Assembly: GCF_014876185.1 (NCBI RefSeq)
Contig: NZ_JADALJ010000001.1
Location: 1,302,001 to 1,366,000 of the forward strand
DNA length: 64,000 nucleotides
Origin: Rufibacter sp. LB8
GTDB lineage: Bacteria > Bacteroidota > Bacteroidia > Cytophagales > Hymenobacteraceae
Reading direction: 5' to 3'
Part shown: positions 1-64,000 of the stretch, one piece after another
Position numbering within the stretch: the stretch's first letter is position 1
Layout of the letters: every line of letters starts with the position of its first letter
Position numbers and translations under genes: made by a program
The notes under the pieces: generated by a model
Seen by the model: only the letters and a program-made list of their open reading frames with translations
What the model was told of the DNA's origin: nothing
The model's database searches: none

Positions 1-12
1 AGGAAACAATTA

Positions 13-1017
13 TCAGACTTTTAATCTGGGGTCTGGGCTGGCGTATTGGGTGGTGAAATCTCCGGCCAGGTATTGAAAATGCGCAGACATGGCAATCATG
101 GCGGCATTGTCGGTGCAGTATTCAAAGGCGGGGAGGTACACGTTCCAGCCGTACTTTTTAGACGCTTCCTGCAAAGTGGCGCGCAAACCAGAGTTGGCCG
201 AAACCCCGCCGGCAATGGCAATTTCTTTGATGCCGGTTTCCTTGGCTGCCAGGTGCAGTTTCTTCATCAAGGTTTGAATCAAGGCACTTTGAATGCTGGC
301 GCAGATGTCGGCTAGGTTCTCTTTTATAAAATCTGGCTGCGCGGCACTGTTCTTCTTCACGAAGTTTAAAATACTAGTCTTAATTCCGCTGAACGAAAAA
401 TCATAGCCGGGCAGGTTCACAATGGGGAACGTGAATTTAGTTGGGTCACCGGTAGCGGCCAGTTTGTCTAGCATTGGGCCGCCGGGGTACGGCAAGCCCA
501 GGAGTTTGGCAGATTTATCAAATGCTTCGCCCACGGCATCATCAGTGGTTTGGCCCAAAACTTCCATGTCTAAGTGGCTTTTCACCAGCACAATCTGGGT
601 GTGGCCGCCGCTCACGGTCAAACATAGGAACGGAAAACTGGGCGCGGGTTCATCAATAAAATGGGCCAGAATATGCGCCTGCATGTGGTTCACCTCAATT
701 AATGGCAGGTTCAGGCCCAGCGCGAAGGACTTGGCAAACGAACAGCCTACCAACAGCGCGCCTAAAAGTCCGGGACCGCGGGTAAAAGCCACCGCATCTA
801 ATTGGCTTTTTGCTATATTTGCTTTTTGCAGCGCCTGGGAAACCACGGGAATGATGTTTTGCTGGTGCGCCCTGGAGGCCAACTCCGGCACCACGCCACC
901 GTATTGCTCATGAATAGCCTGGGTAGCCACAATGTTAGACAACACCCGTCCGTTTTGAATGACAGACGCAGATGTTTCGTCACAGGATGATTCAATCGCT
1001 AAGATAGTAGGGTTCAT
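13..1017 (-). CDS. tsaD: tRNA N6-adenosine threonylcarbamoyltransferase TsaD
   Basis: This enzyme transfers the threonylcarbamoyl group to A37 of tRNAs that read ANN codons, working in the cytoplasm with TsaB and TsaE. The protein opens with the family signature ESSCDETS (residues 9-16). The metal-binding histidines are visible at H111 and H115 (HMQAH), and the late motif GGVSANS is present. At 334 residues it has the usual length. I start it at the ATG at 1015-1017, because the upstream in-frame extension does not resemble the family. It diverges from the tamB-like gene with only 6 bp between the two starts, so its promoter must lie inside that neighbour (candidate TACCTTTG on the minus strand at 1071-1078). 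Identification is secure. Confidence 0.97.
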   Translation of the reverse strand: MNPTILAIESSCDETSASVIQNGRVLSNIVATQAIHEQYGGVVPELASRAHQQNIIPVVSQALQKANIAKSQLDAVAFTRGPGLLGALLVGCSFAKSFALGLNLPLIEVNHMQAHILAHFIDEPAPSFPFLCLTVSGGHTQIVLVKSHLDMEVLGQTTDDAVGEAFDKSAKLLGLPYPGGPMLDKLAATGDPTKFTFPIVNLPGYDFSFSGIKTSILNFVKKNSAAQPDFIKENLADICASIQSALIQTLMKKLHLAAKETGIKEIAIAGGVSANSGLRATLQEASKKYGWNVYLPAFEYCTDNAAMIAMSAHFQYLAGDFTTQYASPDPRLKV

Positions 1018-1023
1018 ATTCCG

Positions 1024-4000
1024 TTGGAGACGCACGACCAAGAGACGCAAAAGGTACAGAAAAACTACCCCAAAGGTATAGCAAAAGGGCTGTTAAAAAT
1101 AATCCTGGGCTTGGTTATCTTGGTGGTGCTGTTGGTGGGAGGCTTGGCCATTGCGCTCCGCTTCCCGAAGGTGCAGACGCGCATAGCCCAGAAAGCTGCC
1201 TCCATCTTATCTGAAACCATCAACCACAAAGTAACCATCGCCCGCGTTGACATAAAGTTCTTCAGTACCGTGGTGCTGGATAGCGTGCGCGTGCTGGACC
1301 GCCAGAACAAAACCCTCTTTTTCATTGGCCAAACTGAAGCCGATATTGGTTTCTTCCGGCTCTTCACCTTTGATAAATGGCGAATTCCGGTCACGGAAAA
1401 CAAAGTATTGGCTATCCCTTACCTTCGGCTTGATGCTAACCGCCTGGACATAAACACGCTCACGCTCACCAACCCAGAGGCTAATCTGATTCAATACAAA
1501 GGCTCAGACTCTTTGAACATGAGCACGTTCATCCGGTCATTGGGCAACCTGATCACGCAAGACACCGCGCAAGACCAGCAGCCTTTCAAATTCATGATTG
1601 ATGCGCTGGAAATTAAGAACGGGCACTTCACCTACCATGACTATAACCTGCCGTTTACTGACTACGGCCTTGACTATGACCACCTGGATTTAGAGCGCAT
1701 CAACGGCCGTTTCTCAGCTATTGACATTAAAGGTGACACCATTCACACCCAAATCACCGGCCTTACGGCGCAAGACAAAAAATCAAAGACGTTTCTGAAG
1801 CGTCTGGACACCAAGATGGTCTACGCCCCCACCTTTTGGGAATGGGGCGATTTGAACCTGCGCGTGAACAACAGTCATCTGGCCAAGTTTGTCCGGTTTG
1901 ACTACAACCGCTTCGGGAATTTTGTGGACTTCAACGACAGCGTGCACGTGACCGCTGATTTTGACAGCACCTACGTGACCTCAGATGACATCTCCATGTT
2001 CAATGACGCGCTCAAAGGGTGGGACGAAAAAGTACTGTTATCGGGGAAAGCCAAAGGTTGGGTCAATAATTTCCGGGCGCAGGACGTGGACATAAAATAT
2101 GGGCAGTTCACTCATATTAAAGGCGATGTGAGTGCCCGCGGTTTGCCAGATTTCAAGAACACGTTCGCAGATTTGGAACTGGAAGCCAGCACCATCAATG
2201 CCCGTGATTTAAAGAAGTTTATTCCGGCCCACGCGTACCCTATCTCCTCTAGGGCGGGCACCATTAAACTAGAAGGCGCCTTCATAGGCTTCTACAATGA
2301 CTTTGTGGCCAACGGCAAGTTTGACACGCCCCTGGGCAAACTGGTGTCAGACATCAACCTGAAATTCGACAAGAAAAACGCCAATCACTCTTCTTACAAA
2401 GGCTATCTGCAGACGGCCGGGTTTGACGTGGGCGGATTATTAGGTGACAGAAGCGTGGTCAAATCAGTGTCCATGGACGGGCGCGTGCAAGGCAGCGGCT
2501 TCACCTTGAAAACCGCCAAACTGCACGTTGATGCGCGCATCAATTCATTGCACTTATATGACTATCGCTTCCGGAACATGGTAGTTGACGCCGACCTGAG
2601 CCGCGAGACGTTCAGTGGTGATTTCAAGATCAATGATCCCAACCTGGCCATGAACGCCTCCGGTACCATTAACCTGCAGAACAACCAGCAGATTTTTGAC
2701 CTCAACGCCAACATCAGAAAAGCAGACCTTTTAAAGTTGGGACTCACTGAACAGCCTCTGGTCATCCAAACCCAGGCAGATGTGGATTTCACAGGCATTG
2801 AGCTTGACAAAATTGCCGGGCTGGCCAAATTCAAGAATTCTAAAATACAGTATGAAGGCCGTGAGGTAGCCATTGACTCCCTCACCATTGAATCACATTT
2901 CCATGATGGCATACGCGAACTGCACGTGGGTTCTGAGATACTGGCCTTGCGGGCGGGCGGAAACTTCAAGTATTCCACGTTTTTCAAAGACCTGCAGACG
3001 CTGTACGAGGAATACCGCCTGAACCTCCAGAACAACCCGCTGGCCATTGAGAACTACTACCGCCGCAAACCGCTCATGCCGCCTACGGCATACGAAATTG
3101 AGTTAGATGTGCATCTCAGGCAGATTAATCCGTTGTTGAGAACCTTCGCCCCTTCTGTTTCCATCTCAGATTTCACGCGCCTGGAAGGTTCTTTCCGGAA
3201 TGGCCCTACCACCATTCTGGAACTGGTGGGCTTGGTAGATACGGTAAAGGTGGATGATAACCTGTTTTACCAGAACCGCGTGGAACTAACCTCTTCTAAG
3301 CTTTGGAACAGCCCAGACGTGCTGGCCAATGCCGTGGTTACCTCTGAGCGGCAAGTGTTGGGCAGCGCCGGTGCCACCGAGAATCTGTATGTGGAAGCCG
3401 TGTGGAGCGAGCGTTTGATTAATTTTTCCAGCAACATTGCGCAAACCGGCACCACCAACAGAGCCAACATCAGCGGAAGCGTGGCTTTTGAGGAAGACAA
3501 CATACGCGTGGTGTTCAACCGGTCCAACATCAATGTGCTGGAGAAAGTCTGGACCATTTCGCCCAATAACACCATTGTGTTCGCCAACGGGGCCATACGC
3601 TTTGACAATGTCACTTTCTCTAACGGGCCGCAGAGCATCAATCTGTTCGGGGTGGTGTCGCGCAATCCCAATGACCAGCTCACCATCAAACTCACCAATT
3701 TCACCCTTGATAACCTCAACCCGCTGCTGACCACTAAAATCAACGGCAACCTGAACGGCGAGGTCCAGCTGAAAGACCTGTACACCGAGATTCACTTCTC
3801 CTCCAAACTGGCCGTGGACTCGCTGTTGGTGGACAACATTTACATTGGCAACGTGGCGGGCAACACCATCTGGGAAAGCGCCCTTAACCGCATGAACGTG
3901 GACTTGGGCATTTCCCGCAATGAACAAAAAGTGTTGACCCTCACTGGCGCCTTCAACCCCAAAGGCGGCGACCAGGAACTGGATTTACTGGCCGTGATGG

Positions 4001-5688
4001 ATGATGCCCAAATCAAACTGGTGGAACCGCTGCTCAAAACCATTATGTCAGACATGGGCGGTACCATGGACGGGCGGGTGCGCATTTCCGGCAGGCTCTC
4101 CGGCCCTGTCTTAAAAGGCTCCGTGCTGGTCACCGACGGTTCTTTTGTCTTCAATTACCTCAAAACCAAATACTTCTTCTCTGACCGGGTATATTTCACA
4201 GAGAATGATATTTCTTTCAGGGACATAAGGGTAAGAGATATTTACAACAACACGGCCATCTTGAACGGCGGCATTTTCCATAACGGGTTTGATGATATTG
4301 TGCTGGATTTGAAGGCGCGGTTCAACCGGTTTATGGTGCTCAACACCACCCGCAATGACAACCCCTTGTACTATGGCACCGCCTTCGCCTCTGGTGACAT
4401 GACTGCTTTGGGCGCCGTTTCCAATTTAGAGGTCAAAATCAACGCCCGCAGTGAGACCGGTTCCAGCATATTTATCCCGCTGGACAACACCACCTCATTG
4501 GAGCGGCAGAATTTCATCACGTTCAACAGTGAGAACCCCGCCGTAATTGACACTGTGAAGACCGTGGCCCAGGTGGTGCAGAAATCTGTGGACCTGAGCG
4601 GCATTAACCTGGACTTTAACTTGGAGGTGGATGAAAACGCCTACATAGAATTGATTTTTGACGAACGCACCGGGGACATCATCCGGGGCCGGGGCCGGGG
4701 CAACATCAGAATGGTCATTGACACCCGCGGCGAATTCTCCATGTACGGCACCTATGAAATTGTGCAAGGGCGCTACAACTTCACCATGCTGGGCATTGTG
4801 AACAAAGAATTCAACGTGCGTCCCGGTGGTACCGTAACCTGGAACGGCGACCCGCTGGACGGCAACTTGCGGGTGACGGCCACCTACACCCAACGCGTGT
4901 CCCTGGAGCCCATTCTGGGAAGCTCTGCCCAGACAGACGCAGAAAGACGAAATGCCGCCCAAATACGGTACCCAGTTACAGCGGTGATGGACCTGGATGG
5001 CCCTCTCACCACCCCCCAAATCAGGCTGAACCTAGAATTCAATGACACGCCCAACCTGCTGGAAGACCGCTTGAGCAGCTACCTCAACCGCATCAGAAAT
5101 GATGAACAGGAACTCAACCGGCAGGTATTTTCGCTGCTAGCCTTTAAACGGCTCACCGATGAAGCCGAATTCCAGGTGGGCTTGGTAGGCGATTTAGGCA
5201 GCAGCGTGGGCGAACTGTTCTCCAACCAGCTCAGCTACTGGCTCTCCCAGATTGACAATAACCTGGAAGTAGACATTGGGGTGAGCGGCTACGGCGACCA
5301 GGCCTTTAATGACGTGCAGCTGCGGTTGAGCTATACCTTTTTGGAAGGCCGCTTGCGCATAACCCGTGAGGGCAGCGTGAACAACACCCAGTATGGCCCC
5401 AATGGCCGTACCAACACCATTGGAGATTTGTCAGCGGAGTACTACATCAGCAAGAACGGTCAGTTACGATTACGGATCACGCACCAGACTACGCCGCGCG
5501 ATTTCGCCAATAACATCACTACCTCCAGGCAGACGGTGAGTGTGCTGCACCAGGCCAACTTTGACAACTTCAAGGAGCTGTTCAGCCGTAGGCGCTTAAG
5601 CAGGAAAGCACGCCAGGTGCAGGAAACCCAGACCCCGGTTGTCTCTGATGATGAGCGCACGCCCGTGTTGCCGGTGAAAAAAGAATAG
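1024..5688 (+). CDS. TamB-like translocation/assembly module protein
   Basis: This is a 1,554-residue envelope protein with one N-terminal membrane anchor (about residues 22-46, rich in L, I and V). A very long repetitive beta-strand region of the AsmA/DUF490 type follows. TamB-family proteins bridge the inner and outer membranes; they help outer-membrane protein assembly and probably phospholipid transport. The C-terminal part has the conserved DUF490 pattern (YEIVQGRYNF, then VTATYTQRV and SYTFLEGRLRI). No ATG precedes the membrane segment, so the TTG at 1024 is the best start. The gene abuts tsaD head to head. Its TAG stop is followed at once by a perfect 40-bp palindrome. The family call is firm; partner proteins are not in the window. 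Confidence 0.88.
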   Translation: METHDQETQKVQKNYPKGIAKGLLKIILGLVILVVLLVGGLAIALRFPKVQTRIAQKAASILSETINHKVTIARVDIKFFSTVVLDSVRVLDRQNKTLFFIGQTEADIGFFRLFTFDKWRIPVTENKVLAIPYLRLDANRLDINTLTLTNPEANLIQYKGSDSLNMSTFIRSLGNLITQDTAQDQQPFKFMIDALEIKNGHFTYHDYNLPFTDYGLDYDHLDLERINGRFSAIDIKGDTIHTQITGLTAQDKKSKTFLKRLDTKMVYAPTFWEWGDLNLRVNNSHLAKFVRFDYNRFGNFVDFNDSVHVTADFDSTYVTSDDISMFNDALKGWDEKVLLSGKAKGWVNNFRAQDVDIKYGQFTHIKGDVSARGLPDFKNTFADLELEASTINARDLKKFIPAHAYPISSRAGTIKLEGAFIGFYNDFVANGKFDTPLGKLVSDINLKFDKKNANHSSYKGYLQTAGFDVGGLLGDRSVVKSVSMDGRVQGSGFTLKTAKLHVDARINSLHLYDYRFRNMVVDADLSRETFSGDFKINDPNLAMNASGTINLQNNQQIFDLNANIRKADLLKLGLTEQPLVIQTQADVDFTGIELDKIAGLAKFKNSKIQYEGREVAIDSLTIESHFHDGIRELHVGSEILALRAGGNFKYSTFFKDLQTLYEEYRLNLQNNPLAIENYYRRKPLMPPTAYEIELDVHLRQINPLLRTFAPSVSISDFTRLEGSFRNGPTTILELVGLVDTVKVDDNLFYQNRVELTSSKLWNSPDVLANAVVTSERQVLGSAGATENLYVEAVWSERLINFSSNIAQTGTTNRANISGSVAFEEDNIRVVFNRSNINVLEKVWTISPNNTIVFANGAIRFDNVTFSNGPQSINLFGVVSRNPNDQLTIKLTNFTLDNLNPLLTTKINGNLNGEVQLKDLYTEIHFSSKLAVDSLLVDNIYIGNVAGNTIWESALNRMNVDLGISRNEQKVLTLTGAFNPKGGDQELDLLAVMDDAQIKLVEPLLKTIMSDMGGTMDGRVRISGRLSGPVLKGSVLVTDGSFVFNYLKTKYFFSDRVYFTENDISFRDIRVRDIYNNTAILNGGIFHNGFDDIVLDLKARFNRFMVLNTTRNDNPLYYGTAFASGDMTALGAVSNLEVKINARSETGSSIFIPLDNTTSLERQNFITFNSENPAVIDTVKTVAQVVQKSVDLSGINLDFNLEVDENAYIELIFDERTGDIIRGRGRGNIRMVIDTRGEFSMYGTYEIVQGRYNFTMLGIVNKEFNVRPGGTVTWNGDPLDGNLRVTATYTQRVSLEPILGSSAQTDAERRNAAQIRYPVTAVMDLDGPLTTPQIRLNLEFNDTPNLLEDRLSSYLNRIRNDEQELNRQVFSLLAFKRLTDEAEFQVGLVGDLGSSVGELFSNQLSYWLSQIDNNLEVDIGVSGYGDQAFNDVQLRLSYTFLEGRLRITREGSVNNTQYGPNGRTNTIGDLSAEYYISKNGQLRLRITHQTTPRDFANNITTSRQTVSVLHQANFDNFKELFSRRRLSRKARQVQETQTPVVSDDERTPVLPVKKE
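1071..1078 (-). promoter_or_regulatory. Candidate -7 element for tsaD
   Basis: On the minus strand this reads TACCTTTG, matching the Bacteroidota -7 consensus TAnnTTTG about 55 bp upstream of the tsaD start. No convincing TTG lies at the -33 distance, and it overlaps the tamB-like coding region, so this is only a candidate. Confidence 0.3.
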
Positions 5689-5728
5689 CCGTTTTTGGCC
5701 TCATTTCCGGAAATGAGGCCAAAAACGG
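5689..5728. repeat. 40-bp palindrome, copy 1 (perfect)
   Basis: The copy begins on the base after the tamB-like stop codon. Both 20-base halves are exact reverse complements (left half CCGTTTTTGGCCTCATTTCC). Compared with the family consensus, two arm positions are changed together with their pairing partners, so pairing is kept. Confidence 0.95.
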
Positions 5729-5760
5729 AACCCTACCCCTGCATGTTCTAAATAAATGCA

Positions 5761-5768
5761 TATTTTTG
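5761..5768 (+). promoter_or_regulatory. Candidate -7 promoter element for the ftsX operon
   Basis: TATTTTTG fits TAnnTTTG and lies 16 bp before the ftsX ATG, leaving a leader of about 10 nt. No good TTG is visible at the -33 position. Confidence 0.4.
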
Positions 5769-5783
5769 CAGCCACACACCTCT

Positions 5784-6680
5784 ATGGCTAAACCGCTCAA
5801 ACATACGCGTAAGAAAAAGCTGGGCAATTACCCGCACACCATGGTGATCTTCAGCATTACCCTGGCGCTTTTTGTGATAGGCCTGTTTGGCTTGCTCCTC
5901 ATCCATGCCAAGAAACTCTCAAACCTGGTCAAGGAGAACATTGAAGTGCAAGTCTACCTGGACCGTGACATCACGCCCTTGGAGGTGGAGAAGCTGAAAA
6001 AGACGCTGGCCCGCAAAGAATACATTGCCTATCATGCCTCTGAGCCGCAGGTCACGTTCTTCTCCAAAGAGCAGGGCGCCAAAGAATTCATTGAAGAAAG
6101 CGGCGAAGACTTCCTAACCTTTTTGGGCGAAAACCCGCTGCGCGATGCCTTTATTCTGCGCGTAAACCCAGAATTCGCCACTTCAGCCCAGCTTAAAAAA
6201 ATAAAGCATGACCTGCAGAACACTGTGGGAGTGTACGAAGTGGAATACGTGGAGAGCCTGATTGACTCCATCAACCAAAACCTGAACAAGCTGAGCATTC
6301 TGTTGATTTCCTTCGCCGGAATTCTGGTGCTGGTGGTGATTATTCTGATTAACAACACCATTAAATTGGCGCTTTTCTCCCAACGGTTCTTAATCAGGAG
6401 CATGCAGTTAGTGGGCGCCACTTCGTTTTTCATACAGAAACCCTTCTTGAACCGGGCCATTTTTCAGGGTATTGTGAGTGGCTTGCTGGCCGCTGGGCTT
6501 TTGTTTGGCTTGCTGCAGTATGTGTACCATGAGATGAGCGAACTCTACCTACTCCGTGACGAAAAACAAATCATGCTCTTGCTGGTGGCGCTATTGGTGC
6601 TGGGCGGCGTGCTGGGTTTCCTGAGTTCCTACCGCTCCGTGAGAAAATACCTCAGATCCTCTTTAGACGATTTATATTAA
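5784..6680 (+). CDS. ftsX: Cell division protein FtsX
   Basis: FtsX is the membrane subunit of the FtsEX ABC-type complex, which links the division ring to activation of peptidoglycan hydrolases. The 298-residue protein has a basic cytoplasmic start and one transmembrane segment at about residues 22-45. An extracytoplasmic loop follows (about 50-165), then three more membrane segments in the FtsX permease domain, as expected. I choose the ATG at 5784 rather than the in-frame TTG at 5766, since the TTG lies inside the likely -7 box. It heads a compact operon with the DUF3098 gene, uppP, truB and ribF. Its ATPase partner FtsE is encoded about 52 kb away on the other strand. Confidence 0.93.
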   Translation: MAKPLKHTRKKKLGNYPHTMVIFSITLALFVIGLFGLLLIHAKKLSNLVKENIEVQVYLDRDITPLEVEKLKKTLARKEYIAYHASEPQVTFFSKEQGAKEFIEESGEDFLTFLGENPLRDAFILRVNPEFATSAQLKKIKHDLQNTVGVYEVEYVESLIDSINQNLNKLSILLISFAGILVLVVIILINNTIKLALFSQRFLIRSMQLVGATSFFIQKPFLNRAIFQGIVSGLLAAGLLFGLLQYVYHEMSELYLLRDEKQIMLLLVALLVLGGVLGFLSSYRSVRKYLRSSLDDLY

Positions 6681-6692
6681 GCTATACCCTAT

Positions 6693-6914
6693 ATGGAAAA
6701 TCAGAACCGGACGCCCTTTGCTTTTGGCAAGCGCAATTACCAAATCATGTTGCTGGGCCTGGCAGTAATGGCCATTGGTTTCATTTTAATGGCAATGGAC
6801 TCTGAGCCGTACGGGTATGGTTTCTTAGGCCTCACATTAGGGCCAATTGTGCTGATGGTGGGCTTCATCATTCAGTTCTTCGCCATTTTTGCCAAACCCC
6901 GTAAAGACGTTTAA
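6693..6914 (+). CDS. DUF3098 small membrane protein
   Basis: This is a 73-residue protein with two hydrophobic segments (about residues 17-35 and 44-66) separated by a short loop containing SEPYGYG. It matches the DUF3098 family, found in Bacteroidota between ftsX and uppP. Its function is unknown. The context, between a division permease and a lipid-carrier phosphatase, suggests an envelope role, but that is inference. It starts 12 bp after ftsX, and its TAA overlaps the ATG of uppP, so translation is probably coupled. Confidence 0.85.
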
Positions 6915-7756
6915 TGGATATCTGGCACGCCATCATCCTCGCCATTGTGGAGGGGCTCACTGAATTTCTGCCGGTTTCCTCTACCGGACACATGGTCATT
7001 GCGTCCAGCCTTATGGGCATCAGTGCCTTTGAGTTCACCAAGATGTTCACGGTCACCATACAGTTTGGGGCCATCTTGTCTGTGGTGGTGCTGTACTGGA
7101 AACGGTTCATCAATTCCTTTGACTTCTACAAGAAACTGCTGGTGGCGGTAATTCCGGCGCTGGCCATTGGGTTCATGGTGAAAGACGCTATTGACGCCAT
7201 GCTGGAACGCGTAGAGATTGTGGCCATCAGTTTATTGGTGGGCGGCGCGATCCTCATCTTCGTGGACAAATGGTTCACAGACCGGGAAAACCCCGTGACC
7301 ACGCCAAGTTACAAAAATGCGCTGGTGATTGGCTTGTTCCAGTGTTTGGCCATGATTCCGGGGGTTTCCAGGTCAGCATCCTCCATTATTGGCGGTTTGA
7401 CCCAGGGCATGACCCGTAAATCAGCGGCGGAGTTCTCATTCTTTATGGCCGTGCCCACCATGTTGGCTGCTGCTTCCTACAGCGTGCTCAAAGATCTGCT
7501 GCATCTGGAAATTTCTGATGTGGTGATGTTTAACATACCTAAAATTCAGGAAAGCTTTGCCGCCATCACCACCCAGGAATGGCAAGCGCTGGCAATAGGC
7601 AATGTGGTGGCCTTTTTGGTAGCCATGGCCGCCATTAAGTTCTTTGTGGGCTTTCTGACCAAGCACGGCTTCAAGCTGTTTGGCTATTACCGAATTTTAT
7701 TGGGGCTGGTGATCCTTATCTTATTAGCCCTGGGCGTAGACATTCAATTAGTGTAA
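6914..7756 (+). CDS. uppP: Undecaprenyl-diphosphatase UppP (BacA family)
   Basis: UppP removes a phosphate from undecaprenyl diphosphate, recycling the lipid carrier used for peptidoglycan and surface polysaccharides; loss or excess changes bacitracin sensitivity. Both family motifs are present: [15 protein letters not shown] near residues 13-27 and [13 protein letters not shown] near 150-162. The 280 residues hold about eight hydrophobic segments, matching the usual size. The start overlaps the stop of the DUF3098 gene and the end overlaps the start of truB. Supply of this lipid carrier would also serve the glycan loci in this window. Confidence 0.97.
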
Positions 7757-8469
7757 TGCAGGAAGAAGCTTTGTATGACTTTGAGGCAGGCGCCATCCTG
7801 TTATTGGACAAACCGTTAACCTGGACGTCTTTTGACCTGGTAAAGAAAACGAAATTCGCGCTCAAGATTAAAAAGATTGGCCACGCGGGCACTTTAGATC
7901 CTTTGGCCACCGGCTTGCTGATTATGTGTACCGGTAAATTCACCAAACGCATTGAGGAGATCCAGGCCCAGGAAAAAGAATACACCGGGCAACTGGTTTT
8001 AGGCCACACCACACCTTCGTTTGACCTGGAAACCGAAATTGACAGCACCTCTCCCACGGAGCATCTCACCGAGGCCGACATCAAAGCCGCCGCCGCTTCT
8101 TTTGAAGGCGAAATAGACCAGGTGCCGCCCATCTACTCGGCAGTGAAAGTGAACGGACAGCGCGCCTACAACATCGCACGCAGTGGCGGGGAGGCCGATA
8201 TTAAATCCAAACGAATCACCATCAAAAGCTTCGAGATTACCTCCATGGAAGGCAATATGGTGTCTTTTAAAGTGGTTTGCTCCAAAGGAACCTACATCAG
8301 AAGCCTGGCCCGTGATTTAGGCGAGAAGCTGGGTTGTGGCGCGTATTTATCTAAATTAGTCCGCACGCGCATTGGTGACTATCGCCTGGAAGATGCCATG
8401 AACCTGGAGCAATTGCAGGCGTTGCGTGACCAACTTATACCCCAGAATGAAGGTCATACGGGAGCTTAG
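7756..8469 (+). CDS. truB: tRNA pseudouridine(55) synthase TruB
   Basis: TruB makes pseudouridine 55 in the T-psi-C loop of tRNAs. The protein shows the catalytic motif GHAGTLDPLATGLL near residues 40-53, with the nucleophilic Asp in TLDP, and the later motifs KEYTG and VPPIYSAVKVNGQRAY. At 237 residues it is a short form without a PUA extension, as is common in Bacteroidota. The ATG overlaps the uppP stop by one base. Its last 23 bases overlap the start of ribF, the usual neighbour. Confidence 0.97.
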   Translation: MQEEALYDFEAGAILLLDKPLTWTSFDLVKKTKFALKIKKIGHAGTLDPLATGLLIMCTGKFTKRIEEIQAQEKEYTGQLVLGHTTPSFDLETEIDSTSPTEHLTEADIKAAAASFEGEIDQVPPIYSAVKVNGQRAYNIARSGGEADIKSKRITIKSFEITSMEGNMVSFKVVCSKGTYIRSLARDLGEKLGCGAYLSKLVRTRIGDYRLEDAMNLEQLQALRDQLIPQNEGHTGA

Positions 8470-9373
8470 CCAATTTCCAGAGTTGTCTGGCGCTGTGGTC
8501 ACGTCGGGTACTTTTGACGGAGTACACGTGGGGCACCAGAAAATCCTGTCAAGGTTAACGGAGGCGGCGCGCCAAAGCAACGGGCAAAGCGTGGTCCTCA
8601 CCTACTGGCCCCATCCGCGCACGGTCCTAAACCCCGAAGATGATTCACTGCGCCTGCTTTCTACCATTGAAGAACGCATTGCCGCCCTGGAACAACTGGG
8701 AGTCGACTACTTGCTGATATTGCCCTTCACCAAAGAATTCGCCCAACTCAGTTCTGAGGAATACATCCAACAGATTATTTTAGACACGCTGCACACCAAA
8801 AAACTGGTGATTGGCTATGACCACCGCTTCGGCAAAAACCGCGAGGGTGGTTTTGACTACCTGCAGCAGAACGCCGCCCGGTACGGCCTGGAGGTGGAGG
8901 AAATTCCCCGCCAGGACATTGACGAAGTAGGCGTAAGCTCCAGCAAAATAAGAACAGCCCTGGAGAAAGGAGAAGTAGCCACGGCTGCCCGTTATCTGGG
9001 TAGGCCCTATTCCTTATCAGGAACCGTGGTGCAGGGCAGGCAACTGGGCAGAACCATTGGCTACCCCACGGCCAACGTGCAGGTCTCTGAAAAGCTCAAA
9101 TTGATTCCGGCGCAGGGCGTGTACGCGGCCAGGGTCACCACCCGCCAGGGCGAACACAAAGCCATGCTCAGCATTGGTACCAACCCCACCGTCAACGGAA
9201 CGCACCAGACCATTGAAGTGCACCTTTTTGACTTCAACCAAGACCTGTACGGCCAGGAAATCACCATTGCATTTACCGCCTACCTCAGGCCCGAGGCAAA
9301 ATTCAACTCCCTGGAGGAACTCACCCAACAACTGCACCTGGACCAACAGAATGCCTTACACCTGTTAGGATAA
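8447..9373 (+). CDS. ribF: Bifunctional riboflavin kinase/FAD synthetase RibF
   Basis: RibF phosphorylates riboflavin to FMN and adenylates FMN to FAD. The N-terminal adenylyltransferase half has GTFDGVHVGHQKIL near residues 20-33, with the HxGH nucleotide site. The C-terminal kinase half has GRTIGYPTANV and the TNPTVNG region. The ATG at 8447 (MKVIRELSQ) is preferred over an upstream GTG because it fits the family start; the gene then overlaps truB by 23 bp. The length of 308 residues is normal. It is the last gene of the ftsX operon. Confidence 0.96.
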   Translation: MKVIRELSQFPELSGAVVTSGTFDGVHVGHQKILSRLTEAARQSNGQSVVLTYWPHPRTVLNPEDDSLRLLSTIEERIAALEQLGVDYLLILPFTKEFAQLSSEEYIQQIILDTLHTKKLVIGYDHRFGKNREGGFDYLQQNAARYGLEVEEIPRQDIDEVGVSSSKIRTALEKGEVATAARYLGRPYSLSGTVVQGRQLGRTIGYPTANVQVSEKLKLIPAQGVYAARVTTRQGEHKAMLSIGTNPTVNGTHQTIEVHLFDFNQDLYGQEITIAFTAYLRPEAKFNSLEELTQQLHLDQQNALHLLG

Positions 9374-9472
9374 ATTTACGAATTCCGTAACTTCACCTCA
9401 GACTTTCACGAAAGAGATAGCGGGGCAGGCAGTCTAACCAGGTTTGGGTTTGTTTCATTCAACTCCACAGGC

Positions 9473-9877
9473 ATGTTCAAAAGCATTCTTTCTGTTCTGG
9501 GCGGCACCGCCCTGGGCGTGTTCACCATTGGCGTCATTCAATACCTTGGGTCGCAGGTGTACCCGTTGCCCGCCGGTTTAACGTCCAATGATTCAGTGGC
9601 CATGGCTTCTTACCTGGAGCAGGCCCCCGCTGGCATGTTGTTGCTGGTGCTGCTGGCCTATGCCTTCGGTTCTTTCTTTGGCGGTATGCTGGGTGCGCGT
9701 TACGCACCTGGTAAACCTATCGGTCATGCTTTGGCGGTCGGGATTATCCTGCTCTTGTTCGGGATTACGAACCTCTGGATGATGCCCCACCCCATCTGGT
9801 TTGTGGTGGCCGCCGTGGTGGTCTTTGTGCCCATGGCTTTCTTTGGCGGCATGATGTCCTCTAGGAGAATTCCTTGA
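9473..9877 (+). CDS. Small integral membrane protein, unknown function
   Basis: This is a 134-residue protein with about four hydrophobic segments (roughly residues 5-25, 50-70, 80-100 and 105-125). Glycine-rich motifs such as [15 protein letters not shown] lie between segments two and three. I do not recognise a named family. The glycine-zipper look and the short loops resemble small Bacteroidota membrane proteins of unknown role. It stands alone between ribF and the CoA-transferase genes, with about 100 bp upstream and a palindrome copy just after its stop. Confidence 0.7.
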
Positions 9878-9887
9878 TTTTACCTTT

Positions 9888-9927
9888 CCGTTTTCGGGCT
9901 CATTTTCAGAAACGAGCCTAAAAACGG
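9888..9927. repeat. 40-bp palindrome, copy 2
   Basis: It lies 11 bp after the stop of the small membrane-protein gene and 38 bp before the CoA-transferase A gene. The left arm is consensus; the right arm is diverged (GAGCCTAAAAACGG). Confidence 0.9.
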
Positions 9928-9965
9928 CTTTTCCTATTGCATTCCATTCTACTATCTATATTTCT

Positions 9966-10661
9966 ATGATCAATAAAGTAGTACAAGACGCCGCCGCCGC
10001 CTGCCATGACATCCCTTCAGGGGCCACGCTCATGCTGGGCGGGTTCGGGTTGTGCGGTATTCCCGAGAACTCCATTAATGAACTGTTGCACCTGGGCGTG
10101 AAAGACCTAACCTGCATCTCCAACAATGCCGGGGTAGATGATTTTGGCATAGGTTTGCTGCTGCAGCAGCGCCAGGTGAAGAAAATGATTTCCAGCTACG
10201 TAGGTGAGAATGCCGAATTTGAGCGTCAACTGCTGTCCGGAGAGCTGGAAGTGGAACTGATTCCACAGGGCACCCTAGCCGAAAGAATCAGAGCCGGCGG
10301 CGCCGGAATCCCAGCGTTTTTCACCCCGGCCGGCTACGGCACCGAGGTAGGTGAAGGCAAAGAAAGCCGCGAATTCCACGGCAAAATGTACCTCATGGAA
10401 AACTGGCTCAAGGCCGATTTTTCCATCGTGAAAGCCTGGAAAGGCGATACCGCCGGTAACCTCATCTACAAAGGCACCGCCCGCAACTTCAACCCCATGA
10501 TGGCCACCGCCGGCCACATCACTATTGCCGAGGTAGAGGAATTAGTGCCCGTGGGCGAATTGGATCCCAACATGATCCATACGCCCGGCATTTACGTGCA
10601 ACGCATCTTCCAAGGCAAAGACTACGAGAAACGCATTGAGCAACGGACGGTGCGTTCCTAG
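9966..10661 (+). CDS. scoA: 3-oxoacid CoA-transferase subunit A
   Basis: This is the alpha subunit of a succinyl-CoA:3-oxoacid (acetoacetate) CoA-transferase, which moves CoA between succinate and acetoacetate during ketone-body or short-chain acid use. The glycine-rich motif [11 protein letters not shown] near residues 22-32 and the [22 protein letters not shown] region are typical of CoA-transferase family I subunit A. The length of 231 residues is standard. Subunit B follows 30 bp downstream, so the two are co-transcribed. Confidence 0.93.
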
Positions 10662-10691
10662 TCTTCACATCTCCAAATTGATAAAAATAGT

Positions 10692-11345
10692 ATGCTAGAT
10701 AAACACGGAATAGCGAAAAGAATTGCCCAGGAAGTAGAGGACGGGTTTTACGTGAACCTGGGAATAGGAATACCCACCTTGGTGGCCAACTATATTCCCG
10801 AAGGAATGAACGTGGTGTTGCAGTCTGAAAACGGGCTGTTGGGCATGGGCCCCTTCCCTACTGAGGACCAGGTGGACCCAGATTTGATTAATGCGGGCAA
10901 GCAGACGGTGACTACTTTGCCCGGCTCGGCGCTGTTTAGTTCAGCGGAGAGCTTTGCCATGATCAGGGGCGAGCACGTGCAGTTGACCATTCTGGGTGCC
11001 ATGGAAGTTTCTGAGCGCGGCGATATTGCCAACTGGAAGATTCCGGGCAAGATGGTGAAAGGCATGGGCGGCGCTATGGATTTGGTGGCCTCGGCCAAGA
11101 ACATTATTGTGGCCATGCAACACACTTCCAAAGACGGACAATCCAAGCTTTTGAAAAATTGCTCGCTGCCCATCACCGGCCTTAACTGCGTGAAGAAAAT
11201 TGTGACAGATTTGGCGGTGTTGGAGGTAACCGCAGAGGGCTTTAAACTGCTGGAGCGCGCACCGGGCGTGTCGGTAGAACAGATTCAGGCTGCCACTGAA
11301 GGGAATTTAATCATTGAAGGCGACATCCCGGAAATTATAGTCTAG
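10692..11345 (+). CDS. scoB: 3-oxoacid CoA-transferase subunit B
   Basis: This is the beta subunit of the CoA-transferase, carrying the catalytic glutamate that forms the enzyme-CoA thioester. That residue is Glu46 in the motif SENGLLGMG. Other family marks are [13 protein letters not shown] near residue 22 and GGAMDLV in the middle. It is 217 residues, the normal size. A palindrome copy starts 32 bp after its stop. Confidence 0.94.
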
Positions 11346-11377
11346 CTTTTTTCGTTCTAGAAGACGGCGGAACAGGT

Positions 11378-11417
11378 CCGTTTTCGGGCTCATTTCTGGA
11401 AACGAAGCCAAAAACGG
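11378..11417. repeat. 40-bp palindrome, copy 3
   Basis: It lies 32 bp downstream of scoB. The centre reads CTGG, the reverse orientation of the common CCAG loop; the right arm has GAAGCCAAAAACGG. Confidence 0.9.
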
Positions 11418-11446
11418 AAAAATACCGGGGACTGATTTGGGAACCG

Positions 11447-11454
11447 TATCTTTG
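11447..11454 (+). promoter_or_regulatory. Candidate -7 element for the acetyltransferase-nitrilase gene
   Basis: TATCTTTG is an exact match to TAnnTTTG, 86 bp upstream of the ATG at 11541. No TTG lies at the expected -33 distance. Confidence 0.4.
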
Positions 11455-11540
11455 CGTATTATTTCGTCTAGATTTTCGCCGGAAACACCAGGCCATCACG
11501 GGCGCTAAGTCAATTTTTACGTGCCCCCAATCCTTTACTT

Positions 11541-13094
11541 ATGAGTGAAACTACAGAACATAAATTAATCCTTCGGCCCCTCACCTCCGCCGACTACAAA
11601 GAGGTGAAACAGATTATGGAACTGGTCTACACCACCATTGGCGGCTCCTGGACCAGTAAAGAGTTTAACTCGCTGCTTAAGCGCTTCCCAGACGGCCAAT
11701 TGTGTATTGAAGACAAAGGCCGCGTGGTGGCCGCCGCGCTGAGCTTAATTGTTGATTACTCTGAGTACGGCGACAAGCACACCTATGAAAAAATAACCGG
11801 TGGCGGAAAGTTTGACACCCATGATGATGACGGCGACACGCTGTATGGAGTTGACGTTTTTGTACACCCAGAATACCGCAACCTACGCCTGGGCCGCCGT
11901 TTGTATGATGCCCGTAAGGAACTCTGTGAGAATCTGAACCTGCGCGGCATCATCTTAGGTGGCCGCATACCGGGCTACAAAGAGCATTCAGACAAGATGA
12001 CGCCGGGCAAGTACATTGAGCAGGTCCGGAACAAGGAAATCTACGATCCGATCCTCACCTTTCAGCTCAGCAATGGCTTCCACGTTAGAAAGATCATTAG
12101 AGGCTACATGCCCCAGGACAAGGAATCTAAAGCCTATGCGTCTTTGCTGGAGTGGATTAACGTGTACTATGAAGAAAAGGAAACGCTGGTAGGCGGAACC
12201 AAGAAAGTGGTGCGTATTGGCGTGATTCAGTGGCAGATGCGCCAGATGAATTCCCTGCAGGATTTTGAGCAGCAGCTGGAGTTTTTCGTGGACACGGTGA
12301 GTTCTTACAAGGCAGACATGGTCTTGTTCCCCGAGTTCTTCAACGCGCCTTTGATGGCCCTCACTGATGAAAAATCGCCCTCTGCAGCCATCAGAAAACT
12401 GGCGGAATATACAGATGGCATTCGGGAGAAATTGATTCACCTGGCGCTTTCTTACAACATCAACATTATTGCGGGCAGCATGCCTGAGTACATTGAGAAC
12501 AAGTTGCACAACGTAAGCTACCTCTGCCGAAGAGACGGGACTTATGACAAGCAATACAAGCTGCACGTAACGCCAGATGAAGCTCACTATTGGGGAATGC
12601 GCGGCGGAAATAAGCTGAATGTGTTTGACACTGACTTCGGGAAGATTGGTATTTTGATCTGCTATGACGTGGAGTTCCCGGAACTGGCGCGTATGCTCTC
12701 TGACCAGGAAATGAAAGTCTTGTTCGTGCCTTACCAGACAGATACCAAGAATGCGTATCTGCGTGTTCGTCATTGCGCCCAAGCCCGCGCCATTGAAAAC
12801 GAGTGCTACGTGGCCATCACAGGCAGCGTGGGTAACTTGCCGCGCGTGGAGAACATGGACATCCAGTATTCGCAGTCAGCGGTGTTCTCGCCGTCAGACG
12901 TGGCGTTTCCGCATGATGCCATCATTGCCGAGGCCACGCCCAATACGGAGATGACATTGATTGCCGATCTGGATCTGGACTTGCTCAAAGACCTGAACAC
13001 CACCGGCAGCGTCCGCAACCTGCGTGACCGTAGAAAGGACTTGTACAACCTGAGCTGGCTGCACCAGAAAGAAGACGATTTAACCGAGATTTAA
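11541..13094 (+). CDS. Fused GNAT acetyltransferase and carbon-nitrogen hydrolase
   Basis: The 517-residue protein joins two enzymes. Residues about 8-185 form a GNAT acetyltransferase domain, with the acetyl-CoA loop region RNLRLGRRLYDAR at 113-125. Residues about 224-505 form a nitrilase-superfamily amidase with the complete Glu-Lys-Cys triad: E265 (FPEF), K340 (YKLHV) and C374 (ICYD). Single proteins with this arrangement are known in Bacteroidota and elsewhere, but their substrate is not established; an amide made or broken next to an acyl-transfer step is a reasonable guess. It is monocistronic, ending in a strong terminator. Confidence 0.9.
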   Translation: MSETTEHKLILRPLTSADYKEVKQIMELVYTTIGGSWTSKEFNSLLKRFPDGQLCIEDKGRVVAAALSLIVDYSEYGDKHTYEKITGGGKFDTHDDDGDTLYGVDVFVHPEYRNLRLGRRLYDARKELCENLNLRGIILGGRIPGYKEHSDKMTPGKYIEQVRNKEIYDPILTFQLSNGFHVRKIIRGYMPQDKESKAYASLLEWINVYYEEKETLVGGTKKVVRIGVIQWQMRQMNSLQDFEQQLEFFVDTVSSYKADMVLFPEFFNAPLMALTDEKSPSAAIRKLAEYTDGIREKLIHLALSYNINIIAGSMPEYIENKLHNVSYLCRRDGTYDKQYKLHVTPDEAHYWGMRGGNKLNVFDTDFGKIGILICYDVEFPELARMLSDQEMKVLFVPYQTDTKNAYLRVRHCAQARAIENECYVAITGSVGNLPRVENMDIQYSQSAVFSPSDVAFPHDAIIAEATPNTEMTLIADLDLDLLKDLNTTGSVRNLRDRRKDLYNLSWLHQKEDDLTEI

Positions 13095-13100
13095 GCAAAA

Positions 13101-13135
13101 AGAGAGGGTGCCCAATGGGCACCCTCTCTTTTTTA
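13101..13135 (+). terminator. Intrinsic terminator of the GNAT-nitrilase gene
   Basis: A perfect 13-bp stem (left arm AGAGAGGGTGCCC) with a three-base AAT loop is followed by a T run. It begins 6 bp after the stop codon. Confidence 0.93.
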
Positions 13136-13144
13136 TTGGATTTT

Positions 13145-13184
13145 CCGTTTTCGGGCTCATTTCCCGAAATGAGCCCGAAAACGG
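13145..13184. repeat. 40-bp palindrome, copy 4
   Basis: It lies between two convergent genes, right behind a normal terminator. Arms match perfectly and pairing extends four bases outward (TTTT/AAAA), giving a 22-bp stem. Confidence 0.95.
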
Positions 13185-13192
13185 AAAAATGT

Positions 13193-14083
13193 TTACAGAA
13201 TTCCTTTCCGTGAATCTTTAATCAAGGCCATAGTTAACCCAAGCAAGCCACCAATCAAAGCACCTAGTAATAGATGCAAGTTGCGGTTTGGGCCCGTCGG
13301 CCATTTGTGCGGTACGAAGCTGTTGACAACCTGCAGATTATCTACACGTTTTAACTGCCCTTCAAAATTGGTGCGTTTCTCCAGAATTTCCACGCTCTGC
13401 CTATATAGATTGGTAGGGTCTACGGCACTGCCATACACAAATCCAGAACCAGACGCTTTGGGATTAGCCACCGTGGTTCTCAGGCTGTCAATGGAACGTA
13501 AGTCCAGGGTCAGTTTATCTATGAACGTCTGCAGGTAATCACGTTTAATGGTTTTCATCCGGTTAAAATACGGGTTTGTTTCCACGTAATTCACAATGCC
13601 AACTTCCAGTGAGTCAAACAAGTTGTTTTGGTAAGAAGTCACCTGTACCCCAAACGGACCTCCCAACAACACGCTGTCTTCAGGCACCCGGTGGGCGTCA
13701 ATGTTGAAGAACTTGATAGATTCTATCTGCTCTGCCGAAGCCTCACTTATTTTCAAGGTTTTGGAGAGTGCCAGGGTGTTGCCTTCCTTCACCATCACCT
13801 CCAGATTTTTAATAAGGCCTTCCACAAAATCATTGCGAAGTTCACTGAGCACCACCGTCATGGATGAGGTGTAGGTGGGCCTTTGAAGTTTAAAAATGGC
13901 GTAGGCCGCGCAGGCACCAAAAAACGCGATCCCAGCTACCAGCACCCAGTTACGGAGCGACGAGAAAAATGCCCGTTTCACGCCCCGGAAGATTGCCAGG
14001 AAAAAACTTTCAATCTTAGCGAAGAAGTACCTCAGGTCAATTTCATCATCTGCTTTACCAGATGGTTGTTTTGTGTCATTCAT
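13193..14083 (-). CDS. Wzz-like chain-length determinant protein
   Basis: This 296-residue protein has one membrane segment near residues 45-67 and another near 268-288, enclosing a large, partly coiled-coil extracytoplasmic part. The end is GALIGGLLGLTMALIKDSRKGIL. This is the topology of Wzz/polysaccharide co-polymerase proteins, which control polymer length. The Pro/Gly pattern before the last membrane segment (PTGPNRNLHLLLGALIGGLLG) is typical. It follows gmd and fcl on the same strand and faces the flippase-polymerase genes, consistent with a role in the same polysaccharide. No tyrosine-kinase domain is attached. Confidence 0.75.
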   Translation of the reverse strand: MNDTKQPSGKADDEIDLRYFFAKIESFFLAIFRGVKRAFFSSLRNWVLVAGIAFFGACAAYAIFKLQRPTYTSSMTVVLSELRNDFVEGLIKNLEVMVKEGNTLALSKTLKISEASAEQIESIKFFNIDAHRVPEDSVLLGGPFGVQVTSYQNNLFDSLEVGIVNYVETNPYFNRMKTIKRDYLQTFIDKLTLDLRSIDSLRTTVANPKASGSGFVYGSAVDPTNLYRQSVEILEKRTNFEGQLKRVDNLQVVNSFVPHKWPTGPNRNLHLLLGALIGGLLGLTMALIKDSRKGIL

Positions 14084-14169
14084 AAAAACGTACCAAAGAA
14101 TAAGGGAACTGCTTGGTGGCCAATATCCAGAATACTTGGATGTTACCCCAAAAATTATGCTTTATTTAA

Positions 14170-15123
14170 TCAAGATGTAAGAGACACGCTTGTTGGTTCA
14201 CTGTGCCAATCCAGGCTTTCATAGACCTGGGTGATTCCCTGTTTTAACTCAATGGAATACTGCCAGCCAAGGGTAGTCAACCTGATCACGTCTAATAGCT
14301 TTCTGGGGGTGCCATCTGGCATAGAAGTATTGAAGACCAATTCCCCTTGAAAGCCAGTCACTTCCTTAATAAGCAGAGCCAGGTCTTTTATGGAAATATC
14401 TTCTCCGGTGCCAATGTTAATGGGCTCAGCGCCGTTGTAGGTTTGCATCAGGAACAGACAGGCGTCGGCCAGGTCATCGGCGTGCAGGAACTCGCGTTTA
14501 GGGTTGCCGGAACCCCAGATTTCCACTTGCTGGAGGCGCTGCTGTCTGGCTTCATGAAACTTTCTGAGCAGCGCGGGCAACACATGCGATGTCTGCAGGT
14601 CATAATTGTCATGATAGCCGTACAGGTTGGTAGGCATCACGGAGATAAAATTGCACTGGTATTGGCTCCGGTAAGCCTCGCATAGTTTGATGCCCGCAAT
14701 TTTGGCGAGGGCGTACGGCTCATTGGTGGGCTCTAAATACCCAGAGAGCAAATATTCTTCTTTAAGCGGCTGCGGTGCCATCTTGGGGTAAATACAGCTG
14801 GAGCCCAGAAATAATAGTTTCTTGACCTTGTGCTGGTAACTCTGGTGAATGATGTTGGCCTCAATAAGCAGGTTGTCATAGATAAACTCGGCCTTCTGCG
14901 TGTTGTTGGCGTGAATGCCGCCCACTTTGGCCGCTGCCAGAAACACATACTCCGGCTGTTCCTCGGCAAAAAAACGTTCAACGGCCGCCTGGTTTCTGAG
15001 GTCTAGTTCAGCCGAAGTTCTGAGGATGAAGTTATGAAAACCAGCCTCCTGCAACTTTCTTAACAGGGCTGACCCTACCATTCCGCGGTGGCCGGCTATG
15101 TAAATTTTGGCGTTCTTCTCCAT
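14170..15123 (-). CDS. fcl: GDP-L-fucose synthase
   Basis: This enzyme converts GDP-4-keto-6-deoxymannose to GDP-L-fucose by epimerisation and NADPH reduction. The NADP-binding motif [10 protein letters not shown] is at about residues 10-19, and the short-chain dehydrogenase catalytic pattern includes SSCIYP and YALAK (Tyr and Lys). I use the ATG at 15121-15123 ([14 protein letters not shown]), because the upstream extension does not fit. The length of 317 residues is normal. It starts 7 bp after gmd, the enzyme that supplies its substrate. Confidence 0.95.
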
Positions 15124-15130
15124 GTTAGCC

Positions 15131-16243
15131 CTATTCTTTGTACTGTAATACTTTGTGACCGCCCTGCAGCAGGTAAGAATCGCGCTCAAACAACTTAAGG
15201 TCGGCGGCCATCATGTCCTGCACCAAGCCCTTGAGGTCATATTCGCGTTCCCAGCCTAATTTCTCCTGGGCTTTGGAAGGGTCTCCTAAGAGCAACTCAA
15301 CCTCTGTAGGTCTGAAATAATTGGGGTCTATGGCTATTACTTCTTTGCCAACCGGCAGCTGGTAGTCTGGGTGCTGGCATTTGGCAATTTTGCCAACTTC
15401 CTGTACGCCTTCGCCCTCAAAAGCCAGCTCAATGCCCACCTCCGCGAAGGCCATCTTCACAAAATCGCGCACGGTGGTGGTCACGCCAGAGGCAATGACA
15501 AAATCTTCGGGGGTTTCCTGTTGCAGCATGAGCCACATGGCCTTGACGTAGTCTTTGGCATGACCCCAATCGCGTTGGGCATTCAGGTTGCCTAGGTAGA
15601 TTTTGTCTTCCAGGCCCAGCGCAATTCTGGCGGTTCCGCGGGTGATTTTTCTGGTGACAAAGGTTTCCCCCCGCAACGGAGACTCATGGTTGAACAAGAT
15701 GCCGTTCACCGCAAACATTTGGTAGGCTTCGCGGTAGTTGACGGTAATCCAGTACGCATACATTTTGGCCACCGCATACGGAGAACGCGGGTAGAAAGGT
15801 GTTTTCTCAGACTGCGGCACTTCCTGCACCAAGCCGTATAGCTCAGAGGTAGAAGCCTGGTAAATTTTTGTTTTTTGCTCCAGCTTAAGAATCCGGACGG
15901 CCTCCAATAACCGCAGCGTACCCAAGGCGTCTACGTTGGCGGTGTACTCCGGCATGTCAAAACTCACCTTCACATGAGACATGGCGCCCAGATTGTAAAT
16001 CTCATCTGGCTGCACTTCCTGCATGATTCTGATGATGTTAGTAGAATCTGTGAGGTCCCCGAAATGCAGTTTGAACCGGATATTGCTCTCGTGCAGGTCT
16101 TTGTACAGATGATCAATGCGGTCTGTGTTAAAAAGGGAGCTTCTTCGTTTGACCCCGTGCACCTCATACCCTTTGCTCAGCAGAAGTTCTGCCAAATAAG
16201 CGCCGTCTTGCCCGGTGATGCCTGTTATTAATGCTTTCTTCAT
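15131..16243 (-). CDS. gmd: GDP-mannose 4,6-dehydratase
   Basis: Gmd makes GDP-4-keto-6-deoxy-D-mannose from GDP-mannose, the first step to GDP-fucose and related sugars. The sequence shows the NAD(P)-binding start [16 protein letters not shown] (residues 6-21), the signature VKRRSS, the catalytic region QASTSELYG and [10 protein letters not shown]. Its 370 residues match the family. It heads the gmd-fcl pair. Confidence 0.97.
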
Positions 16244-16650
16244 TCTGTAATGTCACACAGCTTTGTGCGTTGAGCCAAAATTAAGGGAATTAATTCCAAC
16301 TTTTACCTTTTAAATTAGGAGAGAATTCCCGCGCCCACCCAGGCTAGGTATTTTTATGGTCTGTGGCTGAACCAAATGTGTTAAAATGCCTGTGATCCAG
16401 AAAAACCCCGGTTGAAGGCCAGCCTTGGGTTGCTTTCCAAAGTGACAAAACCGATTGGTGACAAGCCAATACTATCTTAATCAACCTCTAAATGCGGATT
16501 TTATTTGAAAACCTTTCCCTGATTTTTGCCACTCACGCCGTTCTTAAACTTTTAGTACCTTTGGGGGTGGCTTTGTTAAATGGCAAGGCCACGCTCTGAA
16601 AGCCTACTTTTAGAAGTACTTAACCTCCTCCGTCTGCAATTCCGGCCCGC
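16244..16650. other. 407-bp divergent intergenic region between gmd and the flippase gene
   Basis: This region separates the two halves of the first glycan locus. A TAATTTTG match to the -7 consensus on the minus strand at 16276-16283 could serve gmd, and TACCTTTG on the plus strand at 16556-16563 could serve the flippase operon. Neither has a good TTG partner. I see no open reading frame, palindrome copy or other repeat here, which makes it one of the few long gaps without the 40-bp element. Confidence 0.5.
16556..16563 (+). promoter_or_regulatory. Candidate -7 element for the flippase operon
   Basis: TACCTTTG matches TAnnTTTG, 88 bp before the GTG start of the flippase. The nearest upstream TTG is too far (27 bp), so the assignment is tentative. 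Confidence 0.4.
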
Positions 16651-18111
16651 GTGATTAAGAAAATAGCCGCCAACAAGCATGTTAAAAACGTTTCCTGGAA
16701 CGTAGCCGAAGCCGTTTTATACCCGGCGGCCTTGCTGGTAGCCACGCCTATCTACCTTTCTGCCTTAGGCGATGAACTCTACGGCCTCTGGACCCTCATG
16801 ACCTCCATTATTGTGAGCATTGGCGTGGTGAACGGTGGCCTGGCCGACACCACCATTAAATACATTTCAAAGTACAGGGCCCTGCAGGACCATGCTACCG
16901 CCCAGCGGATCTTCAGAACCACCCTCACCTGGACCTTGCTCATAGCCCTGGCCATTCTGTGCTTGAGCCCCGTCCTTTCCTATGGAATTGTTACGTTTGA
17001 CCTTTTTGAAATCCCCAATTCTCTCACTCAAAGTACCATTCTCTATTTAAACATCAGCTTTATCACGCTGGCCTTTAAACTGATAGAACAGATTTTTTAT
17101 GCGTACTACAAGGCCTATGAGCGGTTTGATGTGTTTTCCAAAGCCTCCATCGCCGTAAAAGTGGGCACCATTGTCTTGAATGTGCTTTTGTTGCTGGCGG
17201 GGTATGGGCTGTTGGCGGTTTTGCTTTCCACGTTGGTACTTTCGTTTTTGCTACTCATACTCGTTATTTTAAAAACGGGCCACGAAACCGGATTCAAGCA
17301 GCTAATGCCCTTGTTTGACAAAAACATAACCGCCGAGCTACAGCAATTCACTAAATGGTCCTGGTTGCAGACGGTGATTGGGGTGGCCAACTCCCAGATG
17401 GACAAGTTTCTGGTGGCTTCATTGGTCAGTTTAGAGATGTTGGCCTATTATTCCATTGGCCTAATGGTGGTGAACCAGATTCACATGGTCTTGACTACTG
17501 CCGCCAGCACTGTTTTTCCGCTCATTTCCAGAATGGAGGCCAAAAATGAAACCACTGACACGTTGTTCCTGAGCCTGCAGAAATTGGTTACGGTGGCTGG
17601 CATGTTAATTATTCTGCATCTGCATCTGGTGAAAGAATTTGTATTCACGGCCTGGCTGGGACCAGAAATCTTTCAGAGGTCCTCTGGCCTGCTTTTCTAT
17701 TTCTTCGCCTATTTAATGGTGGCCAGCACTTCAGTGATGCCTAATTTTTATTTGTTGGGATCTGGCAAAATCAAGGAAAACGCGCTAAGCTTGGGCTTTA
17801 ATGCCTTGGTGACCGTTGCGGCCATGCTGGCGTTGTTTGCGGTGTTAGGCGTGGAAGGATTGGTGATTGGGAAAGCCCTGGCGTTGTTCCTGACCATTAC
17901 GCTGGTGTTCCTTTACCTTAAAAAGACAAGCATGCCGCACCTTTCCGCGTTTTCCTTGTTCCAAACCTTGCTTTTGTGTTTGGCCGGCATTGCGGTTTTA
18001 GCTGTTGACCAGACGTGGCTGACGGTGGCCATCATTTTATATCTTTATTATTTGGTGGTTGAGTTGGTGAGAAAGAATAGTTTTGCAAAAAAGTTATTCG
18101 CCAGATCTTAG
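16651..18111 (+). CDS. Oligosaccharide flippase (Wzx/MATE-like)
   Basis: This is a 486-residue membrane protein with about 12-14 hydrophobic segments and the early motif WNVAEAVLYPAALLVATPIYLSALG cut by short loops, as in polysaccharide-export flippases. It would move lipid-linked glycan units across the inner membrane. The start is a GTG at 16651, since no ATG precedes the conserved first segment. Residues 288-300 (VFPLISRMEAKNE) are encoded by a stretch that matches the intergenic palindrome at 30 of 39 bases, with 14 in a row identical. It is followed by a glycosyltransferase 25 bp downstream. Confidence 0.88.
   Translation: MIKKIAANKHVKNVSWNVAEAVLYPAALLVATPIYLSALGDELYGLWTLMTSIIVSIGVVNGGLADTTIKYISKYRALQDHATAQRIFRTTLTWTLLIALAILCLSPVLSYGIVTFDLFEIPNSLTQSTILYLNISFITLAFKLIEQIFYAYYKAYERFDVFSKASIAVKVGTIVLNVLLLLAGYGLLAVLLSTLVLSFLLLILVILKTGHETGFKQLMPLFDKNITAELQQFTKWSWLQTVIGVANSQMDKFLVASLVSLEMLAYYSIGLMVVNQIHMVLTTAASTVFPLISRMEAKNETTDTLFLSLQKLVTVAGMLIILHLHLVKEFVFTAWLGPEIFQRSSGLLFYFFAYLMVASTSVMPNFYLLGSGKIKENALSLGFNALVTVAAMLALFAVLGVEGLVIGKALALFLTITLVFLYLKKTSMPHLSAFSLFQTLLLCLAGIAVLAVDQTWLTVAIILYLYYLVVELVRKNSFAKKLFARS
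17510..17550. repeat. Possible in-gene copy of the 40-bp palindrome (flippase)
   Basis: From 17512 the sequence matches the consensus at 30 of 39 positions, including the unbroken run GCTCATTTCCAGAA. It is read in the frame that gives VFGLISRNEPENG from the consensus and VFPLISRMEAKNE here. The position inside a conserved flippase segment means chance cannot be fully excluded. Confidence 0.5.
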
Positions 18112-18136
18112 CGCCGCCCACAGTTCCTCTTACCTT

Positions 18137-18916
18137 ATGCCAGCAACGCCCAAAGTCTCCGTCATTACCGCCGTGTACAACGGAGAGCTGTATTTAGAGC
18201 AGACCATACAGAGCGTGCTGGCCCAGACCTACCCCAACATTGAATACATTGTCATTGACGGTGGTTCCTCAGACGGCACGGTTGCAATTTTGCATCAATA
18301 CAGTTCAGACTTGGCCTATTGGGTAAGTGAACGCGACCAAGGCATTTATGATGCCTGGAACAAAGGCGTACAGGCGGCCACCGGTGACTGGATTGCTTTT
18401 TTGGGGGCCGATGACCTGCTTTTTCCAGACGCCATTGCCCTGTATATAAAGGAAATAGAGGGGAAAGACCTGGAGTTTGTCTCATCGCGCGTGGAACTGG
18501 TAACCAATGACCTGGCCCATTTACTGGACTATGGCAGACCCTGGAAATGGGAAACCCACAAGCACCAGATGAAAGTGAGCCATGTGGGTGCGTTCCACCA
18601 CCGAAGCCTGTTTGAACGTTTCGGGCTCTTTGACACCAGCTATAAAATTGCCGGCGACTACGAGTTCCTGCTACGGCCAGGCGCTTCGTTGAAAACGCAT
18701 TTCATCCCGAAGGTCACCGCCAAAATGCGCGCCACGGGCGTGAGCAGCACAGGCACCAAGGTGTTCCGGGAAGCCCAGCGGGCCAAGCATGAGACGGGCA
18801 AACTACCCGCCTGGCGCTGTGCAGTTGACTATTACTACTACCTAGCCAAAAACGCAGTGGTGGGCAAACTCAGAAGTCTGTTGCGAGGAAGAAAGGAGGC
18901 ACGTGAAAATCAATAA
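18137..18916 (+). CDS. Family 2 glycosyltransferase
   Basis: This 259-residue GT-A glycosyltransferase has the family 2 start VSVITAVYNGELYLEQTIQS, the nucleotide-sugar motif DGGSSDGT and the metal-binding GADDLLF region near residue 94. It would add a sugar to the lipid-linked unit in the cytoplasm. The ATG at 18137 gives the normal GT2 N-terminus and leaves 25 bp after the flippase. Its end overlaps the polymerase gene by 14 bp. The sugar is not predictable from sequence. Confidence 0.9.
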   Translation: MPATPKVSVITAVYNGELYLEQTIQSVLAQTYPNIEYIVIDGGSSDGTVAILHQYSSDLAYWVSERDQGIYDAWNKGVQAATGDWIAFLGADDLLFPDAIALYIKEIEGKDLEFVSSRVELVTNDLAHLLDYGRPWKWETHKHQMKVSHVGAFHHRSLFERFGLFDTSYKIAGDYEFLLRPGASLKTHFIPKVTAKMRATGVSSTGTKVFREAQRAKHETGKLPAWRCAVDYYYYLAKNAVVGKLRSLLRGRKEARENQ

Positions 18917-20123
18917 ATACCTGCCCTTTGTGCTACTGTATTTCTTTTTCAACAGCGTGTTTCTCCCCATCGGGCTGATGTACACCACCTTGCTGACGCC
19001 GCTTTTTTACCTTTGGCTCAATGTGAACGGGCAGCGGTTTGTAATTCTCAAGTTCCTGTTGCCGTTGGTGCCTTTCGTACTCATTCATTTTGTAAACGGG
19101 GTAGATGCCCTGATTTACGGCAAGTCTGCGGCGCTGTTTTTCACGGCGTATATTTTTGTGTACGCCCTAGTGGTACTGCTAAAAAAAGTGGATTACGTGG
19201 AGGATTGGTTTATCAAAATCACCAAACTCAACGCGGTCCTGACTGTGGTGGCCATCATTTTGTTTTTTACCCCCTACATCCGGACACTCTGGACGGTGCA
19301 GAACCTGACCATGGGCGTGAGCAACTTCCCACGGTTGTCTTTGCTCACCTATGAGCCCTCCTACTATTCCACGCTGCTGGTGCCGTTGATCGCCTATTTC
19401 GCGTTAGATGCCATTCAGTTCAAGCGCCGTTCCTCCTTAAATTACCTGGTGCTGCTGTTGGTGTCACTGGTGCTTTCTTTCTCCATTGGCGTAATTGCCT
19501 GCCTGGTGGTAAGTTTGTTCCTGGTGGCGGTGGTCAACAACCGGGCTTTGTCCATTAACAGAAACTATGTACGGCCGTTGCTGTTCTCACTTTGCCTTGG
19601 CTTGTTGGCCAGTGGCGTGTGGGTAGCCCTTAACCCAGACAATGCGCTGGTGGTGCGGGTGAACAACGTGCTGGATGGCAAAGACGGCTCTGGCAAAGGC
19701 CGGACCTCAGAGGCCTTTTATCTGGCCCAGAAGATTGCCGATGAAAAAAGCACACTATGGGGCGCAGGCTTGGGCCAGATAAAGGTTTTAGGCGAGTTCA
19801 TCATCAGGCCCTATTACCGCTATGTGAAAGCCGATGTGCCCGTCACCACCATTCCTAATTCATCGGCGGAGACGCTGGCCATTTTTGGTATGCTGGGTTT
19901 TTGGGGCAGGATCTTGGTGCAAGTGTACCTTTTTTTCAAGACCCGGGTCTGGACCAGCTCCTTCAGGACCATGGTGTTTTTTTACATCTTCCTCTACCAG
20001 TTCACGGGTAGTTTTATTGTGAACATTGCCGAATATGTGATTTGGGTTTTCGCGTTTGTGCCCGTTTTTTACCAGTTTGAGAAACGCCGCCATGACCTGG
20101 TGTTGGAAGAGAAAATCACCTAG
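18903..20123 (+). CDS. Wzy-like polysaccharide polymerase
   Basis: This 406-residue protein has about ten hydrophobic segments and a longer extracytoplasmic loop near residues 250-320 (GKDGSGKGRTSEAFYLAQKI and beyond). It lacks soluble enzyme motifs. That topology, and the position between glycosyltransferases and a flippase, suits an O-antigen or EPS polymerase of the Wzy type. Primary sequence is not distinctive in this family, so the call rests on topology and context. The likely start is the GTG at 18903, overlapping the previous gene. Confidence 0.7.
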   Translation: MKINKYLPFVLLYFFFNSVFLPIGLMYTTLLTPLFYLWLNVNGQRFVILKFLLPLVPFVLIHFVNGVDALIYGKSAALFFTAYIFVYALVVLLKKVDYVEDWFIKITKLNAVLTVVAIILFFTPYIRTLWTVQNLTMGVSNFPRLSLLTYEPSYYSTLLVPLIAYFALDAIQFKRRSSLNYLVLLLVSLVLSFSIGVIACLVVSLFLVAVVNNRALSINRNYVRPLLFSLCLGLLASGVWVALNPDNALVVRVNNVLDGKDGSGKGRTSEAFYLAQKIADEKSTLWGAGLGQIKVLGEFIIRPYYRYVKADVPVTTIPNSSAETLAIFGMLGFWGRILVQVYLFFKTRVWTSSFRTMVFFYIFLYQFTGSFIVNIAEYVIWVFAFVPVFYQFEKRRHDLVLEEKIT

Positions 20124-20133
20124 CTTATGATTC

Positions 20134-20173
20134 CCGTTTTCGGCCCCGTTTTCAGAAATGAGCCCGAAAACAG
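20134..20173. repeat. 40-bp palindrome, copy 5
   Basis: It starts 10 bp after the Wzy-like gene. The left arm is diverged (CGGCCCCGTTTTC) while the right arm stays consensus except for a final AG. Confidence 0.88.
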
Positions 20174-20285
20174 AAATTCCGCCAGTGAAGATACCTGTGA
20201 CAAGGCAAGCCAATTCTATCTATATTCGCCCATCTGGTGCAAGGCATACACTAGACAAATAAGAAAACTCAAGTAGCTTTACCGC

Positions 20286-21407
20286 ATGAACATTGCTATT
20301 CTAGGCACCAGGGGCGTCCCTAACCACCATGGCGGTTTTGAGCAGTTGGCAGAATACTTGTCGGTGGGCTTGGTGGAGATGGGGCACGCAGTCACGGTAT
20401 ACAGTCCGCACAACCATCCTTACCAAGAGAGTACCTGGCAGGGAGTCACCCTCTCGCACCAGTATGACCCAGAATACAAAGTGGGCACCGCCGGGCAGTT
20501 TGTATATGACCTCAACTGCATTTTGCACAGCCGTCGGCAGCGGTTTGACATCATTTTGCAGTTGGGCTACACCAGCAGTTCCATCTGGAGCCATTTGTTC
20601 CCCAAACATTCCTTGGTCATCACCAACATGGACGGTCTGGAGTGGAAACGATCTAAATACAACACCCTCACCCAGAAATTCCTGAAACTGGCTGAAAAAC
20701 TGGCCGTGCGCCACAGCGATGTGCTGGTAGCCGATTCCAAAGGCATTCAGCGGCATCTGCAGGATTCTTACCAAAAACCCTCGCAGTACATTGCCTACGG
20801 CGCAGATCTATTTCATGACCATCAGCCGGAAGTACTTTCCACGTTCGGACTGGAACCTCTTGGGTATGACCTGCTCATTGCCCGCATGGAGCCCGAAAAC
20901 AGCATTGAAATGATTCTGGAAGGCCTGACCAGCAGTGCCTCGCGCAGACCCTTGGTAGTAGTTGGCGGCTTGACCACGCCTTTGGGCAAAACCCTGGAAA
21001 ACCGCTTCCCAGATAAAAGAATCAGGTTTCTGGGCGCGGTATATGACTTAGAAATTCTGAATAACCTCAGAGCGTTTTCTAACCTGTATTTCCATGGGCA
21101 CACCGTGGGCGGCACCAACCCGTCGTTGATTGAAGCCATGGCCTCTGACTGTCTGGTTTGCGCACACGCCAATGAATTCAACCGGCACGTGTTGCTGGAG
21201 AACGCATATTATTTCAAGACTTCTGAAGAGGTTAAAAAGCTGCTGGAAACCAAAACCAAGACCGGCGCCGAACTGCAGAAAATAGCGGAAAACAGACTTC
21301 GCGTGCAGGAGCATTTTTCCTGGCCGTTCATTATCTCAGAGTACGAAGCCTTTTTTAGGCTCTCGTTGGAAAACAGAGCCCGAAAATGGAAAAAACAGCG
21401 CTCCTAG
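20286..21407 (+). CDS. DUF1972-type family 4 glycosyltransferase
   Basis: This 373-residue GT-B glycosyltransferase opens with MNIAILGTRGVPNHHGGFEQ, the hallmark of the DUF1972/rhamnosyltransferase-like group. It has the mid-protein donor-site motif ARMEPENSIEMIL and a late GGTNPSLIEAMAS acidic motif. It likely adds a deoxyhexose to the growing glycan. The last 20 residues (SLENRARKWKKQRS region) are encoded by a degenerate palindrome copy, and the gene overlaps the next by 22 bp there. The family is clear; the sugar is inferred. Confidence 0.9.
   Translation: MNIAILGTRGVPNHHGGFEQLAEYLSVGLVEMGHAVTVYSPHNHPYQESTWQGVTLSHQYDPEYKVGTAGQFVYDLNCILHSRRQRFDIILQLGYTSSSIWSHLFPKHSLVITNMDGLEWKRSKYNTLTQKFLKLAEKLAVRHSDVLVADSKGIQRHLQDSYQKPSQYIAYGADLFHDHQPEVLSTFGLEPLGYDLLIARMEPENSIEMILEGLTSSASRRPLVVVGGLTTPLGKTLENRFPDKRIRFLGAVYDLEILNNLRAFSNLYFHGHTVGGTNPSLIEAMASDCLVCAHANEFNRHVLLENAYYFKTSEEVKKLLETKTKTGAELQKIAENRLRVQEHFSWPFIISEYEAFFRLSLENRARKWKKQRS
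21349..21390. repeat. Degenerate palindrome at the junction of two overlapping genes
   Basis: The right arm GAGCCCGAAAATGG matches the consensus at 13 of 14 bases; the left half is looser, with one extra base. The single C-to-T change in the right arm creates the ATG of the downstream O-antigen-ligase gene at 21386. The element also encodes the C-terminus of the upstream glycosyltransferase. Confidence 0.65.
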
Positions 21408-22690
21408 CCTTCCGGCTCTTTTACGGGCTCTGCCTTTTGTTTGCCGCGCTGCTGCCGGTGGGCGGCAAAGTGAACAACCTCGTCCTGATTTTACTTCTGG
21501 CCACCTGGCTGCTGCACACTTGGGCCACTAAATCCTGGCATTTGATTAGCTGGAGAAGTGAATTCTGGCTGGCTGCCGGGCTCTTTTTCATTTTTGTGGT
21601 GGGGTTGCTGCACACAGAGAACCTCAGGCAGGGCTTCCGAGATGTGGAGCACAAACTGGCGCTGCTCGCTTTCCCATTGATTTTTTTATCCCAGAAAATT
21701 CTGAGCACGCGCCAAGTAGCCAGCATATGCCGGGTGTTTGCCTATGCGTGTCTGGCGGTGGCCGTGTACATCTTAAGCCTGAGTTTTTGGCACTACGGCC
21801 AGACCCAAGATGCCACGCACCTTTTCTACCACCAACTGGCAGCGCCGGTGCGCATGCATGCCATCATGCTTTCAGCGTATTTTGCGCTGGCTATTTTCAG
21901 GCTGCTCCAGGATTTCTTGAACCCCGGCAACACGCATCGGCTGCAGAAAGCTGGCCAATTATCAGGCTGTCTGGTGTTGCTCACAGGTTTGGTGCTGCTG
22001 TCTTCCAAGACCATTCTGTTCGCGTTTCTGGTCATTTTGTTTTTGGGGATGGTGGTGTATTTCAGCCGAAAGCAAAAAGCATTTACTGGATTTTTGGCCG
22101 CTGTGGCAGTGGCCGTTTCTTTGGTGCTGGCCATTCTGCTGGTGCCCAATTTACGGCAGCGGGTGGAAGAAATTGCGCACTCAAAATTGCAGGTGCTGGA
22201 GATGGAGCGTTTTGAGTATGACACCGAGTTCAGTGGCCTCACCATCCGGCTGCTGTTCTGGAAATACGCCCTCACCTTGCTGGAGCGCGACCAGGCCTGG
22301 CTCTGGGGCGTGGGCACCGGCGACAGCCAGGACCAACTCAACGCCATTTACCGCGAGCACAACCTGTATTCCGGCAACGGAACCCCGCAAGACGTTGGTT
22401 ACCAGGAATATGACACGCACAACCAATTCATGGAAACCTTCCTGAAACTGGGGCTGCTGGGTTTGGCCTATCTGCTGTTTTATGTAAGCCGAAACCTGTT
22501 TCTGAGTTTCCAGAAAAGGCATTATTTGTTTGCGGCGTTCCTGCTGCTGTTCATTATCTTCAGCGTGACAGAAACCACCTTGCAGGCTAACAAAGGCATT
22601 TTCTTCTTCGCGTTTTTCAATTGCCTGTTTCTGCTGCAAATACAGCAGGAAACTGAGGACAAAGAAACCGCAAAAAAGTCCCGGCATTAA
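21386..22690 (+). CDS. O-antigen ligase family protein
   Basis: This 434-residue membrane protein has about ten hydrophobic segments. The large late loop carries the ligase/Wzy_C signature region, ending in EYDTHNQFMETFLKLGLLGL with the conserved His-Asn. Such proteins transfer a polymer onto a lipid acceptor or polymerise it outside the inner membrane. It could be the ligase matching the Wzy-like gene at 18.9 kb, though the two activities are hard to tell apart. The ATG lies inside the repeat-derived junction. A palindrome copy follows 4 bp after the stop. Confidence 0.85.
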   Translation: MEKTALLAFRLFYGLCLLFAALLPVGGKVNNLVLILLLATWLLHTWATKSWHLISWRSEFWLAAGLFFIFVVGLLHTENLRQGFRDVEHKLALLAFPLIFLSQKILSTRQVASICRVFAYACLAVAVYILSLSFWHYGQTQDATHLFYHQLAAPVRMHAIMLSAYFALAIFRLLQDFLNPGNTHRLQKAGQLSGCLVLLTGLVLLSSKTILFAFLVILFLGMVVYFSRKQKAFTGFLAAVAVAVSLVLAILLVPNLRQRVEEIAHSKLQVLEMERFEYDTEFSGLTIRLLFWKYALTLLERDQAWLWGVGTGDSQDQLNAIYREHNLYSGNGTPQDVGYQEYDTHNQFMETFLKLGLLGLAYLLFYVSRNLFLSFQKRHYLFAAFLLLFIIFSVTETTLQANKGIFFFAFFNCLFLLQIQQETEDKETAKKSRH

Positions 22691-22694
22691 ATTT

Positions 22695-22734
22695 CCGTTT
22701 TCAGGCTCATTTCCAGAAACGGGCCCGAAAACAG
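22695..22734. repeat. 40-bp palindrome, copy 6
   Basis: It starts 4 bp after the O-antigen-ligase gene. Pairing extends outward with AATT on both sides; both ends carry CCTG-like variants of the arm. Confidence 0.9.
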
Positions 22735-22780
22735 GAATTTCAGAGTAAGCATCTGGCTAAATCTACTTGGCTTGCCAAAG

Positions 22781-22813
22781 TTGAGAGGCAGTGACCTGAA
22801 TTTCTTATCTTTG
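22781..22813 (+). promoter_or_regulatory. Promoter of hisS
   Basis: TTG at 22781-22783 and TATCTTTG at 22806-22813 are 22 bp apart, within the Bacteroidota range. The implied leader before the ATG at 22832 is only about 12-14 nt, and no Shine-Dalgarno sequence is evident. Confidence 0.6.
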
Positions 22814-22831
22814 CCGCTATTCTAGAGAACC

Positions 22832-24208
22832 ATGAGCAAAGACAAACCCTCCATCCCCAAAGGCACCCGTGATTTTGGGCCGGCCACGGTGGTGAAACGC
22901 AATTATATCTTCTCCGTCATCAAGCGCACGTTTGAGAAATTCGGGTTCCAGCCGCTGGAGACGCCCACCATGGAAAACCTGTCGGTGCTCACCGGCAAGT
23001 ACGGCGACGAGGGCGACCAACTGATTTTCAAAATCCTGAACTCCGGCGATTTCCTGGCAAAAATATCAGGCCAAGACCTGGAGCAAGGCTACAAACCGCT
23101 TACCCGCAAAATCTCTGAGAAAGCGCTCCGCTATGACCTCACGGTGCCTTTTGCGCGCTACGTAGTCATGAACCGAAACGAAATCACCTTCCCGTTCAAG
23201 CGCTACCAAATCCAGCCCGTCTGGCGCGCCGACCGTCCGCAGCGCGGCCGTTACCGCGAGTTCTACCAGTGTGACGCGGATGTGGTAGGTACCAATTCCC
23301 TGCTCTGCGAAGCTGAAATCGTTTTAATGATTGACGAAGTTCTGAGCACCTTGGGCTTAGACGATGTCACCATCAAATTCAACCACCGCGGATTACTGGC
23401 CGGCATAGCCGAAGCCATCGGTGCCTTCGGCCGCGAGGCTGATTTGTGCGTAGCCATTGACAAACTGGACAAAGTAGGCCAGGAAGCCGTAAACCAGGAA
23501 CTCCGTACCAAAGGAATCTCTGAAGAATCAATAACTAATCTTCAGCCCATCTTAGGCTTGAGCGGCTCCGTGGAGGAACTGCTCCCCCAATTAGACAAGT
23601 TGCTGAAAGATTCTGCCGAAGGAAAACGCGGTCTGCAAGACATTAGAGGCATGCTGGCGTTTTTGGGCTCGTTTTCCCAAACGCAGGCAAAACTGGAACT
23701 TGACGTGACCCTGGCGCGGGGCCTCTCCTACTACACCGGCTGCATTTTTGAAGTGAAAGTGAACAACGCTCAAATGGGCAGCATAAGTGGCGGCGGGCGC
23801 TATGACAACCTCACGGGCATGTTCGGTTTGCCGGGCGTTTCTGGCGTGGGCTTCTCATTTGGCGTGGACCGCATCTTTGACGTGCTGGAAGAACTCAACC
23901 TGTTTCCCCAGGACAGTCAAACCATCACGCAGGTTCTGATTGCCAACTTTGACGAGGCCTCCATGACCTACGCCCTGCCCGTATTGCAGGCGTTTCGCCA
24001 GGCCGGCATCTCGTCTGAATTATATCCAGATTCAGCCAAACTCAAGAAACAGATGGCTTACGCTGACCAGAAAAACATTCCGTACGTGCTCTTGATTGGC
24101 TCTGAGGAAATGCAAAGCGGCCAACTCAACCTGCGCAACATGCGCACCGGCGAACAGGAAAAACTGGACTTGCCCGCTATTCTGGCCCACCTGAAAAACA
24201 ACCTGTAA
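22832..24208 (+). CDS. hisS: Histidine--tRNA ligase
   Basis: This class II synthetase charges tRNA-His. Visible motifs are GTRDF near residue 11, motif 2 around RADRPQRGRYREFYQCDADVVG, the histidine-binding ARGLSYYTG near residue 299, and motif 3 GVGFSFGVDRI. Its 458 residues are normal. Residues 276-289 (AFLGSFSQTQAKLE) are encoded by a stretch with 26 of 40 bases matching the palindrome consensus; this may be a decayed insertion or coincidence. hutH follows after 4 bp. Confidence 0.97.
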   Translation: MSKDKPSIPKGTRDFGPATVVKRNYIFSVIKRTFEKFGFQPLETPTMENLSVLTGKYGDEGDQLIFKILNSGDFLAKISGQDLEQGYKPLTRKISEKALRYDLTVPFARYVVMNRNEITFPFKRYQIQPVWRADRPQRGRYREFYQCDADVVGTNSLLCEAEIVLMIDEVLSTLGLDDVTIKFNHRGLLAGIAEAIGAFGREADLCVAIDKLDKVGQEAVNQELRTKGISEESITNLQPILGLSGSVEELLPQLDKLLKDSAEGKRGLQDIRGMLAFLGSFSQTQAKLELDVTLARGLSYYTGCIFEVKVNNAQMGSISGGGRYDNLTGMFGLPGVSGVGFSFGVDRIFDVLEELNLFPQDSQTITQVLIANFDEASMTYALPVLQAFRQAGISSELYPDSAKLKKQMAYADQKNIPYVLLIGSEEMQSGQLNLRNMRTGEQEKLDLPAILAHLKNNL

Positions 24209-24212
24209 GGCC

Positions 24213-25712
24213 ATGCCAGAGCATTTAATCTCGCCCGCCCCCCTTTCGCTTGCGCAATTAGACCAGGTGCTGCGTGGCTCCACATTGGGCCTTTCTACGG
24301 AAGCGGAAGAGTTAATTATCCGCTGCCACCAGTACCTGCACCAAAAACTGCAGACATCTGCCAAACCAATTTACGGCATTAACACAGGATTCGGGGCGCT
24401 GTGCAACACTTCCATTTCAGAGGAAAACCTGGAGCAACTGCAGCAGAATTTGGTGATGTCGCATGCCTGCGGCACGGGCCCAGAAGTTCCGGCAGAAGTG
24501 GTGAAACTGATGCTGTTGCTGAAGGTGCAGTCCTTGGCGTACGGGCACAGCGGCGTGCAACTGGCCACCGTGCAAAGGTTGCTCACCTTTTATAACCGCG
24601 AGATTTTTCCGGTGGTCTACCAGCAAGGCTCCTTGGGCGCGAGCGGCGATTTGGCTCCGCTGGCGCATCTGTGCTTGCCCTTATTGGGTTTGGGCGAAGT
24701 CCGGTTTCAGGATTTCAAACTGCAGGGCCACGAAATCAACGATATTTTCAGCTGGCAACCGCTCCGGTTAATGGCCAAGGAAGGCCTGGCGCTGTTGAAC
24801 GGAACCCAATTCATGACTGCCTACGGCGCGATAATTTGCCTCAAAGCCAAAAGAATTGCCCGGGCCGCCGATATCATCGCCGCGCTTTCTCTGGAAGCCT
24901 TTGATGGATTGGCCGCCCCTTTTTCGCCGGAAATACATAGAGTTCGGCCGCATGTTGGCCAACAGACGTCTGCTTCGCGCATTTTACAACTGCTCCATGG
25001 CAGCGAATTACAGCAGCACGAAAAAGCCCAGGTACAGGACCCATATTCCTTTAGGTGTGTGCCGCAGGTGCACGGGGCCAGTCTTGATGCTTTGGCCTAC
25101 GCCGAAAACGTGTTCACCACTGAAATCAACGCGGTCACTGACAACCCCAACGTCTTCCCAGACGAGGACCTGATTCTATCCGGCGGAAATTTCCATGGGC
25201 AACCCCTGGCGCTGGCGCTGGATTTCCTGAGCATCGCGCTAGCGGAATGGGGCAGCATTTCTGAACGGCGCACATTCCAATTGGTGTCGGGTCAGCGCGG
25301 GTTGCCGCAATTTTTGATTCAGGAGCCCGGCTTGAACTCCGGTTTCATGATTCCACAATACACAGCTGCCTCCATCGTTAGTCAAAACAAGCAGTTGTGT
25401 ACGCCAGCCAGCGTTGATTCCATTGTGAGCAGCAACGGCCAGGAAGACCATGTGAGCATGGGCGCCAATGCGGCCACCAAAGGCTACCAGGTGGTGCTGA
25501 ACGTGGAGCGAATTTTGGCTATTGAACTGATGACCGCCGTGCAGGCCCTGGAATTCAGAAGGCCGCTGCGTACGTCGCCGGCCCTGGAGAAACTGGTGGC
25601 AGCGTTCAGAACACAGGTGCCGGCGTTGGACAAAGACCGAGTGCTGCAGCCAGATATTGACAAAAGCATTTCCTTTTTACAGCAGTTTCCTTTTGAAGAA
25701 TTGACCCCTTGA
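24213..25712 (+). CDS. hutH: Histidine ammonia-lyase
   Basis: HutH deaminates histidine to urocanate, the first step of histidine breakdown. The MIO prosthetic group is formed from Ala143-Ser144-Gly145 in the motif GSLGASGDLAPLAHL, and the conserved active-site segments YGINTGFG (54-61) and NGTQFMTAYGA are present. The 499 residues fit the family. It lies 4 bp after hisS, with no hutU, hutI or hutG nearby, so either the rest of the pathway is elsewhere or urocanate has another use. Its end overlaps the next gene. Confidence 0.93.
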   Translation: MPEHLISPAPLSLAQLDQVLRGSTLGLSTEAEELIIRCHQYLHQKLQTSAKPIYGINTGFGALCNTSISEENLEQLQQNLVMSHACGTGPEVPAEVVKLMLLLKVQSLAYGHSGVQLATVQRLLTFYNREIFPVVYQQGSLGASGDLAPLAHLCLPLLGLGEVRFQDFKLQGHEINDIFSWQPLRLMAKEGLALLNGTQFMTAYGAIICLKAKRIARAADIIAALSLEAFDGLAAPFSPEIHRVRPHVGQQTSASRILQLLHGSELQQHEKAQVQDPYSFRCVPQVHGASLDALAYAENVFTTEINAVTDNPNVFPDEDLILSGGNFHGQPLALALDFLSIALAEWGSISERRTFQLVSGQRGLPQFLIQEPGLNSGFMIPQYTAASIVSQNKQLCTPASVDSIVSSNGQEDHVSMGANAATKGYQVVLNVERILAIELMTAVQALEFRRPLRTSPALEKLVAAFRTQVPALDKDRVLQPDIDKSISFLQQFPFEELTP

Positions 25713-27355
25713 GCAAACGGTTTTTTTTATGGTTCGCCGGTTTAATGGTTTCTGTGAGCAGTCTTGCGCAGCAGCAGAAACCGTGCTTTTTGGCCTACAA
25801 TAAAAATAACCAGCCCGTGCAAACCATTTGTGTAGGACAGCGCATTAGTTTCAGAGACAACACCGGCCAAGGCAAAGTGCCCGAAGCCTATGACTTTGAT
25901 GACCGTGACGGCCTGGACTTCACGCAAGCAGACACGGTGTTTACCTTCACCACTCCCGGCAGATTCACCGTCACTCAGTTAAGAGGAATTGGCAACATCT
26001 GCCCCCGGGTGATTGAAGTAAAAGCCGCCGCCCCGGCCGCGCCACCTGTGTTGCAGAAACTCACCCTGCAGTCTACCGGAATTCTACTGCAACTTCAATC
26101 CAGCGCGGTCAATGAACTGGTGGTGGAACAGGCCACTTCCCCATCTGGGCCATTTACAGAAGTAGGCAGAATTGCAGCGGCCCCGGCAGGCCAGAGTGAA
26201 CATACCATTACGGTTGCCACTGTTACCGGCTGCTTTAGACTGCGGGTGACCAATGTATGTACTGGCGAAGAAACCATTGTCTCCAACGTGGTCTGCGCCC
26301 AGGATTTGCAGGTAACCGCCGCTGATCGCCAGAACCAGCTCAACTGGAATATTAATCAAAGCGGTGCAGCTTCTTACCAGATCTTCCGGAACGGGCAACT
26401 TTACCAAACGGTTCCCAACAGCCAGACTTCTTTCACAGACACGCAAGTGGCCTGCGGCCGAAGCTACACGTATCAACTGGTAGCACAATTCCCCAACAGC
26501 AGCCAGAGCGCCTCGTTGGCCCGGCAAGTAGAAACCTTGGGCACCACACCCCCGGCCCCGCCATTTTTGGTGGCCAGTTTCAATGCCCAGAACCAAGTGG
26601 TGCTCAACACCAACAATCCCGCCCAGGAATCCTTTAAAACCCAAACCATTTACCGAAGCCTAGCCGGAGGCGTTTTTGCCCTCATTTCTGAAAACCAGCC
26701 CAAAAACGCCCTTGACGCTTCGCTGCAAAATTTCAACAGCCCGGTCTGCTACCAAACCACCTACCTTGATTCCTGCAACCTGACCTCGCCCAGAAGCAAC
26801 ACGGCTTGCCCTGCCCTGCTTGTGGCCACATTGCAAGCAGACGGCAGCGTGCAGTTGACCTGGAACGCGTATGAAGGCTTTCCCGGTGGCTCCCCCACCC
26901 AAACCCTGGAACTGCTGGACGAACAGGGAACCGTTTACTGGACCACACCCGTCACTGGCCAGGCATTTACAGACGTGCAGCCCCAGCAAAAATTCCAGCG
27001 GCTCCGGTACAGATTGAAAACCGAAGCGCCAACCGGCGATTTCCAAAGTTTTTCTAACACCGTCACCCTGGACCAGCCTTTCCAGTTTTATTTTCCTACC
27101 GCCTTTAGCCCTAATAATGATGGTCTGAATGATCTGTTTAAGGCGTTGGGGTCCCAATTTGCCACGTCGTTCTCATTGCAGGTGCTCAACCGCTGGGGGC
27201 AGATCATCTTTGAGGCAAAAGACCCCACCCAGGGCTGGGACGGTACCTACAACGGAAAACCCGCCCCACCAGAAACGTATCTGTACAGGTTGCAGGCAGT
27301 GGATGTGCAAGGCCAGAAAATTACCAAAAGCGGCACGGTGACATTGGTGCGGTAA
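25709..27355 (+). CDS. Secreted protein with type B T9SS C-terminal domain
   Basis: This 548-residue exported protein has a signal peptide at residues 1-20 (ending SLAQQ) and an N-terminal PKD-like region with FDDRDG. Fibronectin-III-like repeats follow. The C-terminal domain, from about residue 455 (FPTAFSPNNDGLNDLF through NRWGQIIFE, GWDGTYNG and GTVTLVR), is the gliding-motility/CHU_C type B sorting domain for the type IX secretion system. Residues 322-334 (VFALISENQPKNA) come from an apparent in-frame palindrome copy. The TTG start overlaps the hutH stop. The binding target is unknown. Confidence 0.9.
   Translation: MSKRFFLWFAGLMVSVSSLAQQQKPCFLAYNKNNQPVQTICVGQRISFRDNTGQGKVPEAYDFDDRDGLDFTQADTVFTFTTPGRFTVTQLRGIGNICPRVIEVKAAAPAAPPVLQKLTLQSTGILLQLQSSAVNELVVEQATSPSGPFTEVGRIAAAPAGQSEHTITVATVTGCFRLRVTNVCTGEETIVSNVVCAQDLQVTAADRQNQLNWNINQSGAASYQIFRNGQLYQTVPNSQTSFTDTQVACGRSYTYQLVAQFPNSSQSASLARQVETLGTTPPAPPFLVASFNAQNQVVLNTNNPAQESFKTQTIYRSLAGGVFALISENQPKNALDASLQNFNSPVCYQTTYLDSCNLTSPRSNTACPALLVATLQADGSVQLTWNAYEGFPGGSPTQTLELLDEQGTVYWTTPVTGQAFTDVQPQQKFQRLRYRLKTEAPTGDFQSFSNTVTLDQPFQFYFPTAFSPNNDGLNDLFKALGSQFATSFSLQVLNRWGQIIFEAKDPTQGWDGTYNGKPAPPETYLYRLQAVDVQGQKITKSGTVTLVR
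26670..26709. repeat. In-gene copy of the 40-bp palindrome (T9SS protein)
   Basis: Ungapped alignment gives 29 of 40 matches to the consensus, and the ends still pair (GCGTTTTTG with CAAAAACGC). The reading frame is the same as that of the flippase copy, giving VFALISENQPKNA where the consensus gives VFGLISRNEPENG. It sits between fibronectin-like units, where an insertion would be tolerated. Confidence 0.65.
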
Positions 27356-27395
27356 GTGTTTTCGGGCTCAATTCTGGAAATGAAGCCAAAAACGG
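27356..27395. repeat. 40-bp palindrome, copy 7
   Basis: It starts directly after the TAA of the T9SS protein gene. The first two bases are GT instead of CC, and the centre is CTGG. Confidence 0.9.
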
Positions 27396-27616
27396 ATTTC
27401 AGAATGCAGATTTGGTTACATTGAACGTGTGGTTCGTTTCTGAATAGTTACCTATGGGTTGACAACTTTTACCGGTAAGGTTGCAGGAACTCAGAAACTA
27501 GGCTATTTTTACCGATATTAATTTATCCTTGCGGCGCGCCAGTTTTCGGTTAACTGTAAGAAAGGAAGACCCAAGTGCCGGCTTTGGCTTGGCCTGAATT
27601 CAATACCCCTACACAC

Positions 27617-28393
27617 ATGATTAATTTTGAAGCCTTAGAAGCCCAATTAGATACCTTACAGCATAGTTATTTGGCGGCCCAGCCGTTTCCGCATTTGGTG
27701 ATTGACAACTTCTGTGACACACAGAAACTGGAGCGCGCCTACGCCAGCATTCCCGAACTCAGCAACAAAAGCCGGGATTATGCCTTCGCTAATAACAAGT
27801 TTGAGAAATCTAATTACCGGGAGTTGGGACCTGAGTTGATGGAACTATACCAGGATCTATCTTCTGACCGGTTTAACAAGATTCTCTGCCACATCACGGC
27901 CAAGAAAGTGTTTGTGGACCCCAAAAACCACGGCGGCGGACTGCACCAAGGCAAGAAAAACAGCTTCTTGGACATGCACCTGGACTTCAACTACCACCCG
28001 CTGCAAAAGAACTGGTACCGTGAACTCAACTTGCTGTTGTACCTCAACAAAGACTGGAAACCAGAGTACAAAGGCGGCCTGGTCATCAAAGATTTGCGCA
28101 CCAACGAGCAAACCGAACTGGACGTGCCGTTCAACCGCCTGATTATTCAGCAGTGCGCGCCTTACACCCTGCACGGCTATTACATGACCAACTTCCCCGA
28201 AGGCAGATTCAGGACTTCCATTGCCACCTACGCTTACCAGGTGCATGAACATCTGATTGAGACGCCTAGAACCACCGACTGGTTTCCGGGCAAAGATGCC
28301 TCTGTCATGAAAAAACTGCTGGCCAAGAATTATAACTTTCTGGTGCAGACCAAAAACAAATTCTTCGGGAGCGGAACGGCCAAAAACCAATAG
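27617..28393 (+). CDS. 2-oxoglutarate/Fe(II)-dependent oxygenase
   Basis: This 258-residue enzyme has the double-stranded beta-helix signature of the family. It has the HxD iron ligands H121 and D123 (DMHLDFN), the distal ligand H186 (YTLHGYY) and the 2-oxoglutarate-binding arginine in GRFRTS (197-199). It probably hydroxylates a protein side chain or a sugar; the neighbouring glycosyltransferase and asnB suggest a cell-surface modification, but the substrate is unknown. I start at the ATG at 27617, where family similarity begins. It is 8 bp upstream of the glycosyltransferase gene. Confidence 0.85.
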   Translation: MINFEALEAQLDTLQHSYLAAQPFPHLVIDNFCDTQKLERAYASIPELSNKSRDYAFANNKFEKSNYRELGPELMELYQDLSSDRFNKILCHITAKKVFVDPKNHGGGLHQGKKNSFLDMHLDFNYHPLQKNWYRELNLLLYLNKDWKPEYKGGLVIKDLRTNEQTELDVPFNRLIIQQCAPYTLHGYYMTNFPEGRFRTSIATYAYQVHEHLIETPRTTDWFPGKDASVMKKLLAKNYNFLVQTKNKFFGSGTAKNQ

Positions 28394-28401
28394 GCAGAAG
28401 A

Positions 28402-29562
28402 ATGAAGAACGTTCTGATTGTCAATCAGTCTGCTGAACTGTACGGAGCCGATAAAATACTCTTGGAGTTGCTGCTGCATTACCCGGCGGGCTACAACCCC
28501 ATTGTGGTGCTCCACGAAGACGGCCCTTTTAAAGACATGCTCCAAAGCAAAGGCATTCAGGTAATTCACGCCTCGGTGATTAAAGTGCGGCGCGGCATCT
28601 TGAACGTCGGGTTTCTGGGCGGGCTGCCGTTTGAGGTTTTGAAGGCGTTCAGGACCATTAGAAAAGAACTCAACGGCCAAGAAATCCACCTGATTCACTC
28701 CAATGCCACCTCGGTGTTTATTGGCGCATTCTACTCCTTTTTCTTCCGGAAAAAGCACCTCTGGCACGTACATGAAATCATAGAACACCCCCGGAAAATT
28801 GCTTTGGCCTACCCCAGAATTGTGAATTTTTTCGCCAGCAAGGTGGTGTTCAACTCCAGGGCCACTGAGAAACATTTCACGTCTATTTTGCCCAGCATCA
28901 AAGAGATAAGCACGCTGGTCTACAATGGCCAAAGCCGCGCCTTTACGCAAATTTCTGAGGAAGAAAAACTCAACATCCGGCAAACGTATTTCAACGCGGA
29001 TCCTAATGACGTGGTAATTGGGTTGGTCGGGCGCATTAGTAAAATCAAAGGCCAATTGCTTTTGTTGGAGGCTTTTTCGCACCTCACAGCTTCGCACCCT
29101 AATGCTAAACTGGTCTTGATAGGTTCGCCAGCCAAAGGCAAAGAATATGACCTGGAGGCGGTAGAAGCGTTTATTCAAAAGCAGCAACTCGGCCAAAAAG
29201 TGGTGGTGCTGGACTTCCAGGCGAATATCTGGCCCTTTTATGACGCACTGGACATTGTCACGTTCCCGTCCACGGAGAAGGAATCGTTTGGCTTGGTGGC
29301 CACTGAGGCCATGCTCTGCGCCAAACCCGTGGTGGCCGCTGACCACGGCGGACTTTCTGAGATTGTGGTGCACCAGCAAACCGGCCTGCTCTTTGAACCC
29401 AACAACGCCCAGGCGCTTGCCGAAAGCCTCACCCAATTAATTTATTCTGAAGACCTCCGGATGGCCTATGGCCAAAACGGGCTGATCCGCGTGAAAGAAG
29501 TTTTCTCTACAGAACAGTTTGTGGCCGGCATCCAACAGGTGTATGATGAACTGACGGCGTAG
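28402..29562 (+). CDS. Family 4 glycosyltransferase
   Basis: This 386-residue GT-B enzyme begins MKNVLIVNQSAELYGADKIL, with the acceptor-side glycine-rich pattern. The Glycos_transf_1 half has the motifs VGLVGRISKIKGQ near residue 207 and FPSTEKESFGLVATEAMLCAKPVVA (the E-x7-E donor site). It would transfer a sugar from a nucleotide-sugar donor. It probably forms a small operon with the oxygenase gene. Confidence 0.92.
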   Translation: MKNVLIVNQSAELYGADKILLELLLHYPAGYNPIVVLHEDGPFKDMLQSKGIQVIHASVIKVRRGILNVGFLGGLPFEVLKAFRTIRKELNGQEIHLIHSNATSVFIGAFYSFFFRKKHLWHVHEIIEHPRKIALAYPRIVNFFASKVVFNSRATEKHFTSILPSIKEISTLVYNGQSRAFTQISEEEKLNIRQTYFNADPNDVVIGLVGRISKIKGQLLLLEAFSHLTASHPNAKLVLIGSPAKGKEYDLEAVEAFIQKQQLGQKVVVLDFQANIWPFYDALDIVTFPSTEKESFGLVATEAMLCAKPVVAADHGGLSEIVVHQQTGLLFEPNNAQALAESLTQLIYSEDLRMAYGQNGLIRVKEVFSTEQFVAGIQQVYDELTA

Positions 29563-29588
29563 GTTTTCCCACGTTTTTCTTGCAAATT

Positions 29589-29628
29589 CTGTTTTCGGCT
29601 TCATTTCCAGAAATGAGCCCGAAAACAG
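29589..29628. repeat. 40-bp palindrome, copy 8
   Basis: It lies 26 bp after the glycosyltransferase stop. It has the CT/AG-ended variant on both sides (CTGTTTTCGG with GAAAACAG), so the end pair is kept. Confidence 0.92.
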
Positions 29629-29781
29629 AAACTAAATTTCTATATTGACTTCTCTTGGCTTAACACCTAATCCAAAAAGAACAAAATACACCACCTCTGA
29701 TTTAACAAAAACCCCATTTTCACATAATATTTTCAACGAACGCAACTTTTTATTGTAAATTTCGATTGTTAATTCAACTAT

Positions 29782-29799
29782 TTGTCACATATTTGACAA
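29782..29799. promoter_or_regulatory. Inverted repeat, possible operator upstream of asnB
   Basis: TTGTCA and TGACAA form a perfect 6-bp inverted repeat around a 6-bp AT spacer, 25 bp before the asnB start in a very AT-rich stretch. The form is that of a dimeric regulator site; nothing identifies the regulator. Confidence 0.35.
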
Positions 29800-29823
29800 T
29801 CGACAATTTAAAAGATAAGTATT

Positions 29824-31509
29824 GTGTGTGGAATTGTTTGTGCCTTTGATTTAAAGGAAAGCGCTGAGACGCTACGGCCTCAGCTTTTGGAAATGGCGAA
29901 ATCCATCCGGCACCGTGGTCCGGATTGGAGCGGTGTTTTCAGTAATGAGAACGCCATTCTGGCCCATGAACGGCTGGCCATTGTAGACCCTATCTCGGGA
30001 AAACAGCCTTTGTTCAGCCAAGACGGGCAATTGGTGCTGGCCGCCAACGGCGAAATCTATAATCACCTGGAACTCCGGGAAAATCTGGTAACAAACTATA
30101 ATTTCCAAACCAAATCTGACTGCGAAGTCATTCTAGCGCTTTACAAAGAAAAAGGGACCAAGTTTCTGGATGATTTGAACGGCATCTTCGGGTTTGCGCT
30201 CTATGACGTGGAAAACAACGCGTATATGATTGCCCGTGATCACATGGGCATTATACCATTGTACATTGGCTGGGACAAGGCAGGCACTTTTTACGTAGCC
30301 TCAGAGCTGAAAGCGCTGGAAGGTACATGCGAGAAAATTAAACTGTTCCCGCCGGGCCATTACCTCTCTAGCCAGGAAGAAGGTTTCCAGAAATGGTATG
30401 ACCGTGATTGGAAGGAATACAAGAACGTGGCCGAAAATGAGACCGACATCAAGGCCTTGAAAGATGCCCTGGAAGCCGCCGTGCACCGCCAGTTGATGAG
30501 TGATGTGCCGTACGGCGTGCTGCTTTCCGGCGGACTAGACTCTTCCATCACTTCGGCCATCGCCAAGAAATACGCAGACCGAAGAATTGAAACCAATGAT
30601 CAGGAACGCGCCTGGTGGCCACAGCTCCACTCCTTCGCCATTGGCCTGGAAGGTTCCCCAGACCTGGCCGCCGCCCAAAAAGTGGCTGATCACCTGGGCA
30701 CCGTACACCATGAGATAAAATTCACCATTCAGGAAGGCATTGACGCCATCAAAGACGTGATCTATCACCTGGAAACCTATGACGTGACCACCGTGCGCGC
30801 CTCTACGCCCATGTATTTAATGGCGCGCGCCATAAAGGCCATGGGTATTAAAATGGTGTTGTCCGGTGAAGGGGCTGATGAAATCTTCGGAGGTTATCTG
30901 TACTTCCACAAAGCACCCAATGCCAAAGAATTCCACGAGGAGAACGTACGCAAGCTGGACAAGCTGCACATGTATGACTGCCTGCGCGCCAACAAATCTC
31001 TGGCCGCCTGGGGCATTGAGGGCCGCGTGCCGTTCCTGGACAAAGAATTCATGGACGTAGCCATGCGCATCAACCCGCAGGACAAAATGATAAACGGCGA
31101 ACGCATGGAGAAATGGGTCTTGCGCAAAGCGTTTGAAGATTATTTGCCGGCCAGCGTAGCGTGGCGCCAAAAAGAACAGTTCTCAGACGGCGTGGGCTAC
31201 AACTGGATTGACACCCTCAAAGAAATGGTAGGCCGCAAAGTCAGTGATGAACAGCTGGAAAACGCCGCTGTGCACTTCCCTATTCAGCCACCCAGCAGCA
31301 AAGAAGAGTTCTATTACCGGTCCATCTTCGCCAAACATTTCCCAAGTGACGCGGCGGCCTTGTCGGTGCCTTCGGTGCCCTCCGTGGCCTGCAGCACGCC
31401 CATCGCGCTAGAGTGGGACGCTTCTTTCAAGAACATGAACGACCCATCTGGCAGAGCCGTGGCCAATGTGCACGCTGATGCCTATTTGAAAGATGAAGTA
31501 GCGGTTTAG
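29824..31509 (+). CDS. asnB: Asparagine synthase B (glutamine-hydrolysing)
   Basis: AsnB makes asparagine from aspartate, ATP and glutamine-derived ammonia. The mature N-terminal nucleophile Cys2 follows the start immediately (MCGIVCAF), which fixes the start at the GTG at 29824. The glutaminase site includes RHRGPDWSG (29-37), and the synthetase half has the PP-loop SGGLDSS (235-241). At 561 residues it is the E. coli-type length. A terminator follows. The 70 bp upstream are very AT-rich with an inverted repeat that might be regulatory. Confidence 0.97.
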   Translation: MCGIVCAFDLKESAETLRPQLLEMAKSIRHRGPDWSGVFSNENAILAHERLAIVDPISGKQPLFSQDGQLVLAANGEIYNHLELRENLVTNYNFQTKSDCEVILALYKEKGTKFLDDLNGIFGFALYDVENNAYMIARDHMGIIPLYIGWDKAGTFYVASELKALEGTCEKIKLFPPGHYLSSQEEGFQKWYDRDWKEYKNVAENETDIKALKDALEAAVHRQLMSDVPYGVLLSGGLDSSITSAIAKKYADRRIETNDQERAWWPQLHSFAIGLEGSPDLAAAQKVADHLGTVHHEIKFTIQEGIDAIKDVIYHLETYDVTTVRASTPMYLMARAIKAMGIKMVLSGEGADEIFGGYLYFHKAPNAKEFHEENVRKLDKLHMYDCLRANKSLAAWGIEGRVPFLDKEFMDVAMRINPQDKMINGERMEKWVLRKAFEDYLPASVAWRQKEQFSDGVGYNWIDTLKEMVGRKVSDEQLENAAVHFPIQPPSSKEEFYYRSIFAKHFPSDAAALSVPSVPSVACSTPIALEWDASFKNMNDPSGRAVANVHADAYLKDEVAV

Positions 31510-31530
31510 GAAAAATTTTAGCTTGAATGA

Positions 31531-31570
31531 AAATCCCTTTCAGTTTATAGCTGGAAGGGATTTTTTGTTT
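31531..31570 (+). terminator. Intrinsic terminator of asnB
   Basis: The stem AAATCCCTTTCAG pairs with CTGGAAGGGATTT (12 of 13 bases) around a 7-base loop and runs into TTTTGTTT. It begins 21 bp after the asnB stop. Confidence 0.85.
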
Positions 31571-31583
31571 TCATTCCTGAAAA

Positions 31584-31757
31584 TGTAGGGACAGGTCGCG
31601 ACCTGCCCTGAACGCTGGCCGAAGTTATCTATTTGCTACAAAGGGAAGTACAATAGATTCCCTCAAGGGAAATGTATGAATCAGGGATAATTTGGACATA
31701 TTCAAAAGGGAATGCGTAGATCGGCAATGCGGGGACATGTCGCGACCTGTCCCTACA
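31584..31757. mobile_element. MITE-like element, 174 bp
   Basis: The ends are inverted repeats: TGTAGGGACAGGTCGCGAC at the left matches the reverse complement of the right end in 19 of 19 bases, with partial pairing further in. Each terminal repeat is itself partly palindromic around TCGCGA. The 130-bp centre has no coding capacity. It looks like a non-autonomous element; the transposase source and a target duplication could not be established. Confidence 0.65.
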
Positions 31758-31797
31758 AATCTGGCATGGGTAGATCCTTCAAATGATTCATCAATTC

Positions 31798-31837
31798 CTG
31801 TTTTCGGTCTCATTTCCAGAAATGAGCCCGAAAACGG
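31798..31837. repeat. 40-bp palindrome, copy 9
   Basis: It lies between the MITE-like element and ybaB, 143 bp before the ybaB ATG. It is the copy furthest from an upstream stop codon among those in same-strand gaps. Confidence 0.92.
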
Positions 31838-31980
31838 AAATCAACTAAACCACGCCAACCCTACCAACCTTCCGGCAAATGGATTACTTTTGGCCTTTCA
31901 GGAAAGGAAACCAGCGGTAGATATCTAATGGCCACCTTTCCGCGTTAGCCAAGAAGACATTTATAAGAAAGGAGAAGCAT

Positions 31981-32316
31981 ATGTTTGACATGTTAGGGAT
32001 GATGAACAAAGTGAAAGAGATGCAGGCCAAGATGAAGGTGGCCCAGGACAATCTCAAACACATTACGGTCACGGCAGAGGCGGGCGCGGGCATGGTGAAA
32101 GCCACGGCCAGCGGCGACCGGCGGTTACTGAAGATTGAGGTAGACGAGACGCTCATGAACCCCAACGACCGCGAAATGCTTTCTGATCTGGTAGTGGCGG
32201 CCGTGAACAAAGCGCTGGACGAGGCCGGAGAAAAAGGCAAAGAAGAACTCAAGAAACAGACAGAGGGCATGATCCCTAACATTCCGGGTTTAGATTTGAG
32301 CGGTTTTGGTCTCTAA
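31981..32316 (+). CDS. YbaB/EbfC family nucleoid-associated protein
   Basis: This 111-residue DNA-binding protein forms tweezer-like dimers in its family and binds DNA as a nucleoid-associated factor. The sequence has the coiled-coil start MFDMLGMMNKVKEMQAKMK and the family core VTAEAGAGMVKATASGDRRL. Length and core are standard. It is not next to dnaX or recR here, unlike in Proteobacteria. The next gene starts within its last codons. Confidence 0.93.
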   Translation: MFDMLGMMNKVKEMQAKMKVAQDNLKHITVTAEAGAGMVKATASGDRRLLKIEVDETLMNPNDREMLSDLVVAAVNKALDEAGEKGKEELKKQTEGMIPNIPGLDLSGFGL

Positions 32317-33421
32317 TCCATCGGTTGCCGTTGTTATCCTGAACTGGAACGGCCGCAGATGGCTGGAACAGTTTCTGCCGGGCGTATTAGAACACAGCCC
32401 TGAAGCTGAAGTCATAGTGGCCGACAACGCTTCTTCAGACGATTCGGTGGCGTTCCTGCAAGAGCATTTCCCATCGGTGAAAACAATTGCGCTACATGAG
32501 AATTTCGGGTTTTGCGAAGGCTATAATCAAGCTTTGGCGCAGGTGCAGACAGACTATTACGTGCTGTTGAATTCAGACGTGGAGGTGACCAAAGGTTGGC
32601 TCACGCCGATGCTAAAGCTCCTGGAAGAAAACCCGACCATAGCCGCCTGTCAGCCCAAGATCAAAGCCTTTCACCAGCGCAGTCATTTTGAGTACGCCGG
32701 TGCGGCCGGAGGTTATTTAGATGCCCAGGGCTACCCCTTCTGCCGCGGACGTATATTTGACACGCTGGAAGAAGACAAAGGCCAGTATGATGACGTACGG
32801 CAGGTTTTCTGGGCCACCGGCGCTTGTTTGTTCATTCGTTCAAAAGCGTTTTGGCAAGCTGGCGGTCTGGACAAAGAATTCTTCGCGCACATGGAAGAGA
32901 TTGACCTCTGCTGGCGACTGCAAAATTTAGGCTACCAGGTTTTCTACCACGGCAAGAGCACCGTATACCACGTGGGCGGTGGCACGCTGCATAAAAGTAA
33001 CCCTAGAAAGACGTTTCTGAATTTCAGGAATGGGGCTTCGTTGCTGTATAAAAACCTTTCTGAGAAAGAACTGAACAAAGTGCTGTACACGCGGTTAGTC
33101 TTAGACGGCGTGGCGGCGGCGCAGTTTCTATTCAAGGGCAACACCAAAGATTTGGCGGCGGTGTACAAGGCGCACCGGGCGTTTTTCGGCTTGAAATCTT
33201 ATTTGAAGGCAAAACGGGCCGAGGTACCCGTAAAAAAAGAAACCAGCCACTTGGTGGGCTGGTACGGGCAGAGCGTGGTGTGGGACTACTTTGTGAAAGG
33301 AAAGAAAACGTTTAGGGAATTACACATCCCAGACCGTGCTTCTTTCGCGCCGCAAAGATTTGCGCACGTTGAGCCAGAAGGCCAGAATCAGGTACACCAA
33401 GACCGGCGACCCGAACGTTAA
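32306..33421 (+). CDS. Family 2 glycosyltransferase (rhamnosyl type)
   Basis: This 371-residue GT-A enzyme has the start VAVVILNWNGRRWLEQFLPG, the donor motif ADNASSDDSV, the metal-binding LLNSDVEV (DxD-like) and the later FWATGACLFIRSKAF and HMEEIDLCWRL patterns of the wbbL-like group. The first possible start is a TTG at 32306, inside the ybaB end, and coupling to ybaB is likely. Its 3' end overlaps the opposite-strand PspC gene by 102 bp. It probably acts in surface glycan synthesis; the sugar is unknown. Confidence 0.9.
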   Translation: MVSNPSVAVVILNWNGRRWLEQFLPGVLEHSPEAEVIVADNASSDDSVAFLQEHFPSVKTIALHENFGFCEGYNQALAQVQTDYYVLLNSDVEVTKGWLTPMLKLLEENPTIAACQPKIKAFHQRSHFEYAGAAGGYLDAQGYPFCRGRIFDTLEEDKGQYDDVRQVFWATGACLFIRSKAFWQAGGLDKEFFAHMEEIDLCWRLQNLGYQVFYHGKSTVYHVGGGTLHKSNPRKTFLNFRNGASLLYKNLSEKELNKVLYTRLVLDGVAAAQFLFKGNTKDLAAVYKAHRAFFGLKSYLKAKRAEVPVKKETSHLVGWYGQSVVWDYFVKGKKTFRELHIPDRASFAPQRFAHVEPEGQNQVHQDRRPER

Positions 33422-33538
33422 AAATGAAAGGTAGATAAAAGATAACCGGATACTGCTTGACGCAAAACCCAGTTTCTCGCCTAATTTTGAACAAACACCA
33501 TAGGCTTGGCTTTCCAGAAAATACTGCAGGTGCTTCAT
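33320..33538 (-). CDS. PspC domain small membrane protein
   Basis: This 72-residue protein matches the PspC domain: a short cytoplasmic part with YGVCSKLGEKLGFASSSIRLSF, followed by a hydrophobic segment (about residues 31-55) with GSPVLVYLILAFWL. In other bacteria PspC domains take part in envelope stress response. I take the ATG at 33538 as start. The gene converges with, and overlaps by 102 bp, the end of the glycosyltransferase on the other strand; the clear domain pattern argues that it is real. Confidence 0.82.
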   Translation of the reverse strand: MKHLQYFLESQAYGVCSKLGEKLGFASSSIRLSFIYLSFLTFGSPVLVYLILAFWLNVRKSLRRERSTVWDV

Positions 33539-33675
33539 GGTTTGAACGTTAGGGAGCCTAAGATACACAAAAAATCATTTTTACCACCAAACTAACGGCA
33601 ACCCAAAGGCCATATTATAGTACCTAGGGCAAGGCAAAGCTGGTGCTTGTATACGTTTCTTCTTTAACTTTAGAT

Positions 33676-35475
33676 ATGTCGGTTGCGCGTAAAGGGGACT
33701 TTTACTATTATTTAGGGGTGGTGTTACTCAGCTTGGTATTGCTGCAAGGCTGCACCTTTTCCCGCATGGCCAAACGCGCCCAGAAAGGTCAGGTCATTTC
33801 GGCGGAGCCGGGCAGTTTGATGGTGCGCGGCAAACAGGTGCCCTTAGAAGTACAGGCCCAGTTGCCCGCCAACCTGCTCAAAAACGACTACCGCTACGCC
33901 ATACGCGTGTACTATAAATCAGACAAAGGCACTGAAGACCACGTGGGCTCCCTGGGATTTGACTTCGGGAATTACAACTTCATAGACGGCAAACCCACCA
34001 TGCAGGGTGCGTTCTCGTTTCCGTTTTCGCCCACCAAAGCGCGCGGGCAGTTGATGGCGCAGGGCATTGTCACCAACCCCAAAGGCCGAAAGAAATACGT
34101 AAAACCGGTGGTCTTGGCGCCGGGCATCAGGACCACGCCCTATCTGGTGCAATATGCCCACGCGCCCGCCAATGCGCCAGAGGTAACCAAAGCAGACGCG
34201 CCCACTACGCTTAAATTCCCCATTTACTTTGACCAGGGGCTGGCCACGTTACGCTCCGGGTTCGGGACGAATTTAAATGCGCTGGATGAATTCCTGAACA
34301 CCAACCAGAAAACCAAGAAGATTGAGATTCTGGCCACGCATTCGCCAGACTCCCTGGAGACCGTTACCAGAAATTTAGCGGCCCGGCGCGCCATTGCGGT
34401 GGAGAATTACATCAAGAAAAAGATAGACACAGAATCCTACGTCAACTCGCTGCAGACCACCAAACTCAACTCGCGCACCATTCAGCAGCAGTGGGACGCC
34501 TTTTTAGGCCGAATTCAGATGTCGGCGTTGCCGGAGGAACAGGTGCAGCAGATTCTGGAGATTGTGAACGGCAAGGGCAGTTTTCTGGCCAAGGAAAAAA
34601 AATTGCAGGCGCTTCCGGCCTATGAATACATTGAAACCTACGTGTACCCGGTGTTGCGCTACACCGAAGTGACCGTAGACTTCACCCCCAACCTGCGCCG
34701 CGACTACGAGATTTACCTGCTGGCCAAAAAAGTAGCCGACAACCGCGCCAACGCAGATGTCCTGACCTCAGAGGAAATGCAATACGCCGCCAACCTCACC
34801 CCGCTCTTAGCCGAGAAACGCAAAATCTATGAGAGCGCGGTGGAGAATTACATGAACTGGCAGGCGCTAAACAACCTGGGGCTGGTGTATTTTGAACAGG
34901 CCAAAAAAGAGCTCAAACCCAACGTCAAGAAAGCCCTGCTGGAGAAAGCCATTCTGAACCTGAGGTTCGCGGCGCACCGCAACCCCACCGCGCAGCAATT
35001 CTACAACTTAGCCGTGGCGCATCACCAAACAGGCAACCACCTGGAAGCCATGCAGAGCTATGATTACGCTGTGAAACTGGGTGGTCCGCTGCCCGTTTTG
35101 CAACAGGTCTTCACTGACAAAGCCGCGCTGGAACTGGAAGTAGGCCAGTATGACGATGCCGCGCGCAGCGTTGCCTATGCCGGGTCTGGGTACGCCGCCC
35201 AATACAACCGCACGCTCCTTTATTTCCTGAAGGAAAACTATGAAGACGCCACCAAACTTGGCCTGAAACTGCTGGAGGAATGGCCCCACAACGGCGCCGC
35301 GCATTATTTATTGGCCATTATTGGTGCCCGCAGCCAGAACGAAACCCAGCTCAGCTCCCACCTTAAAAAAGCCATCAAAGCCAATCCGGCGCTGGCGGGC
35401 ATGGCCGTGGAAGACCTGGAATTTCAGAAATACAACAAATCTGCGGCCTTTCTGGAGGCGTTCCGGTCAAAGTAG
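33676..35475 (+). CDS. TPR-containing outer-membrane lipoprotein
   Basis: This 599-residue lipoprotein has the signal peptide ending LLQGC (Cys26 lipidated). A beta-rich region follows (about 30-165), then an OmpA-like segment (about 190-260, with FDQGLATLRSGFGTNLNALDEFL and the Arg/Ala-rich NLAARRAIAVENYI), and TPR units in the last 200 residues. The OmpA-like part suggests peptidoglycan contact and the TPRs protein-protein binding. It resembles PorE/SprE-like lipoproteins in layout only. I choose the ATG at 33676, since it gives a compact signal peptide. Confidence 0.78.
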   Translation: MSVARKGDFYYYLGVVLLSLVLLQGCTFSRMAKRAQKGQVISAEPGSLMVRGKQVPLEVQAQLPANLLKNDYRYAIRVYYKSDKGTEDHVGSLGFDFGNYNFIDGKPTMQGAFSFPFSPTKARGQLMAQGIVTNPKGRKKYVKPVVLAPGIRTTPYLVQYAHAPANAPEVTKADAPTTLKFPIYFDQGLATLRSGFGTNLNALDEFLNTNQKTKKIEILATHSPDSLETVTRNLAARRAIAVENYIKKKIDTESYVNSLQTTKLNSRTIQQQWDAFLGRIQMSALPEEQVQQILEIVNGKGSFLAKEKKLQALPAYEYIETYVYPVLRYTEVTVDFTPNLRRDYEIYLLAKKVADNRANADVLTSEEMQYAANLTPLLAEKRKIYESAVENYMNWQALNNLGLVYFEQAKKELKPNVKKALLEKAILNLRFAAHRNPTAQQFYNLAVAHHQTGNHLEAMQSYDYAVKLGGPLPVLQQVFTDKAALELEVGQYDDAARSVAYAGSGYAAQYNRTLLYFLKENYEDATKLGLKLLEEWPHNGAAHYLLAIIGARSQNETQLSSHLKKAIKANPALAGMAVEDLEFQKYNKSAAFLEAFRSK

Positions 35476-35479
35476 GCGG

Positions 35480-35519
35480 CTGTTTTCGGCTTCATTTCCA
35501 GAATTGAGCCCGAAAACGG
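35480..35519. repeat. 40-bp palindrome, copy 10
   Basis: It starts 4 bp after the TPR lipoprotein stop. One base next to the loop is changed (GAATTGAGCCC). Confidence 0.92.
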
Positions 35520-35619
35520 AAATAAGCCGCATTCATTTCCGCTTGCGGGCAGATGCGTTTTTTTATTTAGGCCGCATGTCTTAATTTTACCCAACAGATT
35601 ATTGACGTTACCCTTTACT

Positions 35620-36603
35620 ATGCGAACCATACAATTCAGAGAGGCCTTGCGTGAGGCAATGAGCGAGGAAATGCGCCGCGACCCAAAAGTGTTCCTGATG
35701 GGCGAGGAAGTTGCCGAATACAACGGGGCCTACAAAGTTAGCCAAGGCATGCTGGACGAGTTTGGGCCGGAGCGCGTGATTGACACCCCCATTGCCGAAC
35801 TGGGCTTTGCCGGTATTGGCGTGGGTGCGGCCATGAACGGCTTACGCCCCATCATTGAGTTCATGACGTTCAACTTCTCATTGGTAGCCATTGACCAGAT
35901 CATCAACTCGGCGGCCAAAGTGATGTCTATGTCCGGTGGTCAGTACTCGGCGCCCATGGTGTTCAGAGGCCCCACCGGCAACGCGGGCATGTTGTCTAGC
36001 CAGCACTCACAGAACTTTGAGAACTGGTTCGCCAACACGCCTGGTTTGAAAGTGGTGGTGCCGTCTAACCCTTATGATGCCAAAGGCTTGCTGAAAAGCG
36101 CCATCAGAGACAATGACCCGGTAATCTTCATGGAGTCTGAGCTCATGTACGGTGACAAAGGCGAAGTGCCGGAGGAAGAATATTTGATCCCCATTGGGGT
36201 AGCCGATACCAAGCGCCAGGGCAAAGATGTGACCATTGTTTCCTTCGGGAAGATGATGAAAGTAGCCCTGCAGGCCGCCGAGGAACTTGCCAAAGACGGT
36301 GTGGAAGCCGAGGTGATTGACTTGCGTTCCGTGAGACCATTAGATTTTAACGCCATTGTGGAATCTGTGAAGCGCACCAACCGTTTGGTAGTGGTGGAAG
36401 AAGCTTGGCCGTTGGCCTCTATCTCTTCTGAGATTGCCTTCCATGTACAGCACCAGGCCTTCGATTATCTTGATGCGCCCGTGAAACGCGTGACCTGCCG
36501 CGACGTTCCGTTGCCTTACGCGCCTACCTTAATTGAGGCCTCACTGCCCAACGTGAAACGCGTGATTGATGCCGTAAAAGAAGTGACCTACGCCAAAGCG
36601 TAA
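35620..36603 (+). CDS. pdhB: Pyruvate dehydrogenase E1 component, beta subunit
   Basis: PdhB forms, with the alpha subunit, the thiamine-diphosphate-dependent E1 enzyme that decarboxylates pyruvate in the pyruvate dehydrogenase complex. The sequence has [19 protein letters not shown], the conserved [17 protein letters not shown] and the C-terminal [16 protein letters not shown] of transketolase-C domains. The ATG at 35620 ([14 protein letters not shown]) fits. Its 327 residues are usual. No E1-alpha, E2 or E3 gene is adjacent, so the complex is encoded at separate loci. A hairpin follows the stop. Confidence 0.95.
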
Positions 36604-36622
36604 GCTGATCACACAATAAAAC

Positions 36623-36657
36623 CAAGAGCCGACCCTTTATAGAATGGTCGGCTCTTG
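36623..36657 (+). terminator. Hairpin terminator after pdhB
   Basis: A perfect 12-bp stem (CAAGAGCCGACC) with an 11-base loop lies 20 bp after the stop. The T tract is weak (TTAGTT), so it may also work as a stability hairpin. Confidence 0.7.
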
Positions 36658-36667
36658 TTAGTTAAAC

Positions 36668-36707
36668 CTGATTTTGGCGCCATTTCCAGTTTAGAGCCCA
36701 AAAACGC
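36668..36707. repeat. 40-bp palindrome, copy 11 (diverged)
   Basis: It lies between the pdhB hairpin and a lipoprotein ATG only 9 bp downstream. It is one of the most diverged copies (ATTTTGGCGCC left, GAGCCCAAAAACG right), but length and layout are kept. Confidence 0.75.
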
Positions 36708-36716
36708 CCGTTGTTT

Positions 36717-37145
36717 ATGAAATTGAAAGCCTTTCTCTCTGCGCTGTTTCTCTTGCCCGTGATAATAGTCACGTCCTGCAAAGACGCCTACAAGTTTGAG
36801 GAAGTTGTGATGCCGGCGCCCGTAGTACGGGTGGAGAAATTCCCGGACAAGGCGGTGAAGGTTGACTCCACGGTGACCATCACGGTGCTCTACGAACCAA
36901 CCAATGGCTGCGGCCGCTACAGTGATACCGTTTGGACTTCCAGCCCGCTGCTGGAAACCTACCAGATTTTGGTGGCCTATCCCAAGGACCAAGACGTGGT
37001 CTGCGCAGATAAGTCAAACCTGATCAGGTATTCCATTCAATACAAATTCACCCGGGCCGGTACGCAAAGGTTCAGGTTCTGGCAAGAAGACGGCAAATAC
37101 CTGGATGCCGAGGTGCTGGTGAACCCCAAGGAGCAGACTCTATAA
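36717..37145 (+). CDS. Lipoprotein of unknown function
   Basis: This 142-residue protein has a lipoprotein signal peptide (VIIVTSC, Cys21). The mature part is beta-rich, with two further cysteines (in NGCGRYSD and VVCADKS) that could form a disulfide. I recognise no family. The ATG at 36717 follows a diverged palindrome copy by 9 bp, so the hairpin would sit in or next to its translation start region. Confidence 0.72.
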   Translation: MKLKAFLSALFLLPVIIVTSCKDAYKFEEVVMPAPVVRVEKFPDKAVKVDSTVTITVLYEPTNGCGRYSDTVWTSSPLLETYQILVAYPKDQDVVCADKSNLIRYSIQYKFTRAGTQRFRFWQEDGKYLDAEVLVNPKEQTL

Positions 37146-37165
37146 AAGTTGAATGTTCTGACTTT

Positions 37166-37205
37166 CCGTTTTCGGGCTCATTTTCAGAAATGAGCCCGAA
37201 AACGG
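37166..37205. repeat. 40-bp palindrome, copy 12
   Basis: It lies between two convergent genes (lipoprotein and methyltransferase). The arms pair out to CTTT/AAAG, giving a stem of about 22 bp. It is the only terminator-like structure in this gap. Confidence 0.95.
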
Positions 37206-37227
37206 AAAGTTTTATTTTAACAGAATG

Positions 37228-37944
37228 TTACACCACCGTTAACCGGGCGATGTAATGGGCGTCTTCTTCCTGCAACAAAAGCTCTGCGGAGAAACCGGCT
37301 TCTTCAGCGTATTGCTGCAGCAAATCAAAATCAAGGAAAAGCCATTTGAATGGTTCCGAGCGCTCTTGCTTGTATTCCATCACGTAAGTCATCTCTCCGT
37401 AATAATTGGCGTTAAGATCCAAAGAAACGGAGCCGTCTTCGTCTTCATACAGGTAGAGAATATCAGAAGATTCCAGGATGATCTGCCCGGCGGGGTTCAG
37501 CCATTTTTTGCAGGTCTGCAGGAAATGCGGCACGTTGTCCACCGAACCCGCCAGGCCAATGCCGTTCATAAGCAGTAGTAAGGTGTCATGCGGAATTGGC
37601 GCCAAGGTAAAGAAATCGCCGCAGAGCACGTTTTTCACGCCCCGCTCCTGCTGCACCTGGCAGGCTTTTTCAGAAATTTCCAAAGAGGTCACCTCCACGC
37701 CTTTCTCCTGCAAAGCCAGCGCATGAGAACCAGCGCCAGAACCAACATCCAGCACTATTCCGCGGCACTGCTCCAAGGCAAATTGTTCGCGCTCCGGCAT
37801 TTGGGCCCAGGTTCTGAACAAGTAATGTACCGGTATTTCATCGGGCTCGGTTTGGTCTGAATAAACCGTAATGACCGCCTCTTGCGCACCTGTAAGGTAG
37901 TCTTGAAGCGCTGCGCCAATGGGGTCTGCGTTGGTTGTTGCCAT
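37228..37944 (-). CDS. Class I SAM-dependent methyltransferase
   Basis: This 238-residue protein has motif I VLDVGSGAGSHALAL near residues 65-79, the acidic VEVTSLEIS after it, and motif LLLLMNGIGL around residue 123. These mark a Rossmann-fold methyltransferase, but they do not identify the substrate. I start at the ATG at 37944 (MATTNADPIG). TATCTTTG on the minus strand at 37976-37983 is a plausible -7 element. It stands alone, facing a palindrome copy at its 3' end. Confidence 0.85.
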   Translation of the reverse strand: MATTNADPIGAALQDYLTGAQEAVITVYSDQTEPDEIPVHYLFRTWAQMPEREQFALEQCRGIVLDVGSGAGSHALALQEKGVEVTSLEISEKACQVQQERGVKNVLCGDFFTLAPIPHDTLLLLMNGIGLAGSVDNVPHFLQTCKKWLNPAGQIILESSDILYLYEDEDGSVSLDLNANYYGEMTYVMEYKQERSEPFKWLFLDFDLLQQYAEEAGFSAELLLQEEDAHYIARLTVV

Positions 37945-37975
37945 GTGAATTGGAGTTAAAGCAGGCAAAGATACG

Positions 37976-37983
37976 GCGCTCAG
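37976..37983 (-). promoter_or_regulatory. Candidate -7 element for the methyltransferase gene
   Basis: It reads TATCTTTG on the minus strand, 32 bp upstream of the ATG. No TTG is found at the consensus distance. Confidence 0.45.
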
Positions 37984-38293
37984 GGCAATAGCCGCTCCTT
38001 CTTGGATAATCCTTTCCTGGCGCCTTGAACGAGTCATACCTGGGGTTCATCGAAATTCTGCCTTCCTTTTTGAAGCCAACTGCCACCTTTGCAGGTATTG
38101 CGGTAGATTTAGAGCTTAAGGAACAAGTAGTTTCTCATTTTTTGAATCCATGGAAGAATTCTTAAGGGCATAAAAACCGGAGGAAGTGCCCGAAAGTAGT
38201 TGTAAAAGTGCAGGAGATAGTGGAAAATACATATAAAGCATGTAGTATGCGCAAAATATTGGCAGGTGTTTACCGGTTGGGGTCTCTGACGTT

Positions 38294-38301
38294 TATCTTT
38301 G
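38294..38301 (+). promoter_or_regulatory. Candidate -7 element for the signalling cluster
   Basis: TATCTTTG lies 15 bp before the ATG of the first kinase gene, implying a leader under 12 nt. No consensus TTG is seen at -33. Confidence 0.45.
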
Positions 38302-38315
38302 ATCTCAAATTCTAG

Positions 38316-39866
38316 ATGCCCATTACCATTACGCGCTTTTTCACCGGCATGAAATTAATCACTACCATACACCTGGCCATCGGGTTTATTCTGGCCATGT
38401 TCTGTATTGTTACCCTTGGCTACATTAAACAGACGCAGAAGGTGCGCCACAACATTGAAGATGTCCTCTATACAGATGATATTATAAGGGAATCAAAGAC
38501 CACCCAAAAACTCATTCTTGACATGGAAACGGGTCTTAGGGGATATTTACTCACCGGCGACAAAACGTTTCTGCCGCCTTATCTAAAAGGTCGGGCCCAG
38601 TTTTCGAGTTCTATCCTGCTGTTGGATTCGCTCACCGCCAAAGACCCTGTCCAGAACGCCAAGGTGCAGCGCATTAGAGAGAAGATGCAGGAATGGAACC
38701 AGGACTTTGCCGGCCCCCTGATTCAAAGCCGGAACCAGGTACACCTGAGCCAAAGAAACCGTGCCTACTATGACTCGCTTTTTTTCGCCACAGCCCAGCA
38801 AGCCAAAGGCAAGGACAAGATTGACCAGACTAGAAACTATTTCACAGAGCTGGAGGCCAACCAGAAGAAGATAAAGGAGTCGCGCCTGGGCGAGTTGCGT
38901 GAATCTTTTAGGAGCACCAATTACATAGCCATTGGCCTTACGGTGCTGGCGCTTATTATTGGTACCATCACGGCGTATGTGCTGGGCAACACCATCCGGA
39001 AACGGTTTATCAGAATGACCGCCCTGGCCAACAGCATTGCCAACGGCAATTACCGGGTGTCATTGGTAGACCGGCACAAAGACGAGATCAGCGCCCTCAC
39101 CCACTCTTTAAACAAAATGGCCAGCAAGTTGCAGGACAGCTTCTCGCATTTGACCAAGATGAACAAAGAGCTGGACCAGTTTGCCTACGTAGTGTCTCAT
39201 GACCTCAAAGCACCCTTGCGCGCCATCAACAACCTGGCAGAATGGATTGCCGAGGACATGGAAAGCAAAGAACCAGATGTACTCCAGAACCTCACCATGC
39301 TCAGAGGCCGCGTGCAACGCATGGAAAACCTGATCAACGGCATTTTGGACTACTCCCGCGTGGGAAGAAAAGAAATATTGCAGACCCAATTCTCAGTGCA
39401 GGAACTCTTACAGGAAACGCTGGAAAACCTGGCCCCGCCTGCTTCTTTCACGTTCCAGCTACCTGACGCGCTGCCAACCATCACCGGGGAACGCACGTTG
39501 TTGTACCAGGTTTTCGCCAACCTTTTCAGTAACGCCATAAAATACCACCACAAAGAATCTGGAACGGTAACGGTGCACGTGCAGGAAAAAGAAGATTATT
39601 ACCAGTTTGCGGTGCAGGATGACGGCCCGGGCATTCCCAAAGAATACCATGAGAAAGTGTTTGGCATGTTCCAGACCATGGAAGCCCGTGACGTGAAGGA
39701 AAGCACCGGTGTTGGCCTGGCCATTGTCAAGAAAATTGTGGAGGAGAAAGGCGGCACCATCTGGATTGAGTCTGACCGGGGCCTGGGCACCACCTTCCTG
39801 TTCACGTGGCCCAAGCTACAGGGCACCCAGATAACATCGTCAGAATTGCTAGAGGAAAACGTATGA
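38316..39866 (+). CDS. Membrane sensor histidine kinase with CHASE3 domain
   Basis: This 516-residue kinase has a transmembrane segment at about residues 13-35, a CHASE3-type extracytoplasmic sensor (about 40-200, with ETGLRGYLLTGD at 71-82), a second membrane segment (204-223) and a HAMP linker (225-275). The HisKA domain has the phosphorylated His295 in VSHDLKAPLRAI. The HATPase domain has N, G1 (DDGPGIP) and G2 (STGVGLAIVKK) boxes. It would sense a periplasmic signal and pass phosphate to the response regulators downstream. Its stop overlaps the next kinase start (ATGA). Confidence 0.93.
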   Translation: MPITITRFFTGMKLITTIHLAIGFILAMFCIVTLGYIKQTQKVRHNIEDVLYTDDIIRESKTTQKLILDMETGLRGYLLTGDKTFLPPYLKGRAQFSSSILLLDSLTAKDPVQNAKVQRIREKMQEWNQDFAGPLIQSRNQVHLSQRNRAYYDSLFFATAQQAKGKDKIDQTRNYFTELEANQKKIKESRLGELRESFRSTNYIAIGLTVLALIIGTITAYVLGNTIRKRFIRMTALANSIANGNYRVSLVDRHKDEISALTHSLNKMASKLQDSFSHLTKMNKELDQFAYVVSHDLKAPLRAINNLAEWIAEDMESKEPDVLQNLTMLRGRVQRMENLINGILDYSRVGRKEILQTQFSVQELLQETLENLAPPASFTFQLPDALPTITGERTLLYQVFANLFSNAIKYHHKESGTVTVHVQEKEDYYQFAVQDDGPGIPKEYHEKVFGMFQTMEARDVKESTGVGLAIVKKIVEEKGGTIWIESDRGLGTTFLFTWPKLQGTQITSSELLEENV

Positions 39867-40588
39867 ACCAGTCAGAATTAGCCGCCTGCCAGGAACAACT
39901 CAGGCTCCTGAGAAATGAGTACGAGGAATTCGCGTACATTGTCTCACATGACCTGAAAGCGCCCCTTAGAGCCATCAGCAACCTTTCCAGCTGGATCAAA
40001 GAAGACCTGGGCACTAACCTGGACCCCGACATCAGTCATAACATAAATTTGCTACAGAACCGATCTGAGCGTCTGGAGGGCATGATCAATGCCATTTTAA
40101 TGTTCTCCCGTATAAACCGGCAAGACCTGGAGATAGTGGAAGTAGATGCCACCACCTTGGTTCACCAAATGGCCAAACCACTGGAAGAAGCCGGGTCGGC
40201 CACGGTGCAGGTATCAGGTCTGCCTACCTTCACTACTTATGCTAAAAAGCTGGAAACGGTCTTAAGGCATTTAATTCAGAACGGGGTGCAGTTCAACGAG
40301 CAGAAACCGGCGCTGATTGAGGTTTCGGCCAGTGACCAAGGCGCATTTTACACATTCACGGTAAAAGACCAGGGCCTGGGCATACCGGCAGACGCGCATG
40401 AGAAAATATTTAAGATGTTCTATACCGTGCAGCCCAAGGAAAAGGTGGAGACATTGGGAGCCGGTCTCACCATTGTCAAAAAAATAGTCACCTTTGTGGG
40501 TGGCCAAGTAACCATATTCTCTGCCCCGGGCCAGGGAACTCAGATTTCGTTTACCTGGCCCAAAGAGGTAAGCACTTTTAAAGGATAA
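39863..40588 (+). CDS. Soluble histidine kinase
   Basis: This 241-residue kinase has no membrane segment or sensor domain. It starts with a short coiled coil, then the H-box VSHDLKAPLRAI with His29, then an HATPase domain with QNGVQFN, DQGLGIP and LGAGLTIVKK. Its H-box is the same as that of the upstream membrane kinase, so a duplication is likely. The ATG overlaps the upstream stop by four bases, implying coupled translation and perhaps a heteromeric kinase. Confidence 0.9.
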   Translation: MNQSELAACQEQLRLLRNEYEEFAYIVSHDLKAPLRAISNLSSWIKEDLGTNLDPDISHNINLLQNRSERLEGMINAILMFSRINRQDLEIVEVDATTLVHQMAKPLEEAGSATVQVSGLPTFTTYAKKLETVLRHLIQNGVQFNEQKPALIEVSASDQGAFYTFTVKDQGLGIPADAHEKIFKMFYTVQPKEKVETLGAGLTIVKKIVTFVGGQVTIFSAPGQGTQISFTWPKEVSTFKG

Positions 40589-40637
40589 GACTGTTTCCTG
40601 TTGAAGGAAGAATATTCATAAAATTAAACGCACCGCC

Positions 40638-41051
40638 ATGGAAGAGAAAGTAGTAAACATTCTGTTAGTTGAGGACGACGAGGTAGATATCATGAATGTG
40701 CAGCGGGCCTTCAAGAAAAACAACATTAACAACCCCCTGCACATAGCCCGCAACGGCCTTGAAGCTCTGGAAACACTTCGGGACGGCTCCATTCCCATGC
40801 CCCCCATCATTATTCTGGACATTAACATGCCCAAGATGAACGGCATAGAGTTTTTGCAGGAATTACGGCAAGACCCCAAACTGAACCGCATTAGTGTATT
40901 TGTCATGACCACGTCTAATGAAGACAGTGACAAAATCAATGCCTATAACCTCAACGTGGCCGGCTATATCTTGAAACCGCTGTCGTTTGAGAAATTCATT
41001 ACTGCGGTGGCCACCCTTGACCGGTACTGGAAATTATGCGAAAGACCATAA
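40638..41051 (+). CDS. Single-domain response regulator (Rcp1-like)
   Basis: This 137-residue stand-alone receiver has the acidic pocket EDDEVD (12-17), the phosphate acceptor D61 (LDINMPKMNG), the Thr in VMTTSNE and the Lys in ILKPLSF. No output domain is attached, so it probably shuttles phosphate. The NxPxMNG and long loop resemble the Rcp1 phytochrome-regulator group. It follows the soluble kinase by 49 bp. Confidence 0.93.
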   Translation: MEEKVVNILLVEDDEVDIMNVQRAFKKNNINNPLHIARNGLEALETLRDGSIPMPPIIILDINMPKMNGIEFLQELRQDPKLNRISVFVMTTSNEDSDKINAYNLNVAGYILKPLSFEKFITAVATLDRYWKLCERP

Positions 41052-41099
41052 CCAGAACGTTATACTTAAAACAAACGAAGGTTTAACCCTTAATATCAG

Positions 41100-41525
41100 G
41101 TGAAAAACAAGCAGACGCAAATCTTGCTGGTAGAAGATGATCAGGTAGACGTGGCCAATGTGCTGCGGGCTTTCAAGGCCCAGGGAATAGAAAACCTGGT
41201 GCAGGTAGCCGCAGACGGCCGCGAGGCCTTGGAACTGCTGCAGCAGCAGCAAGCCATGGCCAAGCCGCTCCCTAAAATAATTCTGCTTGACCTTAATTTA
41301 CCCCACATGAACGGTCTTGAATTCTTGCAGGAAATCAGAAAAGATGACCACCTGAAAGCCTGCAGCGTGTTTGTGATGTCTTCTTCCACCACTGAGCAAG
41401 ATCTACTGGCCGCCTATGAGTTGAATGTGGCAGGTTACATACAGAAACCGGTTTTGTATGAGTCGTTTCTGGAGATGGTTACTACCTTAAACTCATACTG
41501 GAACCTGATAGAATTACCCAACTAA
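41100..41525 (+). CDS. Single-domain response regulator, second copy
   Basis: This 141-residue receiver is a clear paralogue of the one before it, with EDDQVD (12-17), acceptor D64 (LDLNLPHMNG), VMSSSTTEQD and IQKPVLY. The start is a GTG at 41100. Two adjacent single-domain receivers suggest branched phosphotransfer from the two kinases. Confidence 0.92.
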   Translation: MKNKQTQILLVEDDQVDVANVLRAFKAQGIENLVQVAADGREALELLQQQQAMAKPLPKIILLDLNLPHMNGLEFLQEIRKDDHLKACSVFVMSSSTTEQDLLAAYELNVAGYIQKPVLYESFLEMVTTLNSYWNLIELPN

Positions 41526-41535
41526 CTATTTACCT

Positions 41536-43887
41536 ATGGAGGGCCCCCTAAAACTCCTGATTGTTGATGATGATGAAGTAGACCGCATGATCATCAGGCG
41601 GTCTTTGCGCACGGCACAGGTAGAGGCAGAGGTACAGAACGCCACCACCGGTGAAGAGGCCCTGGCTGCGTTGAAAGCCACCAACTTTGATTTCATCTTC
41701 ATTGATTTCATGCTGCCAGACATGAACGGTCTGGAGTTGCTGCAAGTCATACGAGAGAAAGGCATTACCACCCCCGTTCAGATTGTCACGTCGCAGGGCG
41801 ATGAACGAATTGCCGTGGAAGCCATTAAAACCGGCGCCTCAGATTACCTTCCTAAGACTTTACTTACCCCGGAGGGCATTTCCCAGAGCATAAGAACGGC
41901 GGTACGGCTGCACAAAATTGAGCAGGAACGTCTCCAAACCCAGGAACAGCTGCGCCGCACGCAGGAACAGCTGGAAACCGTAGTAAACGGCGCGCCCATC
42001 ATTCTATGGGCCATTGACGCCGAAGGCCGTTTCACCATGACCCGTGGCAAAGGCTTGTCATTGATTGGTAAATCTGAAGGGCAATCAGTGGGTATGTCTA
42101 TGTATGAGGCGTACCAAGACAATCCCACCATTCTGGCCTGCGTACGCAAAGCCTTGAAGGGTGCGGGCGCCAATTGCACCACCAACGTGCAAGGCGTTTG
42201 GTTTGACTGCCTTTACCTGCCTATGACCAATGCCAACAGTGAAGTCACAGGCGTGATAGGCGTGGGCTATGACATTACCAGCCGCGTAAAATCTGAGGAG
42301 GAACTCAAGAAAGCCAAAGACGAAGCCCTGAGCATGGCGCAGGTCAAAGAGCAGTTCCTGGCCAACATGAGCCATGAGATCCGGACACCCATGAACGGGA
42401 TTCTGGGCCTGACCGAAGTGCTTTCCAAGACCAACCTCAATGATCAACAGCGCGAGTACCTGAAAGCCATCAACACATCGGCCAATAATTTAATGGTCAT
42501 CATCAATGACCTGCTGGACTTCTCTAAGATTGAAGCCGGCAAAATCACGCTGGAGATTATTCCCTTTGACCTTCGGCAATTAATCAAACAACTGCTTGAC
42601 ATTCTTGATATTAGAGCCAAGGAGCGAAAGAACAGCCTGAAGCTTCTGCTAGATGATGACATTCCACAGTTTGTGGAAGGCGACCCATTTAGGCTTAGCC
42701 AGATCTTGAACAACCTCATTGGCAACGCCATCAAATTCACAGAGAATGGCACCATTAAACTGAGCGTGGAAGTATTGTCTGCCCAAGACGGGCAATTTGA
42801 ACTGGAGTTCACGGTGCGGGATTCTGGCATTGGCATTCAGAAAGAAAATCTGGAGACTATTTTTGAGAAGTTCACTCAGGGCAGCAATGACACCACCCGT
42901 AAATTTGGCGGCACGGGCCTGGGGCTTTCCATTGCCAAAGAATTGATTGAGGTGCAAGGGGGCAGCATCTCGGTGCAGAGCGAAGCCGGGGTTGGGAGCA
43001 CGTTCACGTTTGCGCTGCCTTTCAAAAAAGTGACCCAACAACCAGAACCTGTATCTGCCACAGACCAACCTTCGCCGCCCGCCCAAACAGGAAAATACCA
43101 CCATCTGCGCCATGCCCGCCTGCTGCTGGCCGAAGACAACCCCATTAACCAAATGCTGGTGCAAAAGGTATTAGGTGACCAGGAAATTAAGTTGGAGGTA
43201 GTCAACAATGGTCTTGAAGCCGTGGAGATACTGGAACAACAACCTTTTGACCTGGTACTCATGGACATGCAAATGCCCGAAATGGATGGCTACGAGGCCA
43301 TGCGGCACATAAGGCAGCAACAGGCACCCCTCAAAAACATTCCCATAATTGCCCTTACCGCGCACGCCTCGCAAGGGGAGGCCGACCGCTGCCTGGATGC
43401 CGGGGCCGATTCCTATGTCTCCAAACCGTTTCAAGCCGAGACGCTGCTAAATGAAATTGCCAGGTTTTTGCCAGACCAGGATCATTTGTCAAACGCCGGA
43501 CAAGCTAATGATGCACAGCTGGAGAACTTCCATATAGACTTGAAATATCTGGAAGATTTCGCGCATGGGAATGTAGATTTCATGGTAGACATTCTGCAGT
43601 TGTTCTTGGATCAGATTCCGGAGCAGGTGCAGGAACTCACCAGAGCCGTTTCATTCTCCAATTGGCCGCTCACCAGAACCATTGCGCACCGCATTAAACC
43701 ATCACTCGCCTTGGTGGGCATTAAGGCCATAGAAGACCTGAACACCGAGATTGAACAGTCGGTCCTGCACCGGTCAAACTTAGAGAACGTTTCTTCCCTG
43801 GTGCAGCGCATGGTGCTGTTGGTGGGCAAGGCCTCTGAGGAATTGAAAAAGATTATCCAACAATTAAAGAAGCAGCAGTCCGCTTAG
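41536..43887 (+). CDS. Hybrid kinase: REC-PAS-HisKA-HATPase-REC-HPt
   Basis: This 783-residue soluble hybrid has six modules in order. An N-terminal receiver (acceptor D57 in IDFMLPDMNG) comes first, then a coiled-coil and PAS domain (about 145-250). HisKA follows with His280 (MSHEIRTPMNG), then HATPase (about 385-500, with GGTGLGLSIAKEL). A C-terminal receiver (D577 in LMDMQMPEMDG) and an HPt domain with His718 in AHRIK complete it. It thus carries a whole phosphorelay internally, and the N-terminal receiver could accept phosphate from the upstream kinases. It is the last gene of the cluster and ends before a palindrome copy. Confidence 0.94.
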   Translation: MEGPLKLLIVDDDEVDRMIIRRSLRTAQVEAEVQNATTGEEALAALKATNFDFIFIDFMLPDMNGLELLQVIREKGITTPVQIVTSQGDERIAVEAIKTGASDYLPKTLLTPEGISQSIRTAVRLHKIEQERLQTQEQLRRTQEQLETVVNGAPIILWAIDAEGRFTMTRGKGLSLIGKSEGQSVGMSMYEAYQDNPTILACVRKALKGAGANCTTNVQGVWFDCLYLPMTNANSEVTGVIGVGYDITSRVKSEEELKKAKDEALSMAQVKEQFLANMSHEIRTPMNGILGLTEVLSKTNLNDQQREYLKAINTSANNLMVIINDLLDFSKIEAGKITLEIIPFDLRQLIKQLLDILDIRAKERKNSLKLLLDDDIPQFVEGDPFRLSQILNNLIGNAIKFTENGTIKLSVEVLSAQDGQFELEFTVRDSGIGIQKENLETIFEKFTQGSNDTTRKFGGTGLGLSIAKELIEVQGGSISVQSEAGVGSTFTFALPFKKVTQQPEPVSATDQPSPPAQTGKYHHLRHARLLLAEDNPINQMLVQKVLGDQEIKLEVVNNGLEAVEILEQQPFDLVLMDMQMPEMDGYEAMRHIRQQQAPLKNIPIIALTAHASQGEADRCLDAGADSYVSKPFQAETLLNEIARFLPDQDHLSNAGQANDAQLENFHIDLKYLEDFAHGNVDFMVDILQLFLDQIPEQVQELTRAVSFSNWPLTRTIAHRIKPSLALVGIKAIEDLNTEIEQSVLHRSNLENVSSLVQRMVLLVGKASEELKKIIQQLKKQQSA

Positions 43888-43943
43888 TTTGTACGGCCGG
43901 GAAACCAAGTCTATATTTCATCTGAAAAAGGCAAAAACGGATT

Positions 43944-43983
43944 CTGTTTTCGGGCTCATTTTGGAAAATGAGCCCGAAAACGT
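43944..43983. repeat. 40-bp palindrome, copy 13
   Basis: It lies 56 bp after the hybrid kinase and 27 bp before the DinB gene. The centre TTTTGGAAAA is more symmetric than in the consensus. Confidence 0.9.
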
Positions 43984-44010
43984 ACCTTTTGCAAAACTTC
44001 GGCCCCAAAC

Positions 44011-44535
44011 ATGCATCCTTCCTTCCAGAAAAAATATACTCAGTTAGAGAAACACCGCCAAACCTACACAGCCCAAGTGCGCGCGCTGTCACCGGACCAG
44101 CAGCAGAAGCCGCCTGGTGAGGGGCAATGGTCGGCGGCGCAGTTGTATTACCATCTCTGGAAGGTGGAAAATACGGTTTTACAGGCCATTGAAGCCAACC
44201 TGGCCAGCGGTCGCACGCACAAGCCGGTCTCGTTCAATACCCGTTACCGGTCTTTTCTGCTGAACCTGGCACTGGCGCTTCCCTTTAAATTCAAAGTCCC
44301 CAAGATGATTGGCGACATGCCCCCCAACGTGAGCGTGGCGGAGGTAGAGGAAAAGTGGCAAGCCACCAGCCAGCAATGGCAGCAGTTTCTGGAGAAATTT
44401 CCGGAGCACTTGCAGCAGAAGGAGATATTCAAGCATCCCCGCGCCGGATTGCTCACCATGAACCAAACCCTTCAGTTTTTGTTGGAGCATGCCGCGCACC
44501 ATAAACTGCAGATGCAGAAATTGGTGACCGCATAA
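44011..44535 (+). CDS. DinB-like superfamily protein
   Basis: This 174-residue protein has the four-helix DinB/YfiT-like fold pattern. A metal-binding His48 in WSAAQLYYHLWKVEN and a late His cluster (HAAHHKLQMQKL) would complete the site. Members act as thiol transferases or metal-dependent hydrolases in several species, but this one has no assigned reaction. It sits between the signalling cluster and guanine deaminase with its own spacing on both sides. Confidence 0.82.
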   Translation: MHPSFQKKYTQLEKHRQTYTAQVRALSPDQQQKPPGEGQWSAAQLYYHLWKVENTVLQAIEANLASGRTHKPVSFNTRYRSFLLNLALALPFKFKVPKMIGDMPPNVSVAEVEEKWQATSQQWQQFLEKFPEHLQQKEIFKHPRAGLLTMNQTLQFLLEHAAHHKLQMQKLVTA

Positions 44536-44540
44536 TTTTC

Positions 44541-44568
44541 TTGGCCCGCCCTTACTTTGTTACCTTTG
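44541..44568 (+). promoter_or_regulatory. Promoter of the guanine deaminase gene
   Basis: TTG at 44541-44543 and TACCTTTG at 44561-44568 are 17 bp apart. The box is 35 bp before the ATG. Confidence 0.55.
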
Positions 44569-44603
44569 CCGCGTATTAAAAAAGCAAAACCAAACAACAG
44601 AGT

Positions 44604-45089
44604 ATGTCAACAACCGGCACCCCACAGGAAGAATTCATGCGCGAAGCCATCAGGCTTTCCATTGAGAAGATGAAAGAAGGCAAAGGCGGTCCGTTTGGCG
44701 CGGTGGTCGTGAAAAACGGCGAAATCATTGCCCGGGGTTTCAACAATGTGACCTCCAGCAATGACCCTACGGCTCACGCCGAAGTGGATGCCATTCGCAA
44801 AGCCTGCCAGGCCCTGGGCTCGTTCCAGCTCACAGGTTGCGACCTCTACACCAGCTGCGAACCATGCCCCATGTGCTTGGGCGCCATCTACTGGGCCCGC
44901 CCCGACCGCGTTTTCTACGGCAACACCAAGATAGACGCCGCCGCCATCGGCTTTGATGACGCCTTTATCTACGAAGAACTGGAACTTCCCCTCCACAACC
45001 GCTCCCTTCCCATGGAACAATTCCTGCGCGATGAAGCCTTGGCCGGATTCAGGGAATGGGAAAAAATGGAAGGCAAAACGGAGTATTAA
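44604..45089 (+). CDS. Nucleoside/guanine deaminase (GuaD-like)
   Basis: This 161-residue zinc deaminase has the ligand His58 and catalytic Glu60 in TAHAEVDAIR, plus Cys85 and Cys88 in TSCEPCPMCLGAIYWAR. The early GGPFGAVVVKNGEII and the C-terminal RDEALAGFREWE match bacterial guanine deaminases (guanine to xanthine) better than TadA. A role in purine salvage is therefore likely, though cytosine or tRNA adenosine activity cannot be ruled out by sequence alone. It is monocistronic. Confidence 0.88.
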   Translation: MSTTGTPQEEFMREAIRLSIEKMKEGKGGPFGAVVVKNGEIIARGFNNVTSSNDPTAHAEVDAIRKACQALGSFQLTGCDLYTSCEPCPMCLGAIYWARPDRVFYGNTKIDAAAIGFDDAFIYEELELPLHNRSLPMEQFLRDEALAGFREWEKMEGKTEY

Positions 45090-45313
45090 AATTGTTGATT
45101 GTTTAATAATCAACTGACTAATAGATAGTTAAATTTAAACACGCATTTCGTTTCCCTTTGAAAGCCCGGGATTATTTAGTGAGCAGAAGAACCATAAGCA
45201 ATACATACAGAACAAGTAAAATTGATTCTCGGGAATGCGATTATCAGCAAAATTTATCCTTCCCCTACCCCCTTCAAAGGGGGACGGAAGGCGTGACTAA
45301 TATTTTAAAATTT

Positions 45314-45353
45314 CCGTTTTTGGCCTTATTTCCAGAAACGAAGCCGAAAACGT
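45314..45353. repeat. 40-bp palindrome, copy 14
   Basis: It lies in a convergent gap directly before the terminator at 45354. Arms are moderately diverged (TTTTTGGCCTTATTT left, AACGAAGCCGAAAACG right). Confidence 0.85.
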
Positions 45354-45390
45354 AAAAGCCCCGCATCCATTAAGATGCGGGGCTTTTTTT
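45354..45390. terminator. Bidirectional intrinsic terminator
   Basis: The stem AAAAGCCCCGCAT pairs perfectly with ATGCGGGGCTTTT, with T tracts on both strands. It serves guanine deaminase (plus) and ffh (minus). Confidence 0.92.
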
Positions 45391-45425
45391 ATTACTAAAA
45401 CAATCAGCAATTAACAATCAACAAT

Positions 45426-46763
45426 TTACCTGCGTCCCATCATGCTGCCGAGCTTGGCAAGACCGCCTTTGGTACCGGCCATTTTGTTCATGCTCTTCAT
45501 CATCTTGCGCATGTCATTGAACTGCTTCATCAAGTTGTTCACCTGCTGAATGGTAGTTCCGGAACCTTTGGCAATACGGTTACGGCGGCTGCCAGAGATC
45601 ATATCTGGATTTTGGCGCTCTTCCTTGGTCATGGATTTGATGATGGCCTCAATGGGCGCGAAAGCACTTTCGTCAATGTCCACGTCTTTCAACATCTTGC
45701 TCACGCCGGGAATCATGCCCACCAGGTCTTTGATATCGCCCATCCGTTTAATCTGCTCCAACTGAGACAAGAAGTCGTCAAAGTTAAACTGGTTCTTCCG
45801 GATGTTCTTGTTGATGCGCTTGGCTTCGTCTTCGTCAAAGGTTTGCTGGGCGCGCTCTACCAGGGAGATTACGTCACCCATACCTAAAATACGCTGGGCC
45901 ATCCGGTCTGGGTAGAATAGGTCAAGCGCTTCCATTTTCTCACCGGTAGAGATAAACTTGATGGGTTTCTCCACCACCGCTCTGATGGAAAGCGCGGCGC
46001 CACCACGAGAGTCACCGTCTAGCTTGGTCAACACTACGCCGTCAAAGTTGATGCGCTCGTTGAACGTTTTGGCGGTGTTCACGGCATCTTGGCCGGTCAT
46101 GGAATCCACCACAAACAAAGTCTCAGTGGGTTTGATGGCCTGCTTGATGTCGAAGATTTCCTGCATCATGGCCTCGTCCACGGCCAAACGGCCCGCGGTG
46201 TCAATGATGACCACTTTCTTGCCGGTGCGCTTGGCGTGCTCCACGGCATTGCGGGCAATGGAAACCGGGTCTTTGCTTTCGCGCTCCGCGTAGAACTCCA
46301 CGCCAACCTGCTCGGCCAACACGCTCAGCTGGTCAATAGCCGCCGGGCGGTACACGTCGCAGGCCGCTACCAAAACGCCTTTGCCTTGTTTCTTCAGGAA
46401 GTTGGAAAGCTTGCCCGTGAAGGTGGTTTTACCCGAACCCTGCAGGCCCGCAATCAAAATAATAGCCGGAGAACCGGTGATGTTAATGTCTTTTTTCTCG
46501 CCGCCCATCAGTTCGGTGAGTTCTTCGTGCACAATCTTCACCATCAACTGGCCCGGCGACACGGCAATCAGCACGTCGCGGCCCATGGCCTCGTCCTTGA
46601 TTTTGTCGGTCACGGTTTTGGCCACTTTGTAGTTCACGTCGGCGTCTACCAGGGCACGTCTTACTTCCTTGATGGTCTGGGCGACGTTGATTTCAGTGAT
46701 GCTTCCCTGGCCTTTGAGGGTCTTGAAAGCGCGGTCAAGCTTGGTACTTAAATTCTCAAACAT
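45426..46763 (-). CDS. ffh: Signal recognition particle protein Ffh
   Basis: Ffh (SRP54) binds signal sequences of membrane proteins on the ribosome and delivers them to FtsY. The NG GTPase part shows GLQGSGKTT near residue 105, DTAGR and TKLDGDSRGG. The methionine-rich M domain follows, with GSGTTIQQVNNLMKQF and many Met residues to the end, where it binds SRP RNA and the signal peptide. The 445 residues are usual. The SRP RNA gene is also in this window, at 59.4 kb. Confidence 0.98.
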   Translation of the reverse strand: MFENLSTKLDRAFKTLKGQGSITEINVAQTIKEVRRALVDADVNYKVAKTVTDKIKDEAMGRDVLIAVSPGQLMVKIVHEELTELMGGEKKDINITGSPAIILIAGLQGSGKTTFTGKLSNFLKKQGKGVLVAACDVYRPAAIDQLSVLAEQVGVEFYAERESKDPVSIARNAVEHAKRTGKKVVIIDTAGRLAVDEAMMQEIFDIKQAIKPTETLFVVDSMTGQDAVNTAKTFNERINFDGVVLTKLDGDSRGGAALSIRAVVEKPIKFISTGEKMEALDLFYPDRMAQRILGMGDVISLVERAQQTFDEDEAKRINKNIRKNQFNFDDFLSQLEQIKRMGDIKDLVGMIPGVSKMLKDVDIDESAFAPIEAIIKSMTKEERQNPDMISGSRRNRIAKGSGTTIQQVNNLMKQFNDMRKMMKSMNKMAGTKGGLAKLGSMMGRR

Positions 46764-46833
46764 GTGTAGTATATGACTGAGTTAGGATTAATTCTACTGG
46801 ATTTGCCTGGCGCAAAGAGCGCGCGGCATCTTA

Positions 46834-46866
46834 CAAAAATACGCAGAAATTGCGGAAGTTCACCAA
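46834..46866 (-). promoter_or_regulatory. Promoter of ffh
   Basis: On the minus strand TTG (46866-46864) and TATTTTTG (46841-46834) are 22 bp apart, about 70 bp upstream of the ATG. Confidence 0.55.
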
Positions 46867-46907
46867 CAATTCCGGGAAGCTGCGTATATTCGGACGGGAC
46901 AAAGCAG

Positions 46908-46947
46908 CCGTTTTGGGGCTCATTTCCAGAAACGGGGCCAAAAACAG
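46908..46947. repeat. 40-bp palindrome, copy 15 (divergent gap)
   Basis: This is the only copy in a gap between two diverging genes (ffh and a glycosyltransferase), so it cannot be acting as a terminator of either. It is diverged (TTTTGGGGCTC left, GGGGCCAAAAACAG right), with some paired changes. Confidence 0.85.
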
Positions 46948-46990
46948 CTTTCGCCCTAAAACCTTAACGCACAAAAGAAGAACTTAACTT

Positions 46991-48310
46991 TTGGAACCAG
47001 CCGCCACGCCAGATACCCACAACGTCTTATTCCTCACCTATTACTGGCCGCCCTCGGGCGGGGGCGGGGTGCAGCGCTGTCTCAAGTTTGTGAAGCATTT
47101 GCCGGAGTTCGGGATTACGCCCACGGTCATCACGGTAGATGAAAACCAGGCCTCATACCCTATTCTGGACCAAAGCCTGCTAGCCGAAGTTCCCGATAAC
47201 ATTCACGTAATCAGGACGGGTACGCGTGAACCCTTTGAGTTTTACAAGAAGCTCACCGGGAAGAAAGACATTCCGTTTGGGGGCTTTGCGAACACCGGCA
47301 AAGAGAACTGGAAACAGAAGCTGTTCAAGTTCCTGCGCGGAAATCTGTTCATACCAGACCCGCGCGTAGGCTGGAACCGCTTTGCATTAGACGCCGCCAC
47401 CAAAGTAATGAAACGGAAGCCAATCCAGGCCATTCTCACCTCTTCGCCGCCGCACAGCACGCAGTTGATTGGCCTGAAGCTGAAAAAGAAATTCGGGCTG
47501 AAGTGGATTGCTGACATGCGCGACCCCTGGACCGATATTTACTATTACCAGGATTTGAACCACACCGCTCTGGCCCAAAAACTGGACGCCAGCTATGAAC
47601 GCGAGGTGCTGGAAAACGCCGATGCCGTGCTGGTGGTGAGTGATGACATGAAGCGCCTGTTCCTGCAAAAATCGGCTTCGCTTGACCCCAACAAAATCCA
47701 TGTGATCCCGAACGGGTATGACGAAGCCGATTTTGTGCATCCGTCCACGTCGTCTTCAGAGGAGTTCATCATCACCTACACCGGCACCATTACAGAGGCC
47801 TACAACATTGAAGGCTTTTTACAGGCGCTCTGCGAAACCGTTACCCGTAACCCGTTCATCAGATACAAGTTGCGGTTTGTGGGCAAAGTATCTCTGGAAG
47901 TAAAACGCCAGGTGGAAGCCGCCGGTCTGCCCTTGATCACCGAGTACATTGACTACGTGCCGCACGAAGAATCCATCAAATACCTGATGGCGAGCACGGC
48001 GCTCTTAATGGCAATTCCAGACGTGCCCAACAACTTCGGGATTTTGACCGGCAAGCTGTTTGAGTACCTGGCCGCCAACAAACCCATCATCTGCATCGGC
48101 CCTATTCACGGCGACGTGGACCGAATTCTGGACGAGTGTGGCGCGGGGCGCGTGTTCCATTACTCGGGCTATGAAGTCATTCTGGACCACCTGCTGCAGA
48201 TGAGCAAAACCTGGAAAATCAACCCGAACCTGGATTTGCCCATCATCAATTACACGCAATATTCAAGGCGCGCCTTAACCGAGAAACTGGCGGCGCTGCT
48301 GGTGTCATAA
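46991..48310 (+). CDS. Family 4-like glycosyltransferase
   Basis: This 439-residue GT-B enzyme begins with FLTYYWPPSGGGGVQRCLKF, the glycine-rich acceptor loop of this group. It has ADMRDPWTDIYYY (a DRDPW-type motif seen in Bacteroidota glycosyltransferases) in the middle and a C-terminal Rossmann half with TGTITEAYNIEGFL and KLFEYLAANKPIICIG. The most upstream sensible start is the TTG at 46991. It opens the second glycan locus. The sugar is unknown. Confidence 0.88.
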   Translation: MEPAATPDTHNVLFLTYYWPPSGGGGVQRCLKFVKHLPEFGITPTVITVDENQASYPILDQSLLAEVPDNIHVIRTGTREPFEFYKKLTGKKDIPFGGFANTGKENWKQKLFKFLRGNLFIPDPRVGWNRFALDAATKVMKRKPIQAILTSSPPHSTQLIGLKLKKKFGLKWIADMRDPWTDIYYYQDLNHTALAQKLDASYEREVLENADAVLVVSDDMKRLFLQKSASLDPNKIHVIPNGYDEADFVHPSTSSSEEFIITYTGTITEAYNIEGFLQALCETVTRNPFIRYKLRFVGKVSLEVKRQVEAAGLPLITEYIDYVPHEESIKYLMASTALLMAIPDVPNNFGILTGKLFEYLAANKPIICIGPIHGDVDRILDECGAGRVFHYSGYEVILDHLLQMSKTWKINPNLDLPIINYTQYSRRALTEKLAALLVS

Positions 48311-48318
48311 TCAAATGT

Positions 48319-48358
48319 CCGTTTTCGGGCTCGTTTCTAGAAATGAGCCCGAAAACAC
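48319..48358. repeat. 40-bp palindrome, copy 16, containing a start codon
   Basis: It lies 8 bp after the glycosyltransferase stop. The right arm provides the ATG (48343) and the first codons (MSPKT) of the deacetylase-like gene, so the gene's start region lies inside the hairpin. Confidence 0.92.
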
Positions 48359-49698
48359 CTTTCAAATTTTCTGTGGACCTTCTGTTTGACTACGTGCTCT
48401 TCCATTTCAAGCATTGCTACCATTTGCCGGAGCCGCTGGAACTGCATTATGGCCTTGACGGGAAAAGCCTAATTCAGATTGCTTCTCACGGCGCATACTT
48501 CTTTGAAGGAAAAGAACCCTATCCTCCCTACTCCTCATTAAAATCCTGGAACGGCACCAGCATTTCCTTGTTTTTTGAAAAATCTCCTGAGCAAGATTGG
48601 TTCACCCAAGGTGCTTCTGGAAACGTGGTGGTGAACTTTGATTTAGTGGCAGGCGCTTTTTATCTGCTCTCTGGTTGGCAGGAATTCCACAGTCAGGAGC
48701 GAGATAGATTTGGGCGATTTCCTTACCAGGCATCAATGCAACACAAACACTGCTTTGTGACGCTGCCAGTGGTCAACTACTATTTTGATATTTTGCGCGC
48801 GGCGGTTGAGAAAGCTTACGGTATTTCTGTAGCACCAAAAACCTGGCCTGGACATTCGTTCATGACCTGCCTCACGCATGACATTGATTCGCTGCAAAGC
48901 GCCTGGAAAGTTGTGGGAAAACCGGCTTTGCTGCGCGGCGATTTGGGTTTGTTTTTAGACGTTGCCCTGCAAAAAATCAAGGGCGAAGACGCTTTCAACA
49001 ACCTTGCCCAGGTAGATGCCGAACTTCAGAAATTGAACGCCAAAGGCAGTTTTTATTTTCTGCCAAATTCCCAAAAAGTAGATGGCCACCCCAACAGTGA
49101 TTATGACATCCGCTCGCCCAGAGTTCAGCTAGCTATAAAACGCTTGTCCGACAATGGGCACGAAATAGGCCTGCACGGAAGCCACGGCACCAGCACCAAC
49201 GCGTCTCAACTCAAAACCGAAAAAAAATTCTTACCTCCTTCCGTGACCGGGAATCGGTTCCATTACCTTCGGTTTGACCCTGAAATTACCCCGAGTTTGC
49301 TGGAAGAACTGGAATTTGGCTATGACTCCAGCCTGGGTTTTGCTGAGCATTTCGGGTTCAGGAACAGTTACTGCCTGCCGTTCAGGTTATTTGATGTCAA
49401 GCAGCGGCGCATGACCAGCACCTGGGAACTTCCCCTCAATTTGATGGACATCACACTGAATCACCCCAACTACCTCCAATTAAGCGCAGAGGAAGTGTTG
49501 CCGGTTATAAAACCAATGCTTTTTGAGATTAAGAAATTCAACGGGGTTTTCACGTTGCTTTGGCACAATGAGAATTTCACGCCTTACGGTTTGCCTCACG
49601 GTTTACAGCTTTTCAGGGAAATTACGCAGGAAGTACAAAGGTTAGGAAGTGGATTTCAAACGGCCAACCAAACCATTCATGAAGTTCAGCAGCGGTAG
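48343..49698 (+). CDS. Polysaccharide deacetylase-like protein
   Basis: This 451-residue protein has an N-terminal domain (about 1-165) of the type found before deacetylases in Bacteroidota. A NodB-like hydrolase part follows, with CLTHDIDSL (Asp-Asp metal site) near residue 178 and NGHEIGLHGSHGTS (HxxxH-type) near residue 272. It would remove acetyl groups from an N- or O-acetylated glycan. The first five residues are read from a palindrome arm. If that start is not used, the next methionine is far inside, so I keep it. It lies between a glycosyltransferase and a flippase. Confidence 0.82.
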   Translation: MSPKTPFKFSVDLLFDYVLFHFKHCYHLPEPLELHYGLDGKSLIQIASHGAYFFEGKEPYPPYSSLKSWNGTSISLFFEKSPEQDWFTQGASGNVVVNFDLVAGAFYLLSGWQEFHSQERDRFGRFPYQASMQHKHCFVTLPVVNYYFDILRAAVEKAYGISVAPKTWPGHSFMTCLTHDIDSLQSAWKVVGKPALLRGDLGLFLDVALQKIKGEDAFNNLAQVDAELQKLNAKGSFYFLPNSQKVDGHPNSDYDIRSPRVQLAIKRLSDNGHEIGLHGSHGTSTNASQLKTEKKFLPPSVTGNRFHYLRFDPEITPSLLEELEFGYDSSLGFAEHFGFRNSYCLPFRLFDVKQRRMTSTWELPLNLMDITLNHPNYLQLSAEEVLPVIKPMLFEIKKFNGVFTLLWHNENFTPYGLPHGLQLFREITQEVQRLGSGFQTANQTIHEVQQR

Positions 49699-49728
49699 CT
49701 TACAGTAATTTCCTGCGCCAGGCTAGCG

Positions 49729-49755
49729 TTGCCAACCAAGAACGTGTTACTTTTG
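49729..49755 (+). promoter_or_regulatory. Candidate promoter for the second flippase gene
   Basis: TTG at 49729-49731 and TACTTTTG at 49748-49755 are 16 bp apart, slightly short. The transcript would start before palindrome copy 17, placing that hairpin in the 5' leader. Confidence 0.45.
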
Positions 49756-49770
49756 CATCTAGCCATTTAT

Positions 49771-49810
49771 CCGTTTTCGGCTCCGTTTACAGAAATGAGC
49801 CCGAAAACGC
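49771..49810. repeat. 40-bp palindrome, copy 17
   Basis: It ends 13 bp before the flippase ATG and follows the deacetylase stop by 72 bp. The left arm is diverged (CGGCTCCGTTTAC). Confidence 0.9.
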
Positions 49811-49823
49811 CTTTCACCTTCAC

Positions 49824-51305
49824 ATGAGCGTACTCCGCAAGCAGGGTTTTCTGAACACCATCATCTCGTACGCCGGCATGGTGATTGGCTACGTGAACAC
49901 CGTGCTGCTGTTCCCCAACCTTATGGACCCAGACCAGGTGGGCCTGACGCGTTTTCTGCTGCAAGTGTCGCCTATTTACGCGCAGTTTTCGGCCTTGGGG
50001 TTCACCAACATCAGCCTGAAATACTTCCCTTACTTTAGAGACAAAGACAAAAAACATAACGGCTTTCTGTTCTTAATGCTGTTGATTCCGTTGGCGGGGT
50101 TTGTGGTGGTGACAGGTTTGTTTTTCCTGCTGAAGCCCACCGTGGTAGAGCACTTGGGCAAGCAGTCGCCGCTGGCGTTGGACTACTATTATTACATTAT
50201 TCCGCTTAGTTTTTTCACGCTGCTGTTCATGCTCCTGGATGCGTATTTGCGGTCTTTGTACAAGACGGTGGTGCAGTCGTTTTTGCAGGATTTTCTGGTG
50301 CGCGTGCTCACGTTGGGCGCCGTATTTGTGTACTCCTGGGGTTGGATTGACTTTCAGTGGTTTGTGATTCTGTTTATTGCGGTCAATTCCTGCACGGCCT
50401 TCATTTCCATTGTGTACTTGCTGTGGCTTCGGCAGTTTTTTGTGCGGCCCGGCAAGACCATGTTTTCCATTGTGCCGCTCAAAGAAGTGGTGCGCTACGG
50501 CCTGTATTCCTTTCTGGGGAATGTCTCTACCACGGTTATCACCTTCACAGATTCGGCCATGATTGCAGCCTACAGCGGGCTGGATGACGTGGCCTTTTAC
50601 ACCACGGCCTATTTCATCACCTCGGCCATTCTGGTGCCTTCGCGGGGCTTGAACAAGATTGTGTACCCGCAAGTCGCTGACCTGTTCAAGGCGCAGGACA
50701 TGACCACGCTGGGGCGGCTGTACAAGAACATGACGCGGGTGAACATGGTGGTGGGTTTTCTGCTGTTTCTGGGCATATGGTGCAATGTGGACAACATCTT
50801 CGCGCTCATGCCCAAAGATTACAGTGAGGGCCGCTGGGTGATATTATTTATGGGATTTGCCCGCTTGTTTGACCTGGCCACCGGCATCAACGGCATGATT
50901 CTGCTTACCTCAGACAAATACCGCTATGACCTGTATTTCAACGTGCTGATGGTGGCCCTGGTCATCTACACCAATTACCTGTTGATTCCGCCGTACGGCA
51001 TTAGCGGAGCAGCTTTTGCCTCTATGATGGTGTACATTCTCTACAATTTCTTTAGGGTGGTGTTTGTGGCGAAGTATTTCAAGATGCAGCCCTTTGGTTG
51101 GGATTCTCTATTGATTGTGGCTATTTCTGCGGTGGCCTTCGGGGCTTCATGGGTATTGCCGCAAATGCCCCATCTGCTGCTGGACATTGCCGTAAGGTCT
51201 TTGGTGATCACGGCGGTGTATGGCAGTTTGATGGTAGGCTTGAAAGTGTCGCCGGAACTGAACAATGGCATCCGGAAATCGCTGGTCCGGTTGGGAATAA
51301 ATTAA
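49824..51305 (+). CDS. Oligosaccharide flippase (MATE/Wzx-like)
   Basis: This 493-residue membrane protein has about 14 hydrophobic segments, with the start VLRKQGFLNTIISYAGMVIGYVNTVLLFP and the mid-protein GLYSFLGNVSTTVITFTDSAMIA. It is of the lipopolysaccharide/oligosaccharide flippase group and would export lipid-linked glycans in the second locus, separately from the flippase at 16.6 kb. It has a palindrome copy directly upstream that may lie in its leader. It converges with the glycosyltransferase at 51.3 kb, with only 11 bp between them. Confidence 0.88.
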   Translation: MSVLRKQGFLNTIISYAGMVIGYVNTVLLFPNLMDPDQVGLTRFLLQVSPIYAQFSALGFTNISLKYFPYFRDKDKKHNGFLFLMLLIPLAGFVVVTGLFFLLKPTVVEHLGKQSPLALDYYYYIIPLSFFTLLFMLLDAYLRSLYKTVVQSFLQDFLVRVLTLGAVFVYSWGWIDFQWFVILFIAVNSCTAFISIVYLLWLRQFFVRPGKTMFSIVPLKEVVRYGLYSFLGNVSTTVITFTDSAMIAAYSGLDDVAFYTTAYFITSAILVPSRGLNKIVYPQVADLFKAQDMTTLGRLYKNMTRVNMVVGFLLFLGIWCNVDNIFALMPKDYSEGRWVILFMGFARLFDLATGINGMILLTSDKYRYDLYFNVLMVALVIYTNYLLIPPYGISGAAFASMMVYILYNFFRVVFVAKYFKMQPFGWDSLLIVAISAVAFGASWVLPQMPHLLLDIAVRSLVITAVYGSLMVGLKVSPELNNGIRKSLVRLGIN

Positions 51306-51316
51306 AGGCAATTTCT

Positions 51317-52387
51317 TTATTCCGCTTTCAGCGAAGCCAAAAGCTCCAGCAATTCTTGTTCTCGTCTGGTTTCTGGGTACTGTTGTGAGATACGTGCCCG
51401 AGCCTGTTGCCCCATGGTCAGGACATCGGCTTGTAAGGCTTTTTTCAGTACTTCCTGGAGCAATATCGAGTCTTGTTTTTCCAACACAAACCCACTATCG
51501 CCAATTAAATCAGGCATGGCCCCCACATTGCTGACCACCGGTACGCAGCCGCACAGCATGCTTTCGCTCAGGGCATTGGGAAACCCTTCTGACATGGACA
51601 ATTGCAGGTAAAACGTATGGGCGCTGTACACGGCTTTTAAATCTGCCAAAGGCATTTTGGGCAACAGGTGTACGTTTTTGGGTTGGTTGGGAATTGAAAA
51701 TCCGAGCGGCGAACCCACAATGGTGAACGTGGCTTCAGGGAGATGTTTGGCCGCTTCCAGAATCAAATCCACGCCTTTCAACCGCTGCGTGAACCGCATG
51801 TCCAAGCCGGCGCAAACTGTTAGAAATGAAGCCGGCCGTCTGGTCACTGAAAAATCCGGTTGCCAGAATTCCGCATCATAGCCATTATAAACCACGGTGT
51901 GCGGCGTTTCCAGACCCGGGCAATGGAACCGGAAGCCTTGGTTCGGGAAGTCATTGGGTTGGTAGCTGTATTCCTGCCACACCAGTTTTTCGTGCACCGG
52001 TGCAATGTGGCTGGCCAGTTTATAAGACCAGCGCGTGAACCTGCCCAGAACGGGTTTAGAGAAACAGCCGTAGCCAATGCTGGGGAACGAAACGCAGTCG
52101 GTGCCGCCCGCCACAATCAAGCAGGGTTTTCGGGCTAGTTTTCCCAAACAGGCCGGAAACCAGGAATGATAGCCAGCGAACATGCAGACAATCACTTCCG
52201 CCCGCCAAATATGCCGAAGCAGGAAGAACAACAGTCCCAGCCACACCAACGGCGTTTGCCATTTTTTGGCGGGAAGAAAGCCATGATGCCGCACCTCGTA
52301 CACCTGCTCCATCAGCTTCAAATCCTTGACTACAAAAGAGGATTGCGCCGGATAAAAATAAAGCAAAACAGGTTTACAGGCCGCCAT
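51317..52387 (-). CDS. Family 4 glycosyltransferase
   Basis: This 356-residue GT-B enzyme has GGTDCVSFPSIGYG near the middle of the N-terminal half and the donor-side pattern LSMSEGFPNALSESMLCGCVPVVSNVGA (E-x7-E). Such proteins transfer a hexose in EPS or LPS synthesis. The gene is first in transcription after a methyltransferase on the same strand, 11 bp apart. A stretch around 52124-52163 has 27 of 40 bases like the palindrome but lies in a conserved family segment, so I do not annotate it as a repeat. Confidence 0.88.
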   Translation of the reverse strand: MAACKPVLLYFYPAQSSFVVKDLKLMEQVYEVRHHGFLPAKKWQTPLVWLGLLFFLLRHIWRAEVIVCMFAGYHSWFPACLGKLARKPCLIVAGGTDCVSFPSIGYGCFSKPVLGRFTRWSYKLASHIAPVHEKLVWQEYSYQPNDFPNQGFRFHCPGLETPHTVVYNGYDAEFWQPDFSVTRRPASFLTVCAGLDMRFTQRLKGVDLILEAAKHLPEATFTIVGSPLGFSIPNQPKNVHLLPKMPLADLKAVYSAHTFYLQLSMSEGFPNALSESMLCGCVPVVSNVGAMPDLIGDSGFVLEKQDSILLQEVLKKALQADVLTMGQQARARISQQYPETRREQELLELLASLKAE

Positions 52388-52398
52388 TAGTTATTCAA

Positions 52399-53085
52399 TT
52401 ACAGCCACTTAGAAGACAAATCCTGAAGTTTCAGGTTCACCTTAGATTTGGCTTCTACCTGCGTAGGAGGGTTGCGTTGTTTCAAAAGAATCCACTGGTA
52501 ATCCTCGGTTTGGGTAAACAAAGAATAACTTTCCAGATGGTGCAAATACAAACCTGCCGCGTAGGTATTGCGCAGCAATTCATCGGTGTGAATAGGTTGG
52601 TCAATCACCTGCAACAATTCAGGTTGGTGCTCCCATACCCAGGTCAGATACAAAGGATGCGGAATGTTGATGGCCACAGTGGAGGTTGCGTGCAAATGTC
52701 TGGCAATGACCTGAAACAAATTTGGGTGCTGCTCCAATGGGATGTGCTCAATCACGTCTGGCAATACCACAAAGTCAAACTTCTCGGGCCGCGTGAAATC
52801 AGTCATGTCAGACACCAGAAACTCCGTATGGTTGAACTGGTGGTTGAACTTGCGGGCCATGTCAATACTCTTCGGGCTGATGTCTACGGCTAAGACTTTT
52901 CCTTGCGGCGTGGCTTTGGCCAGCAAATGCGTGACCGTGCCAATGCCGCAGCCTATTTCCAGCACCTTTGAATTTGGCTGCAACCCAGCTTTCTTCAGGT
53001 TCTTCAGAATAGTCCGGTGCCGGATGTGGATGCCTTTTTTGAACTGCTGCTCGGTGTATTCGTCGTAGAAAGAAGAAACGCTCAT
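52399..53085 (-). CDS. Class I SAM-dependent methyltransferase
   Basis: This 228-residue protein has motif I VLEIGCGIGTVTHLLA near residues 40-55, post-motif AVDIS, and the motif II region FVVLPDVIEHIPLE near residue 105. It resembles methyltransferases of polysaccharide loci (Methyltransf_11/23), and the glycan neighbours on both sides support a sugar-modifying role. The substrate is not predictable. Confidence 0.87.
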   Translation of the reverse strand: MSVSSFYDEYTEQQFKKGIHIRHRTILKNLKKAGLQPNSKVLEIGCGIGTVTHLLAKATPQGKVLAVDISPKSIDMARKFNHQFNHTEFLVSDMTDFTRPEKFDFVVLPDVIEHIPLEQHPNLFQVIARHLHATSTVAINIPHPLYLTWVWEHQPELLQVIDQPIHTDELLRNTYAAGLYLHHLESYSLFTQTEDYQWILLKQRNPPTQVEAKSKVNLKLQDLSSKWL

Positions 53086-53090
53086 TTTAA

Positions 53091-53204
53091 TTGGGAATTA
53101 AGAAGTAGGAATTAAGAATTGTTTGATAATGGAATTATGAATTGCAAGGATAGGTATGGGTCGTATCCAGAAATTCTTAATTCCTAATTCTCAATTCTTA
53201 ATTG
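53091..53204. repeat. AT-rich inverted repeat, copy A
   Basis: The edges, about 32 bp each, are imperfect inverted repeats built of GGAATTAAGAATT-type units, around a 45-bp centre. The right arm overlaps the end of the oxidoreductase gene and provides its TGA stop and last codons (IKN). A second copy of the same family is at 58.5 kb. Confidence 0.75.
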
Positions 53205-54216
53205 CGCTTTTCAGTGCATAGATGCGTTCAATAATCTCCACTACTTTCAGGCCTTCCAGGGCATTGGTGGTGGCGTAGGTTTTGCCCTTTAGGGTATCAA
53301 TCACGTTTTCAAAGATGAAGTGGTGGTTGGCGGCGCTGCCTTTGTAGTGGCCGTAGTCGTTGGCGGGGCTACTAGGCGGTAACTGGGGCATGGTGTAGTC
53401 TTGCACATGGCAATATTCCACCTCGTTCATGTATTGGCCGCCTACTTTAATGCTTCCTTTTTCGCCAATAATGGTCATGCTGCTTTCCAGGTTGGTATCC
53501 CAGACGGACGTGGAATAATTCAAACAGCCATTGCCACCGTTCATGAACTCGAACTGAATCAAGCCGCTGTCTTCAAAATCCGTCAAGCCGGCGTGGTTGT
53601 AATCCATGAACCTACCGCTGATGTTCTTGATATCCCCGAACAACCAGTACATAATGTCAATGAAATGGCTGAATTGGGTAAACAACGTGCCGCCGTCCAG
53701 CGCTCCGTTGCCTTTCCAAGTGCCGGGTTTGTAGTAGCGGTCATCGCGGTTCCAGTAACAGTTAATCTGAACCAGGAAAATCTTACCCAGGCGTTCCTCA
53801 GAAATCATCTCCTTCAACCACAAAGACGGCGGACTGTAGCGGTTCTGCATCACACAGAAAACCAGTTTTGACGTTTGCAGTGATTTGTAGATGATGCGCT
53901 CGCAGTCGGCTTTGGTGAGGGCCATGGGTTTCTCACAGACTACGTGGCTGCCGTTCTCCAGCGCCAGCATGGCTTGCTGGGCATGAAATCCATTGGGCGT
54001 GCAGATACAGATCACATCGGCTTTGGGACCGTGGGCCAGGTACTCTTCCATAGAGCCAAAGAACGGAACGCCCATGGCTTCCACTTCCGGCTGGCGCGCG
54101 GGGTCGGTGTCTACCATGGCCACTAATCTCCCCTCGGGGTGGCGCTGGGCCATGGTGGCGTGGCGTTTTCCTATGTGCCCCGCTCCTATTACTGCAAATG
54201 TGATATTCTCTGACAT
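53191..54216 (-). CDS. Gfo/Idh/MocA-type sugar oxidoreductase
   Basis: This 341-residue NAD(P)-dependent oxidoreductase has the nucleotide-binding VIGAGHIGKRHA near residues 8-19 and CEKPMALTKADCER (the Lys of EKP) near residue 90. The catalytic FxxHxxD-like region is LFTQFSHFIDIMYWLFGD. It resembles WbpB/WlbA-like enzymes, which oxidise UDP-GlcNAcA at C3 before transamination. The adjacent DegT aminotransferase fits that reading, but no 6-dehydrogenase is in the window. The start is either the ATG at 54216 or an in-frame ATG at 54243 inside a palindrome arm. Confidence 0.85.
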   Translation of the reverse strand: MSENITFAVIGAGHIGKRHATMAQRHPEGRLVAMVDTDPARQPEVEAMGVPFFGSMEEYLAHGPKADVICICTPNGFHAQQAMLALENGSHVVCEKPMALTKADCERIIYKSLQTSKLVFCVMQNRYSPPSLWLKEMISEERLGKIFLVQINCYWNRDDRYYKPGTWKGNGALDGGTLFTQFSHFIDIMYWLFGDIKNISGRFMDYNHAGLTDFEDSGLIQFEFMNGGNGCLNYSTSVWDTNLESSMTIIGEKGSIKVGGQYMNEVEYCHVQDYTMPQLPPSSPANDYGHYKGSAANHHFIFENVIDTLKGKTYATTNALEGLKVVEIIERIYALKSAIKN

Positions 54217-54227
54217 GGATTCTGTCT

Positions 54228-54267
54228 GCGTTTTCGGCTTCATTTCCAGAAATGAGCCCGAAAACGG
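54228..54267. repeat. 40-bp palindrome, copy 18
   Basis: It lies between two minus-strand genes, 18 bp after the DegT stop and 11 bp before the oxidoreductase ATG. The reverse complement of its left half contains an in-frame alternative ATG at 54243. Confidence 0.92.
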
Positions 54268-54285
54268 AAGTTCTAATTTATAATT

Positions 54286-55425
54286 TTAAGCCTGCATAAA
54301 CGTCACCACCGCATCGGCAATAAACTGCTGCTGGTCTTGCGTAAGTTCGGTGTGCATGGGCAAGGAAATAACGGTATGGCACAAGCCTTCAGACACCGGG
54401 AAATCACCGGCTTTATAGCCCAAATAGGCATAGGCTTCGTGCAAATGCAATGGCACCGGATAATACACCATGCTCGGGATTCCTTTATCCTGAAGATAGG
54501 CTTTCAAGGCGTCACGTTTGGCAGCCGGAACTTGCAAGGTGTACTGGTGAAAGACATGCGAACTATAAGGAGCCAAGGTAGGAAGTTGAATACCTTCCAC
54601 TTCCGCGAACGCGGCATCATAAAACATGGCGGCTTTCTGGCGGCGCAAGATGAAATCATCCAGGTGCGTCAGTTTCACATCTAGCAAAGCGGCCTGCAAG
54701 GTATCTAAACGGGAGTTAACGCCCACGCGGGCGTAATGGTATTTCTTCTGCTGGCCGTGGTTGGCAATCTGCTGCAGAATAGCGGCCAGTTCTGCATCTT
54801 GAGTGAAAATAGCGCCGCCGTCGCCCATGCAGCCCAGGTTTTTAGACGGAAAGAACGAGGTAGTGCCCACGTGGCCCATGGTGCCGGCAAAAGACGTATT
54901 GCCTTCAGCATCTACATATTGCGCGCCAATAGCCTGGGCGTTGTCTTCAATCACGAACAGTTCCTGCGCAATGGCCAGGTCCATCAGTTCTTCCATGGGC
55001 GCACATTGCCCAAACAAATGTACGGGCATGACGGCCACGGTTTTGTCAGTGATGGCGGCGCGCACTTTGGCGGGGTCAATGCAAAAGGTATCAGGCAGCA
55101 CATCCACGAACACCGGTTTCAACCCTAATAGCGCAATCACTTCGGCGGTAGCCACATAATTAAAGGCGGGCACAATTACTTCGCCGCCGGCGGGCAAATC
55201 CAAAGCCATTAATGCAATCTGCAACGCGTCTGTGCCGTTGGCGCACGGAATGACGTGGTTCACCTGCAGGTAGTTGGCCAGGTTGGTGGCGAAAGTTTTC
55301 ACCTGCGGCCCGTTGATAAAAGCAGTGCTGTCCACCACGGCCTGCATGGCGGCGTCAATCTCGGGTTTCAAGCGTTGGTACTGACCTTTGAGGTCCACCA
55401 TTTGGAGGTGCGTCATGCGTTTCAT
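54286..55425 (-). CDS. DegT/DnrJ/EryC1/StrS-type sugar aminotransferase
   Basis: This 379-residue PLP enzyme aminates a keto nucleotide sugar. The PLP lysine is Lys195 in FFPSKNLGCMGDGG, and CANGTDALQIAL near residue 61 binds the phosphate. VPAFNYVATAEVI and EDNAQAIGAQY complete the family pattern. With the adjacent Gfo/Idh enzyme it could make a 3-amino sugar such as in the WbpB/WbpE route. A -7-like box on the minus strand (TATATTTG, 55441-55434) lies only 8 bp before the ATG. The next Met (55416) may therefore be the true start. Confidence 0.9.
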   Translation of the reverse strand: MKRMTHLQMVDLKGQYQRLKPEIDAAMQAVVDSTAFINGPQVKTFATNLANYLQVNHVIPCANGTDALQIALMALDLPAGGEVIVPAFNYVATAEVIALLGLKPVFVDVLPDTFCIDPAKVRAAITDKTVAVMPVHLFGQCAPMEELMDLAIAQELFVIEDNAQAIGAQYVDAEGNTSFAGTMGHVGTTSFFPSKNLGCMGDGGAIFTQDAELAAILQQIANHGQQKKYHYARVGVNSRLDTLQAALLDVKLTHLDDFILRRQKAAMFYDAAFAEVEGIQLPTLAPYSSHVFHQYTLQVPAAKRDALKAYLQDKGIPSMVYYPVPLHLHEAYAYLGYKAGDFPVSEGLCHTVISLPMHTELTQDQQQFIADAVVTFMQA

Positions 55426-55433
55426 TCAAAAAA

Positions 55434-55441
55434 CAAATATA
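55434..55441 (-). promoter_or_regulatory. Candidate -7 element for the DegT gene
   Basis: It reads TATATTTG on the minus strand. It is so close to the annotated ATG that the transcript would be nearly leaderless, or the true start is the second Met at 55416. Confidence 0.4.
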
Positions 55442-55639
55442 GCAAGACAGGTTTCGGATTGGTGCGTTTCCGGTTTTTATTTCTAAAGCCCAAATGGATT
55501 GAATACGCCTGCCGTTTCTTTCTTTTTTACTAAAACCGTATAAATACCAAACAAAAGCTTTGCCAATGCAACCAACTGTCACGTGCTTCGTTCAAAGCCT
55601 AATTACAGACTTCACCGCAAACCACTTAAACCTGAAACT

Positions 55640-56497
55640 ATGAAAACCTCAATTTTTAAAACGCCTGCCATTCTTTGTGCCACCGCACTAGGGCTGGCCT
55701 TTACCCAAGTGTCTTGCTCCAAAACCGAGAGCACCGAGACCAGCACCACCACCACAACCACCAGAGAGCAAGCCTACAATGACTATAAAGACTATGTAGC
55801 TTCTTTGGAATCTGATGTGGAACGCGGTTGGGACACCACCACCACCGACGGTGAGGCCCGCATGAACCAGTACCGCACAGACTATGAAACCAGAAGCGCG
55901 GCCGTGGCCCGCTATGAAAACGAATTAGACGAAACCCAGAAGCAGGAATATGCACAATTGCAGTCACGCTACAACACCGCCTGGGCTACTCGCGAAGAGC
56001 AGTACAACACCTGGATGGCCAACAACCAAAGCGGCGGAAACGCCATGTCTAAAGTAGACATGTCTTCGTTGGATAACAGCAAAATCCCGAGCTATACCGC
56101 TACTGACATCAGAACTGCCTATGAAGCTTTTGTGGCCCACGTTGACGCCAACAAATCTAATTTCAGCAATGATGACTGGAAAACCGTGGAAACCTACTGG
56201 AACCAGTTAGATGACCGTAAAAACGCCGTGCAAAGCCAACTGTCTGACAAAGACAAATGGGAAATTGCCAAAGCCAAAACCAAGTACATTGCTATGAAAA
56301 ACGCCAGCAAACTAGGTAACTCTGCTGAAAACGTAGGTTCGGGTGCCAAGGAAGTTGGGAAAGATGTAGGTTCCGGCGCGAAAGAAGTTGGAAAAGACAT
56401 TGGATCTGGCGCTAAGAAAGTAGGAAAAGCCATTGGCAACACCGTAAAAAAAGGTACTGAGAAGGTAGACAACAAACTGGACGACGATAATAATTAA
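55640..56497 (+). CDS. Lipoprotein with LEA-like C-terminal repeats
   Basis: This 285-residue lipoprotein has its lipidated Cys26 in TQVSC, a Thr-rich linker and a charged helical domain (about 45-225). Three near-identical 11-residue repeats GSGAKEVGKDV/I/GSGAKKVGKAI form a tail resembling LEA or apolipoprotein-type amphipathic repeats. The function is unknown; stress or desiccation protection at the envelope is a guess from the repeat type. The ATG at 55640 gives a normal signal peptide. A terminator follows. Confidence 0.78.
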   Translation: MKTSIFKTPAILCATALGLAFTQVSCSKTESTETSTTTTTTREQAYNDYKDYVASLESDVERGWDTTTTDGEARMNQYRTDYETRSAAVARYENELDETQKQEYAQLQSRYNTAWATREEQYNTWMANNQSGGNAMSKVDMSSLDNSKIPSYTATDIRTAYEAFVAHVDANKSNFSNDDWKTVETYWNQLDDRKNAVQSQLSDKDKWEIAKAKTKYIAMKNASKLGNSAENVGSGAKEVGKDVGSGAKEVGKDIGSGAKKVGKAIGNTVKKGTEKVDNKLDDDNN

Positions 56498-56521
56498 TTT
56501 TTAGTTTCTCCTTGAAACGTG

Positions 56522-56552
56522 AAAAGCCCCGCCAATTGGCGGGGCTTTTTGT
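56522..56552 (+). terminator. Intrinsic terminator of the LEA-like lipoprotein gene
   Basis: A 12-bp perfect stem (AAAAGCCCCGCC, loop AATT) is followed by a T tract, 24 bp after the stop. Confidence 0.92.
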
Positions 56553-56565
56553 TGTCCTCCGTTTT

Positions 56566-56605
56566 CCGTTTTCGGGCTCATTTTCAGAAATGAGCCCGAA
56601 AACGG
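56566..56605. repeat. 40-bp palindrome, copy 19
   Basis: It lies in a convergent gap right after a normal terminator, as copy 4 does. Pairing extends to TTTT/AAAA, a 22-bp stem. Confidence 0.95.
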
Positions 56606-56611
56606 AAAATT

Positions 56612-57496
56612 CTATTTCAGATTCTGGCTCAGCCATAACAAGCGGTACACGTCAAATGCATAAAGCGAGGGCTTCTTCCCTTGCAATTGTTTCTCCAGCA
56701 AAGGCAAAAGCCAGGATGAGTTCAAATTTAAAATGCCCAAGACTCTAAACCGCTTTAACTTGAAATAAAGTTGAAACAACCTGGTTTCCTGGCCTAAGCC
56801 TAACTTTTGCTGCAATAAAACAAGGTTCTGTAGCGCCTGCTTCGTTTTATCCAGAAACACCGGTGCTGCCTCCAGGCCCAGATGCCACACCGGGTTGTCC
56901 AGATGCTTCACTTGAATGTTAGCCTGCTGCAGTTCAAACGCGAAAAGTGTGTCTTCATGGCCGTAGCCTTGCAGCGCATTCCCGGAAAAGTATTTCAAAA
57001 ACAGGTCTTTGGGCGCCAGCAGATTGCTGAAGAAGACACGCTGATACGGAGCCTTTTGCCTTTGCTCGGCATTGGCTTGTTCCCGTTCACGCCCGTATTT
57101 CCAGCGCAGTTCTGTTCCTGGTAGGCACGTGTCTGCATAGGTCACCCCTCCTACCATAATCCCGGAAGAATCTTCCTGCACATAGGTCTGCAAAAATGAG
57201 TCCTGCACGGGCAGTACATCATTGTCCAGGAAAAGTAGATTAGGGAATTTAGCGTCTCGGGCCAGTTTCAACCGGATTTGGGTGCGGCCCAGGTTCTGGG
57301 GCAACTCTTGGTACACTACCTGCGCGAGGGCGGCAACGGCTTGGTTCTGGATTTTGGTTTCTGAGTTGGAGCCATCGTCATAGACTCTTATCTCAAAAGA
57401 AATGGGCAGGGCTGTGGCCTGTTGGTGCAGCCGTTGCACCAGCGCCAATACCGGTTGGTTAAAGACAGGAATTAAAATGGAAATCTCAGAAACCAT
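56612..57496 (-). CDS. Family 2 glycosyltransferase
   Basis: This 294-residue GT-A enzyme has ISILIPVFNQPVLALVQRL at the start, the motif YDDGSNSET, and FLDNDVLPV (DxD metal site) near residue 92. The middle GYGHEDTLFAFELQQ is the E-D catalytic motif. It transfers a sugar to an unknown acceptor. Its ATG overlaps the last 11 bases of ftsE, an unusual partner, so the two are probably co-transcribed. Confidence 0.88.
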   Translation of the reverse strand: MVSEISILIPVFNQPVLALVQRLHQQATALPISFEIRVYDDGSNSETKIQNQAVAALAQVVYQELPQNLGRTQIRLKLARDAKFPNLLFLDNDVLPVQDSFLQTYVQEDSSGIMVGGVTYADTCLPGTELRWKYGREREQANAEQRQKAPYQRVFFSNLLAPKDLFLKYFSGNALQGYGHEDTLFAFELQQANIQVKHLDNPVWHLGLEAAPVFLDKTKQALQNLVLLQQKLGLGQETRLFQLYFKLKRFRVLGILNLNSSWLLPLLEKQLQGKKPSLYAFDVYRLLWLSQNLK

Positions 57497-58202
57497 CTAC
57501 CAAGGTAAACTCTTCCTGGGCAGAGTCCAGCACCCGGCCTTGGTCACATTTCAAGATGCGGCGCGGGTAGCGTTTGAGGGTTTGGTGGTTGTGGGTGGCC
57601 ATTAAGATGGCGGTGCCGCTGTTGTTGATTTCCTGGAACAGGCGCATAATCCCGTCAGTCACGTCTGGATCAAGGTTGCCGGTGGGTTCATCGGCGAACA
57701 AAATCAACGGTTCATTGAGCAAGGCCCGCGCAATCACCACACGCTGCTGTTCACCGCCCGATAGTTGGTGCGGCATTTTGTTGGCGGCGGCGTCTAAGCC
57801 CACGCGCATCAAGACTTCAGAAATTCGGTTTTTGATTTTTGATTTGTCATTCCAGCCGGTGGCTTTGAGCACAAACTTGAGGTTATCGGCTACGCTGCGG
57901 TCAAAGAGCAACTGAAAGTCCTGGAAGACAATACCAATCTTGCGGCGCAAATACGGCACCTGGCTCCAGCTGATGGAATGGATGTTGAACCCGGCCACTT
58001 GCGCGGTTCCCATGCGAAGGGGTAAATCGGCGTACAGGGTTTTGAGCAGAGAACTTTTGCCGCTGCCGGTACGGCCCACCAAGTACACAAACTCCCCTTT
58101 CTCAATGGAAAACGTGACATTGCTCAACACAGTGTTCACTTCCTGAAAAATGGAAACTTTGTGCAGGGCCACCACGGGGTTAGACGAAAATTCCATTGGC
58201 AT
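57486..58202 (-). CDS. ftsE: Cell division ATP-binding protein FtsE
   Basis: FtsE is the ATPase of the FtsEX complex, partner of the FtsX encoded at 5.8 kb. The protein has Walker [10 protein letters not shown] near residue 43, the signature [15 protein letters not shown] near residue 147, Walker [14 protein letters not shown] and the H-loop ATHN. Its 238 residues are normal for the family. The gene is unlinked from ftsX, as is common in Bacteroidota, and overlaps a glycosyltransferase gene at its end. Confidence 0.92.
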
Positions 58203-58281
58203 TTAATTGGAACTCCAGATACAGAAAAACGGTATCTAGACTGTTATTAAAAAAGGCGCTAAGCCGAATAAAGTTGGACCG

Positions 58282-58485
58282 TTAGATGTCAAGCTTCTGC
58301 AACTTACCGAACTCCAGCCCTTCAATCACCGCGGCCAGGGCTTCTTCTTTGCCGGCCAGGCCGTAGCGGTCAATGTTCTTCAAAGGCCGGTCTGCCCTGA
58401 AATAGGCAATCAGCACGAAATTTTCATCGCGCAGCTGAATGTAATCCGGAATCTTGGCCTTGCCTTTTACTTTGATGATATACAC
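58282..58485 (-). CDS. Small conserved protein, unknown function
   Basis: This 67-residue soluble protein has an ordered charged sequence (MYIIKVKGKAKIPDYIQL at the start and RPLKNIDRYGLAGKEEAL later). It has no signal peptide or membrane segment. The sequence looks like a conserved short protein rather than a shadow, as its frame has the base bias of the neighbours. It lies upstream of ftsE on the same strand, with an AT-rich inverted repeat before its start. No function can be assigned. Confidence 0.7.
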   Translation of the reverse strand: MYIIKVKGKAKIPDYIQLRDENFVLIAYFRADRPLKNIDRYGLAGKEEALAAVIEGLEFGKLQKLDI

Positions 58486-58490
58486 TTTCT

Positions 58491-58576
58491 ATTAATTAGG
58501 AATTGGGAATTAAGAATTAGGAATGTATTGGCGCACTAACCAATTCTTAATTCCTAATTCTCAATTCTTAATTAAA
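58491..58576. repeat. AT-rich inverted repeat, copy B
   Basis: The left arm (TTAATTAGGAATTGGGAATT onward) and the right arm (ending CTCAATTCTTAATTAA) pair imperfectly over about 34 bp around a 16-bp loop. It belongs to the same family as copy A at 53.1 kb. It fills the gap between the transaldolase-like gene and the small conserved gene. Confidence 0.75.
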
Positions 58577-58593
58577 GAAGTTCTTAATTAAAA

Positions 58594-59250
58594 TTAGCCG
58601 TTTGCTTTTTTGTGGTCAGCCAGGAATTTGGCAAGGCCACTGTCAGTCAATGGGTGGTGCAACAAAGCAGTAATCACGTTCAACGGGCAGGTCACCACAT
58701 CGGCGCCAATCTCAGCGCACTGCAACAGGTGCATCACGTGCCTTACCGACGCGGCCAACACTTCAGTTGGGTAGCCGTAGTTCTGGTAAATCTGCACAAT
58801 CTGCTCAATGAGGGCAATTCCGTCTGTGGCAATGTCATCTAAGCGGCCCACAAACGGAGACACGTAGGTGGCGCCCGCTTTGGCGGCCAACAGCGCCTGA
58901 CCGGCAGTGAACACCAGCGTACAGTTGGTTTTAATGCCTTTGTCAGAGAAATACTTGATGGCCTTTACGCCGTCACGGGTCATGGGCACTTTCACCACAA
59001 TGTTGGGGTGCAGCTGGGCCAGTTCATCGCCCTCTTTTACCATGTTCTCAAAGTCGGTGGCAATTACTTCGGCAGAAATGTCACCGTCTACAATCTCACA
59101 GATGGCCTTGTAATGCTTCATGACGTTGTCATAGCCTACAATGCCTTCTTTGGCCATTAAAGAGGGGTTGGTAGTCACGCCGTCTAACACGCCCAGGTCA
59201 TGGGCTTCCTGAATTTCAGCGAGGTTGGCGGTATCAATGAAAAATTTCAT
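58594..59250 (-). CDS. Transaldolase-like fructose-6-phosphate aldolase family protein
   Basis: This 218-residue enzyme is of the short transaldolase/fructose-6-phosphate aldolase group. The Schiff-base Lys87 is in [10 protein letters not shown], with [10 protein letters not shown] at the start and [13 protein letters not shown] near residue 25. The ATG at 59248-59250 gives the family start [10 protein letters not shown]; the upstream in-frame extension is not conserved. It could serve the pentose-phosphate path as transaldolase; family members differ in activity. TAGATTTG on the minus strand (59279-59272) is a possible -7 element. Confidence 0.92.
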
Positions 59251-59271
59251 AGCAGGTTCACGTTTGAAATA

Positions 59272-59279
59272 CAAATCTA
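59272..59279 (-). promoter_or_regulatory. Candidate -7 element for the transaldolase-like gene
   Basis: It reads TAGATTTG on the minus strand, 21 bp before the ATG; there is no clear TTG at -33. Confidence 0.35.
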
Positions 59280-59379
59280 CTTCAATCCGGCAGAAAACCG
59301 AACGCGCCCGACAAGTATTTTAAAAGGAAGTGCTGGAAAGGAAAGAGAAGGGAACCGTTGCGGATTGGGCAAAAAAAAG

Positions 59380-59472
59380 CGGCAAACCGAGTATCGCGCC
59401 GCTCAACCACCTACCCTTGCTCCCTTCCGGGCCTGGGGGAGTTCAGCAGGAGCTGGCCGTACCGATTTGCCG
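59380..59472 (-). ncRNA. ffs: Small bacterial signal recognition particle RNA (4.5S type)
   Basis: On the minus strand this 93-nt region has the SRP RNA domain IV core: CCAGGCCCGGAAGGGAGCA, with the GGAA-type tetraloop and the asymmetric internal loop bound by Ffh. The ends pair (CGGCAAA with TTTGCCG), closing the rod-like molecule. A T run follows at the 3' end (59372-59379 as A on the plus strand), and a good promoter stands directly upstream. It would combine with Ffh (45.4-46.8 kb) in protein targeting. It was recognised by sequence and fold. Confidence 0.93.
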
Positions 59473-59475
59473 ATG

Positions 59476-59505
59476 CAAAGATACAAACACTTTCTGGCCC
59501 CGCAA
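59476..59505 (-). promoter_or_regulatory. Promoter of the SRP RNA gene
   Basis: On the minus strand TTG (59505-59503) and TATCTTTG (59483-59476) are 19 bp apart, a textbook Bacteroidota promoter. Transcription would begin at about 59472, just where the terminal helix of the RNA begins. Confidence 0.8.
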
Positions 59506-59565
59506 GCCTGCCTGCTTATATTTTCTACTGTTTTGGCTAAGAGGCTGGGCATCAAACAAAAATTC

Positions 59566-59605
59566 CTGTTTTCGGGCTCATTTCCAGAAATGAGCCCGAA
59601 AACAG
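59566..59605. repeat. 40-bp palindrome, copy 20
   Basis: It lies 26 bp after the lipoprotein stop (minus strand) and upstream of the SRP RNA promoter. Pairing extends to AATT on both sides, giving a 50-bp inverted repeat (59561-59610) with only the CCAG loop unpaired. Confidence 0.95.
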
Positions 59606-59631
59606 GAATTCAGATTACCTAATAAGATCGG

Positions 59632-60288
59632 CTAGCCTTTGCGGGCTTTCAGGTTCTCAAAAGAGATATTAAGGTTTCGGCTGGAGCCACTGGCCTTGAA
59701 CAGGTTTCCGTTACGGTTAGGGAAGGCGTAGTCCGGCACAAAGTAATCAAGCGGCAGTTTCAGTTTCACAATAGAGCCAGACAACACCTTGGTCCTGGCA
59801 TCATACAATAAAGAAATGGCACCGTCAGTGACCTCAATACAGCCCGGCGACATGGCGCGGGTTCCATCTTTAAAGGTCTGTCCGTTCTGCACGCACACTA
59901 TTTCCGCCTCTTTCAAAGCCTGCGTGGCGGGTAAGTTGGCCAGCGTTCTGTTTTTAAAATGGATGGTGAGCCACGAAGAAACCTCGTCAGAAGACGTGTC
60001 CTTAAAATAAAGCGTCACGCCGCCGTTCTCTTCAAAGTAAAAAGCGTCCAGTTTGTCTTGGGCGAACACTTCATAGGTTTTGCCGTGGTAATTCTGGTAG
60101 GCTTCGGGGCTGGCATTCTTATAATAGGTATCTACTTTAATGCTATCCACCAAGGAGAAAGAAGTTTTGGTTGGCCCAGCCACCGGCACGGGTTCTACCT
60201 CCTGGTCTGCGTGGCAGGACGCCAGCAGCGCCAAGAAGGCCAGCACGCCCATGGTGTTTTTAAAAGTATGGAGTATGGTTGTCAACAT
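59632..60288 (-). CDS. Lipoprotein of unknown function
   Basis: This 218-residue lipoprotein has its Cys25 in LLASC. The mature part is beta-rich, with Asp/Lys/Gly turns and an unpaired Cys pair (VCVQNG and PGCIEV). I see no recognised domain. A second in-frame Met at residue 13 would give a shorter but normal signal peptide, so the start is uncertain. It stands alone between the SRP RNA and the MITE-like element. Confidence 0.75.
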   Translation of the reverse strand: MLTTILHTFKNTMGVLAFLALLASCHADQEVEPVPVAGPTKTSFSLVDSIKVDTYYKNASPEAYQNYHGKTYEVFAQDKLDAFYFEENGGVTLYFKDTSSDEVSSWLTIHFKNRTLANLPATQALKEAEIVCVQNGQTFKDGTRAMSPGCIEVTDGAISLLYDARTKVLSGSIVKLKLPLDYFVPDYAFPNRNGNLFKASGSSRNLNISFENLKARKG

Positions 60289-60495
60289 TTAATGTCTTAT
60301 AGAATAAGGAAGTACCTGGCATTATAATAGATGAAAGCAATGCCGGACTACCCATTCAAAGCAAAAGATATGCCTAATATGGCGGAATCTGACTATTATT
60401 TATGCTGCTCAAGATGATTTCTTTCAAACCACTCTATGTATAGACAGAAAATGGCTGCTTCTCCCCTACGTGCACGAAATTAAGACAAGGCCTTA

Positions 60496-60655
60496 GAGCT
60501 TGTTTAAATTTTGATTTAGCCAGCGAAAACAGGGAGCGAAAGGTTCTGGCGAAGCGTTTTTTGAGTAGCGTAGCAGCGCTACGGTAAGAGAAAAAGGCGA
60601 TGCCAGGTTCTTTTGATGCCTGTTTGCAGCGCAAAAGACAAATTTAAACATGCTC
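60496..60655. mobile_element. MITE-like element, 160 bp
   Basis: Terminal inverted repeats GAGCTTGTTTAAATTT and, from the right end, GAGCATGTTTAAATTT differ at one of 16 bases. TTA flanks both ends, as a 3-bp target duplication would. The centre is GC-richer and contains an inner inverted repeat (GTAGCGTAGCAGCGCTAC). An open frame across it (60434-60634, minus) reads as a by-product. It is probably a non-autonomous insertion; its transposase is not in the window. Confidence 0.7.
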
Positions 60656-60661
60656 TTAACT

Positions 60662-60695
60662 TTGTTTTAACTTTCAACTGTCCCGTGTACCTTTG
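60662..60695 (+). promoter_or_regulatory. Promoter of guaA
   Basis: TTG at 60662-60664 and TACCTTTG at 60688-60695 are 23 bp apart. The -7 box ends three bases before the ATG at 60699, so the transcript is probably leaderless. Confidence 0.6.
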
Positions 60696-60698
60696 CAC

Positions 60699-62228
60699 AT
60701 GCCAGAAAAGATACTCATCCTAGATTTTGGGTCTCAATACACCCAGCTGATTGCCCGCCGCGTGCGCGAGTTGAACGTCTACTGTGAAATTGTCCCGTTC
60801 AACAAAATCCCGGAACTTACCCCAGACACCAAAGGCGTCATCTTGTCGGGGAGCCCTAGTTCTGTGCGGGAGGAAAATTACCCCAATCCAGGTTTGACTC
60901 CGTTTTTAGGCAACTTGCCGGTGCTGGGTGTGTGTTACGGCGCACAGCTTATGGCGCAGGAAGGCGGCGGCGAAGTGATTGCCTCTACCATTAGAGAATA
61001 CGGCCGCGCCAAGCTCAACCACGTGGACCAACACAACCGCCTGTTCAAAGAAATCACCCTGGACTCGCAGGTTTGGATGAGCCACGGCGATACCATCAAG
61101 CGCATAGCCGATAATTTTGAGATCATCGCTAGCACAGAATCTGTGCAGGTGGCCGCTTATAAAGTAAAAGACCAGGAAACCTACGGCATTCAGTTTCACC
61201 CAGAAGTCACCCACTCCACCGAGGGCAAAACCTTGCTCCGGAACTTTGTGGTGCACATCTGTGAGTGTTCGCAAGATTGGACGCCGGACCAATTCATTGA
61301 AAGCACCGTAGCTGAACTCAAAGCCCAGATTGGCGATGACAAGGTAATCTTAGGCTTGTCAGGTGGCGTGGATTCCAGCGTGGCGGCCATGTTGATCCAT
61401 CAGGCCATCGGCAAAAACTTGTATTGCATTTTTGTAGACAACGGCTTGCTGCGGAAGAATGAGTTTGAAGACGTGCTGCACTCTTACAAAGACATGGGCC
61501 TGAACGTGAAAGGCGTTGACGCGAAGGACTTGTTCTATTCGGCGCTAGCCGGGCTCACCGACCCAGAAGCCAAGCGTAAAGCCATTGGCAAGGTGTTCAT
61601 TGACGTGTTTGACCAGGAATCACACCAGGTGGAAGACGCCAAATGGCTGGGCCAGGGCACAATTTACCCAGACGTGATTGAGTCGGTGTCCGTGAAAGGC
61701 CCGAGCGCGACCATAAAATCGCACCACAACGTGGGTGGTCTGCCAGATTACATGAAACTGAAAGTGGTGGAACCGCTCAAGACTTTGTTTAAAGACGAAG
61801 TTAGGTTAGTGGGCAAGACCCTGGGCATTGCTGATACTATCATCGGGCGGCATCCGTTCCCGGGTCCGGGCTTGGCCATCAGAATCTTAGGCGACATTAC
61901 CCCGGAGAAAGTAGCCATTCTGCAGGAAGTAGATCACATCTTCATTTCTTCGTTGAAAAAAACGGGCTTGTATGACCAGGTGTGGCAGGCGGGCGCTATG
62001 CTGTTGCCTATCCAGAGCGTAGGCGTAATGGGCGATGAGCGCACCTATGAACGCGTGGTGGCCCTCAGAGCCGTGTCCAGTATTGACGGCATGACCGCCG
62101 ATTGGTGCCACTTGCCGTATGAGTTCCTGGCCGATGTCTCCAACGAGATTATCAACAAGGTGCGCGGCGTGAACCGCGTAGTCTATGACATCAGCTCCAA
62201 ACCACCCGCTACCATTGAGTGGGAATAA
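60699..62228 (+). CDS. guaA: GMP synthase (glutamine-hydrolysing)
   Basis: GuaA converts XMP to GMP. The class I glutamine amidotransferase half has the nucleophile in GVCYGAQLM near residue 79 and the His/Glu of FHPEVTHS. The ATP-pyrophosphatase half has LSGGVDSS near residue 221, and the GMP synthase C-terminal part has the [15 protein letters not shown] pattern. The ATG at 60699 ([16 protein letters not shown]) is the natural start, 509 residues. Its -7 box is directly adjacent, so initiation may be leaderless. Confidence 0.97.
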
Positions 62229-62230
62229 TT

Positions 62231-62270
62231 CCGTTTTCGGGCTCTATTTCTGAAATACATGAAAAAACGA
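62231..62270. repeat. 40-bp palindrome, copy 21, right arm turned into a gene start
   Basis: The left arm is intact (CCGTTTTCGGGCTC), starting 2 bp after guaA. The right arm is heavily changed and now reads ATGAAAAAACGA, the start of the next gene (62259). Length and position still fit the family. Confidence 0.75.
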
Positions 62271-63944
62271 CTTGTAGTATCATTAGTGGCGGGCGTTTGT
62301 CTGGGCTTGCAGGTGCAGGCCCAGACAAACGCTGACCTTAACACGCGCCTGGAGAACGGCCGCCTGTTGGTGGAGCAGCAGAAATATGAGTTGGCCATGG
62401 CTGAGCTGTTGCCCATCACGGCAGCGGCCACCGGCAAAACCTATGCACCCAACGCCGCTTTTCTATACAGTGTGGCCGCCACCCGCCAGAAGAAGTGGAC
62501 CGAAGCCGATAAAATGCTCACGCAACTGACCACCGACCACCCCACCTGGCCGGGCTTGGCAGATGCGCAATATTTGCACGGGCAAGTATTGTTCGAGAAA
62601 AAGGAATATTTGCGGGCGCTCAATGCCTTGGCTCCTATTCAAGACGCAAGGCTGCAAGCCGAGGCGGCCAATATGAAACGCCATTACGCCCTGCAACTCA
62701 CAGACAAAGGCACGTTTCAGTATTTGCTCCGGCAGTTTCCGCAAGACGCTACCCTGGCCAAAGCCTACGCCGACAAGTTGGTGGGCGGCTGGTTCACCGA
62801 GCAGGACAGGCCACAGTTGGAAAGCCTGGTTCGACAGTTCAACTTAGACAGAAGCTACCTCCAGCGCACGGCGGCCATCAAAAAGAATGAATACAACGTG
62901 GCAGTGCTGCTGCCATTCAATCTGCCGGCCCAGGGCGTGCGGGTAGACAAGAAAAACCTGTACGTCACGGACTTTTACGCTGGCATGCTGGCGGCGCAGG
63001 ACTCCTTGCAGAAACAAGGAATTCGGGTGAATCTTTTCCCTTATGACACCGGCAATGACACTGCGCAGGTAAGACAGGTCATGAATTTGCTCGAAATGAG
63101 CACCATGGACGTGGTGGTGGGCCCCATTTTTAAAGGAAGCAGTGCCTTTGCCGCCAAAATTGCTCAGCAGCGCAACCTGAACATGGTTAATCCATTCTCA
63201 GATGACCTGGACATTGTAAAAGGCAACCCCTATCTGTATTTGATGGAAGCGTCTTTGGCCACCCAAGGGCAACGTGCCGCTACTTACGCTTACCAGACCT
63301 TCGCTAAAAAGACGGCGGTTTTGGTGTATGACAGCGAAAAAAATGACACCACCTTTGCCGGCAATTTCAGGAGAACCTACACTGCGTTGGGCGGAAAAGT
63401 GACGGCGGACAAAATAAACTCCAAGACGTCTGGCAGCGTGAGCGGCGCATTGGGCGGCGTGAATCTTAAAGATTTGGGCGTGTTGGTGGTGCAGAGTACG
63501 GCCAACAACGTGGCCTCTAGCACGGTCAGTTTTCTGGAGCAACGCGCCTCTAAAGTACCGGTGTTGGTACCGCAGACCTGGCTGGAGAACAACCAACTCA
63601 GTTTTCCGCAGTTAGATTTCCTGGAGATGTACTTCATGGCGCCCAAATACGTGGACCCAGAGAACCCGGCCATGCAGAGTTTCAAAAATGCGTACACTAT
63701 GAAATACAACCTGCCTCCCTCCTCGTTCACGTACAGCGGGTTTGAGCTGGTCAATTATTTCGGGCGGCAGTTGCATGAAAAAGGCTATGCGGCGCCTCTC
63801 AAATTGGGCACCGTGCAGCAGGGCGTGTTTTACCAGGGCCTAGGATTTCAGCATACCTCTGGCAAACTGGCGCAAGACAACCAGTACCTGCCCATTTTAA
63901 AACTGGAGAATAACCGCCTGCTGGTAGTCAACCCCATATTTTAA
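62259..63944 (+). CDS. TPR-containing periplasmic ligand-binding (LivK-like) protein
   Basis: This 561-residue exported protein has a signal peptide (residues 1-21, VQAQ), TPR-like helices to about residue 205, and then a type 1 periplasmic-binding domain. That domain has VAVLLPFNLPAQ near residue 219, then YAGMLAAQDSLQKQG and VVGPIFKGSS. The arrangement recalls LpoA-like regulators, where TPRs and a binding-protein fold sit in one chain, but no such role is proven here. It lies 30 bp after guaA. Its ATG is inside the changed right arm of palindrome copy 21. Confidence 0.85.
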   Translation: MKKRLVVSLVAGVCLGLQVQAQTNADLNTRLENGRLLVEQQKYELAMAELLPITAAATGKTYAPNAAFLYSVAATRQKKWTEADKMLTQLTTDHPTWPGLADAQYLHGQVLFEKKEYLRALNALAPIQDARLQAEAANMKRHYALQLTDKGTFQYLLRQFPQDATLAKAYADKLVGGWFTEQDRPQLESLVRQFNLDRSYLQRTAAIKKNEYNVAVLLPFNLPAQGVRVDKKNLYVTDFYAGMLAAQDSLQKQGIRVNLFPYDTGNDTAQVRQVMNLLEMSTMDVVVGPIFKGSSAFAAKIAQQRNLNMVNPFSDDLDIVKGNPYLYLMEASLATQGQRAATYAYQTFAKKTAVLVYDSEKNDTTFAGNFRRTYTALGGKVTADKINSKTSGSVSGALGGVNLKDLGVLVVQSTANNVASSTVSFLEQRASKVPVLVPQTWLENNQLSFPQLDFLEMYFMAPKYVDPENPAMQSFKNAYTMKYNLPPSSFTYSGFELVNYFGRQLHEKGYAAPLKLGTVQQGVFYQGLGFQHTSGKLAQDNQYLPILKLENNRLLVVNPIF

Positions 63945-64000
63945 GTTTTGGCCGAACCATCAAACTAAGTACTTATCTTTCTATTTATAAGTGACCAGTT

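Follow-up and report, generated by a model that had tools for sequence, protein, structure and literature searches.

What purpose does a short palindrome serve that recurs between the genes of a bacterial chromosome? The question is raised by a 64,000-nucleotide stretch of the Rufibacter sp. LB8 genome (hereafter, the window), in which a sequence-only reading had reported a family of 21 uniform 40-bp palindromes and considered roles in mRNA 3' stability and in the binding of a regulator or nucleoid protein. In this study, all 21 coordinates were compared with the consensus CCGTTTTCGGGCTCATTTCCAGAAATGAGCCCGAAAACGG, which was used for scoring. The family was confirmed: 19 of the 21 copies agree with the consensus at 32-39 of 40 bases, and no score above 25 arose when the window was Markov-shuffled five times (320 kb in total). 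The other two copies, 36668 and 62231, are decayed (Table 1), with 9/20 and 8/20 paired arm bases, respectively. Copy 36668 is accepted as real because the orthologous gap holds a copy, 61-66 bp past the stop, in 9 of 9 relatives with a matched gap; copy 62231 has a left half-site of 23.4 bits and a degraded right half. Weaker matches were also found at 17510, 26670, 52124 (27/40), 20863 and 23657 (26/40 each); those at 17510, 23657 and 26670 fall within gene models, and window scores of 25-27 are near chance level. The claim that nearly all copies lie within 75 bp after a stop codon held for 19 of the 21 in the gene models used here, the exceptions being 31798 and 46908.

Table 1. Palindromes and degenerate matches in the window, with agreement with the 40-bp consensus and gene context
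Feature	Coordinates	Strand	Agreement	Context
palindrome	5689..5728	.	35/40, perfect pairing	immediately 3' of stop, TamB-like gene 1024-5688
palindrome	9888..9927	.	36/40	stop of gene 9473-9877 10 bp before
palindrome	11378..11417	.	34/40	stop of gene 10692-11345 32 bp before
palindrome	13145..13184	.	39/40	convergent gap, genes 11541-13094(+) / 13193-14083(-)
degenerate palindrome	17510..17549	.	30/40	within polysaccharide-synthesis gene 16651-18111
palindrome	20134..20173	.	35/40	stop of gene 18903-20123 10 bp before
palindrome	22695..22734	.	36/40	stop of gene 21386-22690 4 bp before
degenerate palindrome	26670..26709	.	29/40, 47.9 bits	within gene 25745-27355
palindrome	27356..27395	.	32/40	immediately 3' of stop, gene 25745-27355 (CHU_C domain)
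palindrome	29589..29628	.	36/40	stop of gene 28402-29562 26 bp before
palindrome	31798..31837	.	38/40	stop 288 bp before; gene 31981-32316 starts 143 bp on
palindrome	35480..35519	.	36/40	stop of gene 33676-35475 4 bp before
decayed palindrome	36668..36707	.	28/40	stop of gene 35659-36603 64 bp before
palindrome	37166..37205	.	39/40	convergent gap, genes 36717-37145(+) / 37228-37944(-)
palindrome	43944..43983	.	34/40	stop of hybrid histidine kinase gene 41536-43887 56 bp before
palindrome	45314..45353	.	33/40	convergent gap, genes 44604-45089(+) / 45426-46763(-)
palindrome	46908..46947	.	34/40	divergent gap, SRP54 gene 45426-46763(-) / gene 46991-48310(+); SRP54 144 bp off
palindrome	48319..48358	.	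36/40	stop of gene 46991-48310 8 bp before
palindrome	49771..49810	.	34/40	stop of gene 48343-49698 72 bp before
palindrome	54228..54267	.	37/40	18 bp past stop of gene 54286-55425(-)
palindrome	56566..56605	.	39/40	convergent gap, genes 55640-56497(+) / 56612-57496(-)
palindrome	59566..59605	.	38/40	26 bp past stop of gene 59632-60288(-); upstream of SRP RNA gene 59376-59479(-)
decayed palindrome	62231..62270	.	28/40	stop of GMP synthase gene 60699-62228 2 bp before

Beyond the window, the LB8 genome (G000 in the genome comparisons) was found to contain about 1,660 copies at three or fewer mismatches, against none in the reversed control; at least 40 equal the consensus at all 40 bases. The second contig holds only 2 copies in 100 of its 155 kb. 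An order-wide search revealed 76-1,280 copies in 8 of 8 genus members and a single copy in 4 of 382 other genomes; as far as sampled, the palindrome is restricted to the genus Rufibacter. Within LB8, palindromes occupy 59 of 68 convergent gaps and 24 of 74 divergent gaps. Among gaps of 80-149 bp, they are present in 19/22 convergent, 33/64 tandem and 1/11 divergent ones; a palindrome is present in more than half of the tandem gaps that measure at least 80 bp, and 5 of 284 copies are intragenic. The palindromes favour gene 3' ends or transcription-unit boundaries, and the view of one repeat family in a Bacteroidota host, with a preference for gene ends, is borne out.

The geometry of the site is nearly fixed. 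In 764 kb, 271 half-site pairs above threshold are inverted with a 4-bp centre and one with a 5-bp centre, and a 39-bp variant is present in one relative; the earlier statement that the palindrome is always 40 bp is therefore nearly true. Of the 539 half hits at 19 bits, 10 are unpaired, two of these lying within genes. Flanks of TTT and AAA on both sides extend the site to about 46 bp. In 19 gap-free aligned copies from two relatives, positions 4-6, 16-17, 23-24 and 35-36 were changed in 0-5% of copies; third codon positions differ by 27.7% between the same relatives. As a whole, the palindrome does not evolve more slowly than its surroundings in two close relatives (0.198 changes per site, versus 0.167 in other intergenic DNA and 0.208 nearby), and gap columns, mostly alignment shifts, are equally frequent in the palindrome and in other intergenic DNA.

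Many copies are also found at corresponding places in different species. In seven gaps with at least five single copies each, the distance to the median place of the orthologous gap is at most 8 bp for 61 of 73 single copies, and 23 of 25 copies mapped between two close relatives have a 40-bp copy at the corresponding place. For example, the gap of copy 48319 holds one copy in 12 of 15 genomes (all at 3-8 bp), none in two and two in one; that of 49771 has a copy no more than 8 bp from the median place in 11 of 14 genomes. In the gap of 35480, 12 relatives carry copies, positioned between -4 and +18 bp; two of these copies score below 30 bits. A copy matching 46908 lies 133-136 bp from the SRP54 gene in 13 of 15 relatives. 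In several cases the spelling of the palindrome is particular to the species and includes species-specific GC positions. The own dialect was the best fit for 281 of 294 chromosomal copies, in a test that is partly circular because each model was built from its own copies. In the mean of 22 species pairs, two orthologous copies agree at 28.5 of 40 bases, versus 28.1 for copies within one genome; this near equality indicates that dialects are strong only in some species. Five copies, namely both of those on the second contig and a chromosomal cluster of three, fit the spelling of another species best, two of the five only narrowly; the dialect may mark foreign DNA.

What has been observed of the family is its copy number across the genome, its bias in position, the geometry of two halves, the constraint on particular positions of the site, the orthologous places, the dialects in several species and, as far as sampled, the restriction to one genus. 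The reading given most weight here, with a probability of slightly under one half (about 0.47), is that the palindrome is a double-stranded DNA docking site of a putative symmetric protein at transcription-unit boundaries. In the site, one half-site (GTTTTYGGSYTCRTTT in LB8) is present twice in inverted orientation, 4 bp apart, and the protein would bind there as a symmetric dimer or tetramer. Once bound, it might act as a boundary, either by halting read-through RNA polymerase or by separating the transcription-driven supercoils of neighbouring units. The sites are inherited in place throughout the genus; drift of the protein's preference might then cause them to be rewritten in step, producing the species dialects. 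This reading is favoured because the 4-bp centre is near-fixed, isolated halves are rare, the arms are near-independent in LB8 and strand sense is absent, and because of the boundary bias at equal gap size, the orthologous places, the position-specific constraint, the dialects and the scarcity on the second contig. It is weakened by the lack of a binding protein among the candidates, some arm coupling, the copies in 24/74 divergent gaps, an overall rate of evolution that is no slower and dialects that are strong in some species only. Binding by a regulator or nucleoid protein is the best fit among the options first proposed, although the two protein families checked supplied no candidate: gyrase/topoisomerase IV A subunits (two per genome, 37 genomes) and HU-HIG proteins (1-3 per genome) showed nothing peculiar to the genus. 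Known dimer-bound sites such as parS, matS and Noc boxes are likewise palindromic and dispersed along chromosomes; those number in the tens, whereas the Rufibacter palindrome has about 1,660 copies, is tied to gene boundaries and has a protein that is only putative.

It is unlikely that the palindrome instead works as a transcribed hairpin that shields mRNA 3' ends or aids termination. The sequence can form a hairpin, and gene 3' ends are strongly preferred. Moreover, position 8 covaries between the arms (z +5.6 in LB8; all 13 relatives positive, eight of them above 2), and in 12 of the 13 relatives tested the arms overall matched better than after random re-pairing, with z of 2.0-3.2 in six. 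However, the LB8 arms overall are scarcely better matched than randomly re-paired arms (14.76 versus 14.66 of 18 pairs; z 1.5, 284 copies), and position 15 is anti-correlated between them (z -4.9). Among 165 LB8 copies oriented by tandem genes, G.U pairs are not in excess of A.C (151 versus 162, p 0.57), indicating no strand sense; in pooled relatives, G.U is slightly above A.C (315:273, p 0.09). T-tract polarity is absent as well (3' side 49/165, mirrored 5' side 37/165, p 0.21; intergenic baseline 179/955). A hairpin does not need the nearly invariant 4-bp centre, and copies also occur in divergent gaps, one of them at a conserved place. In addition, separate intrinsic terminators were found in 20 of the 27 convergent gaps between 60 and 600 bp long, 18 of them together with a palindrome (other genera, 16/20). 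Palindromes occur in 18 of 25 tandem gaps having a terminator and in 50 of 86 without; terminator frequency resembles that of other genera. Thus, the earlier doubt about a terminator-only role was justified, and a role in mRNA 3' stability gains little from the pairing data. That the palindrome is itself an intrinsic terminator was rejected, given no 3' T-tract bias and terminators alongside. Bidirectional intrinsic terminators share with it inverted repeats in convergent gaps, but the palindrome has its T run and A run at the 5' and 3' foot, respectively, opposite to the order in a terminator, and true terminators adjoin it. The family proved to be neither absent elsewhere in the genome nor composed throughout of plain terminators, the two outcomes that the sequence-only reading had held against itself.

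Somewhat less likely still is an explanation that dispenses with a dedicated protein, wherein phased T/A tracts bend the DNA and position supercoils, and the likeness of the arms is maintained by template switching as the DNA is replicated. The conserved T/A tracts, four in number, have their centres near positions 5, 17, 24 and 36, with a mean spacing of 10.3 bp, near one helical turn, and positions 1, 2 and 8 covary between the arms in LB8, as template switching could yield. Bending, however, explains neither the species-specific GC positions nor the nearly fixed 4-bp centre.

DNA uptake sequences with species dialects, of the Neisseria or Haemophilus type, are an improbable counterpart. Dialects of uptake sequences are a known phenomenon, including in Neisseria. 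The palindrome is a DNA-level motif that lacks strand sense, has dialects (weak in some species) and is scarce on the second contig; like the uptake sequences of Neisseriaceae and Pasteurellaceae (DUS/USS), it is present in hundreds to thousands of copies, and those sequences also form inverted pairs at gene ends. Single copies of known uptake sequences are nevertheless common, also within genes, and their length is roughly 10-12 bp, whereas the Rufibacter half-sites are nearly always paired, the site spans about 46 bp and copies in genes are as rare as noted above.

Least probable is a REP-like mobile element dispersed by a Y1 tyrosine transposase (RAYT). REPs are high-copy extragenic palindromes of 20-40 bp, a description that the family fits, identical copies included. 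The suggested search for an associated transposase returned six PF01797 proteins in LB8, five of them RAYT-sized; an IS200-sized gene has palindromes 119 and 191 bp off, one on each side, and one RAYT-like frame overlaps a palindrome at its 5' end. However, the transposase is found both where the palindrome is present and where it is absent: PF01797 was detected in 13 of 14 members of the genus and in 38 of 46 genomes from genera that lack the palindrome, and not in the palindrome-bearing genome G017. For three of the remaining RAYT-like genes the nearest palindrome is 125, 399 or 1,031 bp away, and one has none in its 3.2-kb locus, whereas the median distance is 98 bp among 514 ordinary genes; none of the five RAYT-like genes has palindromes close on both sides. 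The conserved places likewise do not support the REP-type behaviour once suspected in the sense of present-day mobility, and movement by this route is unlikely. According to PMC6006769, Bacteroidetes subclass 2.6 genes have atypical flanking structures with copies elsewhere in the genome, which counts for this explanation; subclass 2.6 is described there as also being without GT[AG]G, and the palindrome flank tables contain no GTAG or CGTC tag. Like the GTAG and CGTC super-families of REP/BIME, as portrayed in PMC3733652, the palindromes are short, high-copy and intergenic, prefer transcription-unit ends and are not plain terminators; they differ from that portrayal in having no clear transposase link or tag, in their genus-wide orthologous places and in half-sites nearly always paired with a 4-bp centre.

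The docking-site reading can be carried one step further, with less confidence: it is conceivable, though on balance doubtful, that the family forms a lineage-specific punctuation, in which a symmetric protein at about 1,660 sites serves as a genome-wide insulator, protein and sites change together, and the set is rewritten in place in some species. To our knowledge, no bacterial chromosome has been described in which most gene boundaries bear a sequence-specific protein mark. If a protein binds the palindromes, the genus would provide an insulator or supercoil barrier in bacteria that could be studied at more than 1,000 natural test sites. For evolution, too, Rufibacter is a natural experiment, in which orthologous sites stay fixed in place and the spelling of the set shifts between species. 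The palindrome set thus makes it testable whether such rewriting comes about by selection for a changing protein, by biased exchange or by mutation.

All 21 window copies named in the sequence-only reading were scored. Nineteen of them agree with the consensus CCGTTTTCGGGCTCATTTCCAGAAATGAGCCCGAAAACGG in 32-39 of its 40 bases, and the other two are present but decayed. In five Markov shuffles of the window, the top palindrome score never exceeded 25. The family was also found elsewhere in the genome of Rufibacter sp. LB8 (4.75 Mb, two contigs; the window lies at 1302001-1366000 on contig 1): a search for GTTTTYGGSYTCATTTNNNNAAAYGARSCCRAAAAC at up to three mismatches gave 1,665 forward and 1,659 reverse matches, and a reversed control gave none. 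Since the element is palindromic, these matches correspond to about 1,660 elements. At least 40 copies in the genome are identical to the consensus over all 40 bases. Only two copies were found on the second contig, in the 100 of 155 kb searched.

The positions of the copies were compared with gene models from our own codon-score caller, which missed some genes. Of 284 copies scoring at least 30 bits in 764 kb of contig 1, 165 lie in tandem gaps, 78 in convergent gaps and 25 in divergent gaps; genes hold 5 and stretch ends 11. At least one copy is present in 59 of 68 convergent gaps of at least 40 bp, in 140 of 226 tandem gaps of at least 80 bp, and in 24 of 74 divergent gaps of at least 80 bp. 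Among gaps of equal size (80-149 bp), copies occupy 19 of 22 convergent, 33 of 64 tandem and 1 of 11 divergent gaps. The median distance from the upstream stop codon is 21 bp (63 copies in tandem gaps below 400 bp, first sample). The orientation of the loop relative to transcription was 27:6 in the first 89 copies and 44:21 in the enlarged set of 165; the added copies show only roughly 17:15, and a bias is therefore not claimed. Two degenerate copies in the window lie within reading frames, indicating that the element is tolerable in coding DNA.

Coordinates of individual palindromes and neighbouring features in the window, elsewhere in the LB8 genome and in related genomes
Stretch	Position (strand)	Feature	Remark
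Window	36668	Palindrome copy, decayed	28/40 bases
Window	62231	Palindrome copy, decayed	28/40 bases
Window	17510-17549	Degenerate copy in a reading frame	Polysaccharide-synthesis gene
Window	26670-26709	Degenerate copy in a reading frame	CHU_C-domain gene
Window	53172-53203 and 58542-58573	Exact 32-base repeat AATTCTTAATTCCTAATTCTCAATTCTTAATT	Two copies, 5.4 kb apart
Window	45426-46763 (-)	SRP54 gene	
Window	59376-59479 (-)	Bacteroidales small SRP RNA	RF04183
LB8 contig 1	2135678-2136732	Pair of RAYT-like Y1 transposase genes, similar to each other	Opposite strands, within 1.1 kb
L109 (LB8 contig 1)	766-1695	Three clustered copies (0.9 kb)	Best in R. ruber dialect, one narrowly
L111 (LB8 contig 1)	9135	One further copy	Best in R. 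ruber dialect
L028 (LB8 second contig)	976 and 2550	Two copies	One fits R. ruber, the other G017 narrowly (51.0 vs 50.3 for LB8)
L230 (joined stretch of relative G042)	71070	Strong copy	Counterpart in G051 is 39 bp with a shortened centre; clearest exception to fixed length
L050 (G001, genus g2)	11455-14286	Different palindrome	Four copies close to AAACGCTATACTTTT..AAAAGTATAGCGTTTTT in 3 kb

The copies lie between units of every orientation and most of all at 3' ends, a distribution suggestive of a role at unit boundaries. The best explanation is that the palindrome is a docking site for a putative symmetric protein at transcription-unit boundaries, a reading to which we give a probability of roughly 0.47. 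The putative protein would recognize double-stranded DNA, with some effect of pairing left over, and its role at the boundary may be that of a roadblock to read-through or of a supercoil barrier.

It is improbable that the palindrome acts instead as an RNA hairpin. G.U pairs are tolerated better than A.C pairs in an RNA hairpin. With 165 LB8 copies oriented by tandem genes, the strand sense gave 151 G.U and 162 A.C (p 0.57); the pooled relatives lean slightly toward the hairpin, with 315 G.U and 273 A.C (p 0.09). The arm pairs of LB8 are complementary at 14.76 of 18 positions, compared with 14.66 after random re-pairing of all half-sites (z 1.5), indicating that the palindromic look there is mostly due to both halves obeying one motif. 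Arm coupling is stronger in the relatives: overall, arms match better than randomly re-paired ones in 12 of the 13 relatives tested, with z of 2.0-3.2 in six of these, and coupling at arm position 8 is positive in 13 of 13 (z above 2 in eight). Pairing thus has some part, via selection or template switching. Within LB8, arm positions 8 (z +5.6), 1 (z +3.1), 2 (z +4.4) and 14 (z +3.4) covary, whereas positions 11 (z -2.0), 12 (z -2.3) and 15 (z -4.9) are anti-correlated; no single model explains both the covariation at position 8 and the anti-correlation at 11, 12 and 15. In the Rfam search, the gathering threshold was reached by the SRP RNA only.

The geometry of the half-sites is nearly fixed. 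Inverted pairs with a 4-bp centre numbered 271 and those with a 5-bp centre one, and the other arrangements listed were single cases. The earlier statement that the element is always 40 bp long thus nearly holds, the exceptions being the 5-bp centre and one shortened variant in a relative. Isolated half-sites made up 10 of 539 matches at 19 bits, some of them being palindromes that are decayed or cut by a stretch end. Constraint was compared between two closer relatives, G042 and G051, over about 80 kb. Divergence was 0.277 at third codon positions, 0.198 in palindromes, and 0.167 in intergenic DNA outside palindromes (0.208 within 60 bp of a palindrome). Among the 19 palindromes that aligned without gaps, positions 4, 16, 17, 23, 24 and 36 never changed and positions 5, 6 and 35 changed in 5%, whereas the centre (19-22) changed in 42-63% of copies, indicating that the T/A tracts are held while the rest drifts. 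These tracts are centred near 5, 17, 24 and 36; by arithmetic their mean spacing is 10.3 bp, so that they share roughly the same side of the helix. In this alignment, palindromes and other intergenic DNA had similar frequencies of gap columns. A 40-bp counterpart lies at the matching place for 23 of 25 mapped copies (4 of 29 were unmappable), and most of the gaps therefore reflect shifts in the alignment. In a smaller comparison of five pairs, three showed faster change in palindromes than in the remainder of the same gaps and two did not; palindromes had fewer gap columns in four of the five.

The palindrome family is confined to the genus, as far as sampled. Across 120 family genomes, the LB8 dialect, that is, the species' own spelling of the palindrome, gave 1,665 matches in LB8, at most 158 in 15 other genus members, and 0 or 1 elsewhere. 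A de novo inverted-repeat search showed that other genus members have the same frame, spelled differently, in the corresponding gaps. Species-specific score models then gave 24-51 candidate copies per relative in 15 relatives (57-80 kb each), with the score cut-off set low, at 16 bits; copy counts in relatives vary with the threshold. In G006 and R. glacialis, the later models found no 30-bit copy and the earlier models found copies at orthologous places. The generic pattern GTTTNNNGNCTNNTTTNNNNAAANNAGNCNNNAAAC was run, with one mismatch allowed, against 390 genomes from 129 genera of the order and matched 76-1,280 times in all eight genus members, 76 times in G006; outside the genus, a single match occurred in 4 of 382 genomes (control: a single match in 2 genomes). 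In 331 kb from 10 genomes of 5 other genera, varied palindromes were found, many of them terminator-like, and none was recognized as this kind. The palindromes of stretch L050 belong to a separate local repeat family of a related genus.

The places of the copies are conserved and their spelling changes. Around the histidine-kinase gene of the window, the seven orthologous gaps with at least five single copies scoring 30 bits or more contain 73 such copies, of which 61 are no more than 8 bp away from the median place of their gap. Between SRP54 and its divergent neighbour, 13 of 15 relatives carry a copy 133-136 bp from SRP54, and LB8 has its copy at 144 bp. Between LB8 and four relatives (six shared gaps each), orthologous copies are alike at 25.0-28.3 of 40 bases, barely above the 24.7-27.6 of non-orthologous copies, whereas copies within LB8 have about 33 in common. 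Descent is seen between G042 and G051 (31.7 orthologous vs 24.8 of 40). Averages over 22 species pairs were 28.5 for orthologous copies, 26.8 for non-orthologous copies and 28.1 within a genome, indicating that only some species have a strong dialect. Identity within a genome was 32.6 in LB8, 29.8-30.9 in G022, G017, G048 and R. ruber (G060), and 25.1-28.4 in nine others measured. In LB8, CTCATTT or CTCGTTT has replaced the CTGTTTT that other species have as inner motif. The own dialect fits best for 281 of 294 chromosomal copies in LB8, 119 of 142 in R. ruber, 83 of 94 in G048, 21 of 24 in G022, 17 of 26 in G017, 14 of 22 in G012 and 14 of 28 in G063, counts that are partly circular because the dialect models were built from the copies they score. 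Three of the 13 LB8 misfits cluster in stretch L109; these and the copy in L111 may mark acquired DNA. The two second-contig copies fit dialects of other species best, in one case narrowly, as if the replicon came from another Rufibacter.

Spread by a REP-associated tyrosine transposase (RAYT) was also considered. A search of the genome returned six PF01797 proteins, one IS200-sized and five RAYT-sized. The nearest copies to the IS200-sized gene are at 119 and 191 bp, one per side; those to the RAYT-like genes are at 125, 399 and 1,031 bp, with one overlapping a 5' end and one gene without a copy in its 3.2-kb locus. The median for a comparison set of 514 ordinary genes is 98 bp. Of 60 family genomes, 51 encode PF01797 proteins: 13 of 14 within the genus and 38 of 46 outside it. 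G017, which has palindromes, encodes none. Present RAYT mobility is weakened by this distribution and by the gene-to-copy distances, and it leaves the conserved places unexplained; the likeness to REP-type families noted earlier is, as to mobility, not supported. PMC6006769 describes a Bacteroidetes RAYT subclass, 2.6, whose genes have atypical structures on their flanks, with further copies of these in other parts of the genome; the palindrome may thus have an ancient RAYT origin. The RAYT-like gene pair on contig 1 is possibly an inverted duplication.

A plain terminator is ruled out by the absence of T-tract polarity and by intrinsic terminators at the usual frequency, in line with the doubt already voiced about a terminator-only role. 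T-rich flanks were found on the 3' side of 49 of 165 copies and on the mirrored 5' side of 37 of 165 (p 0.21; baseline 179/955), and the T/A polarity of the palindrome is inverted relative to intrinsic terminators. In the first LB8 sample of gaps of 60-600 bp, scanned with our own terminator caller, 27 convergent gaps held a terminator in 20 cases, a palindrome in 25 and both in 18; for 111 tandem gaps the counts were 25, 68 and 18. Terminator rates are similar in other genera (convergent 16/20, tandem 25/98). Regular spacing for chromosome folding was rejected, the copy spacing being more uneven than random gap choice (coefficient of variation 0.85 vs 0.71).

As candidate binders for the docking site, the type II topoisomerase A subunit (two in every genome, 37 of 37) and the HU-HIG protein (one to three per genome) showed nothing genus-specific. 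As a class, dispersed extragenic palindromes are already known. The present one is set apart from REPs by its inherited places and by having no clear transposase link, and from DNA uptake sequences in that pairing is nearly obligatory. No paper on this palindrome appeared by title among the matches listed in the open-access literature, and a term search of the main text of PMC12306157 gave no Rufibacter, Hymenobacter or Cytophag-. More tentatively than the docking site itself, the palindromes may be a lineage-specific punctuation, with the putative symmetric protein acting as a genome-wide insulator and the protein and its sites changing together. A dedicated boundary factor, if true, would be categorically new.
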